Origin: a virus | IMG/VR virus record: IMGVR_UViG_3300029983_000015 | Coordinates: 1-64,000 of that record | DNA: 64,000 nucleotides | Strand: one strand, 5' to 3' | Shown: positions 1 to 64,000 of the stretch, in pieces | Layout: the number at the start of each line of letters is the position of its first letter | Numbering within the stretch: the first letter of the stretch is position 1 | Position numbers and translations under genes: made by a program | The notes under the pieces: generated by a model | Told to the model about the DNA's origin: nothing | What the model saw: the letters and a program-made list of their open reading frames with translations, nothing else | The model's database searches: none

Positions 1-248
1 ATATCAACAGTTAGTCCAAATTCAATGAATAAATTTAATATATTTATATTTATGTTTTCTATCTTATTTATAAGATTCATTACTATTGGTTCTCTTCCTT
101 GCTTTGTGTTTGGATCGAATTCTTTAATAAATAATTTTTTTATCTTATCTGAATCATTATTGTTAATATATTCTAGCATTAAAAATAATTGATCATCATC
201 ATCTAAAAACATCTCTATGTATGTTTCATATTGTTTTAAATATTTCAT
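1..248 (-). CDS. Partial N-tagged protein, degenerate ankyrin-like
   Basis: Reading frame open to the left edge, starting with ATG at 248; about 82 residues are visible. It begins MKYLKQYETY, the same N-terminal motif as the tagged proteins that follow on the other strand. The visible part has a weak ankyrin-like pattern (FDPNTKQGREPIVMNLI, then NLFIEFGLTVD). It diverges from the gene starting at 315, so the short space between them must hold both promoters. The C-terminus is outside the window, so a KFN end cannot be checked. Confidence 0.6.
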   Translation of the reverse strand, partial: MKYLKQYETYIEMFLDDDDQLFLMLEYINNNDSDKIKKLFIKEFDPNTKQGREPIVMNLINKIENININILNLFIEFGLTVD

Positions 249-314
249 ATGATTATATATAATTTTATATTTATGAAAATTATATATAGTTATAATAAAA
301 ATTTAAAATTTAAA

Positions 315-899
315 ATGAAATATTTAAGATTATTTGAAAGATTGGTAAAAGAACCACCATTTATATCATCAGCAAGAAAAGGAAGTACTAATGCAGTAAA
401 ACAAGCATTAAAAGATGGTGAAGATGTTAATATGAAAGATTCAGATGAAAAAACAGCATTGATGCACGCTGTAAAATTTCCATTTGTTGTTGATGCATTG
501 ATTGAAGGTAAAGCAGATGTTAATGAGAAAGATAGAAATGGTATTACTGCATTGATGATGGCTTCTACCCCAACAGTTATAAATAAATTATTAAATGCTA
601 AAGCAGATGTAAATATGCAAGATATAAATGGTGAAACTGCAATAATGAGATATTTGTCTTGCTTTTATGATTCTGGTACATTTATTTCAATATTAGAAAA
701 ATTTTTAAAATCTGGATTAAATCTTGATATTAAGAATAATGAAGGTGAGAATTTTTATGATTTAATGATGGGATTTAAGGAATATAATAGTCATAAACAA
801 GATTATATAAATGATATTGAAATATACATAAACAATAAATTTCCAAAATATAAAAAAGATTTTGATTTAAAAACTGATATAAATAAATTCAATGTTTAA
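315..899 (+). CDS. Ankyrin-repeat protein with N-tag and KFN C-tag
   Basis: About 194 residues from the ATG at 315, chosen over an upstream in-frame ATG at 249 because it places the shared motif MKYLRLFERL at the N-terminus. The middle (roughly residues 20-130) holds three to four ankyrin repeats with the usual DxxGxTALMxA core and D-V-N turns. It ends NKFNV. Ankyrin repeats are protein-binding modules, so the likely role is contact with a host or phage protein. The N-tag suggests packaging in the head by analogy with T4 internal proteins; that is inference. A hairpin terminator follows directly. Confidence 0.75.
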   Translation: MKYLRLFERLVKEPPFISSARKGSTNAVKQALKDGEDVNMKDSDEKTALMHAVKFPFVVDALIEGKADVNEKDRNGITALMMASTPTVINKLLNAKADVNMQDINGETAIMRYLSCFYDSGTFISILEKFLKSGLNLDIKNNEGENFYDLMMGFKEYNSHKQDYINDIEIYINNKFPKYKKDFDLKTDINKFNV

Positions 900-904
900 T
901 TATT

Positions 905-934
905 AAATAAAGCCTGTAAAAAATACAGGTTTTA
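905..934. terminator. Bidirectional hairpin terminator
   Basis: CCTGTA/TACAGG stem flanked by A-run and T-run, between convergent genes ending at 899 (+) and 932 (-). Confidence 0.6.
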
Positions 935-1177
935 TTCGTTTATAATAATCATATTAGTTTGAGAAATAGGTAATCTAGCAACAGGAACAACTGAATATCT
1001 ACCACTTGTTGCAGTGTTTATTTCCTTTTTTTGCATAAATTCATAATAACCTTCTCTTACAGAAACTGTACTAATATCAATAAAAGAATATTCTGATATT
1101 ATAAGTTCTTTATCAATTGATAATCCGTTATATAAAGTTGTTGTTTTTTCCGATGTATTGAATATTAATGTTTGCAT
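932..1177 (-). CDS. Hypothetical protein, 81 aa
   Basis: Not recognised. A small protein without obvious membrane segment or cysteines, with beta-type alternating residues (LIFNTSEKTTTLYNGLSI). It sits alone on the minus strand, convergent with the ankyrin gene and divergent from the tagged run starting at 1258. It carries neither of the two terminal tags. Confidence 0.55.
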   Translation of the reverse strand: MQTLIFNTSEKTTTLYNGLSIDKELIISEYSFIDISTVSVREGYYEFMQKKEINTATSGRYSVVPVARLPISQTNMIIINE

Positions 1178-1257
1178 TTTTTATTTTTTATATAAAAATA
1201 AAAAATAAAAGTTTTGTAATTATTTTTTTTTATATATATTGAAAATTCATCATATAA

Positions 1258-1599
1258 ATGAAATATATTAAAAAATTTGAAATTAACATTGAAGATTCAA
1301 TAAAAAAAATTCATGAAGATATGGCTAGAAAGATATTAGATTATAAAAAATATTATGATAAGTATGTTATATTTGAATATCAGAAGGATTTTTATCTTGC
1401 TAAATTTATTTTAATTGATGTGTTTGATCGTGTTGTTCTTGAAATTTATGAATATGATTTCACTAATTTTATTTTTAGCACAAAAAGGACTGATATATTA
1501 ACAATTAATGAAATTAATGTGGTATCATCATATGATAGATTAGAAAATGCTAAAAATTCGTATGTATTATTATTAGACACAAAAAAATTCAATGTATGA
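1258..1599 (+). CDS. N-tag/KFN-tag small protein, 113 aa
   Basis: Begins MKYIKKFEIN and ends KKFNV. The body (about residues 40-100) is beta-rich with the pattern YVIFEYQKDFYLAKFILIDV, possibly a small barrel; no family recognised. First gene of a run to 4595. Its stop overlaps the next ATG by 4 nt, so translation is probably coupled. A TATATATA box about 20 nt upstream resembles a T4-type late promoter. Confidence 0.65.
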   Translation: MKYIKKFEINIEDSIKKIHEDMARKILDYKKYYDKYVIFEYQKDFYLAKFILIDVFDRVVLEIYEYDFTNFIFSTKRTDILTINEINVVSSYDRLENAKNSYVLLLDTKKFNV

Positions 1600-1931
1600 T
1601 AACTATATTTGAAAAATATAATACACCAGATTTAAGAAGAGTTGATGATATTTTGATGTGTATAAAAAATTATAAAGGTAAAGTTATAAATTTTGAAAAA
1701 GACAAAAGTTATAAAGTTTGCGGTTTTTATGGTAGTCCACAAGATGCAATAGAAAAATATAATATTTTAGATTATTTACCAATTGAATGCATTGATAAAG
1801 TCGTTATGTTTGATGATAAAAAAAATAAAATAGAGTTTAATGTGAATAGTTATTATAATCACTTACCAGATTTTTTAGATTATTTTTATGTTCCAGAATT
1901 TACAAATGATACACACAAATATAATATATAA
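1596..1931 (+). CDS. N-tag/KFN-tag small protein, 111 aa
   Basis: Begins MITIFEKYNT and ends HKYNI, an aromatic variant of the KFN end. Body resembles a small SH3-like barrel (GKVINFEKDKSYKVCGFYG) but no family is recognised. Overlaps its upstream neighbour by 4 nt; the next gene starts 3 nt after its stop. Confidence 0.65.
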   Translation: MITIFEKYNTPDLRRVDDILMCIKNYKGKVINFEKDKSYKVCGFYGSPQDAIEKYNILDYLPIECIDKVVMFDDKKNKIEFNVNSYYNHLPDFLDYFYVPEFTNDTHKYNI

Positions 1932-1934
1932 TTA

Positions 1935-2753
1935 ATGAGAAAAATATTTGAATTTAAAGTTTTTGATATACTACAAGACAAAGAAAATGTTAAGTTTTTA
2001 GATAAAGTAAAAAAAGAAAATTTTGAATTATATACAAAATTTTTAAATTTAATTGGTAATAAAGGACTTGATGTAGCTAAGCAAAAATATGAAGAATTTG
2101 ATCCTGAATACAAAAAAAGGATGAATGAAATAGAGAAAGAAATAAATAAAAATCTTAAAAAAATAGATAATAAGAAATATAAAGAAAAAGAGAATGAAAG
2201 AATATTAAATGAATATAAATCTGAAATTGAAGAAATTGAAGAAATTATTTATTCATCTGAATTATATAATGTTGATTCTTATATTTATAATGATAAAAAT
2301 ATATCAAAATACTTTAATGATTCTAATATAAAAACTAAGAATTCTAATGATTTTGATAAGTTGTTAAAATCTCCAAGTAATTTAGGCTATGAATTATGGG
2401 AATTTTTTCACACTGATACTATATTATATGAACTAAATAAAATAAATATTTATAATAAAAATACTTGGATATTGAAAATTCATCAGTATTACAATTTAAG
2501 TACAAAAGAATTAAAATATTCAATACATTTTGATACTGATATAATTGATGAGTATTATACACCAAATATAGATAAATCTAAAAATCCAAAATTTATAAAT
2601 TATAGAAATTCAAATATCAATAAACTAAGTAAATACACTAGAATTGATATTGATATGGTTTATGAAACACTAGGTAAATATTCAAATATGCTAAGTGATA
2701 AATATTATAATGATTGGAAAGTTATAAATGATACTAGCAAATATAATATATAA
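1935..2753 (+). CDS. N-tag/KFN-tag protein, 272 aa
   Basis: Begins MRKIFEFKVF and ends SKYNI. Residues about 50-105 are a highly charged predicted helix/coiled coil rich in K and E; the second half is a mixed alpha/beta region with many Y, N and D residues. No family recognised. Part of the head-to-tail operon from 1258. Confidence 0.65.
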   Translation: MRKIFEFKVFDILQDKENVKFLDKVKKENFELYTKFLNLIGNKGLDVAKQKYEEFDPEYKKRMNEIEKEINKNLKKIDNKKYKEKENERILNEYKSEIEEIEEIIYSSELYNVDSYIYNDKNISKYFNDSNIKTKNSNDFDKLLKSPSNLGYELWEFFHTDTILYELNKINIYNKNTWILKIHQYYNLSTKELKYSIHFDTDIIDEYYTPNIDKSKNPKFINYRNSNINKLSKYTRIDIDMVYETLGKYSNMLSDKYYNDWKVINDTSKYNI

Positions 2754-2856
2754 AGAGATTTAAGAGACTTAACAATTAAAATGACTAACTCATTATGAAT
2801 TATAATTAAATTGAATGGTCATCATTAAAAATAGTAAATAAAATAAAGAAAAGAGT

Positions 2857-4014
2857 ATGATAACAAAGTTTGAAAAATTTAAATTATTTGAAAGCTCAGA
2901 TAGTGCAAAATATGATTTGATTCATGATTTTTTAGATGATAGCTATATATATGATTATTATGATGAACATTATTTGAGTGATTATGATCAAAGTGATGTC
3001 GTAGATATAATAGAATCTAATCCAAATATAATATCAGGTGTTTTTGATAATGATAAATATATAAAAAGTATTATTAGAGATAGTATGAATAATCAAAATA
3101 TTGGAGATTTCGATGCATATGAATATAAAGAATATATTAATAATCATTTAACAAGAGAAAAAGAAAACAAAATAATTGAGTTATATTATGATAATAATGA
3201 TGATGAAAATATGATTATTAAAACAGAATATGATGGTATAGTATCGATTTCAGACGAAGACGGAGTAAAAACGGTTATGATTACTGAAGATGATACTACT
3301 GAGGAATATGAAATTCCTGATAATTTTAATATAGTAGTTGAAGAAGGTGATGAAATTAATTATAATACTATTATTGCAAGAAATGATGATATTGAATATG
3401 ATTCTGATATGATAGATGACTTAGATTCTGATCAATTAAAAGATATAATAACAGATGAAAATGAAGAAGGTGAGTTTTTAGAAGAAACTATTACAAAAAG
3501 ATATGAGGATAAAACTTTCATAGAAATAATGGAAGAAGAGAAAAGTGTAGATTCTTATGAAGAATTAATTGATAATATGACTCCTAAAAAATTTTATGAA
3601 TATTATAGCTCTTTTATTGATATTGATAAACTTGTAAAAAATTATAAAAAATATGAAGATTCTGATAGTAAATATGATTGGGTGGAGTCTAAAATTCCAG
3701 ATAGTATAGAAATTCAACATTATCTGATGGACAATTCTAAGGATTCAAATAATCTTACTTTGCTGCTATTTGAAATATTTGAAGATAAAGGTGATCACTC
3801 AGATGATATATCAGATGAGTATGAATTTCAAAAAAGATATATAGAAGAATATATAAAGGAAAATGGATATGATGATAGTACAGAAGATGAAAAAGGAGAT
3901 TTGATAGCTGAAGCTTTAAAAGATTTGAACTCCAATTTTGTATTAGATTCTCAAATAAAAACAGAATTTAATAAATATATGTTTATTGTAGATTCTGATA
4001 AATTTAATATGTAA
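2857..4014 (+). CDS. Acidic N-tag/KFN-tag protein, 385 aa
   Basis: Begins MITKFEKFKLFESSD and ends SDKFNM. The largest tagged protein here and strongly acidic (frequent DD, EE, DE runs) over most of its length. LFE followed by S at the tag end would fit a T4 gp21-type (I/L)xE prohead-protease site; this is inference. An acidic body could mimic DNA or act as head core filler, as in acidic T4 core proteins, but no homology is visible. Starts about 100 nt after the previous gene and 2 nt before the next. Confidence 0.65.
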   Translation: MITKFEKFKLFESSDSAKYDLIHDFLDDSYIYDYYDEHYLSDYDQSDVVDIIESNPNIISGVFDNDKYIKSIIRDSMNNQNIGDFDAYEYKEYINNHLTREKENKIIELYYDNNDDENMIIKTEYDGIVSISDEDGVKTVMITEDDTTEEYEIPDNFNIVVEEGDEINYNTIIARNDDIEYDSDMIDDLDSDQLKDIITDENEEGEFLEETITKRYEDKTFIEIMEEEKSVDSYEELIDNMTPKKFYEYYSSFIDIDKLVKNYKKYEDSDSKYDWVESKIPDSIEIQHYLMDNSKDSNNLTLLLFEIFEDKGDHSDDISDEYEFQKRYIEEYIKENGYDDSTEDEKGDLIAEALKDLNSNFVLDSQIKTEFNKYMFIVDSDKFNM

Positions 4015-4016
4015 AT

Positions 4017-4595
4017 ATGATAACAAATTTTAATATTTTTGAAAAAATTGATTATTATGATAATAATGGTAACCTTATATATTCGAATAATAATGGTGAT
4101 GTTATTAGATCTAATAAACCGAATGTTAATAATTATAGTGATGAATTTTGGAAATTTATAACTGTCGCTAATTGGAATAAAATAATTAAAACTAAGGATG
4201 AATTTGAAAATAAAGATAAAGAAGAAGAATTAAAATTGAAAATAAGAGTATTCAAAAATTTTGAATACGATACCATTATAAATTTTAGAAAGGAATATGA
4301 TAAGTTAACAGAAGAACTTTATTTATATTTTAAACCTACTTGGTTAGATAATAAATATTCAACCTTTATGCCATCAGATGACGGATATTTTGACTTAATA
4401 AGTTCTGTTATAGGAAAAGGAGAATTTTTTATTAAGAGATGTATAAATAATCACAAACTATTTGCTGATATGGCTAAAAATAATGAATATGTAGAAAACT
4501 TTGGATATATTTTTCAAACCACTTGGAAAGAATATGATGAAATTAATACTAAATATTATCCTTTATATAGAGATTCTAAAAAATTTAATTTATAA
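4017..4595 (+). CDS. N-tag/KFN-tag protein, 192 aa
   Basis: Begins MITNFNIFEKID and ends SKKFNL. The body is mixed charged with aromatic-rich stretches; no domain recognised. Last gene of the first tagged run and followed immediately by a strong hairpin terminator, so here the KFN codons are not serving as the leader of a downstream gene. Confidence 0.65.
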   Translation: MITNFNIFEKIDYYDNNGNLIYSNNNGDVIRSNKPNVNNYSDEFWKFITVANWNKIIKTKDEFENKDKEEELKLKIRVFKNFEYDTIINFRKEYDKLTEELYLYFKPTWLDNKYSTFMPSDDGYFDLISSVIGKGEFFIKRCINNHKLFADMAKNNEYVENFGYIFQTTWKEYDEINTKYYPLYRDSKKFNL

Positions 4596-4627
4596 AAAAA
4601 GAGTAGATTTTAATCTACTCTTTTTTA

Positions 4628-4628
<1 letters not shown>
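4594..4628. terminator. Bidirectional terminator
   Basis: A-run, AGAGTAGA/TCTACTCT stem, T-run, between convergent genes ending at 4595 (+) and 4628 (-). Confidence 0.75.
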
Positions 4629-7058
<2,430 letters not shown>

Positions 7059-7089
7059 TCATAATTGTTATTTTTATGTGTGAAATAAG

Positions 7090-7419
7090 TTAAAAATTTA
7101 TTTTATTTATAACACCATTCATTGAATAATTTATAAATCCAGTTACTGTATCACCTTCGATAGTTACTGCAGATGCGATAAATTTATAAACATCAGTTGG
7201 ATTTACTAATGCAGGTTTCTTCAAATTGTAAGCTTCTTTAGCTTTATCAACATCAACTTGATTTGCAGTGTTGCCAGATTTTATTAAAGCTAAGATATCA
7301 TTTTTAGCTGCGGTGTCTCCACTGTTAGTACTTGATAATATTTTTTTCTGATCTTCTGTTGGAAATACTCTATCTTTTGGCATCCAAACACCTTCACTTA
7401 GGGATATTAAATTTGTCAT
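7090..7419 (-). CDS. Small putative virion-associated protein, 109 aa
   Basis: Not recognised. Lies between two virion-type genes and has a TATATATAC box 19 nt upstream, so it is probably expressed late. Contains an alanine/lysine-rich helical middle (NQVDVDKAKEAYNLKKPALV) and a beta-rich C-terminus. Could be a fibre chaperone or small baseplate/fibre component; no direct evidence. Confidence 0.6.
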   Translation of the reverse strand: MTNLISLSEGVWMPKDRVFPTEDQKKILSSTNSGDTAAKNDILALIKSGNTANQVDVDKAKEAYNLKKPALVNPTDVYKFIASAVTIEGDTVTGFINYSMNGVINKINF

Positions 7420-7437
7420 TTTATTTTATTTTTTTTT

Positions 7438-7446
7438 GTATATATA
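7438..7446 (-). promoter_or_regulatory. Late-promoter-like box TATATATAC
   Basis: On the minus strand 19 nt before the ATG at 7419; resembles the T4 late promoter TATAAATA. Same box recurs before other genes of this window. Confidence 0.45.
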
Positions 7447-7466
7447 AATATTATATAATTCTAATA

Positions 7467-7919
7467 TTAAACTATAGAATCTGCTGTTATTGTTGAATTT
7501 GCCACAATTAATGTTGAATCTACAGTTATCATTGTTGAATCTACTGTTAATGTATTACTATATTGAGGTTCTACTATAATATTAGATTTCTTCCAATCTG
7601 GATTATTTATTACTTTTATTTTTATTTTATTTCCATTTTCATATCTAAAATCTAAACTGTTTATAAAATAAAATAAAAAAGAATGTATTAAATTCATATT
7701 ATTCTTATTCTTAGATAAATAATCTAATAAATTTGTACTTTTTCCGTTTCCACGGATTGGTAATGGAATTTTATTAAAATCAATAGGATTTTCTTTAATA
7801 AAAGATAAATTATTATTATCTAAAAATGTTACAATATTGGTATGTACTCCTGTTTTTATTTTAAAATTTACCCAATTATTATTTATCCAAACTTTTGCAT
7901 GTTTTTCGATATTATTCAT
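7467..7919 (-). CDS. Paralogue of the protein at 35930, 150 aa
   Basis: Function unknown. Aligns by eye over about 110 residues with the protein at 35930-36526: shared WINNNWVNF/WFIDHWVTF, FLDNNNLSF/FLNINNISF, INSLDFRYE/ITSILDIRYE, and DWKKSNII/TWKNTKII. The C-terminus is a short repetitive Thr/Ser/Val tail (TVDSTMITVDSTLIVANST), of the kind seen in phage appendage proteins. Location between virion genes suggests a structural or assembly role. Confidence 0.65.
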   Translation of the reverse strand: MNNIEKHAKVWINNNWVNFKIKTGVHTNIVTFLDNNNLSFIKENPIDFNKIPLPIRGNGKSTNLLDYLSKNKNNMNLIHSFLFYFINSLDFRYENGNKIKIKVINNPDWKKSNIIVEPQYSNTLTVDSTMITVDSTLIVANSTITADSIV

Positions 7920-8014
7920 GTTTATAAATTATTTTTTATTATATATAAAAATAAATAACTAAATAAGTAACTAACATATCATCAGAAATTTATTTAATAG
8001 TTAATAATTATTAA

Positions 8015-9406
8015 TTATATTTGTTGACATTCTGATTTGTTGTGAGTAAGAATGTTATTTGCTATATATGTACCTAATTCAGTAGATATATTAATTACAT
8101 CATGAGGCGAATTATTAAGTTTTATTTTTTCAATAATTACATCATTATTGTTTATGTCTATTAATTTATCACCTAATTTTAAATTATAACCATTAACTTT
8201 TTCAATTAATCCATTTTTTCTTATTAAATGATTGTGTGATAAAGATGACTCTAATAATTCATTATTTATACTAATTGTTTCATTTGCAACATGTAAGCTT
8301 TTTCCAATTACTTTTGTCATAACTAATTTATTATTATCAATTGTTAATAATTCATCTCCTATTATAATATCTTTTAATTTTTTTGTGGTATTATCAAACA
8401 TTGTTATTAATGTTTCTGGTACTAAGCATATTAATGGAGATATAATATTTGATTCTACTGTGTTCCCATTACTATCTGTTACAGTAGATGATATGCCATA
8501 ATTCATTCCAGAAATTTCTGCATAGTTAAATATTTTAATTGTTGAGCCTCCATCAATAGAAATAATTCCTTCTGACGGATTAGTGACAAAACAGCCGACA
8601 CAACTTCCACTTGTGATTGTTGATGTAAATGAATAATTATAGTTAGGAGAACCACCAGATATAATTAGTTTTAGTGTATGATTATTAATCATACTCAATT
8701 CTGCTTTTAATTCTTTTTTAGTTGTTGATGTTGTAGTTGAAATGCTATTTTCTATTGATTCAGAAAAAGTCGAAATAATAACTGTGGTTGTTGATGTTGT
8801 GGTTGTTGTTTCAGGAACTATAGTAGTAGTTGTTGTGGTAGTTGTAGGTACAAGAGTTGTAGTTGTTGTGGTTGTAGGTACAAGAGTTGTAGTTGTTGTG
8901 GTTGTAGGTACAAGAGTTGTAGTGGTTGTGGTTGTAGGTACAAGAGTTGTTGTGGTAGTTGTAGGTACAAGAGTTGTTGTGGTAGTTGTAGGTACAAGAG
9001 TTGTTGTGGTAGTTGTAGGTACAAGAGTTGTAGTTGTTGTGGTTGTAGGTACAAGAGTTGTAGTTGTTGTGGTTGTAGGTACAAGAGTTGTAAATGTAGT
9101 TGTAGTAGTTTCTGATGCACTTATAAAAATTGCATTTTTTGGATATATATGATTATTATTTTCTATTATAGTATTATTAAATAAGTTTGTACTCATTTTT
9201 AAGTTTTTTACTAATGAAGAATTGTCTTTTGGTTCATAATTATTATTTTCCATAGTCAAGTCATTATTAGATTCATTTAGAGTATAATTGGTTGGATTTA
9301 AAATTGAATTTGGACCCAATATTATTTTTCCATTTGTTTTTGAAAAATTAATATAATATCTATTTGTATTATATTTAGATTTTAAAACGAGTTTATTTTT
9401 ATTCAT
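8015..9406 (-). CDS. Thr-repeat virion protein with C-terminal Hint domain
   Basis: 463 residues. Residues about 105-200 are tandem LVPTTTTTT units, typical of repeat linkers in phage appendage proteins. A beta-rich, possibly Ig-like segment follows. From C327 (CLVPETLITM) to H455-N456 (ILTHN) the sequence has the blocks of a Hint domain: N-terminal Cys, the SHNHLI block, GDKLID, and a terminal HN. The residue after HN is Lys, not Cys/Ser/Thr, and only six residues follow, so this looks like a bacterial intein-like (BIL) domain more suited to self-cleavage than to splicing. Cleavage or attachment during virion maturation is inference. Confidence 0.75.
   Translation of the reverse strand: MNKNKLVLKSKYNTNRYYINFSKTNGKIILGPNSILNPTNYTLNESNNDLTMENNNYEPKDNSSLVKNLKMSTNLFNNTIIENNNHIYPKNAIFISASETTTTTFTTLVPTTTTTTTLVPTTTTTTTLVPTTTTTTLVPTTTTTTLVPTTTTTTLVPTTTTTTTLVPTTTTTTTLVPTTTTTTTLVPTTTTTTTTIVPETTTTTSTTTVIISTFSESIENSISTTTSTTKKELKAELSMINNHTLKLIISGGSPNYNYSFTSTITSGSCVGCFVTNPSEGIISIDGGSTIKIFNYAEISGMNYGISSTVTDSNGNTVESNIISPLICLVPETLITMFDNTTKKLKDIIIGDELLTIDNNKLVMTKVIGKSLHVANETISINNELLESSLSHNHLIRKNGLIEKVNGYNLKLGDKLIDINNNDVIIEKIKLNNSPHDVINISTELGTYIANNILTHNKSECQQI
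8815..9095. repeat. Tandem 27/30-bp repeats coding LVPTTTTTT
   Basis: About ten tandem copies of GTTGTGG- and GGTACAAGA-containing units of 27 or 30 bp inside the Hint-domain gene. Copies differ only by 3-bp (one Thr codon) steps and a few substitutions, so the array is likely to vary in length between isolates. Confidence 0.85.
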
Positions 9407-9430
9407 TATTAAAAAGTTTATGATTTTTTA

Positions 9431-9440
9431 TTATATATAA
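9431..9440 (-). promoter_or_regulatory. Late-promoter-like TTATATATAA box
   Basis: About 25 nt upstream of the ATG at 9406 on the minus strand; same type of box as before other virion genes. Confidence 0.4.
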
Positions 9441-9533
9441 TTTTTTTATTACGATAAATTTGAGTAATTTTAATAAACTTTTTGAATGACTCAATAAGAT
9501 ATAATATATAGGTTATAAAAATATTTTTAATCT

Positions 9534-9728
9534 ATGAAATGTAAAGTTATAAATTCCAATAAATCAACATTGGAAGAGAAAATTAATGATTGGCTTGTGA
9601 ATGAGAATTTTGAAATATTTAATGTTGTTCAAACTCAAGAAAGTGATTATATAACAATTACATTTTTATATTATGATAAATTAGAATTGAGAAAAATGAA
9701 ATTGAAGAAAATAGAAAATAAATATTAA
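9534..9728 (+). CDS. Hypothetical protein, 64 aa
   Basis: Small protein with an alternating beta pattern (FEIFNVVQTQ, YITITFLYYDKLELRKMKLK). No family recognised. It ends with a basic KMKLKKIENKY stretch loosely like the RKxKLxxLN tag. Followed 4 nt later by another very small gene. Confidence 0.55.
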   Translation: MKCKVINSNKSTLEEKINDWLVNENFEIFNVVQTQESDYITITFLYYDKLELRKMKLKKIENKY

Positions 9729-9732
9729 GTAA

Positions 9733-9885
9733 ATGGAAATAAAAATTCAACTTGAAAAAGAATTAATAATTGAAGATGTTGTGAGTACACTAGTATCAGA
9801 AGATGATTATTCTAATATTATAGGTGAAATAACATCTTATGATGTAACAACTGGTATAGCTATATGTGAATTGTATGAAAAATAA
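9733..9885 (+). CDS. Very small protein, 50 aa
   Basis: ATG at 9733, TAA at 9883-9885. Acidic and probably beta/alpha (begins MEIKIQLEKELIIEDVV). The tight spacing after the previous gene and the terminator right behind it support a real gene. No function recognised. Confidence 0.5.
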   Translation: MEIKIQLEKELIIEDVVSTLVSEDDYSNIIGEITSYDVTTGIAICELYEK

Positions 9886-9897
9886 AAAACTTTAATA

Positions 9898-9930
9898 TAA
9901 AAAAGAGAATCAATGTGATTCTCTTTTTTA
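9898..9930. terminator. Bidirectional terminator
   Basis: AAAAGAGAATCA/TGATTCTCTTTT stem with T-run, between convergent genes. Confidence 0.75.
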
Positions 9931-9938
9931 TTTTTATG

Positions 9939-10121
9939 TTATTCTTTATCAAGCTCAGAGTCAAATACATGAGAAAAATCTTTATCTTCTTCTTTGTCTT
10001 CTATATTTTCTTTTATTACATCTACTCCTGTTTCTGTTCGTTTGGTTTTAGTGGTTTGTTTTGGATTATAATTGCCAGTAAAATCAGTAAAACTTAATAA
10101 GTTTTCTAATTTTGTTTTCAT
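9939..10121 (-). CDS. Acidic small protein, 60 aa
   Basis: Begins MKTKLENLLSFTDF and is acidic towards the C-terminus (ENIEDKEEDKDFSHVFDSELD). The minus-strand reading is preferred over the overlapping plus frame, which codes an implausible Phe/Ile run. The N-terminus may be a divergent head-targeting motif (LLSFTDF), but that is weak. Unknown function. Confidence 0.5.
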   Translation of the reverse strand: MKTKLENLLSFTDFTGNYNPKQTTKTKRTETGVDVIKENIEDKEEDKDFSHVFDSELDKE

Positions 10122-10201
10122 GATTATTAATTTATTTTTATTATGTTATATATAAAAATAAATTAACACATTTTTAATAAATAATATTCAAATAATTTAT
10201 A

Positions 10202-10209
10202 TATAAATA
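10202..10209 (+). promoter_or_regulatory. T4-type late promoter box TATAAATA
   Basis: Exact TATAAATA, 12 nt before the ATG at 10221 that opens the second KFN-tag operon. The exact match to the T4 late consensus is the main evidence. Confidence 0.5.
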
Positions 10210-10220
10210 AAATCAACAAT

Positions 10221-10490
10221 ATGAAACATCTGAAAACATTTGAAAATAAACCAAATGAGCCAAAAGTAGGAGATTACGCTATTTTTGACTGCCCTATAAC
10301 ATTTGATGGAAAAATGCACAATCTATATAATTATACTGTTCATAAAATTATAAATGTATATTGGGATTCATATGAAACAAATCTTGGATTTAGGATAAAT
10401 AAATCTTATCTGTTAGATTTTTCAGGTAGCAAAAAAAGATTACAGCAATTTGTTAAAATTAAAAAAAATACAGATAAATTTAATATATGA
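10221..10490 (+). CDS. N-tag/KFN-tag SH3-like small protein, 89 aa
   Basis: Begins MKHLKTFENKP and ends DKFNI. The body resembles a small SH3-like barrel (VGDYAIFDCP, YTVHKIINVYWDSYETNLGF), similar in outline to the GD-box proteins of the minus-strand clusters but carrying the KFN tag instead of RKxKL. First gene of a five-gene operon joined by 4-nt ATGA overlaps. Confidence 0.65.
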   Translation: MKHLKTFENKPNEPKVGDYAIFDCPITFDGKMHNLYNYTVHKIINVYWDSYETNLGFRINKSYLLDFSGSKKRLQQFVKIKKNTDKFNI

Positions 10491-11104
10491 AACATCTAAA
10501 AATGTTTGAAACATTTACAAATAAAATAACAATTGGAATTGATATTGATGGTACAATATGTGATTTTGTCAATGCATACAACACCTTATATAAAAAATAC
10601 TTTCCAGATAAAGAAATAACTCAGGATCAAAATTGGCATTGGTATGAAACAATGGACTATAATGGTGAATCATCTAAAACTTGGTTTGATAATAAAAAAT
10701 CCGAAGTTTTTGATATTGCACAACCATATAAAGGAGCAGTTGATACAATTAATAATATATACGACTTCGTAAAAACTTATGGATTTACTTTAAATATTGT
10801 AACTAAACAACCTACAGAAGAATCAAAAGAATCAGCTAAAAAATGGTTAGATCATTATGGATTCAAATATGATGATATTATTTTTGCTAACTCATCAATG
10901 GATAAATGGAAGTATGCTGATATATTAGTAGATGATTCTCAAAAAGTAATTGGAAGCAAACCATTAAGTAAAGTGTCAATTAAAATTGAACATCCTCATA
11001 ACACAGAAATTGAAGGAGATTTTAATATAATGGAAATTAGTAATTTGACAATTGATATAATGAAAAAAGCAATTTCAAAATTAAAAAATAAAACTACGGT
11101 GTGA
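10487..11104 (+). CDS. HAD-family 5'(3')-deoxyribonucleotidase-like protein with N-tag
   Basis: 205 residues. Begins with the shared tag MKHLKMFETF and then ITIGIDIDGTICDF, HAD motif I with catalytic D19 and D21. TKQPTEES fits motif II, and ADILVDDSQKVI fits the acidic motif IV. Overall like 5' nucleotidase, deoxy (NT5C-type) proteins, which dephosphorylate dNMPs. It lacks a KFN end (ends NKTTV), the exception in its operon. Its tag, if it directs packaging, would deliver the enzyme with the DNA; alternatively it acts in phage nucleotide metabolism. Confidence 0.75.
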   Translation: MKHLKMFETFTNKITIGIDIDGTICDFVNAYNTLYKKYFPDKEITQDQNWHWYETMDYNGESSKTWFDNKKSEVFDIAQPYKGAVDTINNIYDFVKTYGFTLNIVTKQPTEESKESAKKWLDHYGFKYDDIIFANSSMDKWKYADILVDDSQKVIGSKPLSKVSIKIEHPHNTEIEGDFNIMEISNLTIDIMKKAISKLKNKTTV

Positions 11105-11547
11105 AATATATAAAAATGTTTGAATCATATGAAAAATTATCTGATGCTTGTCGTGAAGGAGATTTGAATGTAGTAATAGAATTCATAGAAAATAAAAAAG
11201 TTGATGTGAATAATATAAATAAATATGGATATTCATCATTAATATTAGCTGCAGATAATAATAGAATAGATATAGTTAAATATTTAATTGAAAAAGGTGC
11301 TGATGTTAACTATCAAGATGCCTATGAAAGAACAGCATTACATTATGCTGCTATGAGAAAGAATATTAATATCATTAAAATATTAATAGAAGCAGGGTCA
11401 AATTGGAACTTAAAAGACGATAATGACGAGGATTTTTTATTCTATATTAAAAATACCAAAGTTTACATGGATATGATAATGTCTGAATATACAGAACAAT
11501 ATGAAAAATATCTATCAATAAAAAATTCAGAAAAATTTAATCTATGA
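11101..11547 (+). CDS. Ankyrin-repeat protein with N-tag and KFN C-tag
   Basis: 148 residues. Begins MKYIKMFESYEKL and ends EKFNL. Residues about 15-110 form three clear ankyrin repeats (GYSSLILAADNNRIDIVKYL and ERTALHYAAMRKNINIIKIL, with a D-V-N turn between). Second well-formed ankyrin protein with the same tag pair in this window. Probably a protein-binding effector; host target unknown. 4-nt overlaps on both sides. Confidence 0.8.
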   Translation: MKYIKMFESYEKLSDACREGDLNVVIEFIENKKVDVNNINKYGYSSLILAADNNRIDIVKYLIEKGADVNYQDAYERTALHYAAMRKNINIIKILIEAGSNWNLKDDNDEDFLFYIKNTKVYMDMIMSEYTEQYEKYLSIKNSEKFNL

Positions 11548-11975
11548 AAAGTTTTGATCAATATATTAATGAAAATAGAGCATATGGAAAAATAGGCAAA
11601 TCTAATGGTATGGATTTTAATTTTTTTATATTATTAGAAAATGTAACAGAAGAAAAACAATATGAAGCATTTGATGAATTTAATAAATATGCAAATTTAG
11701 ATCAACATACTATAAAAAATTTATTGATAAATAAATCCGATATTGAATATTATAAAGATTCTGATATCAAATGGATATGGTATATTAAAGTATATGAAAG
11801 TTGGAGTGATTCAGAAAATCTAAGAGATACAATAGATTTAGTTAAAATGAGATCATTTGATATTCGTAGTCATGATAATGTTATTATTCCATTAGATGAA
11901 TTTTTGAAAATTGGATTAAAAGGTGCAGAAGAATTATTTAAAATAAAAAAAGACGCAAATAAATTTAATATATGA
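11544..11975 (+). CDS. Tagged protein with T4-CTS-like N-terminus, 143 aa
   Basis: Begins MKSFDQYINENRA, closely similar in spacing to the T4 internal-protein capsid-targeting sequence MKTYQEFIAE (Met-Lys, aromatic, Gln, aromatic, Ile, Glu). INE followed by N could be a prohead protease site. Ends NKFNI. The body is mixed alpha/beta without recognised domain. Inferred internal head protein. Confidence 0.7.
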   Translation: MKSFDQYINENRAYGKIGKSNGMDFNFFILLENVTEEKQYEAFDEFNKYANLDQHTIKNLLINKSDIEYYKDSDIKWIWYIKVYESWSDSENLRDTIDLVKMRSFDIRSHDNVIIPLDEFLKIGLKGAEELFKIKKDANKFNI

Positions 11976-12400
11976 AAAAATATGACCAATTCATAAATGA
12001 ATCAAAAGATATATGGCAAAGAGAACCAACAAAAGATGAAACATATGGTGAGATTTTTTATATAAAAAGGCCAGAATTTCATACTGGTGTTTATGATGGT
12101 GATATAGTTAAATTAGATAAAGAATATATTGAAAAATTAGACTCAGTATTATATAATAGACATAATGAAAAAAAGACGACTGACAAATTTACTGATAATG
12201 ATTATAGTAAAGAATATGTGCTAGTTAATTATGAATGGTATTATGGGTATGCATTAAGAAATTCACTATCTGATATAGATGAACACGATTTCTTTGCATG
12301 GGTTCCAACAGGATATATTAGACACCTAACAGACGAAGAAATGAAAGATTATCTATATAGAAAAAATATAGTAGATACTACAAAGAAATTTAATCTATGA
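11972..12400 (+). CDS. Tagged protein with T4-CTS-like N-terminus, 142 aa
   Basis: Begins MKKYDQFINESKD, the best match in this window to the T4 capsid-targeting sequence; INE followed by S fits the gp21 (I/L)xE cleavage rule. Ends KKFNL. Body contains an aromatic-rich segment (VNYEWYYGYALRNSL, FFAWVPTGYIRHLTDEEM). Unknown activity. Last gene of the operon, followed by a terminator. Confidence 0.7.
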   Translation: MKKYDQFINESKDIWQREPTKDETYGEIFYIKRPEFHTGVYDGDIVKLDKEYIEKLDSVLYNRHNEKKTTDKFTDNDYSKEYVLVNYEWYYGYALRNSLSDIDEHDFFAWVPTGYIRHLTDEEMKDYLYRKNIVDTTKKFNL

Positions 12401-12410
12401 TATATTTAAA

Positions 12411-12450
12411 AGTGTGAGTCAATTTTTATAATAAAATTGACTCACACTTT
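12411..12450. terminator. Strong bidirectional terminator
   Basis: 16-bp stem AGTGTGAGTCAATTTT with its complement around a short AT loop, separating the plus-strand operon from the minus-strand tRNAs. Confidence 0.8.
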
Positions 12451-12451
12451 G

Positions 12452-12541
12452 TATTCCAGGCGGGATTTGGACCCGCAGTGTGTCATTAACTGTATTAGAT
12501 CCTAAATCTAACGCGTCTCAACCAAGTTTCGCCACTGGAAC
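12452..12541 (-). tRNA. tRNA-Leu (anticodon TAG)
   Basis: Acceptor GTTCCAG/CTGGAAT with discriminator A and no encoded CCA. Anticodon stem TTAGA/TCTAA around loop TTTAGGA gives TAG, reading CUA. The long variable arm fits leucine; the T-arm (GCGGG/CCCGC) is intact. Confidence 0.85.
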
Positions 12542-12549
12542 ATTTTTTG

Positions 12550-12623
12550 TAACTGAGATGGGATTCGGACCCACAAAATTCACCTTTTGAGGATGACATG
12601 GTTACCAATTACATCACTCAGTC
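12550..12623 (-). tRNA. tRNA with anticodon CAA (isotype uncertain)
   Basis: 74 nt. Acceptor GACTGAG/CTCAGTT, anticodon stem TCATC/GGTGA around loop CTCAAAA, giving CAA, which reads the leucine codon UUG. The variable loop is only about 5 nt, whereas bacterial tRNA-Leu has a long arm, so charging identity is doubtful. CCA is not encoded. Confidence 0.7.
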
Positions 12624-12630
12624 ATTATTG

Positions 12631-12716
12631 TACTGATGGTGGGACTTGAACCCACATTCTTACTTTGTTCAGAAACAGTTTCTTAGACTGCCGCGTATTC
12701 ATTTCGCCACATCAGC
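12631..12716 (-). tRNA. tRNA-Leu (anticodon AAG)
   Basis: Acceptor GCTGATG/CATCAGT, anticodon stem GCAGT/ACTGT around loop CTAAGAA gives AAG (CUU). Long variable arm, as expected for leucine. A34 would need modification to read other CUN codons. Confidence 0.8.
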
Positions 12717-12726
12717 ATTTTTTTTG

Positions 12727-12813
12727 TATTCCTGGTCGGACTTGAACCGACACGGATATTACTATCCACAAAATTTTAAGTCTTGCATGTGCTACCAATT
12801 TCATCACAGGAAC
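12727..12813 (-). tRNA. tRNA-Leu (anticodon TAA)
   Basis: Acceptor GTTCCTG/CAGGAAT, anticodon stem CAAGA/TTTTG around loop CTTAAAA gives TAA (UUA). Long variable arm. UUA is a dominant leucine codon in the genes of this window. Confidence 0.85.
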
Positions 12814-12818
12814 ATTTG

Positions 12819-12903
12819 TACTCTGAGCGGGATTCGGACCCGCATCGTTTCTAATGTAAAGGTTTTTAAGACCTTCGTGTATCGCCAATTCCACCATCAG
12901 AGC
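12819..12903 (-). tRNA. tRNA-Leu (anticodon TAA), second copy
   Basis: Acceptor GCTCTGA/TCAGAGT, anticodon stem AAGGT/ACCTT around loop CTTAAAA gives TAA. Long variable arm. Sequence differs widely from the TAA tRNA at 12727, so it is not a simple recent duplication. Confidence 0.85.
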
Positions 12904-12918
12904 ATTTTATTATAAAAG

Positions 12919-12953
12919 AAAAAACCTCAGTCAAATAAATGACTGAGGTTTTT
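12919..12953. terminator. Hairpin terminator upstream of tRNA cluster
   Basis: AAAACCTCAGTC/GACTGAGGTTTT stem with T-runs in both directions. On the minus strand it ends the transcript of the structured RNA before the tRNAs, or is an internal processing hairpin. Confidence 0.7.
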
Positions 12954-12974
12954 AAATATGCTTATATTATTTGT

Positions 12975-13057
12975 TACAATAGATATGACATAATATTCTC
13001 AGTCCGATTATTCTGTAATAATAGGTTTGAGAGTAGCAAGTTCATTATGTTATTGTA
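12975..13057 (-). ncRNA. Candidate structured RNA
   Basis: Minus-strand reading shows an outer helix (ACAATA and ACATAAT pairing with ATTATGT and TATTGT, 13 bp with a 6-nt bulge) enclosing a long hairpin (CTCA/TGAG, CC/GG, and ATTATT/AATAAT around loop ACAG) and an unpaired GAACTTGCTA. No protein-coding frame. A host-type promoter lies about 65 nt upstream and a terminator 20 nt downstream, so this could be a free small RNA of about 195 nt or the leader of the tRNA operon. No known family recognised. Confidence 0.5.
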
Positions 13058-13120
13058 GTTTTTCATATCAGTATATATTATCTTAAAAATGTGATTTTTT
13101 TCTATTTTTATTATGTAGTA

Positions 13121-13152
13121 CAAAAGTACAAAAAAGTTTTCAATTTACCAAA
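13121..13152 (-). promoter_or_regulatory. Bacteroidota-type promoter
   Basis: Minus strand TTTG (13149-13152), 20-nt spacer, TACTTTTG (13121-13128), matching the Bacteroidota sigma consensus TTTG-N19-21-TAnnTTTG. Placed to drive the structured RNA and perhaps the tRNAs. Confidence 0.65.
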
Positions 13153-13169
13153 CTTTCATGTAATTATTT

Positions 13170-13526
13170 TTAATTATTTAGGCTAACTTCATCAATACCT
13201 ATTGATTTCAAATATATTAGGCATTCAAGTTCAGTTTTAAATTTTATTGGTTTGTATGAATTATTATAATCTCCTTTGATTTTTCTTATTTTTTTAAAGT
13301 TTTTATAGAAATCTTCATTATCTACTTTATATATTACGTCATGATCATCAAAATAAGGATACTCATAATTAAAATAATTGTAATTAAATAATGAGACGTA
13401 TATTTGTTTATTTCTTGTTTCTACGTTACATAGCAATCTCACATTTTCGTATAATTTGTCAGACATTTGTTCATGTACAGTTTTCATTTCTCTTGATAAT
13501 ATTATATCTTTGCTATAATCAATCAT
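13170..13526 (-). CDS. Hypothetical protein, 118 aa
   Basis: Not recognised. N-terminal helix followed by a beta region rich in Tyr/Phe/Asp (YNYFNYEYPYFDDHDVIYKV). Last gene of the minus run that begins near 15408; start overlaps the end of the preceding gene by 4 nt. No RKxKL end. Confidence 0.6.
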   Translation of the reverse strand: MIDYSKDIILSREMKTVHEQMSDKLYENVRLLCNVETRNKQIYVSLFNYNYFNYEYPYFDDHDVIYKVDNEDFYKNFKKIRKIKGDYNNSYKPIKFKTELECLIYLKSIGIDEVSLNN

Positions 13527-13738
13527 ATGTTATTGAGATTTTTTAATTTTTCTTTTCTTATATTAATATTAATTAATTTATCTTTCAATATATACAATTC
13601 TCTTTTTAACTCAATAATTTCATTAATAGCTTCTATATGATTACAATTAATTCCATAATTGCTATTGACAATAATTTTAAGTCCGAATAATGAAGTTTCT
13701 ATTTTAATTATTCTATTGTAAATATCTTTTGATGTCAT
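13523..13738 (-). CDS. RKxKL-tagged small protein, paralogue of next gene (71 aa)
   Basis: Begins MTSKDIYNRI and shares FGLKI with its neighbour at 13713, so the two are tandem duplicates. Predicted mostly helical. Ends RKEKLKNLNNI, a clean copy of the second C-terminal tag. Function unknown. Confidence 0.65.
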   Translation of the reverse strand: MTSKDIYNRIIKIETSLFGLKIIVNSNYGINCNHIEAINEIIELKRELYILKDKLININIRKEKLKNLNNI

Positions 13739-13943
13739 TTAATTCTTTTAATTTTTCTTTTCTTATTCTATTTAATTTTAAGTTTTTTTCAAGTTTTTTT
13801 ATTTCCTCTTCAAATTCAACTTTGCTATTATATGATTCCAAATATTCATCATTACTAAGTGAATAACGATTCATAAGTATTTTCAATCCGAAGATTCTAT
13901 TATCAATGAATAATATTCTATTGCATATATCTTTTGATGTCAT
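13713..13943 (-). CDS. RKxKL-tagged small protein, paralogue (76 aa)
   Basis: Begins MTSKDICNRI, duplicate of the gene at 13523, helical. The tag RKEKLKELNDI is followed by five more residues (KRYLQ) that overlap the start of the next gene by 26 nt, as if the original stop had been lost. Confidence 0.65.
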   Translation of the reverse strand: MTSKDICNRILFIDNRIFGLKILMNRYSLSNDEYLESYNSKVEFEEEIKKLEKNLKLNRIRKEKLKELNDIKRYLQ

Positions 13944-14275
13944 GATAGATTATTTAATTTATCTCTTCTTATTGATTTTTTGCTTACGTATATTGGATAT
14001 GTGATTGCGTTATATGATTTAATCATTGGATTTAGTATATTCTTAATATCAGAAAAATTTTCAACAAAAAAATTAATTAATGTATTTTCTTTGTGTATTT
14101 CTAATACATTTTCAAGAGGTTTATAAAAACATGTAATATCAACTGGGTTGAAATCATAATCATTTGAAGAATCAAATTCTATTACATAATAATAATCATT
14201 TGGATCATTTGTCTCATTTGCATATATGCATTCATATTTCCAATTCCAATTTCCATCATCATAATTTTTATTCAT
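13940..14275 (-). CDS. RKxKL-tagged hypothetical protein, 111 aa
   Basis: Acidic, beta-rich N-terminal half (NWNWKYECIY, YYYVIEFDSSNDYDF), helical C-terminal half, ending IRRDKLNNLS, a variant of the second tag. Starts 1 nt before the stop of the upstream gene region; part of the 13170-15408 run. No family recognised. Confidence 0.6.
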   Translation of the reverse strand: MNKNYDDGNWNWKYECIYANETNDPNDYYYVIEFDSSNDYDFNPVDITCFYKPLENVLEIHKENTLINFFVENFSDIKNILNPMIKSYNAITYPIYVSKKSIRRDKLNNLS

Positions 14276-14276
14276 C

Positions 14277-14618
14277 TCAAATTATTTCTCCTCTTTTTAT
14301 TTCTGCTCTTCTATTTATCAAATCTACTTTTTCTTTAATGTTATTTCGTACTTCATTCTTAGTGAATATTTCAGATTCAATATGACCATATATTTCAAAT
14401 AATAATTTTGGCTCAGTTTCTACTATTATAGGTCCAAAAAATAAATATTTATTATATTTATTATGAGTAGTGCCATAGTAAAAATATGTTTTATTTCCGT
14501 ATTGGTTTTCACCTTGTTTATATTTGTATGTTTTGCCTTCATATGAAATTTCTTTATAGTCTGGCTCTTCATAGTCTTTGAATATAAAGGTTTTATTGTT
14601 CAAAGTTTTAGTTATCAT
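14277..14618 (-). CDS. Hypothetical protein, 113 aa
   Basis: Beta-rich N-terminal part (ITKTLNNKTFIFKDYEEPDY, KTYFYYGTTHNKYNKYLFFG), helical end INRRAEIKRGEII, perhaps a decayed form of the RKxKL tag. No family recognised. Confidence 0.55.
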   Translation of the reverse strand: MITKTLNNKTFIFKDYEEPDYKEISYEGKTYKYKQGENQYGNKTYFYYGTTHNKYNKYLFFGPIIVETEPKLLFEIYGHIESEIFTKNEVRNNIKEKVDLINRRAEIKRGEII

Positions 14619-14619
14619 A

Positions 14620-14844
14620 TTATAAGTTATTAGTGTCTAAAATAGCTTCTGCTACATGAAAATAATCAACTGATGTCATATCAACTTCAAATGTTGTTTT
14701 ATCATCTCTGTAGTATTTTGATTTACCAAGAAACCTACGTACTCCAATAAAGTCTTTTTTTATTTTAGATTCAAAAACATCACAATCAGGATAAAGTAAT
14801 TTTACTTTAACTAATAATTCTTGTGTTATTTTATATTTACTCAT
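14620..14844 (-). CDS. Hypothetical protein, 74 aa
   Basis: Starts MSKYKITQELLVKVKLLYPD. Mixed charged with no clear domain and no tag. One nt from the next gene in the same run. Confidence 0.55.
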   Translation of the reverse strand: MSKYKITQELLVKVKLLYPDCDVFESKIKKDFIGVRRFLGKSKYYRDDKTTFEVDMTSVDYFHVAEAILDTNNL

Positions 14845-14938
14845 ATTTTTAATTTTTAATTTATTCTGATATCATAATATAGTTCGGTAAAATCACATAA
14901 AATTATATGATTTTACGATTTCTTCTTCCATGATAAAT

Positions 14939-15238
14939 TTAATCAAAATTTGGTTTTGTGAATATTTCTGCTTCAAATCCTAATTTCTGTAATTTTATTA
15001 CCATTTCTTCTGGTGTGACTGGGGTTTCTCCGTAGTAGTACATATCGCCTTCACCAGGTTCTTCAATTTCCAAATCATCTAATATTGGAAAATCCTCAGT
15101 AAAATGTTGATCATACATACATTCATCTTTTTTTATCCAAACTGATATACTTAATGGACATGTCCATTCATCCATATCTTTCAACCACTCTACTGTATTT
15201 GATACTTTGAGCGTAAAATCACATTTTTTTACTTTCAT
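14939..15238 (-). CDS. Hypothetical acidic protein, 99 aa
   Basis: Begins MKVKKCDFTLKVSNTVEWLK; acidic middle (PILDDLEIEEPGEGDMYYYG). Not recognised. Its ATG overlaps the stop of a 57-residue membrane protein (ATGA), so the two are coupled. Confidence 0.6.
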   Translation of the reverse strand: MKVKKCDFTLKVSNTVEWLKDMDEWTCPLSISVWIKKDECMYDQHFTEDFPILDDLEIEEPGEGDMYYYGETPVTPEEMVIKLQKLGFEAEIFTKPNFD

Positions 15239-15408
15239 AATTTATTTTTATATTTTTTGTATGATTCTGTTGAAATGTCACCGTTATTAAACATTTCATC
15301 AAGAATATCTTTCTTTCCGTCATTAGAGATTTTATATAATTGTGATATTAATACAACTATAACAAAAATAATAAGTAATCCTACATATATACCAGTTTGA
15401 AAATCCAT
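15235..15408 (-). CDS. SHOCT-like single-pass membrane protein, 57 aa
   Basis: ATG at 15406-15408 reading left, TGA at 15235-15237. Residues about 5-24 are a hydrophobic span (GIYVGLLIIFVIVVLISQL), and the C-terminal part (KDILDEMFNNGDISTESYKK) looks like a SHOCT motif, a short helical module often at protein ends. A TATCTTTG promoter box lies about 50 nt upstream. Function unknown, probably inner membrane. Confidence 0.6.
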   Translation of the reverse strand: MDFQTGIYVGLLIIFVIVVLISQLYKISNDGKKDILDEMFNNGDISTESYKKYKNKL

Positions 15409-15454
15409 AATTTATAAGTTTTTAAAAATTGTTTTTATATGATTATATTAAATA

Positions 15455-15462
15455 CAAAGATA
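15455..15462 (-). promoter_or_regulatory. TATCTTTG promoter -7 box
   Basis: Minus-strand TATCTTTG directly behind a terminator; a clear -33 element is masked by the terminator hairpin. Would start the 13170-15408 run. Confidence 0.45.
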
Positions 15463-15464
15463 AA

Positions 15465-15493
15465 AAAAAATCCTTGCGTGTGCAAGGATTTTT
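15465..15493 (-). terminator. Terminator of the SPFH operon
   Basis: AATCCTTGC/GCAAGGATT stem followed on the minus strand by nine T residues, just after the gene ending at 15516. Confidence 0.8.
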
Positions 15494-15515
15494 CAATTTA
15501 TTTTAATATTATTTT

Positions 15516-15836
15516 TTAGACTTCTTCTTTTACATCTTCTTTTAATTCATTTGAATCATCTTCCATGACATTATCTAATTCAACTTCTTTTTTTGGTTTC
15601 CAAATTAAGTAGAATAAGCTTAAAGAGCCAAGGATAGAAACACCATATATAACATCAATAAAATTGAATGCTGTTTTTTGTGTTTTTAATGTATAATATG
15701 AATTATCATCAGTGAGTTGATTAGCTGCTACTGCAGAATAATCTTGTGTTGTTTTATAAACAACTAATTTGTATGATAATCCAATAGAAATTAATAGAAG
15801 AACAACTAACAATGATTTGATTATTTTGTTTCTCAT
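15516..15836 (-). CDS. Two-pass membrane protein next to SPFH protein, 106 aa
   Basis: Residues about 7-26 (IIKSLLVVLLLISIGLSYKL) and about 60-78 (VIYGVSILGSLSLFYLIW) are hydrophobic spans; the tail is strongly acidic (VMEDDSNELKEDVKEEV). It begins where the SPFH lipoprotein gene ends (1-nt overlap), so it is probably its partner in the envelope. No family recognised. Confidence 0.65.
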   Translation of the reverse strand: MRNKIIKSLLVVLLLISIGLSYKLVVYKTTQDYSAVAANQLTDDNSYYTLKTQKTAFNFIDVIYGVSILGSLSLFYLIWKPKKEVELDNVMEDDSNELKEDVKEEV

Positions 15837-16798
15837 TATCGTTTTGATTTTGTTGAAGTGATAGCATTCATACTCTTCAATCCATATAATTCAAGCATTG
15901 AAAAATTTCCACCAGCGATTGTAAGATTGTTTGGGATTTGAAGCTTACCATTTTTTACTGCATCTGCAAATGCTAATTTTATAGCAATGTCTGCATCAAG
16001 ATGACTCTGTGCTTCAATTGATGCTTTTGCTTTGGCAAACTTATTAGCTGCAATTACTTTATTCTCAGCAGTTTTAATGTTCATTTCAGATGAATACTTT
16101 TCATTAATTGCTGCTTGAATACTAGGATTAGAATAAGTAAATTGTCCAGCAGAACCAATGTTCATAATTTTGATACCATATAATGCAAAGTGTTCTGTTA
16201 CATCTTTTGACATTTGAGAGAAAATAATACTTCTATCGTTCTGTCCTCCTGTTAAGTTTCTATCACCAAATTGTGTAGTTAAACTTTTTTGAACATATCC
16301 TCGAACATCAGTGTCCATCAAGTCAGCTAAAGATCTTCCACTATATGAATATAAGAATAATGTGGACCAATCTTCTGGAATAGATGCTGTTACTGTTATA
16401 CAAACTGCAAATCCAATTGATTCTTTAGATTCTACTTCAATTGCGTCATTTGATGCTTTATTTGATCCACCACCTGCACCATTCCATTCACGTGTAACAG
16501 GAGTACGATCTACAATAATAACTCTAACAGATGGAATCCATTCACCACTATTTGACATCCTGCCTGTCTTGTGCCATTGTGTTGGAATGTAAATACGTTT
16601 TGCAACTACTTTGTTTTGTTCGAGATAAGTTTGGGATTTTAATTTACTTTGATTAACTTGAGTTCCATTTTCTAATGGAATTACATAAGCAGTTTCATTT
16701 GGTTTAATCTCCTGATACTTTTGTACCTGATAAGGTTTCATACAAGATGACATTACTGCCAATACAATCACACATACTAAAATCAATTGTTTTTTCAT
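15836..16798 (-). CDS. SPFH/prohibitin-like lipoprotein
   Basis: 320 residues. N-terminal lipoprotein signal (MKKQLILVCVIVLAVMSSC, Cys at about 19), so it is exported and lipid-anchored. The body resembles an SPFH/band-7 domain: beta-rich region followed by GYVQKSLTTQF, then a long Ala/Lys/Glu helix (MNIKTAENKVIAANKFAKAK). SPFH proteins form membrane scaffolds and often regulate membrane proteases. A host-type promoter lies upstream. It may shield the infected cell envelope or bind FtsH-like proteases; this is inference. Confidence 0.7.
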   Translation of the reverse strand: MKKQLILVCVIVLAVMSSCMKPYQVQKYQEIKPNETAYVIPLENGTQVNQSKLKSQTYLEQNKVVAKRIYIPTQWHKTGRMSNSGEWIPSVRVIIVDRTPVTREWNGAGGGSNKASNDAIEVESKESIGFAVCITVTASIPEDWSTLFLYSYSGRSLADLMDTDVRGYVQKSLTTQFGDRNLTGGQNDRSIIFSQMSKDVTEHFALYGIKIMNIGSAGQFTYSNPSIQAAINEKYSSEMNIKTAENKVIAANKFAKAKASIEAQSHLDADIAIKLAFADAVKNGKLQIPNNLTIAGGNFSMLELYGLKSMNAITSTKSKR

Positions 16799-16852
16799 AC
16801 TTTTTTTGTTTTTGTTTTTAATAATAATTATTATTTGTTTTTAATTGAGATA

Positions 16853-16884
16853 CAAAGATAATTCGTTTATTTGTATTTACCAAA
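16853..16884 (-). promoter_or_regulatory. Bacteroidota-type promoter for SPFH operon
   Basis: Minus strand TTTG, 20-nt spacer, TATCTTTG; close to the consensus. About 55 nt before the ATG at 16798. Confidence 0.7.
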
Positions 16885-16928
16885 CTTATCATCAATTATT
16901 TTATATAAAATAAAAAATAAATTATTTA

Positions 16929-17720
16929 ATGGCTAAAATAGAAAATGATAAATACTATACTCCGATAGAACTTTCAAAATATTGTATTGATAAAACTTTT
17001 GAATTAGTTGATAATAAGAACATTACAGATATTATTGAGCCAAGTGCTGGTAATGGATCTTTTTCCAATCAATTAAATTGTACGTCGTATGATATTGAGC
17101 CAGAATATGAAAATATTATTAAACAGGATTATTTACAATTAAACATACCGTATAAGAAAGGTAGATTGATTATTGGAAATCCTCCATATGGAACAAAAAT
17201 GCACTTAGTTAATAAATTTTTTAAAAAATCTGTAGAACTGGGTGATTATATTTCTTTTATTTTGCCTATTTCTCAATTTGATAATGTATCAAGCTTATAT
17301 GAATTTGATTTAATATATAGTGAAGATTTAGGCTTACAATTTTATTCAGATAGAAATGTACATTGTTCTTTTAATATTTATAAAAGGCCAGAAAAAGGAT
17401 TAAACACTAAACCTGATTTTAAGATGAAAGATTTGACTATTGTAAGAGAAACATTCAAAGGATATAATGAGATTGATGATTTTGATTTGAGAATGGTTTA
17501 TTGGGGGTCAGGATGTGCAGGAAAGATATTAGCAAAAGATGATAAGAGATATGCAGGAGAATATAAGATTTTCATTCACAACGATAAATTGAAAAGTAGA
17601 ATCATTGAAGTTTTATCAACAACAAACTGGAAAAAAGAATTAAAAACAATTGCAATGATGAGAATTAAAAATTTTCACATTTACAATGTACTAAAAAGAG
17701 AAATTCCTGAAATTTTATAA
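16929..17720 (+). CDS. Adenine-N6 DNA methyltransferase-like protein
   Basis: 263 residues. IIEPSAGNGSF (residues about 36-46) is the SAM-binding motif I and GNPPYGTK (about 84-91) is the NPPY catalytic motif of N6-adenine methyltransferases. It lacks a separate target-recognition domain and no restriction enzyme is adjacent, so it is probably an orphan phage methylase that protects phage DNA. Lone plus-strand gene within a minus-strand region, divergent from the SPFH operon. Confidence 0.8.
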   Translation: MAKIENDKYYTPIELSKYCIDKTFELVDNKNITDIIEPSAGNGSFSNQLNCTSYDIEPEYENIIKQDYLQLNIPYKKGRLIIGNPPYGTKMHLVNKFFKKSVELGDYISFILPISQFDNVSSLYEFDLIYSEDLGLQFYSDRNVHCSFNIYKRPEKGLNTKPDFKMKDLTIVRETFKGYNEIDDFDLRMVYWGSGCAGKILAKDDKRYAGEYKIFIHNDKLKSRIIEVLSTTNWKKELKTIAMMRIKNFHIYNVLKREIPEIL

Positions 17721-17733
17721 TTTCAGGAATTTC
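17703..17733 (+). terminator. Hairpin overlapping the methyltransferase stop
   Basis: ATTCCTGAAATT/AATTTCAGGAAT stem spans the stop codon; T-tract weak, so termination strength is uncertain. Confidence 0.5.
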
Positions 17734-17750
17734 AGTTTATATAATTATTT

Positions 17751-18149
17751 TTATTTCAAGCAAAGAGTTTTGAAATCATCAAGAATTTTATCTAATAAAA
17801 CACTTTTATGAATCTCTTCATATACTTCTCCAGTTTCTGTGTCATATGGAATTGCATATACATCAAAATCACCATCCACAATTGAGTAAATACACACAAA
17901 ATCATTTTCAATATCTTGAGAGCCAGGAAAATCTAATGACATGAACATTCTCTTTGCGCCATCTTTAAAATAATTCTTTACTCTACTGTAGCATGATTCA
18001 ACATCACCACCCAATGCCAATGAATTCATTTCGAATTTACCATCACTTGTTTCTACAAATAATTGAAATGGATAATGACCATAACAATCTTCATTTTCAA
18101 TTAAATCAATATTGACTAATTGTTCTACAAATTCTTTTACATCTTTCAT
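17751..18149 (-). CDS. Hypothetical acidic protein, 132 aa
   Basis: Acidic, mixed alpha/beta (QLFVETSDGKFEMNSLALGG, NDFVCIYSIVDGDFDVYAIP). Not recognised. Start overlaps the end of the upstream gene by 4 nt. No tag. Confidence 0.6.
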   Translation of the reverse strand: MKDVKEFVEQLVNIDLIENEDCYGHYPFQLFVETSDGKFEMNSLALGGDVESCYSRVKNYFKDGAKRMFMSLDFPGSQDIENDFVCIYSIVDGDFDVYAIPYDTETGEVYEEIHKSVLLDKILDDFKTLCLK

Positions 18150-18718
18150 ATTATATTATTTTCAATTTTATAATTTATTATTTTTAATTTTAATTTTCTT
18201 ACTGCAGTATATGTATAGAAATAACTATCACAATCAATTCTTTCAATTCTTGATTTTTCGATTTTTACTTTATCTGATATTACAGAAACTATTAAACCTG
18301 ATGAATATGTTAATCTTATGTTATTAAAGTCACTAAGTATATTATTTACTGAGTTATTATTTTTATGCTTATAATATTCACATAAAAATATTATAGTACA
18401 ATTTTCATTGAAATATCTATACGGATCTTTAAAATTATTATTATCTATTTTATTATTTACAAAAATTATTGTTTTTTCTTCTATATTTTTTGTAATTTTT
18501 TGTAATTCATAAAAACTAAATATATTATTCAGAATTATTATTTTATAATTCATTTTAAATAAATCTTCTTTGATCGTCATCAAAAACCATTTATTATTAT
18601 GACTTAAATCCATTATAAACTCTATATATGAACCTTCGTATTTTTTAATCGTTTTTATTAAATCTTTGTATTCCATATTTTCAATTCTTGAAATACAAAT
18701 ATAAGTAAAATATTTCAT
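18146..18718 (-). CDS. RKxKL-type hypothetical protein, 190 aa
   Basis: Contains IIILNNIFSFYELQKITKNI and TIIFVNNKID, an alternating strand/helix pattern, but no recognised motif. Near the C-terminus AVRKLKLKIINYKI is a variant of the second tag, followed by a short extension. Overlaps the gene at 17751 by 4 nt. Confidence 0.55.
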   Translation of the reverse strand: MKYFTYICISRIENMEYKDLIKTIKKYEGSYIEFIMDLSHNNKWFLMTIKEDLFKMNYKIIILNNIFSFYELQKITKNIEEKTIIFVNNKIDNNNFKDPYRYFNENCTIIFLCEYYKHKNNNSVNNILSDFNNIRLTYSSGLIVSVISDKVKIEKSRIERIDCDSYFYTYTAVRKLKLKIINYKIENNII

Positions 18719-18720
18719 AT

Positions 18721-18756
18721 AAAAAAATAGTTAGATATAAATCTAACTATTTTTTA
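18721..18756 (-). terminator. Hairpin terminator
   Basis: AATAGTTAGAT/ATCTAACTATT stem with T-run, after the gene ending at 18757. Confidence 0.75.
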
Positions 18757-19275
18757 TTATAAATCTCTATTTAATTTATCAAGTTTTATTTTTCTAACTT
18801 CTTTCATTGTGTTACTATATGAAAGATTATTTTTGCGTTCTGTCCATACTCTATTTTTGACATTATCTGATGAATTATCATAACATGACTTGCATATAAT
18901 TGAAATCCATCCTTTTGTTCCTCCAATGTTTTCAGTTGATCCACAAAACTCACATACTCCTGCTGACATATTTTCAGCAAATCTAACCATTCCATCAATT
19001 TCAGAATTTCCTCCATCATAATAAAAATTAAGAGTTCCAAATTTCTCTTTTATTTGTGATGCAACTAATTGAGGAATTTTCTTATCATCAGATAAATATT
19101 CATTACTCATATCAATATAACTTTGAATAGAATAACATAGTTGATCTAATATCCAAAACCAACCATCTCCATGTTCAAATCCCCAACACATTGCAGTAGA
19201 TTTCATATCACCATAACGATTTATGAAAATTTTAGGATATTTTTCAACTAAATAATTATCTAATTTTCCAGTCAT
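18757..19275 (-). CDS. Zinc-ribbon phage protein with RKxKL tag, 172 aa
   Basis: Contains KEKFGTLNFYYDGG, a motif seen in a family of uncharacterised phage proteins, then two Cys pairs, CEFCG and CKSCY (residues about 110-140), a likely zinc ribbon. The N-terminal half has several Trp (CWGFEHGDGWFWILDQL). Ends RKIKLDKLNRDL, a clear second tag with different codons from other copies (CTT for Leu). It lies just downstream of clpP (1-nt gap), so the two share a transcript. Confidence 0.7.
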   Translation of the reverse strand: MTGKLDNYLVEKYPKIFINRYGDMKSTAMCWGFEHGDGWFWILDQLCYSIQSYIDMSNEYLSDDKKIPQLVASQIKEKFGTLNFYYDGGNSEIDGMVRFAENMSAGVCEFCGSTENIGGTKGWISIICKSCYDNSSDNVKNRVWTERKNNLSYSNTMKEVRKIKLDKLNRDL

Positions 19276-19276
19276 A

Positions 19277-20032
19277 TTATTTTACTTGTTTAAATACATA
19301 TTTCATATAATATTCATCAAAACCATCCATCATAGTTGTAATAGAATTTGATTTGTTATCAGTTAATCCGATAATAGAATCAATCAAACCATAATTTAAT
19401 GCTTCATCAGAATTTAGCCACATGTCTCTTTGACAGAAATCATGAATTTCTTCAAATGATTTTCCAGAATTTTTTGCCAGAATTTTGAATAGTAAAAAAT
19501 TATATTTTTCAGTCTCCATTTGACTAATACGAGTATCATCTACTTTCCCACTATTTCCTGCAGCAACGTGATGTAACATAACAGTAGAATTAATTAAAGA
19601 TGAACGTTTGCCTTTTGCACCAGATGATAGAAGAACGCTACCCATTGAAGCACACATTCCTAAATTAACTGTGGCTACATCAGGCTTAATATAATCCATA
19701 ACATCAATTATACCTAACCCATGAATAACTGATCCTCCTGGTGTTGATATTTGCATTGTAATATCTTTTTTAGGATCAGAATCCTCTAAATATAATAATT
19801 GTGCTTGAATAATATCAGACATTGTATCATCCACTTCACCAGACACCCATAGAATTCTATCCATCATAAGTCTATCAAATACGGACAATTGGGTTACATT
19901 AAGTTGTCTTTCTTCTAAAACATGAGGAGATAAACCAAAATTCTTGACTTGATATTTTGTCACATCATCTACCAATGTTCCATTAATACCTAAATGCTTA
20001 GTAGCATAATTTCTAAATGCGTTTTTGTTCAT
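19277..20032 (-). CDS. clpP: ClpP-like ATP-dependent protease subunit
   Basis: 251 residues, a little longer than bacterial ClpP (about 195-210). Catalytic triad in family motifs: Ser in GMCASMGSVLLSSG, His in STVMLHHVAAG and Asp in RDMWLNSDEALNYGLID. The first ~45 residues are an extension. Would form the peptidase chamber for the phage Clp ATPase at 53611, whose IGF loop is intact, or act with host ClpX/ClpC. Host-type promoter upstream. Head-maturation proteases of some phages are ClpP-like, but placement far from capsid genes and the Clp partners favour a regulatory protease. Confidence 0.85.
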   Translation of the reverse strand: MNKNAFRNYATKHLGINGTLVDDVTKYQVKNFGLSPHVLEERQLNVTQLSVFDRLMMDRILWVSGEVDDTMSDIIQAQLLYLEDSDPKKDITMQISTPGGSVIHGLGIIDVMDYIKPDVATVNLGMCASMGSVLLSSGAKGKRSSLINSTVMLHHVAAGNSGKVDDTRISQMETEKYNFLLFKILAKNSGKSFEEIHDFCQRDMWLNSDEALNYGLIDSIIGLTDNKSNSITTMMDGFDEYYMKYVFKQVK

Positions 20033-20073
20033 AATTTAATATTTTAATTATTATTTGATTAATTGATTAGATA

Positions 20074-20103
20074 CAAAGATACTGAAAATTTTTTAATAAA
20101 CAA
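20074..20103 (-). promoter_or_regulatory. Bacteroidota-type promoter for clpP
   Basis: Minus strand TTG, 19-nt spacer, TATCTTTG, about 40 nt before the ATG at 20032. Confidence 0.6.
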
Positions 20104-20192
20104 TATAATATTAATAATAAACCTATAATTTAACAATAAACTAATATGATTTATTGTAAAATTATAGGTTTATTAGAAAGTTAATTTGAAAA

Positions 20193-20525
20193 TTAATCTT
20201 CTACTGGTTCGTCAGTTGAATCTTCAGAATCTTCATCGTTAAGTTGAGCTAACATTAAATCTTTCATTTTTTGCATTCTTTCGTCAGCAAAAAGTGTTTT
20301 TACTTTTTCATCATCAATAGGATATGAAATTTCATTATCCAATACATGATAAAGATAATCGAAAGCTAAATCTTGTTCAGCTTTATCACAAAGAAAATCA
20401 ATCAAAGCTAATTTATCAGTTTCATTAAGATCAAAGATTTTAACTTTTTTAACTTCTTCAAGAAAATTTTGTTGGATTTCAGTAGATGGATTAACCATTT
20501 CTGATAATTGTTCGGTAATGTTCAT
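20193..20525 (-). CDS. Hypothetical acidic helical protein, 110 aa
   Basis: Helical (DKLALIDFLCDKAEQDLAFD) with a strongly acidic C-terminal tail (NDEDSEDSTDEPVED). No family recognised. Separate transcription unit between clpP and the next small gene. Confidence 0.6.
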   Translation of the reverse strand: MNITEQLSEMVNPSTEIQQNFLEEVKKVKIFDLNETDKLALIDFLCDKAEQDLAFDYLYHVLDNEISYPIDDEKVKTLFADERMQKMKDLMLAQLNDEDSEDSTDEPVED

Positions 20526-20610
20526 AATTTTTTATTTAATAATTTGTTTATTGTTTAGTTTTAATAATATATAAAGTTTTACTTTTATAATTTATTTAAT
20601 TATTTTTTAA

Positions 20611-20853
20611 TTAATATTCTTCTTCTTCAATTTCATCACCATTTTTATCTAAATTTGTGAAATCTTCATCATCATTAAGATCTTGAACTTCGGTAACTAC
20701 AGTTTCAACGATATCAATATCATCGTATGATACTGGATTATCTTGAATAAGACTCTCTGCAAGTTCTTGAGCAAATTGTTCTACTCTTTCATAATCCGCT
20801 TCTTCTGATTCAATTGATAATGTCATTTGAATTTTGTATTCTTTTATTTTCAT
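20611..20853 (-). CDS. Hypothetical acidic protein, 80 aa
   Basis: Begins MKIKEYKIQMTLSIESEEAD and ends in a Glu/Asp-rich tail. Alternating strand then helix (YERVEQFAQELAESL), like a small ferredoxin-like fold. Not recognised. Confidence 0.55.
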   Translation of the reverse strand: MKIKEYKIQMTLSIESEEADYERVEQFAQELAESLIQDNPVSYDDIDIVETVVTEVQDLNDDEDFTNLDKNGDEIEEEEY

Positions 20854-20885
20854 ATTTTATTTTATTTTATTTTATTTTTAGAAAT

Positions 20886-21083
20886 TTATTTTTTGTCTTT
20901 CCATACATCAATTTTGAATATTCTATGAGAAGGAGTAAATATATAATCACTTCCCGTACTTTCCCATACACCATTATTTCCTATTGCAGTCACGTTTTGT
21001 TTTAGTGTATATTCATTTTCATACTCAGCAGGTATAGTTATTATACTACTATCGTCAAGAAACACCGTTATATTATAATTCAT
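20886..21083 (-). CDS. Hypothetical small beta protein, 65 aa
   Basis: Begins MNYNITVFLDDSSIITIPAE, beta-rich throughout. No tag. The overlapping plus-strand frame is Phe-rich and implausible. Confidence 0.55.
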   Translation of the reverse strand: MNYNITVFLDDSSIITIPAEYENEYTLKQNVTAIGNNGVWESTGSDYIFTPSHRIFKIDVWKDKK

Positions 21084-21130
21084 AAATTTAATTTTTTCTT
21101 ATATACTACAAGAAAACCAATAAGTTTATA

Positions 21131-21445
21131 TTATTTACTAAATATTAAAGTTAGTTCATCAGTTGGATAAGGGTACTTCAATAATTGTTTTTTAAATATT
21201 TTAAGCATACTATCTTGCTTTGTTTTACAAACAGAAAATTGTTTATTTGAAGTATTATTAAATCCTGACAATGTATTATTATCAAACTTCAAATCCATTG
21301 TATTATCAGAATTTATTTTTAATTCTAATACAATATCATCATAAGACCCATCAAATCCGAATAGATAAGGGTAAGTAATAATATCATATATTTTATTACC
21401 TTCAACATCTTCTAAATGTGAATATTTTTTATCTGAAAATATCAT
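21131..21445 (-). CDS. Hypothetical protein, 104 aa
   Basis: Beta-rich (IVLELKINSDNTMDLKFDNN), ending FKKQLLKYPYPTDELTLIFSK. No family recognised. Two nt from the gene at 21448. Confidence 0.55.
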   Translation of the reverse strand: MIFSDKKYSHLEDVEGNKIYDIITYPYLFGFDGSYDDIVLELKINSDNTMDLKFDNNTLSGFNNTSNKQFSVCKTKQDSMLKIFKKQLLKYPYPTDELTLIFSK

Positions 21446-21447
21446 AA

Positions 21448-21699
21448 TTATTCTTCATAATAGAATGCAGCAAATGGATCCATTTTTATTGATTTTATTA
21501 AATCAAATTGCTTATCTTTTGATGTGTTATCCAATATAATTCTTATTTCAGGCGTATCTTGAATTAAAAAACCTCCAGTCATTAATATTTCTCCGTTTAT
21601 CTCAATTACAGCAAGTCCATTTGTTCTTGATACTCTGTTTGCAAGTAATTCTACTTCTTCGTAACCATTAGATTCTGATGTGATGTGTAGTGCTTTCAT
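21448..21699 (-). CDS. Hypothetical protein, 83 aa
   Basis: Contains GGFLIQDTPEIRIILDN; alpha/beta. Overlaps the upstream gene by 4 nt. Not recognised. Confidence 0.55.
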   Translation of the reverse strand: MKALHITSESNGYEEVELLANRVSRTNGLAVIEINGEILMTGGFLIQDTPEIRIILDNTSKDKQFDLIKSIKMDPFAAFYYEE

Positions 21700-22238
21700 A
21701 TTGTTTTATTTGGTGAATATTTTTCTTCAAGACTATTAAGGTAATATTTATTGTCAGTATAATTTATGCTATAAATAGTAATTTTGTTATTATTATAACC
21801 AGTTATTTTAATATTAATATTATCGTCATTAGGAAAAAAAACTTCAATATTAACATTATCATGAATTTTTTTATAATGACTTTCTAACTCTGTGCAATAT
21901 TTTTTATTATTATCATATCTTTCTTTTTCATATCTTGATATTTTATTCAACTCAGTTTTAATATAAATCAAATTATCATAAATACTACGTAAATAATTTT
22001 TGCTTGATACAGAAGTTCTCAATCTATTTATATTAAAAATATTACAATTTGAATAATATTTTATAACTGACTGATTATTTTTGTTTTTTTCAATGAATAT
22101 ATTAATACAATAATCTGAATCATTTAAGTTATAATAAAATGATATATAATTTTTATCAACACTACCAATTTCAATTTCAAATTTCTTTTTTAATATGTAT
22201 TTTTTAATTATTTCTATTGTCTCAATATCAGTCATCAT
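21696..22238 (-). CDS. Hypothetical protein, 180 aa
   Basis: Helical segments separated by beta pairs (YISFYYNLNDSDYCINIFIE); mid-region ELNKISRYEKERYDNNKKYC is charged and probably coiled. No tag. Overlaps the upstream gene by 11 nt. Similar in layout to the gene at 22228, perhaps a distant relative. Confidence 0.55.
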   Translation of the reverse strand: MMTDIETIEIIKKYILKKKFEIEIGSVDKNYISFYYNLNDSDYCINIFIEKNKNNQSVIKYYSNCNIFNINRLRTSVSSKNYLRSIYDNLIYIKTELNKISRYEKERYDNNKKYCTELESHYKKIHDNVNIEVFFPNDDNINIKITGYNNNKITIYSINYTDNKYYLNSLEEKYSPNKTI

Positions 22239-22947
22239 TCATAAGTTTAATAAGTTTTTCTTTTCTTATTATTTTAGTTATATCATTGCTAAAAGGCTGA
22301 TATGATTCATTTTTTGCAATTGATAATAATTTTTTTGATTCTCCGTCATAATATAAATTTAATGCGACATGAGAGTTATTATTATTAAAAAATACCCAAA
22401 TATCATATTTCGAATAATGTTCTAATGAAGTATCAAATAATTTTTTATTATATGATACTTGGTGGTATGATGGCTTTCTTTTTATTCTTGACGTGATATT
22501 TTTTGGTGAAAATTTAATAGTCATGTAATTTTTGAATAATTTACTTAAATATCCGTATGTCAAATCAACATTTAAATTATATGTTTTTTTAATATGATTA
22601 TTTATTATATCTTTTATCACAATTTTATCAATTTCTCTATTTTGGATGTAAATATCCAATTTTATTATTTTTTTTAATAATCTTTTGAAATTAGATATAA
22701 TTGTTTTTTCTTCACAAAAATCATTAAGAATAACAAATTCTAATCCTTTAATATCTGTAAATGGATGACAACTAAAAAAAGAGTATTGATATTCATTAGT
22801 GACTTCTATAATATATTCTGATTTGTTTATAACATACTTTATTTCTGCAAATGGAGAATATCTTACGTTAGAATTTGGTTCTCCAAAAATTAAATCTGAA
22901 AATTTTCCTGAATTTTTTAAAAAATTATATACTTCTAATGCTGTCAT
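22228..22947 (-). CDS. RKxKL-tagged hypothetical protein, 239 aa
   Basis: Begins MTALEVYNFLKNSGKF. Two similar-looking halves, each with a strand pair and a helix (KSEYIIEVTNEYQYSF; KYDIWVFFNNNNSHVALNLY). Ends IIRKEKLIKLMNDD, second tag. First gene of a small run; a near-consensus host promoter lies upstream. Confidence 0.6.
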   Translation of the reverse strand: MTALEVYNFLKNSGKFSDLIFGEPNSNVRYSPFAEIKYVINKSEYIIEVTNEYQYSFFSCHPFTDIKGLEFVILNDFCEEKTIISNFKRLLKKIIKLDIYIQNREIDKIVIKDIINNHIKKTYNLNVDLTYGYLSKLFKNYMTIKFSPKNITSRIKRKPSYHQVSYNKKLFDTSLEHYSKYDIWVFFNNNNSHVALNLYYDGESKKLLSIAKNESYQPFSNDITKIIRKEKLIKLMNDD

Positions 22948-22964
22948 TATTTATTTTTATCTTA

Positions 22965-22996
22965 TAAAGATAGTGTATTTATTTCTAATTGCCAAA
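22965..22996 (-). promoter_or_regulatory. Near-consensus Bacteroidota promoter
   Basis: Minus strand TTTG, 20-nt spacer, TATCTTTA (last base differs from consensus); about 20 nt before the ATG at 22947. Confidence 0.45.
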
Positions 22997-24880
22997 TTAA
23001 TTATTCAACATTTTTTCTAAATCTTCAACACTTAACAATTTCACACCAATCTCTTCTGCTTTTACTAATTTTGATGTTCCAGCATTTTTGTCTTTACATA
23101 CTAAATATGTCAAATTTTTTGATACACCAGATGCAATTTTTCCTGATTTTGAAATTATAATTTCTTCTAAATCTTTTCTTCTTATTCCAGTGAAGCAAAA
23201 TGATATATTTTCCAAATCATCACCAACTATTTCTACATCAGGAACATCATTTGATTGTATTTTGATAGGTAAATCTTTAATAAAATCATAGAACTTATCA
23301 TAACCTTCAAGATATGATTTTGCTGACTTATCAGAGAATCCTTTTACTTCAAGTATTTGTTCAAATGTAGGCTTACCATCAAAATGCATTAGTAACTCAA
23401 TTTTCTTACTTCCTAAGTTTGTGAATATACATGTAGCGTGCATCAGTTTTGATAGTTTAACGTTTGTGACAGATTTATGAATTGACTCATAAACTATTGA
23501 TGATTTTCTTTCACCAAATCTATCAAGTCTTTCTAATTCATCTGGTGTCAAATCTAATATCTGTTTAATTGTTTTGTAACCAGAATTATATAATTGATTA
23601 ATAGTACCTTCTGATACATATTCAGCTTCAAGAATTTCAAAGAATGAAATAAGTTTTTTTATTTCTTGTTCTTCAGTTCCTTCTACCATCAATTCTACTT
23701 CATTTTCATTCCAGAAAACTTTTGAACTACCAAATGTAGGCATTTCAAATCCAGTCGCCTTAATAATTTTTACAATCTTTGGTATTACTCCTCCACTACG
23801 CATCACTCCAATTACAGAACCAACTCCTAAATCATTTATTCTAACAAATTTATAGTTATTTAATGTAACACGTGATACTGTGGCTCCATCTAATAGGATA
23901 GGTACAATTAAAGCTACTGGTTTAAGTAAGCCGTTTTTAGAGACTTCTTTTACAATTTCTAAAATTTTAGTTTCCTTTGATTCTGCCCATTCTGGGTTCT
24001 TATATGCTCTTGAATATGCAGGATTATTATTAGTTTCACGCCCAAGTTTTTTTCTAATGTCTTTATCATTTATATCAAAAACAAGTCCATCAATATCATA
24101 TTCTTTGTTCCATTCAATATAAATATCATTTAATTCATCAAAATTCAAATCAATTGCTTTGAATATTTTGTATGGTACATTAGAGAAATTTTTGCAGATG
24201 AATTCTAGTTGTTCAGATTTATCTTGGGTGAAATCTTCACTTGCATAACCATAACGAATATGTTTAGCATTCTTTAAATCTTTTGATACTGTATCAGAAT
24301 TTTTAAGTCCAGCAACCATATTACGAGCATTTTTAAATGCTTCTCCATTGTCTCTATAAAACAATCTACTATTAAAAACAGGCTTTGGTATAATGAATTC
24401 CCCAATAGTAAATAAATTAATTTTTTTACTATTATCATTTATCATTTCATAATGCTTATGCATAGTTTCTCCAATTATGCCATCACCTCTTGACCAAGCA
24501 AGTTGTTTATATTCATCTTTAAGAATTGACATTCCATCATATTTCGATGTACAAACCAATTCTATTTCTAATGATATTCCTTTGTTTGATAACCATTTGT
24601 GAATTTCCTCAATAGTATGAAATTTATTCAATGAATACATTGGAAATTTTAAATTTTCTTTTCTGTCTGGATTGACAGTTCCACTATCTTCAATTACACC
24701 AGATTCAAATATTTCATTGTCTGGATCCAAATTTTGAAATGTTGAAATCAATTTATCATATTCTGGATCACTTATTTCAGGTTCTCCATCACGATATTTC
24801 TGATTTAGTTTCTTAACTTCAACTGAAGCAGATTTAAACATACCATATTCTAATAATTGATAAATTTCTGATATTTTCAT
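22997..24880 (-). CDS. ligA: NAD-dependent DNA ligase without zinc finger
   Basis: 627 residues. Adenylation motif SKYDGMS (KxDG, Lys about residue 116) followed by WSRGDG, OB-fold region (VGSVIGVMRSGGVIPKIV), helix-hairpin-helix domain (about 415-530) and C-terminal BRCT (FCFTGIRRKDLEEIIISKSG). Joins nicks using NAD+. The four-cysteine zinc finger normally between OB and HhH domains is absent: the stretch around residues 380-420 has no Cys. A terminator and TATCTTTG box lie just upstream. Confidence 0.9.
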   Translation of the reverse strand: MKISEIYQLLEYGMFKSASVEVKKLNQKYRDGEPEISDPEYDKLISTFQNLDPDNEIFESGVIEDSGTVNPDRKENLKFPMYSLNKFHTIEEIHKWLSNKGISLEIELVCTSKYDGMSILKDEYKQLAWSRGDGIIGETMHKHYEMINDNSKKINLFTIGEFIIPKPVFNSRLFYRDNGEAFKNARNMVAGLKNSDTVSKDLKNAKHIRYGYASEDFTQDKSEQLEFICKNFSNVPYKIFKAIDLNFDELNDIYIEWNKEYDIDGLVFDINDKDIRKKLGRETNNNPAYSRAYKNPEWAESKETKILEIVKEVSKNGLLKPVALIVPILLDGATVSRVTLNNYKFVRINDLGVGSVIGVMRSGGVIPKIVKIIKATGFEMPTFGSSKVFWNENEVELMVEGTEEQEIKKLISFFEILEAEYVSEGTINQLYNSGYKTIKQILDLTPDELERLDRFGERKSSIVYESIHKSVTNVKLSKLMHATCIFTNLGSKKIELLMHFDGKPTFEQILEVKGFSDKSAKSYLEGYDKFYDFIKDLPIKIQSNDVPDVEIVGDDLENISFCFTGIRRKDLEEIIISKSGKIASGVSKNLTYLVCKDKNAGTSKLVKAEEIGVKLLSVEDLEKMLNN

Positions 24881-24906
24881 TTTTTATATTTTTTGTTTAT
24901 GAAGTA

Positions 24907-24914
24907 CAAAGATA
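24907..24914 (-). promoter_or_regulatory. TATCTTTG promoter -7 box for ligA
   Basis: Minus strand TATCTTTG, about 27 nt before the ligase ATG; -33 element unclear as in the copy at 15455, where a terminator also abuts the box. Confidence 0.45.
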
Positions 24915-24917
24915 AAA

Positions 24918-24951
24918 AAAATATCTTGAATAAAAAAATTATTCAAGATAT
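24918..24951 (-). terminator. Terminator upstream of ligA
   Basis: TATCTTGAATAA/TTATTCAAGATA stem followed on the minus strand by eight T residues; ends the unit of the gene at 24975. Confidence 0.8.
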
Positions 24952-24974
24952 ATTTATTAAATATTTGATATTTA

Positions 24975-25775
24975 TTATATTTTAACTTTTACTTGTTCTG
25001 TTTTATTGGTGACAGAATTAGAAATGCTATAAAATTCAGGAAAGTCTAATGATTTCTCATTACTAATGAATGAATCTATTGTACCAGGAGAAATTTCTTT
25101 AACGTAATTTGAAAATTTGTTAGTTGCATCTTGTATAGCTAAATGTCTTGTTTTCATTGTTGGAGTAAAATAAAACTCATCTTTGAATGCTTGAGACATT
25201 AATCCAATAAAATAACAGCAGTCTAAATAATTTTCTATTTTATCAGTTGATTCAAATTTGAATAATTTATTATATTTTTCTATATTTGTTATCATTATAT
25301 TTTTATCATCTATGTCTAATACATTATCTATTATATATCTTACTGATGAATGTATAGTATTAGGTTCATGTCCTCTTGTGGTAATGATAGCAAATAATCT
25401 ACCTTCTTTTAGAGTTGTTAAAAATGACTCCCATGATGGACCAAAATTTTTATTCTTTATTGATTTTTTAATATCATCAACAAGTGAATTATCTAATCTT
25501 GGACCGTTGTCTCCAAATTCAGAAAATGTATATTTAGTGTCTGATTTCCATTCATTATTATCAATATAATTATCTGGATATTCAAGTCTTATTTTAGAAA
25601 AATCTTGAATTGATATATCTTTATTTATCCATTTACCATTTTCAAAATGTTGAAAGTGTAAAGGAGTATTCATGATAAGTAAATTATCATCAATATCAAA
25701 TATTGAATATATAGAGTTTTCTATACTCTGTTGTTCTAAAATAAATGAATTCCAATCTTTGACTTTTTTGCTCAT
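24975..25775 (-). CDS. HAD-like protein with T4-CTS-like N-terminus, 266 aa
   Basis: IFDIDDNLL at residues 25-33 is HAD motif I (Asp27, Asp29) and FAIITTRGHEP near residue 135 fits motif II with Thr. The N-terminus KVKDWNSFILEQQS resembles the head-targeting motif (aromatic, SFILE), and ILE followed by Q could be a processing site. HAD enzymes are phosphatases or nucleotidases; the substrate is not evident. It overlaps the next gene by 1 nt, and that gene carries a KFN tag, so this pair is a minus-strand outpost of the first tag system. Confidence 0.65.
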   Translation of the reverse strand: MSKKVKDWNSFILEQQSIENSIYSIFDIDDNLLIMNTPLHFQHFENGKWINKDISIQDFSKIRLEYPDNYIDNNEWKSDTKYTFSEFGDNGPRLDNSLVDDIKKSIKNKNFGPSWESFLTTLKEGRLFAIITTRGHEPNTIHSSVRYIIDNVLDIDDKNIMITNIEKYNKLFKFESTDKIENYLDCCYFIGLMSQAFKDEFYFTPTMKTRHLAIQDATNKFSNYVKEISPGTIDSFISNEKSLDFPEFYSISNSVTNKTEQVKVKI

Positions 25776-26104
25776 TATAAATTGAATTTTTTTGTAGATT
25801 TATATAATTCTGTATCTTTCATATATTCAACTAAATCATTATATTCTTCATCAGTTATATTTATTGTTCCCTTTTGATAATTTTTTTTCAAAGTGTAATT
25901 TATATTATATCCTCCTGGTTTAAGTGAACTTTTATGTATACTATCTGATTTTATAACAAAATAAGGTGAATTTTGAACTTTGTGGTTTTTTCTAAATTCA
26001 TCATTAGTATTTACATAATCATCAACTACTCTCATCATATTATCATAATATCTATCTACTTGATATTTCTTGCCATAATATTCATCAAAACTATATACTG
26101 TCAT
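25775..26104 (-). CDS. KFN-tagged protein on the minus strand, 109 aa
   Basis: Begins MTVYSFDEYYGKK and ends TKKFNL. Helical N-terminus with many Tyr and Asp; then basic and beta segments. Only KFN-tag gene on the minus strand in this window. Upstream sequence contains a TATATATAA box. Unknown function, same inferred fate as the other tagged proteins. Confidence 0.65.
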   Translation of the reverse strand: MTVYSFDEYYGKKYQVDRYYDNMMRVVDDYVNTNDEFRKNHKVQNSPYFVIKSDSIHKSSLKPGGYNINYTLKKNYQKGTINITDEEYNDLVEYMKDTELYKSTKKFNL

Positions 26105-26137
26105 AATAAATTATTTTTTATTTATTATTATATATAA

Positions 26138-26165
26138 AAAAATCCATCTTAAATAGATGGATTTA
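26138..26165 (-). terminator. Hairpin terminator
   Basis: AAATCCATC/GATGGATTT stem with flanking A/T tracts after the gene ending at 26171. Confidence 0.65.
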
Positions 26166-26170
26166 AATTG

Positions 26171-27058
26171 TTATTTTTTTAATTCAATATTATGAGTTTT
26201 TATATACTCATCAAGTTCTGTTTTAGGTTTTAATAATTCAGTATCAAGAAATTCTTTATCAATTTTAAATAATTGAATATCATGTGAGTTTATATATTCA
26301 GTTATTTCTGAGTTGTCATCTTTCTTTAACTCTCCCAATATATTCCAAACAGTTGAATAATCATCATTATCTTTTAATTTCTCACTAATTAAAATATTAG
26401 TTACTATTTTCCTTTTTCTAATATCATCTGAAGGAATATTTTCGAGTATTTTTTGATATAATATTTCACCTCTAAAATGTTCATTTAAATTTTTAGAATA
26501 ATTATTTGTATCAAATATCATAATCTTCATTGATAATCCTTTATGTTCATTAAATACATACCAATCTTTTTCTCTTTCATCCCATTCATCTTCTTTTACA
26601 TTTTCATCTGGATCAGATTGGTTTTGACAATACCAATCATTTAGAAATTCTAAAAGGATTGTTCTATGCTCGCCTACATTTATATTTGGAAAAATTAGTA
26701 TTTTATCATCTCTACAATCAATTGATAAACTAAGATCAACCATAAAATCATTTTTATATTGACTTTTTGATAATATTTTACCTGATTGAAATAAATAAGA
26801 CATCAAAGTAGTATCTTCTTTTATACTAATTTCTTTTATTTTATTTTTTAATTCTTCACTATCATTAATTGATAAATATTCCATTTGATGAATAATGTCA
26901 CATTTTTCATCTACATGTAATATAATATCTTTAGCATAACATTTTGCTAATTCATTTTGTGATGCATCTTCAAATCTATCAATTCTTTTTAAGATTTCTT
27001 CTTGTATGTATGCTAAACCATTTCTGGTCATCATACCGTCATATGCTTTTAGACTCAT
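26171..27058 (-). CDS. Hypothetical protein, 295 aa
   Basis: Not recognised. Begins MSLKAYDGMMTRNGLAYIQE; contains NVGEHRTILLEFLNDWYCQN, an acidic DPDENVKEDEWDEREKDWYV stretch and a helical C-terminal third with KIDKEFLDTELLKPKTELDE. Possibly predominantly helical and acidic. Last gene of the run starting near 27521. No tag. Confidence 0.55.
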   Translation of the reverse strand: MSLKAYDGMMTRNGLAYIQEEILKRIDRFEDASQNELAKCYAKDIILHVDEKCDIIHQMEYLSINDSEELKNKIKEISIKEDTTLMSYLFQSGKILSKSQYKNDFMVDLSLSIDCRDDKILIFPNINVGEHRTILLEFLNDWYCQNQSDPDENVKEDEWDEREKDWYVFNEHKGLSMKIMIFDTNNYSKNLNEHFRGEILYQKILENIPSDDIRKRKIVTNILISEKLKDNDDYSTVWNILGELKKDDNSEITEYINSHDIQLFKIDKEFLDTELLKPKTELDEYIKTHNIELKK

Positions 27059-27060
27059 GA

Positions 27061-27318
27061 TTATATGTTTATAGTATTTAATTTTTCTAATTTTATCTTT
27101 CTTAACTCTGAATATTTCACAAACCTTTGCTTTCTGAAACTATATCCGCGTAGTTCCAAAAAATTCATTTCGCCATAACTATTAATATCACGAAATGTGT
27201 AAACACCGCCAATTTTCAATAACGTCAAAGAAGAATAGCCTAATTCTACTCCAGTATATCTAGATGTATTATCTATACAAACAAATTTTTCACCTTTTTT
27301 GTAAAGTATTGATTTCAT
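27061..27318 (-). CDS. GD-box SH3-like small protein with RKxKL tag, 85 aa
   Basis: Pattern KKGEKFVCIDN near the start, LLKIGGVYTF in the middle: a small SH3-like fold recurring in this window. Ends ELRKIKLEKLNTINI, the second tag. Two nt from the next gene. Function unknown; such domains may bind nucleic acid or protein. Confidence 0.6.
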   Translation of the reverse strand: MKSILYKKGEKFVCIDNTSRYTGVELGYSSLTLLKIGGVYTFRDINSYGEMNFLELRGYSFRKQRFVKYSELRKIKLEKLNTINI

Positions 27319-27320
27319 AT

Positions 27321-27521
27321 TTAATCTTCTAATTTTTCACGATTATTTTTCAAATATTTATAAATGCTAACAAAAACTTTATTAAAACTTCCGATTTCAC
27401 AGATAATTTTTCTATTTGATATAATCATTTTGACAAATTTTGATTGGTTACCAGTTAAATCTTTTATTCCTGATTCTTTGACCCAATTTGAATATATTTC
27501 ATCTGATTTTTTATCTTTCAT
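27321..27521 (-). CDS. Hypothetical protein, 66 aa
   Basis: Begins MKDKKSDEIYSNWVKESGIK, helical, ends basic/acidic YLKNNREKLED. Unknown. A TATATTTG box (27530-27540 region) upstream fits the promoter -7 element. Confidence 0.5.
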   Translation of the reverse strand: MKDKKSDEIYSNWVKESGIKDLTGNQSKFVKMIISNRKIICEIGSFNKVFVSIYKYLKNNREKLED

Positions 27522-27581
27522 ATTTTTTTACAAATATAATGAAAATAATTGATATAAAAAAATTATTTATTTTTATATCAA

Positions 27582-27824
27582 TTAAAAATCATCGTAGCAC
27601 CATATTGGAGTGTGTTCACCCATATAAGATCCTGCTGTATTAAATTCAAAGAATTCTAATGCTTCTTCTTCTGTCATTCCATCATTGATAAAAATTTCAA
27701 TACATTTAGATACTGAATATATTAACCTCATTGAATTCATTTCTAATCCAATTACTGCATCATCCAATCCATCAGCAGATAAAATTCCTTCATCTGGATA
27801 GTTATTTATGATTTCTTCTAACAT
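27582..27824 (-). CDS. Conserved phage protein, EEALEFFEFNTAG motif, 80 aa
   Basis: Carries DGMTEEEALEFFEFNTAG followed by SYMGEHTPIW, a signature I recognise from an uncharacterised family common in tailed phages (usually DGMSxEEAxEYFEFN...G). Function unknown for the family. Full length for the family. Confidence 0.7.
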   Translation of the reverse strand: MLEEIINNYPDEGILSADGLDDAVIGLEMNSMRLIYSVSKCIEIFINDGMTEEEALEFFEFNTAGSYMGEHTPIWCYDDF

Positions 27825-27851
27825 TTAATATTTATTATTTTTTATAAAAAC

Positions 27852-28034
27852 TTAACAATTCCAAATAATGCCAATTGCATCGTCAGTTTCCCATCCTGAG
27901 CCTTCTTCTATTGTCAAATCACTAATCATCATCACTAAATCACCATTAAAAAGTGGTCCAATTTCAATATCATCAATATTAGGATATATTACTCTTAATT
28001 CTTCTATTTTTTCTATTAATTCTTTTACTAACAT
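27852..28034 (-). CDS. Hypothetical protein, 60 aa
   Basis: Begins MLVKELIEKIEELRVIYPNI, a helix, then beta GDLVMMISDLTIEEGSGW. Common layout among small phage proteins (LIKxLExLxxxxPD). Overlaps the next gene by 7 nt. Confidence 0.55.
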   Translation of the reverse strand: MLVKELIEKIEELRVIYPNIDDIEIGPLFNGDLVMMISDLTIEEGSGWETDDAIGIIWNC

Positions 28035-28258
28035 ATTTTTTCATTAATTTTATTTAATTTTAATTTTCTATATTGATTATATGTTATGAATTTATTCATA
28101 GTATAACTACAACCTATATACCATAACTTTTTATAATTATCAAGATAACTCACATATGTTATAATATCATTGTGTATATTAATAATAGTATATGTTTTAT
28201 ATTTATCAAAAACACAAATATCGTTACTAATATAAGTAATTTTATCACCGTTCTTCAT
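28028..28258 (-). CDS. GD-box SH3-like small protein with RKxKL tag, 76 aa
   Basis: MKNGDKITYISNDICVFDKY-KTYTIINIHND matches the GD-box SH3-like family of this window. Ends QYRKLKLNKINEKIC, second tag. Overlaps both neighbours (7 and 14 nt). Confidence 0.6.
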   Translation of the reverse strand: MKNGDKITYISNDICVFDKYKTYTIINIHNDIITYVSYLDNYKKLWYIGCSYTMNKFITYNQYRKLKLNKINEKIC

Positions 28259-28631
28259 ATTTAACAGAATTAATATTTTTTAATTTTTTTAATCTATTAA
28301 TTTTAATAAATGGATCAGGAAAAACAGACTCAATTTTATTATATAATTCCTGTAATTTATCAACTGGAAAATTATCAAATTTTGGATCAAAGGAATAGTT
28401 AATACAAGCAAACTCATTAAAGGAATGTGGAAATATTCCATATTCTCTCAAAAAAAATGAATTAAACTTTTCATCAAAAACAAGTCCTTCAACTGTAGTT
28501 GGATGCAAAGTATATTTTTTAATCCTCCAATTACAAATTATACCATGTTTAATCCTGAATAATTTGTTCAGTTCATTGTATTTTAGTTCCCTTTTTAATT
28601 CCCTTTTTTTTCTATTAAATATATTCATCAA
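28245..28631 (-). CDS. RKxKL-type hypothetical protein, 128 aa
   Basis: Basic N-terminus (MMNIFNRKKRELKRELKYNE), middle with aromatic residues (FFLREYGIFPHSFNEFACIN). C-terminal INRLKKLKNINSVKYEER is a variant of the second tag with an extension overlapping the next gene. Unknown. Confidence 0.55.
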   Translation of the reverse strand: MMNIFNRKKRELKRELKYNELNKLFRIKHGIICNWRIKKYTLHPTTVEGLVFDEKFNSFFLREYGIFPHSFNEFACINYSFDPKFDNFPVDKLQELYNKIESVFPDPFIKINRLKKLKNINSVKYEER

Positions 28632-29062
28632 ATAATTAATTTTCCGTTAATATGATCAAATTGATGTTGAATAGCTATGGCATTTAAATCTTTAAACGAA
28701 GACATTTTATAATTCCAATTTATATCATAATATTTAATCTTAACAATTGATCTCCTATTTATAGGAAATTCTAAATTTGGTAAGCTTAAACATCTTTCTT
28801 TGTTTTGAATAAAAAGTCCTTCTAAATATATTTCTGGATTAATAAATACTTCTTTTAAATCAGGATTATTAATAACAAATAAATTTAAGTTATGTCCAAC
28901 TTGTGGAGCAGATAACCCAAATTCAAATTTGTGATAATTAAGAGTTTCAAACATATTTTTAATAAGTGAAAGCAAAAAAGGATTTTCCTTTTTTACATTT
29001 ACATTTAGTTTTCTTAATTTTCCTGAGTTAGAATCATCATATTTGATTATATCTAAAATCAT
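28628..29062 (-). CDS. Peptide deformylase-like protein with active-site Glu replaced
   Basis: 144 residues with all three PDF motifs: FGLSAPQVG (residues 48-56; family GxGLAAxQ), ERCLSLP (89-95, metal ligand C91; family EGCLS) and QHQFDHINGK (132-141; family QHExDHLxG). Both metal His (H133, H137) are present but the catalytic Glu is Gln134. PDF removes N-formyl from nascent proteins; this one may be inactive, slow, or bind formyl-Met without turnover. The codon is CAA, unambiguous in the sequence. Active PDFs are known in several marine phages. Confidence 0.8.
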   Translation of the reverse strand: MILDIIKYDDSNSGKLRKLNVNVKKENPFLLSLIKNMFETLNYHKFEFGLSAPQVGHNLNLFVINNPDLKEVFINPEIYLEGLFIQNKERCLSLPNLEFPINRRSIVKIKYYDINWNYKMSSFKDLNAIAIQHQFDHINGKLII

Positions 29063-29280
29063 TTGCCGTGCTTCTTTTCTTTCTTTTTTTCTTTAATTTC
29101 TTCTTTTTCAATTTTCTTTTCAACTAATTTCTCAGAAACTGCAGTTTTGAAAAAATCTTTATATTCTTTTTTTGAACAATGCTTCCATCCTTGTTCAATA
29201 TAAGATTTGATAGCTACAACATCATTAATGCTTGCGTCAGGTACTTTCTTAAAAGTGTCTTTTTTTCTTAAAATTTTCAT
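29059..29280 (-). CDS. Basic/charged protein next to deformylase, 73 aa
   Basis: N-terminal part (KKDTFKKVPDASINDVVAIK) and SYIEQGWKHCSKKEYKDFF, then a Lys/Glu-rich tail (EKEEIKEKKKEKKHGK). Could bind the ribosome or nucleic acid, which would suit its 4-nt overlap with the PDF-like gene, but this is inference. Confidence 0.55.
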   Translation of the reverse strand: MKILRKKDTFKKVPDASINDVVAIKSYIEQGWKHCSKKEYKDFFKTAVSEKLVEKKIEKEEIKEKKKEKKHGK

Positions 29281-29308
29281 ATCCTATTTTATTTTTATTA
29301 TTTATATG

Positions 29309-29557
29309 TTATATTAGATTTAATATATTTAGTTTTTCTTTTCTTTTTATTTTTTTGAATTCTTTGATAGATATAAATCTACTACTAAATATATCAACAT
29401 GACCATTTTTATCATCTTTCTGAACACGTATATGTTCAGTTTCTGTTACACTTCCATAGTAGGAAAGTAAAACTTTATATGATTTGCTAATTGTTAAAAA
29501 ATCAGTATAACCAACATTTTGAATACAAACAACTTCATCTCCTTGATTAAATATCAT
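29309..29557 (-). CDS. GD-box SH3-like small protein with RKxKL tag, 82 aa
   Basis: MIFNQGDEVVCIQNVGYTDF then LTISKSYKVL: clear member of the GD-box family. Ends KIKRKEKLNILNLI. Overlaps its paralogue at 29547 by 11 nt. Confidence 0.65.
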   Translation of the reverse strand: MIFNQGDEVVCIQNVGYTDFLTISKSYKVLLSYYGSVTETEHIRVQKDDKNGHVDIFSSRFISIKEFKKIKRKEKLNILNLI

Positions 29558-29825
29558 TAAAAATTAATTTATTGATTTTTTCTAATTTTTCTTTTCTTTT
29601 CTTAATTTTAAACTCATTTGGTGATAAAAAAATTATTCCTAATGGACTTATAAAAAATGAATTTATTTTGTCAGATTTTATCCTAAAATGATCTAAATTG
29701 GTTAATTTTCCTTTATAAATATAATGAATTTTATATTTTTTTCCAATTGTTAAATATTTATCATAACCTCCATCATTATTAATACATACAACTTCATCTC
29801 CTTGTTTATATTTTTTATCAGTCAT
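29547..29825 (-). CDS. GD-box SH3-like small protein with RKxKL tag, 92 aa
   Basis: MTDKKYKQGDEVVCINNDGG then LTIGKKYKIHYIYKG; close paralogue of the next gene at 29309. Ends KKRKEKLEKINKLIFNDI, tag plus extension. Confidence 0.65.
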   Translation of the reverse strand: MTDKKYKQGDEVVCINNDGGYDKYLTIGKKYKIHYIYKGKLTNLDHFRIKSDKINSFFISPLGIIFLSPNEFKIKKRKEKLEKINKLIFNDI

Positions 29826-30075
29826 TCCATCCTAATTTTTTAAGTTTTTCTACTCTTTCTTCTCTTAGTCTGTTTATCTTACGTTCTCTTGATTCAGTAA
29901 TAATTGATGTTGTTGTAGCCATTATATAAGGAACAAATATATAACCTTGCTCTAATAATCCAGTTGAACCAGAAATAATATCATTTGTATTGCCACTTAA
30001 TGACAAATTACTATAAAAATTTGGTGAAATTGTAGTTATACTATATCTTGATTTTACTGTTTTAATTGAATTCAA
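29818..30075 (-). CDS. RKxKL-like tagged hypothetical protein, 85 aa
   Basis: N-terminal half Ser/Thr-rich and uncharged (FYSNLSLSGNTNDIISGSTG), C-terminal half helical and basic, ending RLREERVEKLKKLGWND, a variant of the second tag. Unknown function. Confidence 0.55.
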   Translation of the reverse strand: MNSIKTVKSRYSITTISPNFYSNLSLSGNTNDIISGSTGLLEQGYIFVPYIMATTTSIITESRERKINRLREERVEKLKKLGWND

Positions 30076-30512
30076 TCTCTATACATTAATTTTTTATTGT
30101 AGTATATACTACTACATGTACCTTGACCATATGTCAAAGCAAATTGCCAACCGTTATATTCACAGATGTCAGACGGAAAATGACTTGTAAAATCATCAAT
30201 AGATTCTGTTATTTCAGTTCCTTCTTTTTCTGCTAAATCAAACAACGAGTATAATAGTTGAGTTGGATATGGGGTACAACCATTTTTGTAACATTTGTCC
30301 CTCCATTCTTCTCCATTTTTTCTTATTATTCTATTGACTAAAGAATCAAAAGTTTCTTGATCATTGAACATTTTTTTTACTCTTTCAATGTTTATATTTT
30401 TGATATCTTCTTCCAATTGAATTACTTTTTGAAATTCAAGAATGCTTTCTTCTCCCTCAGGAGTTTTTAAAAATTTTAAATATTCTTCTAATTTTTCTGT
30501 AACACTTGGCAT
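30072..30512 (-). CDS. Hypothetical protein, 146 aa
   Basis: Long N-terminal helix (SVTEKLEEYLKFLKTPEGEE), mid-part CYKNGCTPYPTQLLYSLF with two Cys, C-terminal GWQFALTYGQGTCSSIYYNK. No family recognised; the C-terminal YGQGT segment is reminiscent of small phage proteins of unknown role. No tag. Confidence 0.55.
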   Translation of the reverse strand: MPSVTEKLEEYLKFLKTPEGEESILEFQKVIQLEEDIKNINIERVKKMFNDQETFDSLVNRIIRKNGEEWRDKCYKNGCTPYPTQLLYSLFDLAEKEGTEITESIDDFTSHFPSDICEYNGWQFALTYGQGTCSSIYYNKKLMYRD

Positions 30513-30542
30513 AATATTATATTTTTAATTTGTTTAATGTTT

Positions 30543-30863
30543 TTAATCAACCCAAAATCTAAAGTGATTATTTGTTTCTTCTGAAAACTCATCAGGATGT
30601 TTTGATAAAATTAACATCATAAGTTTTTTGTAATCTGTTTCATCTGTTGTTTCAATATATAATGTTGATGAGTATTTATTTTCATTTTCCCCATCTTCAA
30701 CGTCAAAAATTATTTCTGTTACTCCGTATTCTTCTAGTTGTTCACAAAACATTGAAGTCTCTCTCTCGCTCCAATCTGAATATATCATATTTGCAGTGTA
30801 GTCAAAATCAACTAACTCTCCATAATATTTTCCGTATTTTTCACTTTTATTTTCTATCATCAC
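30543..30863 (-). CDS. Hypothetical acidic protein, 106 aa
   Basis: Acidic alpha/beta protein (TEIIFDVEDGENENKYSSTL). Starts 4 nt before the end of the sirtuin gene, so probably co-expressed. Not recognised. Confidence 0.55.
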   Translation of the reverse strand: MMIENKSEKYGKYYGELVDFDYTANMIYSDWSERETSMFCEQLEEYGVTEIIFDVEDGENENKYSSTLYIETTDETDYKKLMMLILSKHPDEFSEETNNHFRFWVD

Positions 30864-31537
30864 AATTTTAATTTTTTAACTCCTTCTGTTGCTGTTTCTT
30901 TTATATGAGTAAAATTTTTAATATCTATACCAATATCAGAATCAGAAGGATCAATATAATATATAGGTGCTCTAAAATTTGCTTTATATAATAAATTTGC
31001 TGCAGGATAAACTTGTAATGATGTTCCAATTACAATAAGTATATCTGCTTCTTTTGTTATTTTTTCAGCTTTACCCATATTTGGAACAGCTTCTCCAAAC
31101 CAAACAATATGTGGTCTTAATGTATCGCCATTTTCATCCACACTATCTGTTTGTATGTCAAAATCTTTTGGCCAATCATAAACAGTAAAATTATTAAATG
31201 CTCTCATCTTTGTTAATTGTCCATGAAGATGTAGAACATTTGTACTTCCTGCTCTCTCATGGAGATCGTCGACATTTTGAGTAACTATCTGAACATCATA
31301 CTTTTTTTCCAATTCAGCAAGAAAGTAATGAGCTGAATTAGGTTCTACAGTATCTAATTGTTTATGTCTTTCATTATAAAATTTTAAAACTAATTGTCTA
31401 TCTTTTCTCCAACCATCAATAGTTGCAACGTCTTTTACATCATATTGCTCCCAAAGTCCGTCAGAATCCCTGAAAGTTTGAATTCCGCTTTCTGCACTTA
31501 TTCCAGCACCAGTGAATATTACTATTTTCTTTTTCAT
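30860..31537 (-). CDS. Sirtuin (Sir2/CobB-like NAD-dependent deacylase)
   Basis: 225 residues. FTGAGISAESGIQTFRDSDG (NAD loop), TQNVDDLHERAG (ribose site), HLHG with the catalytic His near residue 100, and GTSLQVYPAANLL. The four zinc Cys of typical sirtuins are missing. Likely removes acyl groups from lysines using NAD+, or acts as a NADase; the substrate is unknown. Could counter host acetylation or affect NAD levels in defence. Sits between small tagged genes in the early-type cluster. Confidence 0.85.
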   Translation of the reverse strand: MKKKIVIFTGAGISAESGIQTFRDSDGLWEQYDVKDVATIDGWRKDRQLVLKFYNERHKQLDTVEPNSAHYFLAELEKKYDVQIVTQNVDDLHERAGSTNVLHLHGQLTKMRAFNNFTVYDWPKDFDIQTDSVDENGDTLRPHIVWFGEAVPNMGKAEKITKEADILIVIGTSLQVYPAANLLYKANFRAPIYYIDPSDSDIGIDIKNFTHIKETATEGVKKLKL

Positions 31538-31540
31538 TAT

Positions 31541-31804
31541 TTATTGTATTTCTTTTAATTTAACAAGTTTTTCTTTTCTTAAAAAATTATTTGCACTATT
31601 GTAATGATAAGAATAATGACTATTTTTATTTCTTTGATAATAAAACCAAGTTTGATCAGGTGGTTCATAATCCATATTTGACATAAATGATATTGAATCT
31701 TTATAGTCCTTCACATAATCTTGAACAAATGAATAATATGCAATATCATCAAGTCTTGTGGAATTTTTCAAATCCCAATATCCCCAACCTTTATCAATTA
31801 TCAT
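31541..31804 (-). CDS. RKxKL-tagged protein, paralogue of 45914 (87 aa)
   Basis: WGYWDLKNSTRLDDIAYYSF aligns with YGNWNLENSIEIDDLAYKLY of the protein at 45914-46138, so they are duplicates placed 14 kb apart. Ends FLRKEKLVKLKEIQ. Function unknown. Confidence 0.65.
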   Translation of the reverse strand: MIIDKGWGYWDLKNSTRLDDIAYYSFVQDYVKDYKDSISFMSNMDYEPPDQTWFYYQRNKNSHYSYHYNSANNFLRKEKLVKLKEIQ

Positions 31805-32194
31805 TTAAAATTCAATTGTATTTACCATTCTCAAGTATAAAGGTAATTTTTGATGCAATTCTTTTCTATATTTAAGAAAAATATCATTTATATTTAAAAA
31901 ATCTTTTTTTTCAATAATTTTTACTAAATAATATTTATATTTAACTGACCATTGTCCCAATGTATTATCAATGAATGTGTTATTTTTTGAAATATTAACA
32001 AAATGAATAAAACAATTATCACTATTAATACAAACACACATTCCTACTGTTGTTTGACCACTACATAATGCATCATTTACTGCATTCATTTGACATCTAA
32101 AATTATATCTACATCTACCACTTTTTACTGTTATCTTTTTACCTGTGCTGATAACATAGTCTTTTATACGTTGAGTTGATTTTTTATCTAACAT
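31805..32194 (-). CDS. Hypothetical protein, 129 aa
   Basis: Basic N-terminus (DKKSTQRIKDYVISTGKKIT), Cys residues scattered (RCRYNFRCQMNAVNDALCSG), C-terminal helix. The pattern of NAVHxAxxxG and VCI..D..FIHFVN suggests a small conserved phage family but I cannot name it. The end (KYRKELHQKLPLYLRMVNTI) is a weak tag variant. Confidence 0.55.
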   Translation of the reverse strand: MLDKKSTQRIKDYVISTGKKITVKSGRCRYNFRCQMNAVNDALCSGQTTVGMCVCINSDNCFIHFVNISKNNTFIDNTLGQWSVKYKYYLVKIIEKKDFLNINDIFLKYRKELHQKLPLYLRMVNTIEF

Positions 32195-32196
32195 AT

Positions 32197-32778
32197 TTAT
32201 TTAATTTTATAATTATATAATTCTTTTAAATCCTTAGGAAAAGGTATTAAATGCCAAAATCCATTATCATCAATTGTGAAACTTTCTGGTATCATTGGAT
32301 AATATCCCCATGTACAAAAGCCATTACATTCAACATTTTCACATGTATTTGTGAATTTATTTTCTATTCCCCATTCTTGTCCGCATAAAACACAAATCAA
32401 TTTTTTTTCTGATATGTCAATAAAAATTTCATCATCTGATTTAGATATTTTTTTTAATTTATCTTTTCTTTCATATTTTATTGAATATATAAATCTATTA
32501 ATTGTAGTCCAAATTTTTTTGTTGCTATCATTTAGTATTCTTACCTTACCAATTTTATGATCTAATATTTCATATGATTTACCTATAGTCAAATTACAAT
32601 AGCTATTAGAACTATAAAATCTCATATTTGAGCAATAGTTTTCATTATCAAAGCATATATATGTTTTACCTACTAAACAATATTTATCTGATAATATGCT
32701 TCTTTTTAATACTTTTCTTTTTTCAAACTGATTTTTATCCAAAAAATCAGGATTATTTAGCCATTGCTGAAGTATCAT
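32197..32778 (-). CDS. GD-box SH3-like domain, internal RKxKL tag and Cys-rich domain, 193 aa
   Basis: Three parts. Residues about 28-115 are a GD-box SH3-like domain (VGKTYICFDNENY, LTIGKSYEIL). Residues about 120-130 are a tag copy (ERKDKLKKISK). After it comes a zinc-ribbon-like domain with Cys pairs in LICVLCGQEWG and CENVECNGFC. The internal tag suggests fusion of a tagged small gene to a neighbour by loss of its stop. Function unknown. Confidence 0.65.
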   Translation of the reverse strand: MILQQWLNNPDFLDKNQFEKRKVLKRSILSDKYCLVGKTYICFDNENYCSNMRFYSSNSYCNLTIGKSYEILDHKIGKVRILNDSNKKIWTTINRFIYSIKYERKDKLKKISKSDDEIFIDISEKKLICVLCGQEWGIENKFTNTCENVECNGFCTWGYYPMIPESFTIDDNGFWHLIPFPKDLKELYNYKIK

Positions 32779-32974
32779 ATAATTTTTTTAATTTTTCTTT
32801 TCTTAAATATTGTTTATCTAATTCTGTTTTATTGTCTATTGATTCAGTAGTCCAATTTGTGACTTTTGGATTTTTACAGCACATTAAACGATATTCATAT
32901 TTATTATTTAAAATACTTACTATTTTAATTTTTAAAATTTCGCCAACCACAATATCACCTATTTTATATTTCAT
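32753..32974 (-). CDS. MKYKIGD family GD-box protein with tag, 73 aa
   Basis: First of three tandem paralogues beginning MKYKIGDI. Here the sequence continues VVGEILKIKIVSILNNKYEY. Tag YLRKEKLKKL is followed by an extension (YDTSAMAK) overlapping the next gene by 26 nt. Confidence 0.65.
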   Translation of the reverse strand: MKYKIGDIVVGEILKIKIVSILNNKYEYRLMCCKNPKVTNWTTESIDNKTELDKQYLRKEKLKKLYDTSAMAK

Positions 32975-33176
32975 TTAAATTTTTTAATTTTTCTTTTCTC
33001 ATAGATTTAATATCTATTTTTGAGCATCTATCTACATATTCAGATTGAACAACTTGTGTGTATGTTTGATTATTAAAAAATGTATGTATTTCATAACAAT
33101 TATTACTATTAATAATTCTTACTATTTTTGTTTTGAAACTTTCAAAAATGATAATATCACCTATTTTATATTTCAT
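32964..33176 (-). CDS. MKYKIGD family GD-box protein with tag, 70 aa
   Basis: Second tandem paralogue, MKYKIGDIIIFESFKTKIVR; ends MRKEKLKNLNEI, the cleanest form of the second tag. Overlaps its neighbours by 11 nt each; the overlap lies within the LNEI end of one and the start of the next. Confidence 0.65.
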   Translation of the reverse strand: MKYKIGDIIIFESFKTKIVRIINSNNCYEIHTFFNNQTYTQVVQSEYVDRCSKIDIKSMRKEKLKNLNEI

Positions 33177-33387
33177 TTATATTTTTTAATTTTTCTTTTC
33201 TTATATAATTAATATAGAATTCTGATGAATTATCTACATTTTCACAACTCATAATGTGAGTATTATTTTCATCAATAAATCTAAATCTATAATAATGAAA
33301 TAAATGTTGATGAATAATTTCTATTATGATTGATTTTGATTTTTTAGATTTATTAAAAATGATAATATCGCCAATTTTATATTTCAT
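33166..33387 (-). CDS. MKYKIGD family GD-box protein with tag, 73 aa
   Basis: Third tandem paralogue, MKYKIGDIIIFNKSKKSKSI; ends IRKEKLKNINEI. Bodies of the three copies diverge while both ends stay nearly identical, as if the ends are constrained. Confidence 0.65.
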   Translation of the reverse strand: MKYKIGDIIIFNKSKKSKSIIIEIIHQHLFHYYRFRFIDENNTHIMSCENVDNSSEFYINYIRKEKLKNINEI

Positions 33388-33883
33388 TCAATTGTTTCAA
33401 TTTTAATATTCTTGCTTCTTTTTCTGAGAATATATTTAATTTTGTTTCATTAATGACGTATGTAAATATTTTATTTTTAGTTAATAGTATTTTATTATCA
33501 AGAGATATTGATTTTATTATTTTTTCAATATCAGATTTATTTCCATATTGTTCGTCAATAACTATACAATTTTTTTTATAATCATAATCCAATGTAATAT
33601 CTATATCATATATTGGCTCACCATAAAAACTAGTTCCTGTGCTTTCTAAATATTCTCCTACAATTTTTTCAAATTTATGAGTCAAATTACATAAATAATT
33701 TTCAAGTAGTACCTCTAAAAAATCAGTTCCACTAAAATCACCAGTTTGTAAACGTAAGAAATTATTAAAGAACCAATCTTCGGCGTCAATTCCTGTTTCA
33801 GATGAAATTTTATCAATTGCTTTGATTTGTGAATTCGTATTTTTCCCTATCCAAGTCTTAAATACGGTTTCAAATTTTTTCAT
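33377..33883 (-). CDS. RKxKL-tagged hypothetical protein, 168 aa
   Basis: Helical N-terminal half (TGIDAEDWFFNNFLRLQTGD), then beta (YDIDITLDYDYKKNCIVIDE). Ends EARILKLKQLNEI, a tag variant. First gene of the run to 32197; TATCTTTG promoter box upstream. Confidence 0.6.
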   Translation of the reverse strand: MKKFETVFKTWIGKNTNSQIKAIDKISSETGIDAEDWFFNNFLRLQTGDFSGTDFLEVLLENYLCNLTHKFEKIVGEYLESTGTSFYGEPIYDIDITLDYDYKKNCIVIDEQYGNKSDIEKIIKSISLDNKILLTKNKIFTYVINETKLNIFSEKEARILKLKQLNEI

Positions 33884-33910
33884 ATAAATTTTATTAAATT
33901 ATTTGAATTA

Positions 33911-33918
33911 CAAAGATA
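33911..33918 (-). promoter_or_regulatory. TATCTTTG promoter -7 box
   Basis: Minus strand TATCTTTG about 30 nt before the ATG at 33883; -33 element weak. Confidence 0.45.
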
Positions 33919-33970
33919 CAAATAAAAAATGATATAATAGAAGAAAATAAAAAATAGTTAGTTATATTTT

Positions 33971-33978
33971 TATATATA
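33971..33978 (+). promoter_or_regulatory. Late-promoter-like TATATATA box
   Basis: TTTATATATACA 16-20 nt before the ATG at 33995. Confidence 0.45.
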
Positions 33979-33994
33979 CAAAAAAAGAAAAATT

Positions 33995-34399
33995 ATGGCT
34001 CTTAAAAAATTTAATGAATTTGAATATATAAAAGAAAATATTCTTGATGACGAGGAAATAGAAAATACCACTAATGATGAAGAAATAGAAAATAAATGGG
34101 AAGTTAGAGTGAATGACAATACTGAATCATTTTGGGAATATAAACATGATGCTATTGATCAGATATTAGAAATTCTAGATAATCAAGGTATAAATAGTTT
34201 AGATGGATATAAAGATGAAGATAATTATGAACCATCAAAAGATGAATTGGCAGACCTTCTTGATAGTTTAGATGAATCAGATTTTTATGATATGATAGAA
34301 GAATTGAAAGAATTTGTAGTATATGATGATAATATAAAATTGATAAATATTGATGATGATGATGAGATTGAATTCTTAGAAGAAGAAAAAGAAGAATAA
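33995..34399 (+). CDS. Acidic N-tagged protein, 134 aa
   Basis: Begins MALKKFNEFEYIKENI, related to the N-tag; no KFN end. Very acidic with long Asp/Glu runs (INIDDDDEIEFLEEEKEE at the C-terminus). Flanked by a late-type box and a terminator, so a single-gene unit. Acidic internal head or DNA-mimic protein are both possible. Confidence 0.6.
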   Translation: MALKKFNEFEYIKENILDDEEIENTTNDEEIENKWEVRVNDNTESFWEYKHDAIDQILEILDNQGINSLDGYKDEDNYEPSKDELADLLDSLDESDFYDMIEELKEFVVYDDNIKLINIDDDDEIEFLEEEKEE

Positions 34400-34401
34400 A
34401 A

Positions 34402-34437
34402 ATAAAAAAGATTCATATATTATGAATCTTTTTTAGT
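34402..34437. terminator. Bidirectional terminator
   Basis: AAAAAAGATTCATA/TATGAATCTTTTTT stem between convergent genes. Confidence 0.75.
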
Positions 34438-34887
34438 TATGCACTCAAGTTTAATTTTTCTTAAAAAATTGTTATAATTTTTTGATGTGACTACATCCAT
34501 TTTATCATATTTAAATTTTACACGTAAATCTTTAATTTTTGAATCACTTTTATCCCATGAATCCCAATCAAAATCAAGAAATCCTAAAATTTCGACAAAT
34601 GAGAAATTTTTCAAAAAAGAGCAATATTTTATAGTACCATCTTTTTTACTATTTATAATTTCTAAATAATTTATAATAGTATTATTATTAATCATATTAT
34701 TTATAATCTGAAATGGTTGTAATTCATCATTAACAGTATATAAATTAAAAATCATAATATCGTTTTTTATAGAACTACAATTATCAGTCAAAAAAGTATT
34801 ATTAAATCTAACTTCAAATTGTGTTAGATAAATAGGCTCTACATCATGTAAGCTATTCAAACTATTAGAAAACTGTGCTATTGCCAT
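34420..34887 (-). CDS. RKxKL-tagged possible virion protein, 155 aa
   Basis: Beta-rich; begins MAIAQFSNSLNSLHDVEP. Shares LRVKFKYDKM near the end with LKVKFKFDKI of the protein at 50760, suggesting a common fold (possibly tail-tube-like, low certainty). Ends FLRKIKLECITKKDS, tag plus extension. Confidence 0.55.
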   Translation of the reverse strand: MAIAQFSNSLNSLHDVEPIYLTQFEVRFNNTFLTDNCSSIKNDIMIFNLYTVNDELQPFQIINNMINNNTIINYLEIINSKKDGTIKYCSFLKNFSFVEILGFLDFDWDSWDKSDSKIKDLRVKFKYDKMDVVTSKNYNNFLRKIKLECITKKDS

Positions 34888-34892
34888 TATAA

Positions 34893-35207
34893 TTATTTTT
34901 TTATTATTTCAATATTATTGATGATATTGTATTGATGATAATTTTTTAATTTATTATCACCTTCACAAATATCATTTAATTTTTTAAGTTTTTCTATTCT
35001 GGTACTTATTAAATCATTACTCAGAATTCTCAATACATTTTCTTTTATCTCATTTCTGACATTTTCTGTATCAAATTCAAAAAAATAATAACTTAACATT
35101 TTTTCAATTTCTACTTTTTTTCTATTGAATGATTTAATTGATTCTACATTTATAGTAAGTTTATTACTTCCATTACCTACACCAATATTTATATCTAAGT
35201 TAATCAT
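34893..35207 (-). CDS. Hypothetical protein with internal RKxKL tag, 104 aa
   Basis: Begins MINLDINIGVGNGSNKLTIN, helical middle. Tag STRIEKLKKLNDI sits at about residue 70 and is followed by a 30-residue extension (HQYNIINNIEIIKK at the end). Like the gene at 32197, probably extended beyond an older stop. Confidence 0.55.
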   Translation of the reverse strand: MINLDINIGVGNGSNKLTINVESIKSFNRKKVEIEKMLSYYFFEFDTENVRNEIKENVLRILSNDLISTRIEKLKKLNDICEGDNKLKNYHQYNIINNIEIIKK

Positions 35208-35261
35208 ATTAATTTGTTTTTTTAATTATAAAAGAAAAAATAAAAAAAGTTTTATTTATAT

Positions 35262-35272
35262 ATAATTTAATT
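35262..35272 (+). promoter_or_regulatory. Late-promoter-like TATATATA box
   Basis: TTATATATAAT about 35 nt before the ATG at 35303; weaker placement than others. Confidence 0.3.
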
Positions 35273-35302
35273 AATAGTAATAAAAAACATATTTTATATA
35301 AA

Positions 35303-35923
35303 ATGAATGAAAATCTTAAATTATTAGCAACAAATAAGTCTTATTACTCATGGGATTATGATTATAAGTCTGTTGAGGCTAAAATATTATTAGATATGAG
35401 TAACGATGATTTATATCTTAAATTAAATAGCTTTAAAGCTAAAACAGGATTAGGTAAAGGAGAGTGGAAAGATGATTTGGAATTTATAAAAATAGGAAAT
35501 TTAAAAACAAAAATAGATTCTGTTTTAGTAAATTCACTGCTTAAAAAATATGTGATATCTCAGCACAAATTTTCTAAACATTGGGAAGATGAAGAAGGAA
35601 ATCAAATGCTTTTATCTGAATTATTTATGCTACATAAAAAGGATATTTTGAAAGAACCAAAAAAAGAGATATCAGAATTAAAACACATAAAATCAATATC
35701 CACATTTGATAAAAAAGAATACTCTGATATTGAATTAGTTAAATATTCAGATAAAGCATATGCTATTTTTGGAAAAGGAACAAAAGAAATTAAAGAAGAT
35801 TTATTAGAATTAGGATGTAGATATAATAAATTTTTGACTGATCCTAAAACTGGCGAAAAAAAGGCTGGATGGATTTTTCCATTAAGTAAATTAGATAAAG
35901 TAAATGATTTGATAAAAAAATAA
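35303..35923 (+). CDS. Hypothetical protein with KAYAIFG...GAGWIF-type domain, 206 aa
   Basis: C-terminal residues about 150-205 (KAYAIFGKGTKEIKEDLLEL, then GCRYNKFLTDPKTGEKKAGW and IFPLSKL) match a small domain common in phage and plasmid proteins, usually seen as GDTKxIKxxLKxLGxRFNxxLKxGAGWIFP. Its role is not established. The N-terminal part (YSWDYDYKSVEAKILLDMSN) is unassigned. Followed 6 nt later by the next plus-strand gene. Confidence 0.6.
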   Translation: MNENLKLLATNKSYYSWDYDYKSVEAKILLDMSNDDLYLKLNSFKAKTGLGKGEWKDDLEFIKIGNLKTKIDSVLVNSLLKKYVISQHKFSKHWEDEEGNQMLLSELFMLHKKDILKEPKKEISELKHIKSISTFDKKEYSDIELVKYSDKAYAIFGKGTKEIKEDLLELGCRYNKFLTDPKTGEKKAGWIFPLSKLDKVNDLIKK

Positions 35924-35929
35924 AATAAA

Positions 35930-36526
35930 ATGAAAAAATCAGTTGAATATTCAAAATTACCAATTGCGAAATGCTGGTTTATTGATCATTGGGTGACATT
36001 TAGTCTTCATATAGGAGAGTCCAAAAACATAAAAGATTTTTTAAATATAAATAATATTTCATTTTTAGCAGATATGAAATTGAATATTAATAATATTCCT
36101 ATAGAATTTATCAATAAAAAAATAAATACTTTAAATGAGTATTTATCTTATAATTTTGACAATACTTCAACAAAGAAATTTTTACAATATTTTATAACAT
36201 CAATATTAGATATAAGATACGAATCAGAAGATAAATTGGTTTTTAGAATATCAAATGGTAGTACATGGAAAAACACTAAAATAATATCTAGTCATCCGTT
36301 ATATCAATCAAATGAACAAGTATTAAATGTTTCACAATTAGAATCAAAGATAAATACAAGTACAGCCAATACAACGGTAATAATTATCACATCAACTATA
36401 TCAAATGATATATACACTACAACCACAACAACCACAATAACAAATAATGCATTCGAGATAATTGACAAAAAACTTAAAGTTAAGACATTGTTTATACATA
36501 TACCAAATGAAATAAAAAAAATATGA
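35930..36526 (+). CDS. Paralogue of 7467 protein with Thr-rich tail, 198 aa
   Basis: N-terminal 130 residues align by eye with the protein at 7467-7919 (WFIDHWVTF, FLNINNISF, ITSILDIRYE). C-terminal part is Ser/Thr-rich (DIYTTTTTTTITNN) then a helix. Overlaps the protease gene by 4 nt. Probably a virion or appendage protein; unknown function. Confidence 0.65.
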   Translation: MKKSVEYSKLPIAKCWFIDHWVTFSLHIGESKNIKDFLNINNISFLADMKLNINNIPIEFINKKINTLNEYLSYNFDNTSTKKFLQYFITSILDIRYESEDKLVFRISNGSTWKNTKIISSHPLYQSNEQVLNVSQLESKINTSTANTTVIIITSTISNDIYTTTTTTTITNNAFEIIDKKLKVKTLFIHIPNEIKKI

Positions 36527-37746
36527 ATCAAGAAGAGTTATTAAAAAAATTAGAAGAGTATCATAAAAATACTGATGATAATATAATTGGAGTTGGATAT
36601 GGGTATAAAACCACTAGTGGAATAATATCTGATGAGTTATCAATAGTTTTTACTGTTAAAGATAAAATTGATAATGATAAATTGAAACCAGAACAATTAT
36701 TACCAGATTCATTAGTTATTGGTGATGAAACAATAAAAACTGATGTAGTAATTGGTAGCTATGAAAAATTTTGTGATGATTCTTTTTATGATTGGGAAAC
36801 AATTCCCCCATCAAACAGAAATACATTTCGTCCATTGAAATGTGGAGTTTCTTGTAGTAATATTACATCAATGTATAATTATTCTGGTACATTGGGATTT
36901 TTAGCTATAGATAATGAAACAAATTCATTAGTTGGAGTATCAAATAATCATGTATTTTCTGATGATTCTTCTATATGTTCAGAAAGATCAATAGATGGAG
37001 AAATATATAATATCAAAGGTAATATAGTAGGACAAAAACATGAAACACCAAATGATATGTTTCCAATTGGAATAGTTAAAAGATATTATCCTATAAGGCA
37101 AACTGAATATAATTATGCAGAGGTTTCATTGACAACAATTTATTCTGGACAAACTTACATAAATAAAAAAACATCATATAATCAAGAAGGATTAGAATCA
37201 TCTTCTTACTCATTTGCAACAACAGACGAAATAAATAACTTATTAAAACCAGGTAATATATCATATAATCCATTATTATATAGTGCAGGTAGAACAACAG
37301 GAGCTAAAGGTGAATATATCACTAAATTATTAGTTTATCAATCTCCTGCAGTAGCAACAGTATCATATAATATTCAAGGAGTTAGTACTCCTATTGTGTT
37401 TTCTGATCTTATAGTTTTTGTAGCAACAACTGGTACAACTCAACCAATAAGTGATATGTGTGATTATCCTATTTGGCATGGAGATTCTGGTTCTGCGTTA
37501 ATTGCAGATTTTTCAGGAACTAAAAAAATAATAGGATTATGTTTTTCTGGTTCTGATAAAGTAGGTTTGGCTTGCAGAATTGATAGAATTTCAAGTTTAA
37601 TTAATATATCAGCATGGAATGGAGAACCAGTTAATTATTCAAGTGAAACAGAAATAGATGAAATTACTGTTGATGGATTAAGTGACTATGAATATATAAC
37701 TGTGTCTGGAAAAACTTATTGGCAGGCAGGATTAGTGTATAATTAA
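36523..37746 (+). CDS. Trypsin-like serine protease-like protein, 407 aa
   Basis: Chymotrypsin-fold features: VGVSNNHVF with likely catalytic His143 and HGDSGSALI with catalytic Ser322. The acidic residue expected in between is not obvious; NYAEVSL near residue 198 is the best candidate region but has Asn where Asp is usual. N-terminal about 80 residues (NIIGVGYGYKTTSGIISDEL) form a separate beta domain as in some bacterial trypsin-like proteins. Coupled to the Thr-rich protein upstream. Could process virion proteins or host surface proteins; not placed near a capsid gene. Confidence 0.7.
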   Translation: MNQEELLKKLEEYHKNTDDNIIGVGYGYKTTSGIISDELSIVFTVKDKIDNDKLKPEQLLPDSLVIGDETIKTDVVIGSYEKFCDDSFYDWETIPPSNRNTFRPLKCGVSCSNITSMYNYSGTLGFLAIDNETNSLVGVSNNHVFSDDSSICSERSIDGEIYNIKGNIVGQKHETPNDMFPIGIVKRYYPIRQTEYNYAEVSLTTIYSGQTYINKKTSYNQEGLESSSYSFATTDEINNLLKPGNISYNPLLYSAGRTTGAKGEYITKLLVYQSPAVATVSYNIQGVSTPIVFSDLIVFVATTGTTQPISDMCDYPIWHGDSGSALIADFSGTKKIIGLCFSGSDKVGLACRIDRISSLINISAWNGEPVNYSSETEIDEITVDGLSDYEYITVSGKTYWQAGLVYN

Positions 37747-38456
37747 TTATCTTGTAATAAATTAAGTGTATTTAATTTTAATCTTCTAAATCCATAAGAT
37801 GCATCTATAATATCTAAATATAATCCTTTATAAGTTTTAGAATCTTCTAAGATTGAAATATCTTTTTTATATAATGAGATATCTTCAAGATAGTTATTCA
37901 CTTTAAGTACTAATTCATTTTGAATTGCATTGTATGTATTTATAGATAATAATGTATCATTTGAATATTTTAATATTTCATCAAAATCAACATCACAATT
38001 ATCTAGTTTTTTAATTTTATTTATGAAAAAATTATTTTTTATATTTTTATAAACATTACAAATTTCTTCTGAATCTTCAATTAATGTAACATTTAAATTG
38101 TTAACGTTTTTATTTGCTGTTATTAAATTTATTTTTGATCTAACATTTTGTATCGAGTCAATAAGATAATAATATTTTTTTCTGGATTGAAAAATTTTAG
38201 ATGTATATTCACACTCTATATTTGTTCCAAGAGATAAATAAATTTTACCTTCATTAGATTCCAACTGTGATATAATTATATTTATTTGTTTTTCTGCAAA
38301 TTTTATAGTTTTCCAAGTTTGAACTTTAGATAAAATTTTAGTAAAAACAAACGGATTAAATTTTTCATTGAGCCCGCAATATGAGAAATAGAAAACTCCA
38401 AGTTCTGGATGATTTATTCTTACAGCGTACTCATTATTAATTTTTATCTTAGACAT
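37743..38456 (-). CDS. RKxKL-tagged hypothetical protein, 237 aa
   Basis: N-terminal part is beta-rich (EYAVRINHPELGVFYFSYCG), a long helical middle (VNNYLEDISLYKKDISILED), end YGFRRLKLNTLNLLQDN, a tag with leucines encoded by both CTT and TTA. It overlaps the protease gene tail-to-tail by 4 nt. Function unknown. Confidence 0.6.
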   Translation of the reverse strand: MSKIKINNEYAVRINHPELGVFYFSYCGLNEKFNPFVFTKILSKVQTWKTIKFAEKQINIIISQLESNEGKIYLSLGTNIECEYTSKIFQSRKKYYYLIDSIQNVRSKINLITANKNVNNLNVTLIEDSEEICNVYKNIKNNFFINKIKKLDNCDVDFDEILKYSNDTLLSINTYNAIQNELVLKVNNYLEDISLYKKDISILEDSKTYKGLYLDIIDASYGFRRLKLNTLNLLQDN

Positions 38457-38636
38457 ATCATTATATTTTAATTATTACATATAGAATTGATGTTTATACT
38501 TACAATTGATAGATAAGTTTATAATTTGTACTTAAATAAAGTTATAAATCATTATCTTTTTTAAAATAAAAATAAACTTATTTGAAAATATAAAATACAT
38601 TATCATTAATATAAAAAACAAAAAATTATAACAGAA

Positions 38637-39188
38637 ATGAAAAAGTTAGCATGGAAGAAAGTAAATGGAGAAAAAATTGAAAACATTAATGATTATGTTC
38701 TAAATTATGTAAAAAACATTGATAATGGATCCAAAGTAATAGTTGGATGTGATTCAGATAGTCATATGCATAGAACTAAATATGCGGTAACTGTAGTTTT
38801 TTATAATGAGAACAAAAAAAAAGGTGCCCATGTTGTTTATGCAACATATACTGAGCCAAAGGTTAAAGATCTTGTAACTAAATTGTGGAATGAAGTATAT
38901 TTGGCTCATTCTGTTGCGGAATCTATAAATGAAAAATTAATTGAAATTGATTATAAACATAAATTTGATACTAATCTTTATGATGGATCTACTCCCAATA
39001 AGTTAGTTGAAATTCATGTTGATTTAAATGCCAGTAAAAATACAAGAAACGGAGCAAAATTATCAGACAATAAATCAAATAAAGTTTATACTGCTGTTAT
39101 GGGTTGGTTATGTGGAGATAAATATAAAGTAATGAGTAAGCCAGATAGTTTTGCGTCTAGTTCAGCATCTGATCGTTTGTGTAAATAA
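38637..39188 (+). CDS. YkuK-like (DUF458) RNase H-fold protein
   Basis: 183 residues. VIVGCDSDSHMHRTKYAVTV matches the N-terminal strand and acidic residues of the YkuK/DUF458 family, and VEIHVDLNASKNTRNGAKLS plus VYTAVMGWLCGDKYKVMSKP fit its later motifs. The family has a ribonuclease H-like fold; activity is not firmly established. In a phage it might process RNA primers or RNA. Preceded by 180 nt without a gene. Confidence 0.75.
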   Translation: MKKLAWKKVNGEKIENINDYVLNYVKNIDNGSKVIVGCDSDSHMHRTKYAVTVVFYNENKKKGAHVVYATYTEPKVKDLVTKLWNEVYLAHSVAESINEKLIEIDYKHKFDTNLYDGSTPNKLVEIHVDLNASKNTRNGAKLSDNKSNKVYTAVMGWLCGDKYKVMSKPDSFASSSASDRLCK

Positions 39189-39238
39189 AAATATATAGAA
39201 AAATAGATAAAAAATATTTATATATAAGGTATATAATT

Positions 39239-39298
39239 ATGAGTAAAAATCTAATAATAAAAATATTAAATGAAAATAACCTAGTAAGACTTTTTTAA
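39239..39298 (+). CDS. 19-residue mini-gene (tentative)
   Basis: ATG at 39239 reads MSKNLIIKILNENNLVRLF and stops at 39298. A TATATATAAGG box lies about 15 nt upstream, and a terminator hairpin (39278-39314) overlaps its 3' end. Could be a tiny amphipathic peptide gene or a leader peptide; could also be chance. Confidence 0.3.
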   Translation: MSKNLIIKILNENNLVRLF

Positions 39299-39315
39299 AG
39301 TTTGCTAGGTTTTTG
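39278..39315 (+). terminator. Hairpin terminator/attenuator
   Basis: AACCTAG/CTAGGTT stem followed by TTTT, overlapping the end of the 19-residue frame. Confidence 0.55.
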
Positions 39316-39331
39316 TATTTATATAACAAAT

Positions 39332-39407
39332 GAGAGATTCAGGTTAATGTCCTGACTAAGTAATATAAAAAATTACATTAGGTGTGTGTAAGCTATCTCT
39401 CTTTTTT
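39332..39407 (+). ncRNA. Candidate small structured RNA with pseudoknot
   Basis: Outer helix GAGAGAT (39332-39338) with ATCTCTC (39395-39401), followed by six T residues as a terminator. Inside: hairpin CAGG-TTAATGT-CCTG (39340-39354) and hairpin GTAAT-loop-ATTAC (39360-39376). The loop TAATGT is exactly complementary to ACATTA (39375-39380), allowing a pseudoknot. No coding frame. No known riboswitch family recognised. Confidence 0.5.
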
Positions 39408-39428
39408 CAATTTTACAAAAGAAAGAAG

Positions 39429-39459
39429 GTGGAACATTAGGTTGTTTCACTTTTTTTTA
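39429..39459 (+). terminator. Second hairpin with T-run
   Basis: GTGGAAC/GTTTCAC stem (one G-T) with loop ATTAGGTT and eight T residues. Its ACATTAGGT repeats a motif in the structured RNA just upstream (39375-39383). Confidence 0.6.
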
Positions 39460-39521
39460 TTATATTTGTAATAGTAAAAAATAAACAGTTAAAAATACAA
39501 TAATTAAGGTTTTTTAAATAA

Positions 39522-40364
39522 ATGATAGAAAATGATAAAAGTGATATATTATTTTGTTGGAAAGATGATAATAATATATGTGTTCAGGTTAATATACCGT
39601 TTGAAGAATTCAAGAAAATAAAAAATATGGTTGGTAATTATGTATATAGAGTATACCAAAGTCATGGTTATAAAAATCCATTATATAGTAGTGATATTGA
39701 TGATAAGTTATTAGAGATTGGTGGATTTTATTATCATACAGAATATATTAATAAATTCACAAATAATAGAAAAACATATGAGAATATGATGAAAATTAAT
39801 GATATAAGAGACAAAGAATCATTCATTAGGTTTTTAAGATATGGTGAGTTATTCAATCAATATCATTATTCTGGTAAAATGTTTTTTCATAATTATAATA
39901 CGGTTGAAGAGTGCTCTACAAAAGGATCAAGAGCAGAAATATACGCTAGAGGTAATTTTGAAATGTTTATAAATGACAAATATAAAGAAATTAAACATAT
40001 CAATGAAGAAACAAAAAAAATAACAAATCCAAACATTAACATGACTGATTTGATTAAAGTTAATTATCCAAAAAACGCAAAAGAGGATTTTAATGGAATA
40101 GATGGTTCATTCATTTTCAACAATCAAACATTCACAGTTCAAGTAAAACCATTTATATCGAAGACGTATAATGAAGATAATCTTGAAATTTGTTCTAATG
40201 GATCAATGTCATTTAATACTCATTATTTGGTACTATACAAAGAAATAAACATCAATAAAAAATATACATACGATATAATAATATTACAAAATGGAACAAA
40301 TAAGGATAAAATAAAAATTGAAGGTAATAATTATATAACTAATAAAATAAACAAAAAAAACTAA
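39522..40364 (+). CDS. Possible PD-(D/E)xK-fold nuclease, 280 aa
   Basis: Residues about 185-210 (EDFNGIDGSFIFNNQTFTVQ then VKP) resemble the D-x(n)-(E/Q)xK core of restriction-type nucleases: DGS, then QVK in a strand. An upstream GSRAEIYARGNFEM could supply the acidic helix residue. N-terminal part unknown. If active it would cut DNA; the QxK variant occurs in real nucleases. A possible -7 box TATATTTG lies 55 nt upstream. Confidence 0.45.
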   Translation: MIENDKSDILFCWKDDNNICVQVNIPFEEFKKIKNMVGNYVYRVYQSHGYKNPLYSSDIDDKLLEIGGFYYHTEYINKFTNNRKTYENMMKINDIRDKESFIRFLRYGELFNQYHYSGKMFFHNYNTVEECSTKGSRAEIYARGNFEMFINDKYKEIKHINEETKKITNPNINMTDLIKVNYPKNAKEDFNGIDGSFIFNNQTFTVQVKPFISKTYNEDNLEICSNGSMSFNTHYLVLYKEININKKYTYDIIILQNGTNKDKIKIEGNNYITNKINKKN

Positions 40365-40398
40365 AAAAAGAGTAGATTTTAAATCTACTCTTTTTTTT
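40363..40398. terminator. Bidirectional terminator
   Basis: AAAGAGTAGATT/AATCTACTCTTT stem with A/T runs; nearly the same stem as at 4594. Confidence 0.75.
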
Positions 40399-40399
40399 A

Positions 40400-40810
40400 T
40401 TAATTTTTAAATTTCTTCAGTCTTTTAATATCATCTTTCAAATCTTGACTATAATATTTAATTAAGAATTGAATATCATTATTTTTAATTTCATAATAAT
40501 CTTTAATTAATGTAATATCATTATTACTAAATTCTGATTTTATTTTGTTTTTTGAAGGATTTTTTGTTTTCCACCACCAATCAGGTGTTCCATTAGTTGA
40601 TCCATAAAAAAACTGATTCCAAATGTCTAATGAAGATGATTTATTAATATTTTTATTATTAAAGAATTGAGCTTTTCTTAAATCTTTATATGCAAACTTT
40701 CTATTGAGAACAAAAAATGCATCTTTTTTCTCATCATCAGTTACAAATTTATATTTTTCTTTATCTTTAAATATAATATTAGCAAGTGTTATAAAATCTA
40801 CTTTCGCCAT
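40400..40810 (-). CDS. Possible gp62-like clamp-loader small subunit, 136 aa
   Basis: Pattern FVLNRKFAYKDLRKAQFFNN, DIWNQFFYGSTNGTPDWWWK, and a C-terminal helix with KDYYEIKNNDIQFLIKYYSQ resembles the layout of short gp62-type clamp-loader subunits of T4-like cyanophages as I recall them (FxxNRxxS, DxxxFxNxxN, PWxxK, YYGYS). gp62 works with gp44 to load the sliding clamp. No gp44 is in this window. Alternative: an unrelated conserved phage protein. Confidence 0.4.
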   Translation of the reverse strand: MAKVDFITLANIIFKDKEKYKFVTDDEKKDAFFVLNRKFAYKDLRKAQFFNNKNINKSSSLDIWNQFFYGSTNGTPDWWWKTKNPSKNKIKSEFSNNDITLIKDYYEIKNNDIQFLIKYYSQDLKDDIKRLKKFKN

Positions 40811-41001
40811 ATTCTCTTAGTTATTTTAGGTGATAAATATAATCCTATAAGAACCCAAATCATCCACAAAATTGTAAATATTGGTATATTATTTTCACTG
40901 AATAAAAAAACAAAAGGAAATAATATTAATGACCAAATCACATTTACTATACAAAGTCTTTTATATCCTTCTTCTATTTTTTCTTTTAAATTTTTTTCCA
41001 T
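40798..41001 (-). CDS. Two-pass membrane protein, 67 aa
   Basis: Two hydrophobic spans (VIWSLILFPFVFLFS, IPIFTILWMIWVLIGLYL) with charged ends. Overlaps both neighbours by 13-16 nt in the tdk transcript. Unknown function. Confidence 0.6.
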   Translation of the reverse strand: MEKNLKEKIEEGYKRLCIVNVIWSLILFPFVFLFSENNIPIFTILWMIWVLIGLYLSPKITKRIWRK

Positions 41002-41576
41002 TTCTGTTCTTTTAATAATTTTTTATAACATTTTCTACATAAAGGTTTGTAACTATCGTTACCTCCTATTATAATTTCTTCACCTTCTGTAATTATTTTA
41101 TTATCAGTTATTTTAGCATTGATTATTGCTTTTTTAGTTTTACAATGACTACAAATAGTTTTAATCTCTTCAATTGAATCTGATAGTGACATTAAATATT
41201 TCGAACTTTCAAAAGGTTGAAGAAGATAGGACGATCTCAATCCGTAACAAATCACAGGAATATCTAATTCATCCACTATATTTGTCAATTGAAAAATGTG
41301 ATTCTTAGTTAAGAACTGAACTTCATCTACAAAAACACAAGATATATCTAATTCTTTTTCAACTATATCATAAATATTTGTATCATCATTAACTGGTATA
41401 GCATCAATTGATAATCCTATTCTTGATGTTATTTTACCTAAACCATATCTAACATCCTTACTAGATGTGAAACACATTGTTTTTTTTCCATTCTCAGTAT
41501 AATTAAAGTTTGTTTTTATTAAATCTATACTTTTTCCTGCATTCATTGTGGAATATCTAAAATAGAGTTTTGCCAT
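40986..41576 (-). CDS. tdk: Thymidine kinase
   Basis: 196 residues, normal length. P-loop STMNAGKSIDLI near the N-terminus, Walker B VFVDEVQFL near residue 80, and zinc ligands CSHC and CRKC (about 138-180), the hallmark of type II thymidine kinases. Phosphorylates thymidine for phage DNA synthesis, fitting a salvage role alongside the nucleotidase at 10487. First gene of a three-gene minus-strand operon. Confidence 0.92.
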   Translation of the reverse strand: MAKLYFRYSTMNAGKSIDLIKTNFNYTENGKKTMCFTSSKDVRYGLGKITSRIGLSIDAIPVNDDTNIYDIVEKELDISCVFVDEVQFLTKNHIFQLTNIVDELDIPVICYGLRSSYLLQPFESSKYLMSLSDSIEEIKTICSHCKTKKAIINAKITDNKIITEGEEIIIGGNDSYKPLCRKCYKKLLKEQKWKKI

Positions 41577-41800
41577 TTATTTATATTTAATTGTTTTTAA
41601 TTATTTCTAATTATTTTTTTAATATCTAATAATCAGATACTTATAAGTATATGATAATAAGTTACTTATAAAAAATAGAAATATCTGAAAGATGTTAATT
41701 AATATATACTTGGGTAAGAAATACTATAATTATATATCAAAATTTTTTAAAAAGTTGAATAATATTCAACTTAATTTACAATAAAAAAAATTAATTCTCT
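41577..41800. other. Intergenic region with palindromes
   Basis: No gene. Contains a perfect hairpin AAGTTGAAT/ATTCAACTT (41752-41772) and an ACTTATAAGT palindrome near 41640. Probably holds divergent promoters for tdk (-) and the gene at 41801 (+); hairpin role unknown. Confidence 0.4.
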
Positions 41801-42007
41801 ATGAAAAAAATTGAAAAGAACAATGTATGGAAATTGGTTTGGGATTATGAAACCAAAGATGTTTTATTACTAAAACAAATTGAAGGAGATTTTGAAACAG
41901 TAAATGAGATTTTTGAAGCAAAAAGTAAAAATGAGATTTATGAAAAAATATTTGAACTTGGATTAAGATATGAGCCAGAACTTCTTGAAGAAGAAGAATG
42001 GGTATAA
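41801..42007 (+). CDS. Hypothetical acidic protein, 68 aa
   Basis: Begins MKKIEKNNVWKLVWDYETKD, ends in an acidic tail (YEPELLEEEEWV). Single-gene unit with its own terminator. No family recognised. Confidence 0.55.
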   Translation: MKKIEKNNVWKLVWDYETKDVLLLKQIEGDFETVNEIFEAKSKNEIYEKIFELGLRYEPELLEEEEWV

Positions 42008-42040
42008 AAAAGAGTTCTGTGAAAACAGAACTCTTTTTTT
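42006..42040. terminator. Bidirectional terminator
   Basis: AAAAAGAGTTCTG/CAGAACTCTTTTT stem. Confidence 0.8.
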
Positions 42041-42128
42041 AATATTTTTTAATTTATTTCAAATGCAAAGATACAAAAAAATCTTGAAAAAATAAAATTT
42101 TTCATGATTTTTTTTATATTATTCAGAT

Positions 42129-42404
42129 TTATTTGAATGATATTTTGTCTTTATTTTTAATTGCTTTATTTAATAAATATTTTACAACATCATTAAGCTT
42201 AATTTTTTTACTTTTGCACATTTCTAAACTTTGATTAAATGTTTCATTGTCTATATCTAATAAAATAATATTTTTTCCATTGTTATATGAACTGATGAAA
42301 GATCTCATGACTTCACTCATAGATTTTCCTTTATTTTCACATACATCTTGAAATTTTTGATATTCATCATCATCTATTCTCAATTTTAAGAAAGAATTTT
42401 TCAT
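42129..42404 (-). CDS. Tandem ribbon-helix-helix DNA-binding protein, 91 aa
   Basis: Two RHH-like halves in one chain: residues about 4-40 (LKLRIDDDEYQKFQDVCENK, then SMSEVMRSFISSY) and about 46-84 (IILLDIDNETFNQSLEMCKS, then KLNDVVKYLLNKAI). Classical Arc/MetJ/CopG proteins are single-RHH and dimerise; this one could form the two-fold unit within a chain. Probable transcription regulator. Confidence 0.65.
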   Translation of the reverse strand: MKNSFLKLRIDDDEYQKFQDVCENKGKSMSEVMRSFISSYNNGKNIILLDIDNETFNQSLEMCKSKKIKLNDVVKYLLNKAIKNKDKISFK

Positions 42405-42421
42405 TCTAATTATTTTATTTA

Positions 42422-42556
42422 TTATTTTTCTAATTCATTAATCTTTTTTAATTCATTAATTATTATAATATTAGATTGCATTCTTTTTCTATTTTTATAA
42501 TAATTTTGATTATTTCTTTTTACTTTCGCTACTTTTACTTTTCTAGTTTTGCCCAT
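42422..42556 (-). CDS. Very small basic protein, 44 aa
   Basis: ATG at 42556 reading left, TAA at 42422. Begins MGKTRKVKVAKVKRNNQNYY and ends IINELKKINELEK, loosely like the second tag. Highly basic N-terminus suggests nucleic-acid or ribosome binding. Lies directly upstream of the RHH gene. Confidence 0.5.
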   Translation of the reverse strand: MGKTRKVKVAKVKRNNQNYYKNRKRMQSNIIIINELKKINELEK

Positions 42557-42604
42557 TGAATATTATTCATTTTTTATAATATATAAAAAATAATATAAAA
42601 AGTT

Positions 42605-42615
42605 TTATATATAAC
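42605..42615 (+). promoter_or_regulatory. Late-promoter-like TATATATAAC box
   Basis: 5-15 nt before the ATG at 42620; same box class as at 43694. Confidence 0.4.
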
Positions 42616-42619
42616 ACAT

Positions 42620-43090
42620 ATGAAAAATATTAAAACATTTGAAACTTGGAAAGACAATATTATAGATGATAAATTATTCACTAGTGGCAAAGCTAAATAT
42701 GATCCAACAGTATTTGGTGGAATTATAAAATATAAATCAGGAAATTCTGAGCCATATTACTTCGCAAGAATACAGAAAAAAGGCGGTTTTTTTATATGTA
42801 AAATTTTCAAAAAAAATAAAGATGGAGAAAGTGTAAGATTGAGAAATAAAAAGAAAGATGATTTGAAAGATGCACACAATTATGTTAGAGAATTTATAAA
42901 TCAAAGATTAAAGAGAGATGAAGAAAAAGGAGAGAGTAATGATTCTTTCTTTGAGCCTAAAAAAAGACATCATAATACAGACAATGATAAATTTTTTCCT
43001 GATGAATATAATGACAATAAATCTTTTGAACCTTATTCACAACCTGCAATAGAACCTCAAAAAAGAAAAACTATTATTAGAAGATTTTAA
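42620..43090 (+). CDS. N-tagged basic protein, 156 aa
   Basis: Begins MKNIKTFETWKDNI; no KFN end (ends KTIIRRF). The middle (EPYYFARIQKKGGFFICKIF, then NKDGESVRLRNKKKDDLKDA) resembles a small AP2/integrase-like or beta-sheet DNA-binding layout, low certainty; the C-terminal third is Pro/Lys/Asp-rich and probably disordered. Candidate internal head protein that might bind DNA. Confidence 0.6.
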   Translation: MKNIKTFETWKDNIIDDKLFTSGKAKYDPTVFGGIIKYKSGNSEPYYFARIQKKGGFFICKIFKKNKDGESVRLRNKKKDDLKDAHNYVREFINQRLKRDEEKGESNDSFFEPKKRHHNTDNDKFFPDEYNDNKSFEPYSQPAIEPQKRKTIIRRF

Positions 43091-43126
43091 AAAATTCCTT
43101 ATATAAAAATATAAGGAATTTTTATT
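43091..43126 (+). terminator. Hairpin terminator
   Basis: AAAAATTCCTTATAT/ATATAAGGAATTTTT stem. Confidence 0.75.
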
Positions 43127-43178
43127 TGAACTTTTTAATTAAATGTTAATATACTAATTATAAAAATAATTTTAAAAA

Positions 43179-43691
43179 ATGAAATACTATGTAATAAAAG
43201 TTGCTAATGGCAAAGAGAAAAAAGTCAAAGAATTAATAGAAACTGAATTGAAAGTTAATCCTATTGAAAATATAATTTCTAATATTTTAGTACCATCAGT
43301 AAAAACACAGCAATTAAGGAATGGCAAAAAAATTAACATTGAAAAAATAAATATTCCTGGCTATATTTTTATTGAATGTGAATCAATAGATAATGTTGAA
43401 GGATATATTAAATATATTAGTGGAGTTCAAGGAGTATTAAAAAAACCTTTGAGACAATCTGAAGTTGATAGATTACTTGAAAAAAAGACAACAGAAGAAG
43501 TTTTTGTTAATGGTGATATGTATTATATCAAAGAAAAAGTTAAAATAATAGATGGACCTTTTAGTACGTTCAAAGGAATCATTAAGACATTGGATAATTC
43601 TAAGCAAAAATCTAAAGTATCAGTTAACGTTTTTGATAGAGAAGTAATTTTAGATTTAACTTATTCTCAATTTATAAAAGATTCAGAATAA
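43179..43691 (+). CDS. nusG: NusG-like transcription factor
   Basis: 170 residues, full length. NGN domain (about 1-110) with MKYYVIKVANGKEKKVKELI, INIPGYIFIEC and ISGVQGVLKKPLRQSEVDRL, then a KOW domain (VKIIDGPFSTFKGIIK). NusG binds RNA polymerase; a phage copy could redirect host polymerase or aid antitermination in long operons. Followed by a late-type box and a tagged gene. Confidence 0.88.
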   Translation: MKYYVIKVANGKEKKVKELIETELKVNPIENIISNILVPSVKTQQLRNGKKINIEKINIPGYIFIECESIDNVEGYIKYISGVQGVLKKPLRQSEVDRLLEKKTTEEVFVNGDMYYIKEKVKIIDGPFSTFKGIIKTLDNSKQKSKVSVNVFDREVILDLTYSQFIKDSE

Positions 43692-43693
43692 TT

Positions 43694-43701
43694 TATATAT
43701 A
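43694..43701 (+). promoter_or_regulatory. Late-promoter-like TATATATA box
   Basis: TTATATATAC 15-23 nt before the ATG at 43717. Confidence 0.45.
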
Positions 43702-43716
43702 CAAAAAAAAACAATA

Positions 43717-43977
43717 ATGAGAAAATTAAAAACATTTAATGAAAACATTTCTGATGATATATTACAAAAAGAATATGTATCAATTGAAGAACTAAGAGAC
43801 GAATTGGACTCTGTGATACAAACAAACAATTTTGAAGAATCTTTGAATATTCTGAGAAGAATTAAAGAAGAATATCCTTATGTAAAAACTGAATCTCCAT
43901 ATTCAGAATTATGGAATGAATATACAAATAAATGGCATGATAAATTTATAGAAGATATAAATTCATATGAACATTAA
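43717..43977 (+). CDS. N-tagged single-repeat protein, 86 aa
   Basis: Begins MRKLKTFNENISDD. One copy of a ~60-residue unit: KEYVSIEELRDELDSVIQTN, NFEESLNILRRIKEEYPYVK, SPYSELWNEYTNKWHDKF. The neighbour at 44120 has two copies of the same unit, so the pair arose by duplication. Helical repeat, function unknown. Confidence 0.65.
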   Translation: MRKLKTFNENISDDILQKEYVSIEELRDELDSVIQTNNFEESLNILRRIKEEYPYVKTESPYSELWNEYTNKWHDKFIEDINSYEH

Positions 43978-43981
43978 AAAA

Positions 43982-44017
43982 GAAAACCCTTGAAATACAT
44001 TTCAAGGGTTTTTTTAT
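43982..44017 (+). terminator. Hairpin terminator
   Basis: AAACCCTTGAAAT/ATTTCAAGGGTTT stem with seven T. Confidence 0.8.
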
Positions 44018-44119
44018 ACAATAAAATAATAATAAAAATATAAAATGTGTTAATTAACATATAAAATATATAAATGATAGCACATTATTATGTGATATTA
44101 TATATATATTATAAAAAAC

Positions 44120-44629
44120 ATGAGAAAATTAAAAACATTCAATGAGAATAATGCTGATAATATAATTCAAAAAGAATATTTATCAACAGAAGAATTAGAA
44201 GAACAGTTAGATTCTATATTTCAGATTAATAATTTTGAGGCATCAGTAAAACTTCTTAGAAGTATTAAAAATGATCATCCTTATATTAAAACAGAATCTC
44301 CATACAAAGAAATTTATATGGCATTTTTGAAAAAATGGTATAATAAATTTAAAGTAGATTTAGATTTATATAAACCAGAAGGAACATTTGAAAATGTTGA
44401 TTATACAGTAGAAAAAGATTATATATCAATTGATGAGTTAAGATCAGCTTTAATTGCAGCACTGAAACCTTCAAATTTTGAGGCATCAACAAAACTATTG
44501 AGAGATATGAGAAAAAATTTTCCTTATATCAAAACTTTACAACCATATAAAAATTTATATGATGAATATTTAAAAAAATGGAATGATAAATTTAAAGAGG
44601 AAATAAAAACTTATGTTCTTGAAAAATAA
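44120..44629 (+). CDS. N-tagged two-repeat protein, 169 aa
   Basis: Begins MRKLKTFNENNADN, then two copies of the unit found once at 43717: residues about 18-80 and 95-160, each with NFEAS, LLR, PYIKT and a closing KKW-KFK helix. Likely helical bundle or repeat protein. Candidate packaged protein by its N-tag. Confidence 0.65.
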   Translation: MRKLKTFNENNADNIIQKEYLSTEELEEQLDSIFQINNFEASVKLLRSIKNDHPYIKTESPYKEIYMAFLKKWYNKFKVDLDLYKPEGTFENVDYTVEKDYISIDELRSALIAALKPSNFEASTKLLRDMRKNFPYIKTLQPYKNLYDEYLKKWNDKFKEEIKTYVLEK

Positions 44630-44636
44630 TTATAAT

Positions 44637-44669
44637 AAAAAAAGAGAATCATTTGATTCTCTTTTTTTA
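44637..44669. terminator. Bidirectional terminator
   Basis: AAAAGAGAATCA/TGATTCTCTTTT stem; same stem sequence as at 9898. Confidence 0.8.
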
Positions 44670-44685
44670 TTAATGTATTGTGATA

Positions 44686-45840
44686 TTAATCTAATTTTGT
44701 CTTCACATCAGCAAAGTTTAGATAAATTTTTCTATCATCTTTAATTAATGAGATTACTTTCACTTTGACTTCATCTCCAACATTATATTTTTTCTCATTT
44801 CTGTTAATATATGCAGTTTGAATTAGTCCAGTTGTTTCATCATCCAAAGTAATAAGAGCACCAAAGTTTTTAATGTCTCTGATTTTTCCTGTTAATACTT
44901 TACCAACTTTAATGCTATCCCACATAGATTCTTTTAAAATTTGAGTAAGAATAATTTTATTATTTTTGATAACTTCCTTAACATAGAATTCAATTGTCAT
45001 ACCAGGTAATATTTCATTCCATTTTTCTTGCCATTTTTCACCAATATTAGCTTTATGTACCATTCCAGTTAAACAATTAGGACCATTTTCAGTGGCTTTA
45101 AATTGAACGAAAACACCAAATGGAGTTGTACCTGTGATAACACCTTCATAGGTAATATCATGCTTCAATTTTCTTACTTCATCTGGAATTAATGATTGTA
45201 AATATTTCTTTCTTGATACTACATAAACACCTTTTTCTTGTTGTAATGTTTCTAACATTACTTCAAATGTTACACCCAATATAGATTCTGAATCAGATAA
45301 TTTATTAACATCTGCTAATGTATTAGGCATAAATGCTTCAACTCTAACATTATCCATAAGAATGTCCATCATATAACCTGCTGGTATCATTGATTTAACT
45401 TCAGAAATAAGTGGTAATCTTTGTTCATAATATTCTTTCATTTTATTATGAACATTTTGTTTGATGAGTTCTGTAATTGAGCCTTTGATTAAATATGGTT
45501 TATCTGAAACTGATGTAATTAAAACATCAATTGAATCACCAACTAGTAATTCAGTTACAACTGTATTCAATTTAGGTTTTTCTACATAGATAAAATCTTT
45601 AAATCCAAAATCAATTAAGATTTCTTTTTGATTAATTGATGATATTGTACCTGTAACAACTTGATTTTCTTTAACCTCTTTAATTCCTGATAAAGATTTC
45701 TCCATTTGTTCGTACATATCTCGATATTCTTGATTCAAGTCTCCAGTACTCTTTATTTTTCGAATTTTATTATTATTCAATTCTGGAAATGGATCAGGTA
45801 AACTACCAATATTTACACCTACTATTAATTCTGTATTCAT
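44686..45840 (-). CDS. Ribosomal protein S1-like protein with S1 domains
   Basis: 384 residues with about four S1 (OB-fold) domains: QVVTGTISSINQKEILIDFG (about 60-130), a divergent second, ITYEGVITGTTPFGVFVQFK (about 230-305) and VLTGKIRDIKNFGALITLDD (about 315-380). Similar to short bacterial S1/RpsA proteins. S1 helps mRNA bind the 30S subunit, especially where Shine-Dalgarno sequences are weak, as in Bacteroidota. A phage copy could favour phage mRNA. Single-gene unit. Confidence 0.8.
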   Translation of the reverse strand: MNTELIVGVNIGSLPDPFPELNNNKIRKIKSTGDLNQEYRDMYEQMEKSLSGIKEVKENQVVTGTISSINQKEILIDFGFKDFIYVEKPKLNTVVTELLVGDSIDVLITSVSDKPYLIKGSITELIKQNVHNKMKEYYEQRLPLISEVKSMIPAGYMMDILMDNVRVEAFMPNTLADVNKLSDSESILGVTFEVMLETLQQEKGVYVVSRKKYLQSLIPDEVRKLKHDITYEGVITGTTPFGVFVQFKATENGPNCLTGMVHKANIGEKWQEKWNEILPGMTIEFYVKEVIKNNKIILTQILKESMWDSIKVGKVLTGKIRDIKNFGALITLDDETTGLIQTAYINRNEKKYNVGDEVKVKVISLIKDDRKIYLNFADVKTKLD

Positions 45841-45913
45841 TTTATTTTTTTTTAAAAAGTTAATAATTTATTTGTTTGTTTGTTTTTATTGTATATTATA
45901 AATATTAGAAAGT

Positions 45914-46138
45914 TTATTTTTTTTCTAATTGTTTTATTTTTTTAAGTCTAATTTTTCTTTTTGCATTTTTGTAATATTTATCTTCATTTACATAATACAT
46001 ACGAAAAGTTTTTTGATCTAAATATGGACTTCCTTTTAAATATTTTTTATCAAACTCAATAAGATATAATTTATAAGCTAAATCATCAATCTCTATTGAA
46101 TTTTCTAAATTCCAATTACCGTAATTCTTATATACCAT
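45914..46138 (-). CDS. RKxKL-tagged protein, paralogue of 31541 (74 aa)
   Basis: YGNWNLENSIEIDDLAYKLY aligns with the protein at 31541. Ends AKRKIRLKKIKQLEKK, a tag variant with Arg for Lys and CTT for Leu. Function unknown. Confidence 0.65.
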   Translation of the reverse strand: MVYKNYGNWNLENSIEIDDLAYKLYLIEFDKKYLKGSPYLDQKTFRMYYVNEDKYYKNAKRKIRLKKIKQLEKK

Positions 46139-46191
46139 AATATAACTGTTATGATAGATTATATACCATATGAGATAAAAAGTTTTATTTA

Positions 46192-46839
46192 TTATAAATT
46201 ATAATTATTCTGGGGTCTAGTCATTGGCAATATTTCTTTGGTGTGATCCCAAGTTTCAGAAGAAAATATATTATCTTGCTTATAATCAGGAGTTTCACTT
46301 ATATCCCAATAAACATCCATAAAATTAAATTTGAATTGTACAGTAAAAGTTTGCTCAGACACATCCATTGATTGATACATAAATCTAACCTCTGATAATG
46401 ATTTAAATAATGCTGATCTGAATACTACTGAATATAAAAAATCACCATCTTTATCTAAAATAAATAAATTAATATGTGGCAAATAATATTTTCTAGTATT
46501 ATTATAATATTCATTGAATATCTGTTGCATCATAAAATAATTAGAATGAGAATCTACACTTCTAAATGTAATATCTAATGTACTATTATAAGTATCATAA
46601 ACATTAGTTGATGGTTTGTGCTCAAATTTCTTTCCAAATTTAAGTGTTTGTTCAGAACCTTCATATGTAATACTTGGAAAGACAACTTCTTTTATTGTAG
46701 AGTTAAGGTATGATATTGGATCTAAATATGGTATCCAATTTTTATATAAATATTTACTCATTCTATCATTAACATCCTTAGATATAATATCTGTTGGTAA
46801 TTGAAAAAGTACCTGATTGTTTTGCGAACTTATTCTCAT
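46192..46839 (-). CDS. Putative tail tube/baseplate-like virion protein, 215 aa
   Basis: Beta-rich protein with VVFPSITYEGSEQTLKFGKK, STLDITFRSVDSHSNYFMMQ, LPHINLFILDKDGDFLYSVV and a closing strand TFTVQFKFNFMDVYWDI. The layout fits the tail-tube/tube-initiator fold of contractile-tailed phages (T4 gp19/gp54 class), but no motif is decisive. Located at the head of a virion gene block. Confidence 0.5.
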   Translation of the reverse strand: MRISSQNNQVLFQLPTDIISKDVNDRMSKYLYKNWIPYLDPISYLNSTIKEVVFPSITYEGSEQTLKFGKKFEHKPSTNVYDTYNSTLDITFRSVDSHSNYFMMQQIFNEYYNNTRKYYLPHINLFILDKDGDFLYSVVFRSALFKSLSEVRFMYQSMDVSEQTFTVQFKFNFMDVYWDISETPDYKQDNIFSSETWDHTKEILPMTRPQNNYNL

Positions 46840-47228
46840 TATATTATATTACTTTTTATTTTATAAAAATTGTTGCTATAATTTGGAGTTTCTTCTTCAA
46901 ATTTTAAAACATTTTTAATATAATCTGCAAATCTTTCAGTTAATACAGATTCAATAAATATTTTTTTATCTGGGTATTCTTCTTCAAATTTTTTAAGTAT
47001 TTTTGTGAACAATCCACTATTTGGTTCAGTTACATCTATACTAGCAAAATCAAAAAAATCATACATATTACCTTTAAAATTTCTTTTAGATTTTCTAATA
47101 TATATTTTTATTTCATCATTAGATATCCATAGATTTCGCAAATTAGATTTTATGAATTTTGAAATCTGATTTAAAATATCATCAATATCAGAGTTATCAT
47201 ATTTTTCAAATGTTTTTAAATAGTTCAT
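46839..47228 (-). CDS. N-tagged protein on the minus strand, 129 aa
   Basis: Begins MNYLKTFEKYDNSD, N-tag of the first system, without a KFN end (ends YKIKSNII). Body contains LRNLWISNDEIKIYIRKSKR and a helical GLFTKILKKFEEEYPDKKIF; no family recognised. Sits between the tube-like protein and the Ig-type virion genes, consistent with a head or virion role. Confidence 0.6.
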   Translation of the reverse strand: MNYLKTFEKYDNSDIDDILNQISKFIKSNLRNLWISNDEIKIYIRKSKRNFKGNMYDFFDFASIDVTEPNSGLFTKILKKFEEEYPDKKIFIESVLTERFADYIKNVLKFEEETPNYSNNFYKIKSNII

Positions 47229-47250
47229 TTTATATTTTATGTTTTATGTT

Positions 47251-47499
47251 TTATGGTGTTGTTGTTATTTCAGTAGAAGTAATTCCTTGATTTCCATATC
47301 TTTTTAATGGTAATACATCTAATTTGTATATATTTGGATTACTTAATAATGATCTATATTCAGCTTCTGATATTTCAGATGCCATTATTACATTATCCTT
47401 AGTGAAAACAATAGTTCCTCCACTTGATATTATTTCATTTGTTATATCATCATTATATGTTAATCCTTGGAATAGAGAACTTTGAGTCGATGTTGCCAT
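47251..47499 (-). CDS. Short paralogue of the N-terminal domain at 47516, 82 aa
   Basis: GGTIVFTKDNVIMASEISEA and PLKRYGNQGI align with GGTILYSYDNIIIASEITES and PLKKYGDINY of the next gene. It consists of that domain alone with a TTEITTTP tail. Probably a virion protein or a duplication remnant. Confidence 0.65.
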   Translation of the reverse strand: MATSTQSSLFQGLTYNDDITNEIISSGGTIVFTKDNVIMASEISEAEYRSLLSNPNIYKLDVLPLKRYGNQGITSTEITTTP

Positions 47500-47515
47500 T
47501 TATTATTTTATTATT

Positions 47516-48781
47516 TTATATAACAATATTTGAAATTGTAATTGTCAAATTTTTAGTAGATTCTCCAAATGAGTTAATCGCTTTAATTGAAACATTTGTT
47601 ATTCCAGGAGAATTAGGTGTTCCACTTATAGTATTATTACTAAAATTTAATCCTGATGGTAAATTTCCTATGATTTTATATGTAGATTTACTATCATTTG
47701 ATAATATAACATAACTAAATTGTGTGTATGGACTACCTGAAACTGAGCCAGAACTAGAAATGATAGGATAATATCCAGAATTAATAGATAATGGTTTAGA
47801 ATCACTCCCTGTTAATCCTGATGCAGATATATCAGAAATTGTACTACCAGTAGAATTACAAATTCCACTAATTACTCCAGTTGAATGATTTATACTTAAT
47901 CCATCAGGTAAAGATTTTGCATCATATGAAATTGGATTACCATTTGATAATATTTGGTATGTAATATTTGATCCAAAACTACTATTAATTATAAGATTTG
48001 TGTTAGTTATTTTAACATACTCGACAACAGTTAGAACTAAATCTTTTGATGCTGATCCGTAATAATTTATTGCACTATATGTAAAATTATATACTCCATT
48101 CATAGATGTGACACCACTTATTTTATTTAAATTAATTCCTATTGTACCAGTATAATTACTTGGTGGTATTATTTCATATTTAATAGGAAATGTTCCTGTT
48201 GCCGTTATAATGTAGTTAAATGAACTATTTGTTTCAGCACTTAATGAAAAAATTTCATTTGTTATAGTTGGATGAATATCACCACTATTCGATAAAGTAG
48301 TCTTACCTGATACTCCATCTTGAAGTGTGGTAGTAAGTGTATTTAAAGTATTTATTGAATTTGTTATATCATTTGTGAATCCTGTTACATTTATTCCAGT
48401 TGTGAATATGTTAGTGTATTGACTACCTGGACCATTAAGAGTTGATCCTGAATTTGATGCAGGAATAGAACTCAAATTTGAAGTACCTCCTGTATTTGTT
48501 TGAATTTGATTTATAAGATCATAATTTATATCTCCATATTTTTTTAGAGGCAATGAATCAATATATTCAATATAAGGATTTTTGCTTAATTCATTATAAA
48601 AAGATTCTGTAATTTCAGAAGCAATAATAATATTATCATATGAATATAAAATAGTACCTCCTTGCGTATTTATAATATTTTCTATTGATGAATTATAACT
48701 CAAGGTTGTACCTGATGACATATTTAATGCATTAAGTAAATCGGTTTTACTATTTGATATTATATTAGTATTATTTATCAT
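47516..48781 (-). CDS. Putative Ig-domain virion protein, 421 aa
   Basis: N-terminal domain (about 1-80) shared with the gene at 47251. After a Ser/Gly/Asn-rich linker come repeated Ig-like modules of the type seen in many phage surface proteins (YIITATGTFPIKYEIIPPSN, GLSINHSTGVISGI, LPSGLNFSNNTISGTPNSPG; the LPxGLxx..TGxIxGTP signature). Probably decorates the virion and binds glycans. Confidence 0.75.
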   Translation of the reverse strand: MINNTNIISNSKTDLLNALNMSSGTTLSYNSSIENIINTQGGTILYSYDNIIIASEITESFYNELSKNPYIEYIDSLPLKKYGDINYDLINQIQTNTGGTSNLSSIPASNSGSTLNGPGSQYTNIFTTGINVTGFTNDITNSINTLNTLTTTLQDGVSGKTTLSNSGDIHPTITNEIFSLSAETNSSFNYIITATGTFPIKYEIIPPSNYTGTIGINLNKISGVTSMNGVYNFTYSAINYYGSASKDLVLTVVEYVKITNTNLIINSSFGSNITYQILSNGNPISYDAKSLPDGLSINHSTGVISGICNSTGSTISDISASGLTGSDSKPLSINSGYYPIISSSGSVSGSPYTQFSYVILSNDSKSTYKIIGNLPSGLNFSNNTISGTPNSPGITNVSIKAINSFGESTKNLTITISNIVI

Positions 48782-48792
48782 TATTAATTAAT

Positions 48793-50679
48793 TTAATTTG
48801 ATGTAGAAGATGTATCTTTATATTTAGTATAAATTATAACTGTTCTTCCTGCCATAGGCCATATTGACTCTGATGATGTCGTGGTGTCAGTTGATGTTAT
48901 ACTTGATGATATAGGAACAGAGCTACTTGAATCAGATATATAATTAACACTATTATCAACAAATGTAATATCTTCAAATAAAGTAAATGTACCAGAATAT
49001 AATAAAGTTCTTACTTTATCTAATCCGATAACTTGACTTGAGCTAGTTGATGATTGATTATTTGAAACTAATGTTAAATAAAAATTTGTAAATCCTTTAT
49101 TATAAATTGATTTCAATACCGTTAAATCATTTTCTAAAATTTTAAAATTGACTATACCATTTACATAATCGTTTGTAGCTTCTTTATATATTGATTTTTC
49201 TATAGTTTCAGAATCAGATTTAAATATTAGAACTAATTCAGAATTATTTAAGATTGTAGATAAATCATATATAACTAATTGATTTGTTGTACTATTTGTT
49301 GATTGAAGAGATGCTAATCTAAATTGAATAATATTATCAAATGGAGTAATTACAATATTCAATAATCCCATAGTTTTATAATCATTATTTGTTAAAGCAG
49401 TAGAAGAACTATTAGAAGAACTATTAACTATCAATTTTCCAACTTCTATTAATTGAGGAGAATTTACTTTAACAATTTCTGTTGTTATATTTCCTGATAA
49501 ATAATCATTTCCTAATACAATTTCATCTGGTTTGGCATTATAAATTTTAATTTTATTCAAATTTTGTATATTTAAACTAATTAATTTTTTGCCGTATTTT
49601 TGAATGTTATTATCTAATCCTAATGTTGATGTTCTTTCAATGGTACTCATATCAACCAAATCAATAACCCTCATAACAACTCTTATTGCAGCAGTGGTAT
49701 TTGAAAAAGTTAAAATAGGTCTATATAATATAGTTTTTGTAAAATCATCATTTATTCCTATTCCTGAAACAACAACGGTTTGCATATTAGTTTGAATATT
49801 TTCTTCTAATAAATAAATATCGTATTCTATTCTCATTCTACGACCTTTATTTTCCATTTCTCTTATAAAATTATCTAAATTTTGATTTGAATTACCATAT
49901 GTACCATTAATTTCAAAGAAATCACCTTCAGTAGATTCTTTAATATTAACAGCTAATGTATTATAATCTGCGCTTTTTGAAAAAGACGTATTATAAGATT
50001 CAGATGAATAATAATATGTAGTACCTAGAACATTTTCTTTTGTTACTAAATATTTAAAATCTACAAATATTGGAGATGTTTGACTTAATCCTATTCCAAG
50101 AGTAAAATTATCATTGATTGTATTACTTAATACAGAATTATCTGTTAATGTAGTTGTTCTTTGATTAGAAACATAATCAATTGAAGGTATTTGAAATTCA
50201 TAATATTTACCCCATTCTTGTCCATCATATAAAAATGGAACAGATAAAGTCATACCTGAAGTTGATTTTGTTGTTGAATCGAAAAAAATATTAGCTAACT
50301 CATACATACTCTCATTATAATAATCGTATGTATAAATTTTAACATATAATCCAACATATTCATTTAAAACAAAATTATAATTTGTAGGTAAATATAATTT
50401 TACATTATCATATGGTATAGGAGCAGTATTATAATCTTGATATTGTAAAAAATTATACTTTTCAGTATTAATTGTAGTATATTTTCTAAGAACAGTATCT
50501 AATAAAAATAAATTATTATTTATATTATTATTGCTTATAGTAGAAAGAAAACTTCTCTTTTTGTTTTCATTAAGATTAGTTATAACTTTATAATTTTCTG
50601 TTACATTATTTTCATTATCAAATGTCCATTCCATTAAGACATTTGGATTAATCTTTATCATTTTTTTAGTACTGGACAT
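48793..50679 (-). CDS. Large putative virion structural protein, 628 aa
   Basis: Almost entirely predicted beta with Ser/Thr/Asn-rich composition and no cysteine. Begins MSSTKKMIKINPNVLMEWTF and ends in a Ser/Thr-rich stretch. Lies in the virion block directly upstream of the Ig-type protein (about 12-nt gap). Could be an appendage, baseplate wedge or head decoration protein; not further assignable by eye. Confidence 0.65.
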   Translation of the reverse strand: MSSTKKMIKINPNVLMEWTFDNENNVTENYKVITNLNENKKRSFLSTISNNNINNNLFLLDTVLRKYTTINTEKYNFLQYQDYNTAPIPYDNVKLYLPTNYNFVLNEYVGLYVKIYTYDYYNESMYELANIFFDSTTKSTSGMTLSVPFLYDGQEWGKYYEFQIPSIDYVSNQRTTTLTDNSVLSNTINDNFTLGIGLSQTSPIFVDFKYLVTKENVLGTTYYYSSESYNTSFSKSADYNTLAVNIKESTEGDFFEINGTYGNSNQNLDNFIREMENKGRRMRIEYDIYLLEENIQTNMQTVVVSGIGINDDFTKTILYRPILTFSNTTAAIRVVMRVIDLVDMSTIERTSTLGLDNNIQKYGKKLISLNIQNLNKIKIYNAKPDEIVLGNDYLSGNITTEIVKVNSPQLIEVGKLIVNSSSNSSSTALTNNDYKTMGLLNIVITPFDNIIQFRLASLQSTNSTTNQLVIYDLSTILNNSELVLIFKSDSETIEKSIYKEATNDYVNGIVNFKILENDLTVLKSIYNKGFTNFYLTLVSNNQSSTSSSQVIGLDKVRTLLYSGTFTLFEDITFVDNSVNYISDSSSSVPISSSITSTDTTTSSESIWPMAGRTVIIYTKYKDTSSTSN

Positions 50680-50699
50680 ATTGTCGTTATTATATTTTT

Positions 50700-50716
50700 T
50701 TCTATATATAAAAAAT
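50700..50716 (-). promoter_or_regulatory. Late-promoter-like TATATA box
   Basis: TATATATAGAAAAA on the minus strand about 22-37 nt before the ATG at 50679. Confidence 0.35.
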
Positions 50717-50759
50717 TAAACTTTGTAATAGAAAAATAATAAAAATAATAAAAAATAAA

Positions 50760-51377
50760 ATGTCATTAAACACAAGTTCATACGCATCAAGTAAATCAAA
50801 ATCTGCAGCTACTTCAATATCAAACATATCATCAGGTATTTTTAGTGCATGTTCTGATACATATACAAATACAAATACAAATCCATATTATTCTACTATT
50901 TATAATGGTTCTCCTGGTGTTTATACTGGAGTACCTGTTAGCTCATATGGTTCCATGTGGAAATCAAGTGAAAAAAAAGATGAGTTAGATGATTTGTCTT
51001 ATTCTGTTTATTTTGAATTAGATGATGATGATAAAATATTATCTGATACTATATGTGAAATTAATGATAATACTTTTGTTTTTAATTGTAAGATGATTGG
51101 CAATAGAATGCAACCGTATGAAAAATTAATGGAATTAATAAGTGACAAAAAAGAAATATCAGTAAAAATTGTGATATCTGACTTATTAACATTATGTTAC
51201 ACAAAATTTCAATTTATTGACATTGAAAATAATTTCAAATTCAATAATGGGTACTGTAGTTTAAGTAAATTGAAAGTAAAATTCAAATTTGATAAAATTC
51301 TATATGATAATGAAAGATTATCAGTGAAGGAAAAAAGATCAGATAAACTAAATAAAATATTAAAAAACAATGAATAA
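50760..51377 (+). CDS. RKxKL-like protein related to 34420, 205 aa
   Basis: N-terminal 60 residues are Ser/Ala/Tyr-rich low complexity (SYASSKSKSAATSISNISSG). The rest is beta-rich and ends LKVKFKFDKI then VKEKRSDKLNKILKNNE, a weak tag. Resembles 34420 in its last third. Possibly a virion or assembly protein. Overlaps the DUF1599 gene by 8 nt. Confidence 0.55.
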   Translation: MSLNTSSYASSKSKSAATSISNISSGIFSACSDTYTNTNTNPYYSTIYNGSPGVYTGVPVSSYGSMWKSSEKKDELDDLSYSVYFELDDDDKILSDTICEINDNTFVFNCKMIGNRMQPYEKLMELISDKKEISVKIVISDLLTLCYTKFQFIDIENNFKFNNGYCSLSKLKVKFKFDKILYDNERLSVKEKRSDKLNKILKNNE

Positions 51378-51999
51378 AACAAATGAACAATTTAATCAAA
51401 TAATAAACAATTGCTCTGATATTTACGCTAAAAAAATGAAAGATTATGGTGCAGCTTGGAGAATATTAAGACCTACCTCTGTTACAGATCAGATATTCAT
51501 AAAAGCGAATAGAATCAGAAGTATTGAAACCAAATCGGTAATAAAAATAAATGAAGGAATAAATTCTGAGTTGATAGCTATTGTAAATTATGGAATAATG
51601 GGGTTAATTCAATTAGAACTAGGATATTCAAATTCAGATGATTTATCATATGATGATGGAATAAAATTATACGATAAATATATACAGAAATCTAAGGAAT
51701 TGATGATGAATAAAAATCATGATTATGGTGAGGCATGGAGATCAATGAGAATGGAATCTTATACAGATTTGATTTTAATGAAAATTTATAGAACTAAACA
51801 AATTGAAGATAATGATGGAAAAACAATAATATCGGAAGGTATCGATGCAAATTATTTTGATATGATTAATTATGCAATTTTTGGATTAATTAAGATTAAA
51901 GAATCTGAAGAAAAAGAACTAAAAATACCTATAATACCTAAAATAAGAGTCATTCCAGAATGCTCTAATAAGGAAAGATATAATGATAACGTTGTTTGA
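51370..51999 (+). CDS. DUF1599-type (nucleotide modification-associated) tandem-domain protein, 209 aa
   Basis: Two copies of the DUF1599 signature: KKMKDYGAAWRILRPTSVTD with IFIKANRI at residues about 20-50, and KNHDYGEAWRSMRMESYTDL with ILMKIYR at about 115-150. The family has been linked to modified-nucleotide systems in phages (nucleotide modification-associated domain). The presence hints that phage DNA could carry a modified base, but no synthase is in the window. Confidence 0.75.
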   Translation: MNKTNEQFNQIINNCSDIYAKKMKDYGAAWRILRPTSVTDQIFIKANRIRSIETKSVIKINEGINSELIAIVNYGIMGLIQLELGYSNSDDLSYDDGIKLYDKYIQKSKELMMNKNHDYGEAWRSMRMESYTDLILMKIYRTKQIEDNDGKTIISEGIDANYFDMINYAIFGLIKIKESEEKELKIPIIPKIRVIPECSNKERYNDNVV

Positions 52000-52030
52000 T
52001 AATTGTGTATCAAAATTAAATATTAATATT

Positions 52031-52066
52031 ATGCATCATTATCATTGATAATGATGCATTTTTTAT
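52031..52066. terminator. Bidirectional terminator
   Basis: ATGCATCATTATCA/TGATAATGATGCAT stem followed by T-run, between convergent genes. Confidence 0.8.
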
Positions 52067-52070
52067 AATA

Positions 52071-53174
52071 TTATGATTTGAGCATGTGAGCCAATTCAAT
52101 AGTCATTGCAATACTCCAACTCAAAGGATTATTATCATTTGGAGTTTTTGTTCCATGATAATATAACTCTGGTATTTCATAATCAATTGATTCGTTAATA
52201 ATTTTTTCATAAAAATATCTTGCTTTTTCTTTATCTCCTAATTGACAATATATTAATCCTAAATAGCTCAATCCAAATATCCAAGTTGCTTCTCCATTAT
52301 GATTATAATATTTATCATCTAAATATCTATACACTCCATTATCATCCAATAAATTATCTTCAATATTTTTTAATATTGTTTTTGTCATTTCAATTGTCAA
52401 TAAATTAAATGGATAAATAAGAAATAATTGTGCTAAGTCATATTTTCTGGTAGGAGTTTCATTTGGTAATATACTATTTAATGCTTTGATTCCATTTTCT
52501 ATTAAATGCTCAGGAATTTCTACATCAATATTATCACACATTTTAATTGATTTTAAGCCAGAAACTATTACTCCTATTGTGGATGCTCTAGGAGCTTCTT
52601 TACCTTCTTCCCAAGCACCTGATTCAGGTACAGTTTGATAGTCAATGGCATCTAGTAATTGAATAACTTTTGATATAATATTAATATCAGATTCATTCCT
52701 AATTATTCTCAATCCATTATTTTCTCCTATTGAAATACCATACAAAAAATAGCCTATTTGATCTATTTGTATGTGATTCCAACCAGAATGAATCTCTGTC
52801 AAATCTGGATTTATTCTTGGATTTGGAAATTCCCAATCAAAATCTATTTTCTTTTTTTTAATCAAAGATGAAAATTTTCCATACTGATCTTCTATATTTT
52901 TGTAATAATCTAACCATGTTTGGTATGTTTGAATATATTTTTCTGTATCATTCCATAATTCTGGAAATGAGCAAAAAAAATTATCTCTTAACCAACTATA
53001 ACTATAATCAGTCGATACTGATGCTTTATAAAAACCATTTGGTAATCTTAATTTGTGTAGAACTTCAAATAAATTTTTTATATCTAAGTCTAGTAATGTA
53101 TTGTAAAAATCATTATATCTTTTACAAGTTTTAAAATTTCTCTGGAAATATATTTTATAATGTTTATCTGACAT
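52071..53174 (-). CDS. GH15-like (glucoamylase-fold) protein, 367 aa
   Basis: SYSWLRDNFFCSF (about residue 57) is like the sWxRDaa motif of family GH15, and SGAWEEGKEAP (about 185) fits the general-acid region (ExG, WEE). Repeated paired helices (LSYLGLIYCQLGDKEKARYF, SWSIAMTIELAHML) suggest an (alpha/alpha)6 barrel. GH15 proteins cleave alpha-glucans such as glycogen or starch, or act on trehalose. A phage copy might degrade host storage glycogen or capsule. Intracellular: no signal peptide. The second catalytic Glu cannot be fixed by eye. Confidence 0.65.
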   Translation of the reverse strand: MSDKHYKIYFQRNFKTCKRYNDFYNTLLDLDIKNLFEVLHKLRLPNGFYKASVSTDYSYSWLRDNFFCSFPELWNDTEKYIQTYQTWLDYYKNIEDQYGKFSSLIKKKKIDFDWEFPNPRINPDLTEIHSGWNHIQIDQIGYFLYGISIGENNGLRIIRNESDINIISKVIQLLDAIDYQTVPESGAWEEGKEAPRASTIGVIVSGLKSIKMCDNIDVEIPEHLIENGIKALNSILPNETPTRKYDLAQLFLIYPFNLLTIEMTKTILKNIEDNLLDDNGVYRYLDDKYYNHNGEATWIFGLSYLGLIYCQLGDKEKARYFYEKIINESIDYEIPELYYHGTKTPNDNNPLSWSIAMTIELAHMLKS

Positions 53175-53251
53175 ATTTTTGATATTTTTTATACTAATTA
53201 TTTAACAAATTTTAAACATTATATATAAAAAAATATCAATTCAATTTTAAT

Positions 53252-53284
53252 AAAAAAAGCCTCTGAAAAATCAGAGGTTTTTTA
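53252..53284 (-). terminator. Hairpin terminator
   Basis: AAAGCCTCTGA/TCAGAGGTTT stem with T-run after the gene ending at 53285. Confidence 0.8.
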
Positions 53285-53608
53285 TTAAGAATAAAAATTA
53301 TTTTTTCTTAATTCTGCTAATATTTTTGTTAATTCATTTATTATTCCAGTGTGATTTATGGATAAAATGATAAGTGATTCTTCTAAATATGAAGTAATAT
53401 AGCTATCATAATTATACTCATGAATTGTTAATTCAATATCACCAAATATATCAGTATCAAATATAACAATTTCATTGTTGTTAGTAATATTGAGTATATT
53501 AAGCTCCTTTATTTTCATTTCACTATTAAGAAAAGATTCTATGTTATCTTTATTTAAGATAACATAGAATATTTCATCATTTATATTTAAATCTTTCCAT
53601 TTAGACAT
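53285..53608 (-). CDS. Hypothetical protein, 107 aa
   Basis: Alternating beta strands (DEIFYVILNKDNIESFLNSE, NNNEIVIFDTDIFGDIELTI), C-terminal helix. Starts 2 nt after the Clp ATPase stop, so it is in the Clp operon; might be an adaptor or a partner, but no motif shows this. Confidence 0.55.
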   Translation of the reverse strand: MSKWKDLNINDEIFYVILNKDNIESFLNSEMKIKELNILNITNNNEIVIFDTDIFGDIELTIHEYNYDSYITSYLEESLIILSINHTGIINELTKILAELRKNNFYS

Positions 53609-53610
53609 TA

Positions 53611-56145
53611 TTAAACTGTGGTATTTTCAGTTAAAATATTACCACTTTTAATTTCTTTAGATGATAATTTTGAAATTTTTACAGATGAACTATCTTTGTC
53701 GTATATTAATGATAATGTATCACCAACTGAGATTTCTTGATCAATAATCGCATCAGTAAGTTTATCTTCAATATTACTCTGAATAGCTCTCTTCAATGGT
53801 CTTGCACCATAGTTTTCATCATAACCATTTTCAAATAAATAATCTTTAAGTGATTGAGATATAATTACATCATATCCTTTTTCTTTAAGATTTGAGATTA
53901 ATGATTTACATTCAACATCAATAATACCACAAATATTTTCTTTACTTAATGAATTGAAATTTATAACTTCATCAACACGATTTAAAAATTCTGGACTAAA
54001 CACTTTTTCTAATTCTTTTTTAAGAACAGAATTTTTAGAATCTTGATTGTTTTTAGAAAGTCCAAATCCAATACCAGTTCCAAAATCTTTCAATTTTCTT
54101 GAACCTGCATTTGTTGTCATAACAATGATAGTATTTTTAAAATCCACTTTACGGCCATTACTATCAGTTAATACCCCATCATCCAATACTTGAAGTAGAA
54201 TATTTTGAACATCAGGATGAGCTTTTTCTATTTCATCAAGAAGAATAATAGAATAAGGCTTACGTCTTACTGCTTCAGTTAATTTACCTCCATCTTCATA
54301 TCCAACATAACCTGGAGGTGCTCCTACTAATCTAGATACGGAGAATTTTTCCATAAATTCACTCATATCAATTCTAATCATCGCATCTTCAGAACCAAAT
54401 AATTCTTTTGCCATAATTTTTGCAAGATAGGTTTTACCTACTCCTGTAGGACCAGAGAAAATAAATGATCCAACTGGCTTATCATGACTATTAATTCCAA
54501 CTCTTGATCTCTTGACTGATTGAACTATCTTATCAACAGCTTCGTTTTGTCCAATTACAATAGTTTTTACTTTATCAGCCATAAATTTAAGCTTATTGTT
54601 TTCATCAATAGAAACATTATCTACTGGAATTTTTGTCATAAGAGCGACAACCTCAGCAATATCTTTTTCTGTTACCATTGCACGATTATCTGAGTGCTCT
54701 TGACTCCATACTTCTCTTTCACTTTCAAGTTCAGCTTTCCATTGTTTTTCATTATCTCTATGATCAGCAGCAAGTTCATATTTTTGTGAAGAAATACAAT
54801 CAAGTTTTTCTACTATAGATATTTTTATTTTCTTACTAAGCTCAACAATTTTTTCAGGAATAGCACTTGTACCATTCACATGAACCATAGCACCAGCCTC
54901 ATCTAGAACATCAATTGCTTTATCAGGAAAGAATTTTTCTGATATATATTTGTCAGATAAATTGACACAAGCTTCTAATGCATCATCAGTATAAGTAACT
55001 TTGTGATGATCTTCATATTGTTTTTTGATATTCTTAAGAATTTCTAATGTTTCTGATTTGCTAGTTGCTTCTACAACAACTTTCTGAAATCTACGTTCTA
55101 ATGCTGCATCTTTTTCAATATATTTACGATATTCTTCAAGAGTAGTAGCACCAATACATCTGAATGTTCCTCTTGCCAATCCTGGTTTCAACATATTAGA
55201 AGCATCAAGTGATCCTTGAGCACCTCCAGCTCCAATAATAGTGTGAATTTCATCTATAAATAGAATGATATCAGGATTTTCTTCCATCTCTTTTACAATA
55301 CCTCTTAATCGTTGCTCAAATTCACCACGATATTTAGTTCCTGCTACTAATGAACCCATATCAAGAGTGATAACTTTCTTGTTTTGTAAATTTTCAGGAA
55401 CAAGTCCATCTACGATTAATTGAGCTAATCCTTCAACAATTGCTGATTTACCTACACCAGGTTCTCCAACTAATACAGGATTGTTTTTCTTACGTCTGGA
55501 TAAAATTTGTGTAATTCTTTTAATTTCATCTGCACGTCCAACTACTGGATCAAGTTTTCCTTCTTTTGCGAGATTTGTAAGATTTGTACCAAATTGATCA
55601 ATCAATTTAGTTTTTGACTTACTTTTTGAACTTCCTGTTACTTCTTCTTGTTCTTCGTCCATATTATTAACATTTTCTAATTCATCATTAATATTAAGTT
55701 CTTCTTCTTCATTCTTCAATCTATTTTTCAAACTTCTTAAAATTTCAGGTGATTTATTAAATAACTCTGAAACAAGATTATTGCTATTATCCAATATTGA
55801 ATAAAAAACATGTTCAATACAAACTTCATCTGAATCCATTGATTTCGCAAAAACAACAGAATCTTTTAGAATTTTTTCAGTTTCTAATTCCAGTGGAATT
55901 GAAGCATTTTTTCTGAGTGAATTTACTCCAATTTGTTCTTGCATCACAGAAGACCACTCAGATATTGTTTTCTTAATGGCATCAATATTTAGATTAAGAT
56001 CCCTCATAATTTGAGATGCATCAGAATATTCATCATCTATCATTGATAGAAATAAATGTTCAGGTCTGATTGATTTAGACTTAATCTTAATAGCAATGTC
56101 CTTACTTTTTTTAATGACTTCTTCTACTTCTTTTGAGTAATTCAT
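53611..56145 (-). CDS. clpC: ClpC/ClpA-type AAA+ unfoldase
   Basis: 844 residues. Clp N-terminal double-repeat domain (about 1-150), first AAA module with [15 protein letters not shown] (about 222) and [13 protein letters not shown], a short coiled-coil M region, second AAA module with [12 protein letters not shown] and a C-terminal D2-small domain. GTGIGFGL (residues about 680-690) holds the IGF tripeptide that docks ClpP, separating it from ClpB. It unfolds substrates for ClpP. Operon: ClpS, membrane protein, Clp ATPase, small protein. Confidence 0.9.
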
Positions 56146-56154
56146 AGGCTTTAA

Positions 56155-56433
56155 TTAATTAATTTTATTATTGTTATTGTAATCGTTAGTGTATTTAATG
56201 AACGCTTTCATTAATTGAAATTTTTTCATTTTTATTTTTTTACCAATTGTAACAGAAATTAATAAAACTGGTAAAAATAACATCAAGGCAAAAATCCAAA
56301 TATACAAATCGTATGTATATTCTAATAATCTCATTAATGATTTCGCCCATTTTTTATAAATATCTCCGCTTTTATTTTTTAATATAAAAGTTTTATAAAT
56401 ATATAATATATAATCTATTGTAAATTTTTTCAT
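56155..56433 (-). CDS. Small membrane protein in Clp operon, 92 aa
   Basis: One clear hydrophobic span (LYIWIFALMLFLPVLLISVTI, about residues 48-68) flanked by basic residues. Sits 1 nt after the ClpS gene and 9 nt before the Clp ATPase. Could tether the Clp complex to the membrane; inference only. Confidence 0.6.
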   Translation of the reverse strand: MKKFTIDYILYIYKTFILKNKSGDIYKKWAKSLMRLLEYTYDLYIWIFALMLFLPVLLISVTIGKKIKMKKFQLMKAFIKYTNDYNNNNKIN

Positions 56434-56434
56434 T

Positions 56435-56728
56435 CTATTGTTCTATTGTGAGAGATAATCCTCTCTCTTCTAATAATTTTTTATAAGGCTCTAATGTTTC
56501 TCTTGAACCAGTTTTAATAACATCTTTACCAATAAGATGTACATTATAGGCTGATGCTTCTGCTTTTTTAGGTGGAAATTTTAAATAAGCCATTAAGCAT
56601 GTGATAACCCATTCAAATGAATTTACATCATCATTCCATAATATCAATTTAAATTCTTCTTCAGTATTAGTAGAAATTCCATTTTCTGATAAAATTTCAT
56701 CTAATGATTTTGTTTTTGTTTTCTCCAT
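56435..56728 (-). CDS. clpS: ClpS adaptor
   Basis: 97 residues. LILWNDDVNSFEWVITCLMA matches the ClpS core (LxNDDxTPMEFVV); the NDD Asp residues and the later His (NVHLIGKDV) that bind N-degrons are kept. ClpS delivers proteins with destabilising N-terminal residues to ClpA/ClpC. Heads the operon with the phage Clp ATPase, under a host-type promoter. Confidence 0.88.
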   Translation of the reverse strand: MEKTKTKSLDEILSENGISTNTEEEFKLILWNDDVNSFEWVITCLMAYLKFPPKKAEASAYNVHLIGKDVIKTGSRETLEPYKKLLEERGLSLTIEQ

Positions 56729-56794
56729 AACTTATTATATGTATATAAACTTTATTGTAAAGTTTCATTTAATTATTTATTGTAATTGATAATG

Positions 56795-56825
56795 CAAATT
56801 TACAACATTTTTTCCTAATATCAAA
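56795..56825 (-). promoter_or_regulatory. Bacteroidota-type promoter for clpS operon
   Basis: Minus strand TTTG (56822-56825), 19-nt spacer, TAAATTTG (56795-56802), about 65 nt before the ClpS ATG. Confidence 0.7.
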
Positions 56826-57014
56826 ACTTATTATAATAATATTTCAATAATATATTTAACTATCTGATTATAAACAAAATAAAAAATACATATTTTATAT
56901 TTTATGATATGTATATATTAATCAGTGAAAATCATTAAATACTTAAAAATTAAGCTAAAAACAAGGTTTTTATAATTAATATATACAGTTATAAAAAATA
57001 ACTGAGTAATAATA

Positions 57015-57275
57015 ATGATGAATAATATTATAGTATTTGAAAATTATGATAATGAAAATTATGATAATGAAAACATAAAACGTCTGAAATCTCCAGATGT
57101 ATCATATATGGAATTAATGAAAAGTAAATTTCGTTGTAATGAGTGCTCTTTTTATGAGCATGACTATTGTAAAAATGTAAAAGTTAAATCCAAAGTTAGT
57201 TCTGATGGCTGCTGCAATTTATATTATCCTAAAAAAAGAGATGAAGTTAATAGCAAAAATTGGAAAATATATTAA
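57015..57275 (+). CDS. Cys-rich small protein, 86 aa
   Basis: Residues about 35-70 have five Cys (RCNECSFYEHDYCKNVK, DGCCNLYYPK), a likely metal-binding knuckle. Starts MMNNIIVFENYDNENYDNEN with an internal YDNEN repeat; IVFENY may be a divergent N-tag. No KFN end. Lone plus-strand gene divergent from clpS. Confidence 0.55.
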   Translation: MMNNIIVFENYDNENYDNENIKRLKSPDVSYMELMKSKFRCNECSFYEHDYCKNVKVKSKVSSDGCCNLYYPKKRDEVNSKNWKIY

Positions 57276-57280
57276 TAAAA

Positions 57281-57357
57281 TATAAGTCATAAGGCTTATA
57301 AACATAATTTATAAGTCATAAGGCTTATAATATAATTTATAAGTCACCAGGCTTATA
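57281..57357. repeat. Three tandem palindromic repeats
   Basis: TATAAGTCATAAGGCTTATA at 57281-57300 and 57310-57329, and TATAAGTCACCAGGCTTATA at 57338-57357; spacing 28-29 bp. Each is an inverted repeat (TATAAG...CTTATA). The third copy contains the stop and last codons (KPGDL) of the minus-strand gene at 57337. Confidence 0.8.
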
Positions 57358-57906
57358 TTTATTTATCTTATTTATCTTATTTATCTTATCACATCTTTCT
57401 TTTTTTATGCTGGTTAATATAAATCTATATGACAATAAAACACACTCTGGAAATCTTTCAATATTACTAATAAAATTACTATCTATTATAAGAATGTTAA
57501 GTTTTTCTTTTTCTATTTTATCATTAATATTGGTGGAAATTTCTTCTACAAATGATGATGATAACATGGTAATAACATCTGTTCCAGATATCATTTTAAA
57601 TTCTTCTTCTTGATTAATAGAAAATTTAATTTTTATTTGATATGTATTAAATTCATAATAATTTTTTGTGCCTATAACTAATTTGACATTTTCTAATTTT
57701 AATTTTGATAACGTTCTTATTGAAATCGGTAAAATATTATCATCATAAATACTATTTGATATATGTAAATTATTGTGATTAAATGAGCACAATTCAGAAA
57801 AAATAGAAATAGGTTCTTCAAATCTTTTATCGATATTTAAAGTATTAATAATAGGACTCCATTTAATGATCGCACGATTAATAAAATTACTGTCGATTGT
57901 TATCAT
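57337..57906 (-). CDS. Hypothetical protein with repeated KINKINK end, 189 aa
   Basis: Beta-rich first half, C-terminal KKERCDKINKINKINKYKPG DL: a variant of the second tag in which KIN is tripled, followed by KPGDL. Stop codon lies in the palindromic repeat. Related in outline to 34420 and 50760 (strand-rich with a final basic tag). Unknown function. Start overlaps the upstream gene by 4 nt. Confidence 0.55.
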   Translation of the reverse strand: MITIDSNFINRAIIKWSPIINTLNIDKRFEEPISIFSELCSFNHNNLHISNSIYDDNILPISIRTLSKLKLENVKLVIGTKNYYEFNTYQIKIKFSINQEEEFKMISGTDVITMLSSSFVEEISTNINDKIEKEKLNILIIDSNFISNIERFPECVLLSYRFILTSIKKERCDKINKINKINKYKPGDL

Positions 57907-58142
57907 AATTTATCATTATCTTTTTTTTCGTCATCATTTCTTCTAAATAGATATTTCTCATAATAATCTTTTTCCATATTATGTAATGTTGATAATATAA
58001 TCTCCACAAAATCAATTTTTCTCTTACCCTCTTTATTGTATTCTATACTAAAATTCCTGGCTTCTTCAACTTCACCAATCAAATCCTCCAATGATATATA
58101 TGGCTTACCATCATCTCCTTTAATAGTTCTTACAACTCCCAT
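57903..58142 (-). CDS. Hypothetical protein, 79 aa
   Basis: Begins MGVVRTIKGDDGKPYISLED; helical middle, acidic/basic tail (FRRNDDEKKDNDKL). 23 nt downstream of the recombination nuclease gene; not recognised. Confidence 0.55.
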   Translation of the reverse strand: MGVVRTIKGDDGKPYISLEDLIGEVEEARNFSIEYNKEGKRKIDFVEIILSTLHNMEKDYYEKYLFRRNDDEKKDNDKL

Positions 58143-58165
58143 TTACTTTTATGATCATTTTTATT

Positions 58166-61100
58166 TTAATAAACTAATTCTAAGTGAGAAATTAATTCAT
58201 CGTCTTTATCAACTTCAATTGAAGCATCAAAATTTATATTATGCACTTGCTCAATAATTACTATTTTATTTACTTTATATTTCAATTCATCAATAAATTC
58301 TAAAAATTGTTGAACAGATTTTGTTTTCTTACCATCAATTAATTTACCCATAATTTCATCTAAAACAATGAAAGTAGATTTGGATTTTACATTTATTTGT
58401 CTCAAAGATATTTTCAAAGCAAGGGCACAAAATGTCCTTTCCTTACCAGAGCTTTCAATAGCATTTTGACTAGTATCAAGTCTATCATCTGCACTAAGTC
58501 TCAAATTCAAATTTTCATCAAAGAATAATGTAAAATCAACATTACTCAGTAAATCATTCAATTCTTTATTTATTAAATGAATGGATTTTTTTAATAAAAA
58601 TGTAGGTAATCCATCACGACTAATACATTTTTGATACTCCTTTAATAACTCATCTCGTTTCTTTTGCTTTAAATATTTTTTTATTTTAGTAGATATATTA
58701 AATATGTCAGTTTCTTTAAGAAGAATGTTTTTTTCTAAATCAATATTTATTTTTGAAAAATCTTTTATTTTTTCTTTATAATTTTTAATATTATAATCTA
58801 CATCATCAATTGAAATTTGAATTTTTTTATTTTCATCAATTTTAACTTTATATTCTTGGTATTTTTCAATTTCTGATTTTAATTCTTTAATTTTAAAATT
58901 AAAATTTTCAAGTGTCAAAATAATATTATCTCTATTCGATATTTTTTTATTTCTCAAATCAAAATTATCTTTCTTAATTTCTTCTATTGTAATATTATTT
59001 TCAATATCATCGATATTGATTTCTTTTAATTCTACTTCGATGTTTTTTATTAATTGTAAAGTATTATCTTTTCCTTTTTCTATGTTTGTTATTAGAGTTT
59101 TACCCTTATCAATATTTTCATTTAATGTTAAATAATTATCAAAGTTATTATTTTCAATATTTTCAATTGATATATTCAATTCTATATTATCTTGTCTCAA
59201 TGTCTTGCTACTACCGACATCTTTTAATTTTGATAATATATCTTCATTATAATCACCTTGTTCTAATCTTTTTTTCATATCTTCATAATTAAAGATATTT
59301 GAATTACAATCAATTGAATCATTTTTCAATTCTTTATATTTCAATAAACAATCTTTTATTATTAATAAATTTGGTTCTTTTTTAATTTCAAGACTTCTAA
59401 TTTTATCTTCTAAATGAGCTAAGTGTTCTGAGTAATTTGGATCATTTTTATCATAAGCTCTACCGCAACTAGGACATGATTTTGAATTTTTAAATGTTTC
59501 AATTTCTTTATCTAATTCATCATTTGATTTTTTAGCATTAATACCATCTTTTTGTAAAAGTTTTATATTCGATGCTAATTCTATGGATTCTAATTCAAAA
59601 ACTTGAATTTGAGAAGTTATTTTTTTTATCTCATCTTTTATAATATTAGATTTTTTATTTTTAATAACTTCAATTTGCAAATCATTTGCTGTTATTTTTG
59701 ATAGTATTTTTTTAATCTCATTTTGCTTCAGTTCTTCAATCTTAACATTAACTTTATCAATCTTTCCATCTGATTCTAACAATGAATTTTTTAAAGTTGA
59801 AATTTTATCTTTTAACTCTGAAATTTTTAAATTTGTTTGCTTCAATTTAATTTTAAAATCATCAAGTTTAGATGAATCAAACTCAGTAGGTAATTTATCA
59901 ATTTCTTTTTCTAAATTAACTCTTTGTATTTTAGATTCTTCAATTTTAGTATTATAATTCTTAATTGTATTTAAATTCAAATCTTCATTGAAAGTTAACA
60001 TTGATAAATCAATATTACTTAATTTTTTATTTAATTCATCTCTAGTGATATTATACAATAATAATTCTTTTTCTATTCTTTCAATTTCAGAAATATTAGT
60101 ATCTACTATTGCTTTAATATCAACTATATCAGAATTTAATTCTTTTATATTTTCTTCTGAATCTTGAATATTTACAATTAATTTTTCTTCTATAATTTCT
60201 TTTTTATATTCTTTAAATTCATTTGATTTAGTTTCAAATATATCATATCCAGCATCTCTAATAATATTATCCATGAAAATACTTCTATTTTCAGATAATA
60301 AATCATTTAAATTATCAGCGTTGGTGAATGATAGTCTAATAAAATCCTTCAAATCTCCTAAAATAGAATCTAATTCTTTTTGAGTTTTACTTTTAACTTC
60401 ATCAGTTAATTTATTTTTTTCACAAATATCTTCACTCTTATAGAAATCTAAAGATGTAGGACAACTTGTTAAAGATGTGTGTGCCTTATTCCAAACTCTT
60501 TCAGTCTTTCTCTGAATTACAAATTTATTACCATTTGAATTAATTACTGCTCCACCATTAACAAAATCTAATTCTCTTTTATTATTTATGTATCTAGAGT
60601 CTCCAAATTTTTCAGGACTTAATGTTGTTGTAGTTTTACCATATAGAATATAAGTAAGAGCATCAAGAATCGTAGTTTTTCCTTCCTGATTTTCACCATG
60701 AATCTGTACAATTCCATTAATATCTTTCCATTCTATTACATTGTCGTCTCCATAAGACTTAAAATTACTAAACCAGAATTTATCAATACTCCATTCTGTA
60801 TTCTTCAAAACATCTACTAATTGTATTCTACTATTGATGATATCATCAATATTAAGTATAGATTCAATGTCATCTTTTTTATACTTCTGTTCTACTAAAT
60901 ACTCATTAAATATTTCTCTTTGAGTTTCAGTATCAGTCAAATCAATAGATTCTGATAACATCTTAGATGATAATATATCTGTATATAAATAATTTTTTTC
61001 AAAAACTACCTTAATTGTGTTAAATTTATTTTTAATATAATCTCGTATCTTCTTTTCATTTACTGTATTAATGATTGAAGAGTATTCTTTCCAATGAACT

Positions 61101-61918
61101 TTAATCTCAGTGTCTTTTCCAATATTATTAGCAGATAAATTTAAATTATCATAGTCTGATGATTCATCAATATATAAATTTATAAATGTATGATCATTTT
61201 CAATATCATATTCAGTAACATTAAAATCAGAAGGTGATTTAATATTCCATAATAAAAAACCATGATTCTCAACAGTTTCACCATAAGATTGTTGGATTGT
61301 TGAACCACAATATGCTGCAGATTTATCGTTTCTTAAATATTGACGCTTGTGAATATCACCAATAAGAACAAAATCATTATTATTAAAATAATTTATATTT
61401 TTATATTTATTAGCATCATTAAATACTTTTCCTGTATTTGATGTTACATTTAAAACTGGATCATGAAATAATCCAATATGAATTTTATCATCAGTTTTTT
61501 TATTATTTAACCATGGATCATTATCTTTATCTGAGTGCTCATACACAACCCAAACGAAATTATCATTATCATCATCATAAAAACCAGTTTTATCATAGTA
61601 AGTTACATTTGGATTATTCATAAGTTTAACTACAGTTTCTATACTATCAACTCTATTTAAACTTTTCTTTCTTATGTCATGATTACCTCTGACTATTATT
61701 ACTTTCGCAATATTTGATAACTTATTCAAGAAATCTCCAGCGATAATTTCAGCTTCATTTGAAATTTCAATGTAACTTTCAAATAAATCTCCTACAATAA
61801 CTATTCTATCTGGTTGTAATTCTTGTAATTTTTTTATAATTTTTTGAAAAATCTTATCATATTCTTCATGTCTTTCTAGATTTCTAATGTGAACATCAGC
61901 TAAGTGTGCAATTTTCAT
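58166..61918 (-). CDS. Mre11-Rad50 (gp47-gp46/SbcD-SbcC) fusion protein
   Basis: 1250 residues in one uninterrupted frame. Residues about 1-350: Mre11 nuclease with LADVHIRN (D8, H10), VGDLFE, RGNHDIR, FHDP and IGDIHKR. Then, from about 375, a Rad50/SbcC ATPase: FWFSNFKSYGDDNVIEWKD, Walker A GENQEGKT, long coiled coils with a zinc hook CPSCGRAYD near residue 820, signature ESSGKERTFCALALKI and Walker B TFIVLDEI. Processes DNA ends for recombination-dependent replication, as T4 gp46/gp47 do as separate proteins. Two nuclease motif positions differ from consensus (GDLFE for GDxxD, GDIH for GHxH). Confidence 0.9.
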   Translation of the reverse strand: MKIAHLADVHIRNLERHEEYDKIFQKIIKKLQELQPDRIVIVGDLFESYIEISNEAEIIAGDFLNKLSNIAKVIIVRGNHDIRKKSLNRVDSIETVVKLMNNPNVTYYDKTGFYDDDNDNFVWVVYEHSDKDNDPWLNNKKTDDKIHIGLFHDPVLNVTSNTGKVFNDANKYKNINYFNNNDFVLIGDIHKRQYLRNDKSAAYCGSTIQQSYGETVENHGFLLWNIKSPSDFNVTEYDIENDHTFINLYIDESSDYDNLNLSANNIGKDTEIKVHWKEYSSIINTVNEKKIRDYIKNKFNTIKVVFEKNYLYTDILSSKMLSESIDLTDTETQREIFNEYLVEQKYKKDDIESILNIDDIINSRIQLVDVLKNTEWSIDKFWFSNFKSYGDDNVIEWKDINGIVQIHGENQEGKTTILDALTYILYGKTTTTLSPEKFGDSRYINNKRELDFVNGGAVINSNGNKFVIQRKTERVWNKAHTSLTSCPTSLDFYKSEDICEKNKLTDEVKSKTQKELDSILGDLKDFIRLSFTNADNLNDLLSENRSIFMDNIIRDAGYDIFETKSNEFKEYKKEIIEEKLIVNIQDSEENIKELNSDIVDIKAIVDTNISEIERIEKELLLYNITRDELNKKLSNIDLSMLTFNEDLNLNTIKNYNTKIEESKIQRVNLEKEIDKLPTEFDSSKLDDFKIKLKQTNLKISELKDKISTLKNSLLESDGKIDKVNVKIEELKQNEIKKILSKITANDLQIEVIKNKKSNIIKDEIKKITSQIQVFELESIELASNIKLLQKDGINAKKSNDELDKEIETFKNSKSCPSCGRAYDKNDPNYSEHLAHLEDKIRSLEIKKEPNLLIIKDCLLKYKELKNDSIDCNSNIFNYEDMKKRLEQGDYNEDILSKLKDVGSSKTLRQDNIELNISIENIENNNFDNYLTLNENIDKGKTLITNIEKGKDNTLQLIKNIEVELKEINIDDIENNITIEEIKKDNFDLRNKKISNRDNIILTLENFNFKIKELKSEIEKYQEYKVKIDENKKIQISIDDVDYNIKNYKEKIKDFSKINIDLEKNILLKETDIFNISTKIKKYLKQKKRDELLKEYQKCISRDGLPTFLLKKSIHLINKELNDLLSNVDFTLFFDENLNLRLSADDRLDTSQNAIESSGKERTFCALALKISLRQINVKSKSTFIVLDEIMGKLIDGKKTKSVQQFLEFIDELKYKVNKIVIIEQVHNINFDASIEVDKDDELISHLELVY

Positions 61919-61958
61919 ATATTTATTGAATATTATTTTTTATCTTATGTGGTTTTTA

Positions 61959-61966
61959 CAAAGATA
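61959..61966 (-). promoter_or_regulatory. TATCTTTG promoter -7 box
   Basis: Minus strand TATCTTTG about 41 nt before the ATG at 61918; -33 element weak (TTTC). Confidence 0.45.
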
Positions 61967-62062
61967 ACAATTTAATTTGAAATATTGTATAATTATTTGA
62001 AAAAATTATACTTTTTATATTATAGAAAAATATTTAAATTGTTTATATTTTTTGAAAAATAA

Positions 62063-62074
62063 TTATATATATAC
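62063..62074 (+). promoter_or_regulatory. Late-promoter-like TATATATA box
   Basis: TTATATATATAC 5-16 nt before the chosen ATG at 62079. Confidence 0.4.
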
Positions 62075-62078
62075 CTAC

Positions 62079-62501
62079 ATGATAACAGAATTCAAAATAT
62101 TTGAGAACTCAGAAGATAAGATTACAATAATTTTAAATGACGTAATAGATTATTTCGATGGTGATGATGACTCAATAAGAAATTTCATATTTAAATTACT
62201 TGATTATAATGATAACAATATAGTTGAATTTGATTGTAAAAAATGTACCATGATGATTAATGGAGTAACCAATTTTATGCATTCAAATAAACATCACAAA
62301 GGTGTAATACGAGGTAGATCATATGGATTTAGTAATGAATTTCATTATATATATTTAACAATAATATTAAAAAGAATAAAATATGATCATGATGTAGACA
62401 CAAATTCTCCAACTACTATTTATGGCTATGTTCCTGATGAAATTAAAAAAATTGTTAATGATATAAATATAAAAAGAGAAGCAAAAAAATTTAATATATG
62501 A
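62079..62501 (+). CDS. N-tag/KFN-tag protein, 140 aa
   Basis: ATG at 62079 chosen over the in-frame one at 62052, since it puts MITEFKIFENSE at the N-terminus and leaves the promoter box upstream. Ends KKFNI. Paralogue of the next gene: shared ITIILNDVIDYFDGD/TTLILNDLMIYYNGN and DTNSPTTIYGYV/NVNSPFTIYGNI. Body unknown. IFE followed by N at the tag end could be a processing site. Confidence 0.7.
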   Translation: MITEFKIFENSEDKITIILNDVIDYFDGDDDSIRNFIFKLLDYNDNNIVEFDCKKCTMMINGVTNFMHSNKHHKGVIRGRSYGFSNEFHYIYLTIILKRIKYDHDVDTNSPTTIYGYVPDEIKKIVNDINIKREAKKFNI

Positions 62502-62935
62502 TAACAAATTTTAAAGTATTTGAGAATGTAGAAAATGAAACAACATTAATTTTAAATGATTTGATGATTTATTATAATGGAAACCAGAATAAAATAAAAA
62601 AATTTATTACAGATTTGTTAGCTCCTGGTAAAGTAGTTAAATTTAATTTTAATTATGGTTATGATAATAGTTTATTTGAATTCATACCAATTGTAGAAGG
62701 ATGTACAGGTATTATTGATAAAGTTCATGAATGTACTGTTGGATATAAAGGAACACTACAACACAAAGAAAAAGAATTTGTGATATTATCATTAATATTA
62801 AAAAATTATCCTAATATTGAATATAGAATTAATGTCAATTCACCATTTACTATTTATGGAAATATAACAGAAAAACAAAAAATTATTATTGAAGAATTGA
62901 ATTTAATAAGAAATGCGAACAAATTTAACTTGTAA
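62498..62935 (+). CDS. N-tag/KFN-tag protein, paralogue, 145 aa
   Basis: Begins MITNFKVFENVE and ends NKFNL, with AAC and TTG codons where most copies use AAT and TTA/ATA, so the peptide rather than the DNA is kept. Overlaps its paralogue by 4 nt. Function unknown. Confidence 0.7.
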   Translation: MITNFKVFENVENETTLILNDLMIYYNGNQNKIKKFITDLLAPGKVVKFNFNYGYDNSLFEFIPIVEGCTGIIDKVHECTVGYKGTLQHKEKEFVILSLILKNYPNIEYRINVNSPFTIYGNITEKQKIIIEELNLIRNANKFNL

Positions 62936-63026
62936 TAATATAAAAAAATATAATAATATGCAATTTATTAATATTTTGTGAGTATTTTTTATAATTTTGT
63001 AAATTGTACTTATAAACAAATTTAAT

Positions 63027-63458
63027 ATGATAGAAAAAAATAATATAGTCATAAAAATTAGCTCTGATACTGAAATTTTTATAAATAATTATGAAAAAAT
63101 ATATAAGAATAAATATGGTGAAAAAATAACTGATAATTACACATATAGAAATATACCAATTTCTTGTTATGATGAATTTTCTATGCTAATATTTATGTAT
63201 AAACATCCTGATGTCTGGAAAACAGAGGATAAAAAGAAAGATAAAAAAACTCAAAGAGAAATAAAAAAATATACATTAAATTCTATAATAACAAAAATAG
63301 AAAATACTCCTAAATTATATTATGAAATAGAAGAATATACGAATAAAACATCAATGGATTGGAAGAGTTCATATTTCATTTTTTCATTCTATTTATTTCT
63401 AAATGCGGTAAATTATACTCCAACATGGATAAAATCTACTATGAAATTTAATTTATAA
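63027..63458 (+). CDS. KFN-tagged protein, 143 aa
   Basis: Begins MIEKNNIVIKISSDTEIFIN, with no clear N-tag; ends MKFNL. The C-terminal half has an aromatic-rich helix (SSYFIFSFYLFLNAVNYTPT). Unknown. The only KFN protein here without a recognisable N-tag. Confidence 0.6.
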   Translation: MIEKNNIVIKISSDTEIFINNYEKIYKNKYGEKITDNYTYRNIPISCYDEFSMLIFMYKHPDVWKTEDKKKDKKTQREIKKYTLNSIITKIENTPKLYYEIEEYTNKTSMDWKSSYFIFSFYLFLNAVNYTPTWIKSTMKFNL

Positions 63459-63473
63459 AAATAATATTAGAAT

Positions 63474-63812
63474 GTGATAATAGAAAGATTTAATATATTT
63501 AAAAACAAAGAAGAAAAATATTTCTTGATTTTACACAGACCAAATGAAGGAGATTATTCTATATTATATAAACTTACTCACGGAATTGAGGATTTTATTA
63601 CTACTGATGAAATAAATTCAAGTAATATAAATATTCTAAAAGGGAAAAATAATAATATTGAAAGTTTTCCTACAATTGAATTAGCCAATGATAGATTAGA
63701 TAATATACTACATAAATATAGTGATTCTCAATGGACTAATAGAAATAATTGGATGATAAAAACTTTTGACGAGTTGAATTTTTTATTCACTACAAATAAA
63801 TTTAATTTATAA
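63474..63812 (+). CDS. N-tag/KFN-tag protein, GTG start, 112 aa
   Basis: GTG at 63474 gives MIIERFNIFKNK (start read as Met); no ATG fits better. Ends NKFNL. Paralogue of the partial gene at 63815 (KYFLILHRPNEGDYSILYKL against KYLLILNRPTKGDKLILMNL). Unknown function. Confidence 0.65.
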   Translation: MIIERFNIFKNKEEKYFLILHRPNEGDYSILYKLTHGIEDFITTDEINSSNINILKGKNNNIESFPTIELANDRLDNILHKYSDSQWTNRNNWMIKTFDELNFLFTTNKFNL

Positions 63813-63814
63813 TT

Positions 63815-64000
63815 ATGATAGTAGAAAAATTTAACATATTTAAAAAGAAAGAAGAAAATAAACAAAAATATTTATTAATTTTGAATAGACCAACTAAAGG
63901 TGATAAATTGATATTGATGAATCTTCCATATGAATCTAGTGATGTAATATCTTCTATTGATATTAATAAATTTAATTCAAATACAATTTATAATATTAAT
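63815..64000 (+). CDS. Partial N-tagged protein, paralogue of 63474
   Basis: ATG at 63815; runs off the right edge after 62 residues. Begins MIVEKFNIFKKKEE and aligns with its upstream neighbour. Presumably ends with KFN beyond the window. Confidence 0.6.
   Translation, partial: MIVEKFNIFKKKEENKQKYLLILNRPTKGDKLILMNLPYESSDVISSIDINKFNSNTIYNIN

Follow-up and report, generated by a model that had tools for sequence, protein, structure and literature searches.

In phage T4 four internal head proteins, IPI–III and Alt, carry an N-terminal capsid-targeting sequence (CTS) that is cut by gp21, and the part of the source available to us assigns targeting mainly to residues 4 and 7 and processing to residues 8 and 10 (PMC9026906). 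In SPN3US, according to partial texts of the two sources, gp53 and gp54 have an identical N-terminus (PMC5694885) and the entire head contains about 50 different proteins (PMC7411985). Here we describe proteins of a huge phage that are tagged at their ends and, judged from sequence, are probably packed in the virus particle. The best overall explanation, to which we give a probability of about 0.6, is that the tagged proteins belong inside the head of a huge phage of T4 type.

The C-terminal end in the window and across genomes

The window, a stretch of 64,000 nucleotides, contains 15 ORFs that end in K[FY]N[ILVM]-COOH, one of them on the minus strand, confirming an earlier note that had counted at least fourteen KFN- or KYN-ended proteins in three plus-strand clusters and one minus-strand gene. 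The first cluster opens with a protein that is ankyrin-like by reading (315..899, plus strand; N-end MKYLRLFE, C-end DINKFNV), with a promoter-like motif ([TA]ATATATA) at 281-288 and a terminator-like hairpin 3′ of the gene at 906-936. It continues on the same strand with genes at 1258..1599 (MKYIKKFE, DTKKFNV; promoter-like motif 1231-1238), 1596..1931 (MITIFEKYN, DTHKYNI) and 1935..2753 (MRKIFEFKVFD, DTSKYNI), an acidic protein at 2857..4014 (MITKFEKFKLFE, DSDKFNM), upstream of which no promoter-like motif was found, and a gene at 4017..4595 (MITNFNIFE, DSKKFNL). The second plus-strand cluster (10221-12400) is preceded by the promoter-like motif TATATATA at 10198..10205 and begins with an SH3-like protein (10221..10490; MKHLKTFE, NTDKFNI). 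Next comes the N-tagged HAD-type protein without a KFN end that the earlier note had pointed out (10487..11104; MKHLKMFE), HAD being assigned by reading, then an ankyrin-like protein with a GTG start (11101..11547; MKYIKMFE, NSEKFNL) and two genes with a long, T4-like N-form (11544..11975, MKSFDQYINE, DANKFNI; 11972..12400, MKKYDQFINE, TTKKFNL). The minus-strand gene (25775..26104; MTVYSFDEYY, STKKFNL) has the promoter-like motif at 26129-26136, and a plus-strand gene with the N-tag only (42620..43090; MKNIKTFE) has it twice, at 42578-42585 and 42606-42613. The last cluster, also on the plus strand, comprises 62079..62501 (MITEFKIFE, EAKKFNI), with the promoter-like motif close to the start at 62064-62073, 62498..62935 (MITNFKVFE, NANKFNL), a gene at 63027..63458 that has the C-tag (STMKFNL) and lacks the N-tag, although its relative D_037 does carry one (MITNFKIFE), and a GTG-start gene at 63474..63812 (MIIERFNIF, TTNKFNL).

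In P1, a composite of the window's phage made from G000 and non-overlapping stretches of G001, the C-tag ends 40 of 402 genes, whereas 0.08 would be expected if the 4-mer were as frequent there as inside proteins, and on the same basis it ends 19 of 233 genes in the relative G002 (0.09 expected). It is found on 103 of the 601 genes of the 330-kb record G048, about a sixth, and on merely four of 241 in G056, although the head module is present there. Internal copies of K[FY]N[ILVM] stay close to composition (14 observed versus 17.5 expected in P1; 29 versus 26.5 in G048) and the excess is therefore confined to the free C-end; with the P1 count, this rules out a chance origin of the tag. The earlier note had proposed a search of protein ends across the genome and had named random rates in other proteins as the refuting outcome, which the counts for the two ends contradict. 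When the last seven residues were scanned without bias in each genome, K(-4)F(-3)N(-2) was the top-ranked end pattern in P1, G002, G048 and G069, while KYN ranked first in G055 and G004, in the latter shifted one residue inward, the G004 form of the tag being one residue longer (KYN[IL][IL]); neither was top in G056 or LR756501. The 735-kb phage LR756501 has another repeated peptide, DPYGEExW (103 occurrences, found inside proteins as well), and the second tag may therefore be lineage-specific.

The extended C-end is approximately hydrophobic(-10), K-rich(-8), [DNS](-7), [TAS](-6), [NK](-5), K, F/Y, N, I/L. The letters of the tag were met once in the literature, in a yeast-peptide paper of which part of the text was available. 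Both partners of the pairs compared have the tag in 14 of 16 cases for G002 and 13 of 14 for G069, K and N identities in these pairs being uninformative as they were fixed by how the pairs were chosen. A DNA version of the KFN pattern, which lets TGG in and omits GTN, was counted with its reverse as control in 44 loci (40 of 80 ClpB-type loci and four of nine further loci). The excess over the control was clear in the four further loci (16 vs 1, 12 vs 1, 15 vs 4 and 15 vs 6); the counts were 27 vs 13 in G007, with many matches running into TGG, and 5 vs 4 in G004.

Peptide ends on differing bodies

The N-terminal motif has a hydrophobic residue at position 4, an aromatic at 7 and Glu at 8–10, or all of these shifted by one. 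Expressed as the spacing pattern M.{2,3}[FYILVMW]..[FY].{0,2}E, it matches 154 of 217 C-tagged proteins and 104 of 1,764 others in eight genomes. A strict form matches 25 of the 40 C-tagged genes of P1 versus 13 of the remaining 362 (p 3e-20), bearing out the claim that the two end motifs occur together. Neither N-pattern tried matches 51 of the 217 C-tagged proteins, and 127 proteins are N-tagged without a C-tag. The long N-forms at 11544 and 11972 fit the T4 targeting and processing positions exactly and contain the [IL]xE cleavage motif, which is also present in A_141, a protein of the window's phage; the short form, MKYxKxFE, has Glu at 8 without I/L at P3 of the T4 IxE site. This Glu8 is invariant in 39 aligned SH3-like proteins with a mean column identity of 26%. 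The alignment comprised 37 of the 41 members of one cluster and two others, the C-end K and N being fixed by selection of the sequences, and Glu8 is likewise present in the four members omitted.

It could be argued that the tags are features of nucleic acid, serving translational coupling in ATGA operons or as recombination ends for body swaps. A neighbour was scored for 200 tagged genes, and in 113 of these cases another tagged gene follows on the same strand at a distance of at most 5 bases; ATA and TTA as last codon suit an overlapping ATGA, Ile at this position being ATA in 89% of cases versus 46% genome-wide; and the K of the tag is AAA more often than elsewhere (AAG 3% vs 11%). However, the codons for F and N are as variable as in the genome or more so (TTC 21% vs 16%, AAC 36% vs 13%), 29 of the 200 scored neighbours are on the opposite strand and 21 others are more than 40 bases away, and the G004 tag is longer by one residue, all of which makes coupling or a DNA element highly improbable. 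The codon variation claimed in the earlier note thus stands for F and N, with K varying less, and its view that the motif is kept as a peptide and not as a leader for the next gene is favoured by these codons and by the distant and opposite-strand neighbours.

The bodies had been described as unrelated and, once both ends were trimmed, the 217 C-tagged proteins fell into 111 body clusters. Two of these are large (41 members, mostly SH3-like, and 23 members, many ankyrin-like), which shows that duplication contributes and would suit a history in which every tagged gene goes back to a single ancestral gene and has diverged until the ends alone are still recognizable. The number of trimmed clusters argues against this, and one fold is excluded by ankyrin, LRR, ExoX-C-like and GIY-YIG-like matches among the 107 tagged candidates scanned (of 116; the nine omitted were doubtful N-pattern-only cases, and genes crossing the end of a stretch were excluded). 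Paralogy alone was therefore rejected, and we regard a single ancestor as very improbable. One N-tagged gene without the C-tag weakly matches ADP-ribosyltransferases, below the Pfam cut-off; T4 Alt has ADP-ribosyltransferase activity. One SH3-like protein gave no match against named phages at E 0.1, and a fold search with the SH3-like protein gave none at E 0.001, with ribosomal proteins and MazF heading the weak matches. In the model of the SH3-like protein pLDDT averages 79.5 and falls below 50 over residues 1–10 and to 66 and 56 in the last two blocks, which suggests that the tags lie in low-confidence ends; in the ankyrin model (mean 93.5) both ends score 73–74 and the tags appear less clearly outside the fold.

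Head module and promoter-like motif

A search for a gp21-like protease outside the window had been suggested. PF03420 matched in three of 23 records, 22 of which had been chosen for their tandem-tag pattern, including the relative G069 and with one match above the cut-off of the family, and it found no protease in G001, an incomplete record that holds the window's phage and not its head module. PHROGs matches in relatives included a portal (1e-58), a head maturation protease (8e-31), a major head protein (2e-22) and a late sigma factor (3e-5); in P1 no portal or shell homolog was found, save the A_141 fragment. In the T4-type head module of the relatives an S77 protease is fused to a scaffold with repeats spaced like the N-motif: the pattern [FYILVM]xx[FY][ILV]xE occurs 13, 12, 14 and 12 times in the fusions G069_142, G056_102, W01_088 and W02_355, and 10, 10, 12 and 10 of these occurrences, respectively, are spaced by 14 residues. 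A_141 has a CTS-like N-end followed by a piece of the shell-protein arm. It and D_001 align to the shell protein G056_103 from residue 46 of the latter, with the IKE and LNE glutamates within one residue of each other; for G055_029 the aligner superposes the two. Both A_141 and the shell protein have an [IL]xE site at the junction of N-end and arm. The N-end is thus likely to be a capsid-targeting propeptide of T4 type, and the earlier claim to this effect is supported indirectly by residue spacing, the S77 protease of relatives and the A_141 junction. Points against internal head proteins are the short form without I/L, the proteins with one end motif alone, the negative searches in G001 and P1, and the few C-tagged genes of G056.

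Among 25 genes classed as structural, several of them on no other grounds than their size, their neighbours or homology to megaphages, the promoter-like motif lies 15–80 bases upstream of 12 of the 13 operon leaders and two of the 12 non-leaders, versus three of 13 leaders (replication and other non-structural) and none of seven non-leaders among 20 non-structural genes. The motif, an AT-rich one, first came to notice in the tagged leaders themselves, 49 of 71 of which have it, compared with 218 of 590 (37%) other leaders and six of 174 operon-internal tagged genes; by operon type it was found for 47 of 75 KFN, 21 of 98 RK-type and one of five mixed operons. Its position is 8–14 bases from the start in 17 of 43 C-tagged leaders versus none of 13 structural leaders, and 22–34 bases in 11 of 43 versus nine of 13. 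Tagged operons often have this promoter-like motif in common with head and tail genes, although in many of them it lies closer to the start codon. As the motif is nearer the start in many tagged than structural genes, our probability for internal head proteins was lowered from 0.65 to 0.6. This difference in placement is compatible with both tags addressing another structure of the infected cell, for instance a replication or assembly compartment, and DPYGEExW inside LR756501 proteins indicates that an address can be repeated without being a propeptide. Set against this are the T4 targeting spacing of the N-end and its position before the shell-protein arm, where cleavage is presumed to occur, and we consider an address other than the capsid unlikely.

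Two proposed addresses and known packaging systems

Under the preferred reading of internal head proteins, the tagged proteins would be made together with head and tail proteins, presumably late. The N-end would bind the prohead scaffold core, and the S77 prohead protease would remove it by a cut after Glu, in the manner of T4 internal proteins; the bodies would remain in the head and be delivered with the DNA; and the free K[FY]N[IL] end would act as a second docking signal with a partner that differs by lineage. That the C-end is a packaging or retention signal has, in our estimate, slightly less than an even chance. We tentatively extend this to a two-address cargo system of up to about 100 different proteins per capsid, in which a scaffold-targeting propeptide is combined with a lineage-specific second address read by a co-evolving head or core partner; the candidate second addresses, equally tentative, are K[FY]N[IL]-COOH here, KYN[IL][IL] in G004 and DPYGEExW in LR756501. 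A number of about 100 counts against packaging, as T4 has four internal proteins and SPN3US about 50 in its head altogether, by the partial sources cited at the outset. Another possibility is that the N-end is a capsid-targeting propeptide and the C-tag acts after delivery, protecting the protein from host proteases or localizing an effector in the new host. Like degrons and sorting signals the tag is enriched at the C-end alone, several N-tagged proteins, among them the HAD-type and ADP-ribosyltransferase-like ones, lack it, and the second repeated peptide varies among related huge phages; nevertheless, 103 tagged genes of 601 in G048 and 111 body clusters are more readily explained by a carrier step that all share than by a single target in the host, and we find a post-delivery role rather doubtful.

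The C-terminal K[FY]N[IL] label appears to be new beside the known T4-type N-end. Searches of the open-licence literature found neither a KFN nor a DPYGEExW tag described for phages, in agreement with the earlier note, which had called the tag undescribed. If our reading is correct, the end tags would show from sequence alone which unknown genes of huge phages are packaged, large phage heads could be loaded by a short C-terminal label as well as by the known N-terminal one, and the differing second tags of related phages would reveal how such an address evolves.

Phage P1 DarB likewise has an N-terminal signal directing an internal protein to the head, and differs in being a single large protein, seemingly with no separate scaffold and with no C-tag mentioned in the part of the source available (PMC9024508). 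The ejection proteins of SPN3US are similar in that a prohead protease processes many internal head proteins, which are then ejected; their propeptides are mostly far longer than the T4 CTS, and the accessible text mentions no C-tag (PMC5694885). C-terminal processing of T4 Alt by gp21 is the sole precedent that we met, in a source available in part, for something happening at the C-terminus of a CTS protein (PMC9026906); unlike the cut end of Alt, the KFN end is preceded by no conserved [IL]xE site in logos. As far as the same partial account of T4 goes, the tagged proteins resemble IPI–III and Alt in their short N-end with the same residue spacing on otherwise differing small proteins, in an ADP-ribosyltransferase-like member and in relatives with a T4-type portal, protease and shell module. 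They differ in number (40 to 103 tagged genes in the larger records versus four), in the short N-form, whose Glu at 8 is not preceded by I/L, and in the added C-terminal tag. In encapsulins, which have an HK97-fold shell, C-terminal cargo-loading peptides are found on unrelated cargo, and the KFN end is like them a short C-terminal peptide on unrelated proteins.

Distribution and conservation of the C-terminal tag

The 64,000-base window (23% G+C) belongs to a virus record of 94,695 bases, and its phage is also present in the 235-kb record G001, as seen from a 717-residue protein that is 100% identical; the first record and the non-overlapping stretches of G001 together form P1, a set of 402 genes. 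ORF calling by a simple script, which took the first ATG and discarded overlaps, leaves gene numbers approximate. An array of five tRNA-Leu genes (12451-12903) contains the only tRNA genes of the window. The earlier note had counted at least fourteen proteins ending in KFN or KYN plus an aliphatic residue; K[FY]N[ILVM] ends 15 window ORFs, and the motif scan over the wider genome that it suggested bore the claim out, with this C-tag on 40/402 genes of P1 against 0.08 expected from its internal frequency. The tag also ends 19/233 genes of G002, a 125-kb relative (median identity 73% across 181 reciprocal best pairs with P1), 18/143 of G069 (61 pairs, 83%) and 103/601 of the 330-kb G048, which shares just 20 such pairs with P1 at a median of 34%, so that the tag reaches far. 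Counts in three further viral records were 14/198 (G055), 10/63 (G045) and 2/241 (G056). None of the 100 genes of G004 had the strict end; permitting one extra C-terminal residue gave 9 tagged genes there, in the form KYN[IL][IL], and 4 in G056. Within proteins the 4-mer is about as frequent as composition predicts. The C-end signal is real: it is enriched only at the terminus or one residue from it, and it co-occurs with the N-end.

Once 12 N-terminal and 14 C-terminal residues had been trimmed from each, the 217 C-tagged proteins of eight gene sets fell into 111 clusters, the largest two of 41 and 23, and Pfam assigned 11 ankyrin, 2 LRR, 1 ExoX-C-like and 1 GIY-YIG-like protein among 107 scanned from G048. 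Both partners were tagged in 14/16 and 13/14 ortholog pairs at 61% and 71% mean identity respectively, and the remaining three keep near-tags. Codons for F and N in the tag are at least as variable as across the genome, those for K less so, and 29/200 scored neighbours of tagged genes sit on the opposite strand. From the F/N codon variation and these neighbours we conclude, as the earlier note had held, that the peptide itself is what is conserved at the C-end.

The tandem-tag DNA pattern, in which a KFN end overlaps the start of another N-tagged gene, occurs in at least 119 viral contig stretches, the 80 matches listed coming from about 30 dataset ids. A bacterial and archaeal genome collection held it in one contig only, from a Clostridia MAG; this match (L287:1361-1395) lies on an 18-kb contig that is perhaps mis-binned phage.

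An upstream motif and a second class of C-end

The motif [TA]ATATATA was found 15-80 bases upstream of 12/13 structural leaders (first genes of operons, taken from a set of 25 genes of which several are named structural solely by size, neighbours or megaphage homology) and of 3/13 replication and other non-structural leaders. Over the same distance it preceded 49/71 tagged leaders, 218/590 other leaders and 6/174 operon-internal tagged genes, and single-base shuffles of the tagged upstreams contained it in about 10/71. The motif may represent a late promoter. It lies anywhere 8-80 bases upstream in 35 of the 43 C-tagged leaders, at 8-14 bases in 17/43 of these versus 0/13 structural leaders, and at 22-34 bases in only 11/43 versus 9/13; the two typical distances, 22-34 for structural and 8-14 for many C-tagged leaders, count against a simple reading.

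A second signature, RKx[KR][LI] within 45 residues of the C-terminus, is carried by 59/402 genes of P1, 73/601 of G048 and 32/368 of LR756504; among others, these include genes at 13523-33387 of the window (minus strand) and at G001:161694-191900. No gene carried both this signature and KFN in P1 (5.9 expected) or G048 (12.5 expected), and the strict N-tag was present on 0 and 2 of the RKx[KR][LI] genes respectively. By operon, the upstream motif accompanied 21/98 with RKx[KR][LI], 47/75 with KFN and 1/5 mixed. Given the lack of overlap and the N-tag and motif contrasts, each C-end labels a gene class of its own.

Other lineages and a proposed role of the C-end

The portal of G069 shares 64% identity, and the shell protein of G056 57%, with its counterpart in LR756501, a 735-kb phage; one report (PMC7162821) ranks a genome of 735 kb as the largest described for a phage. 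LR756501 had no KFN excess (15 versus 16 in the reversed control); the corresponding counts were 18 versus 8 in LR756502, 26 versus 22 in LR756504 and 20 versus 17 in LR745206. Across the whole of LR756501, DPYGEExW occurs 103 times (control 0) with varying synonymous codons, and it was absent from nine other records tested. A lenient form in the first 400 kb gave 42 copies near the C-end, just after CTS-like N-ends, or internal. A loose pattern found 45 ORFs with an MK[HY]L-type N-end in LR756502 1-200000, many followed by YxxFES (YKIFES-type). Several of the MK[HY]L ORFs carry an IKDILxELxDDGF-like stretch.

We propose, at a probability of about 0.45, that the C-end is a second signal for docking, one that a partner specific to the lineage recognises. 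The main rival explanation is that it acts after delivery.

The N-end and its probable link to a T4-type head pathway

The N-terminal forms MK[YH][ILV]Kx[FY]E, MI[TK]xFxxFE and MKxxxQ[FY]INE are a single pattern, in which a hydrophobic or aromatic residue is followed by two residues, an aromatic and, 1-3 residues further, Glu; it was present in 154/217 C-tagged proteins versus 104/1,764 others. Among genes with the N-tag only are the window's HAD-type gene and one encoding a protein that resembles ART-PolyVal (E 3e-5, a match that falls short of the Pfam cut-off). In the T4 capsid-targeting sequence (CTS), residues 4 and 7 mainly act and 8 and 10 serve processing, according to PMC9026906. The N-end is probably a T4-type capsid-targeting propeptide, a reading well supported by sequence. 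Elsewhere in G001, three adjoining AAA+/vWA-type proteins (DUF2201, AAA; 150733-155255, minus strand) have N-ends resembling the CTS, and eleven proteins at 216811-233462 begin with an MxKEELxxWF-like stretch.

A_141, an ORF outside the window (G000:87349-87741, minus strand), starts MKKFDEFIKED and continues into a stretch like the arm of the shell protein (47% identical in 51 aligned columns, E 6e-6, starting at shell residue 46). D_001 aligned likewise (51%, E 1e-7), and G055_029 aligned from residue 29 with both Glu placed together. These alignments at the shell Glu indicate that the N-end occupies the place of the shell's presumed propeptide. At the junction, where by analogy with T4 cleavage would occur, the shell sequences are SLNE|N, QIHE|N and QMNE|N, the last with M in place of I/L at P3. 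Five small proteins (W01_389 and W01_159 of LR756501, G055_103, G055_104 and G055_071) look like fragments of the major shell protein, and the C-end of W01_159 is DPYGEEDWNN.

A tail sheath is present in G001 (E 6e-75), and portal, shell and protease queries against P1 matched only the A_141 fragment. A gp21-like protease, which the earlier note proposed to seek beyond the window, was looked for with PF03420, the prohead protease model: it matched in 3/23 records (22 picked for the tandem-tag pattern), one match lying above cut-off, and had no match in G001, an incomplete record. PHROGs identified portal, protease and head closure in G069 and the major head protein in G056. KFN gene G069_141 directly precedes the G069 protease gene.

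We suggest that the N-end would serve as a T4-type propeptide at the front, the C-end docking to a partner that differs between lineages. The protease genes of G069 and G056 are fused to a stretch read as scaffold-like, with 10 Y..Y[IVL]AE-type units spaced 14 residues (13 and 12 matches overall), and the same fusion occurs in LR756501 (12 repeats in register) and LR756504 (10). A prohead protease joined to a scaffold-like stretch of 14-residue Y..YIAE repeats is located at L261:13462-15807 and L252:4886-7234. The spacing within the scaffold repeat unit is identical to that of the T4-type CTS.
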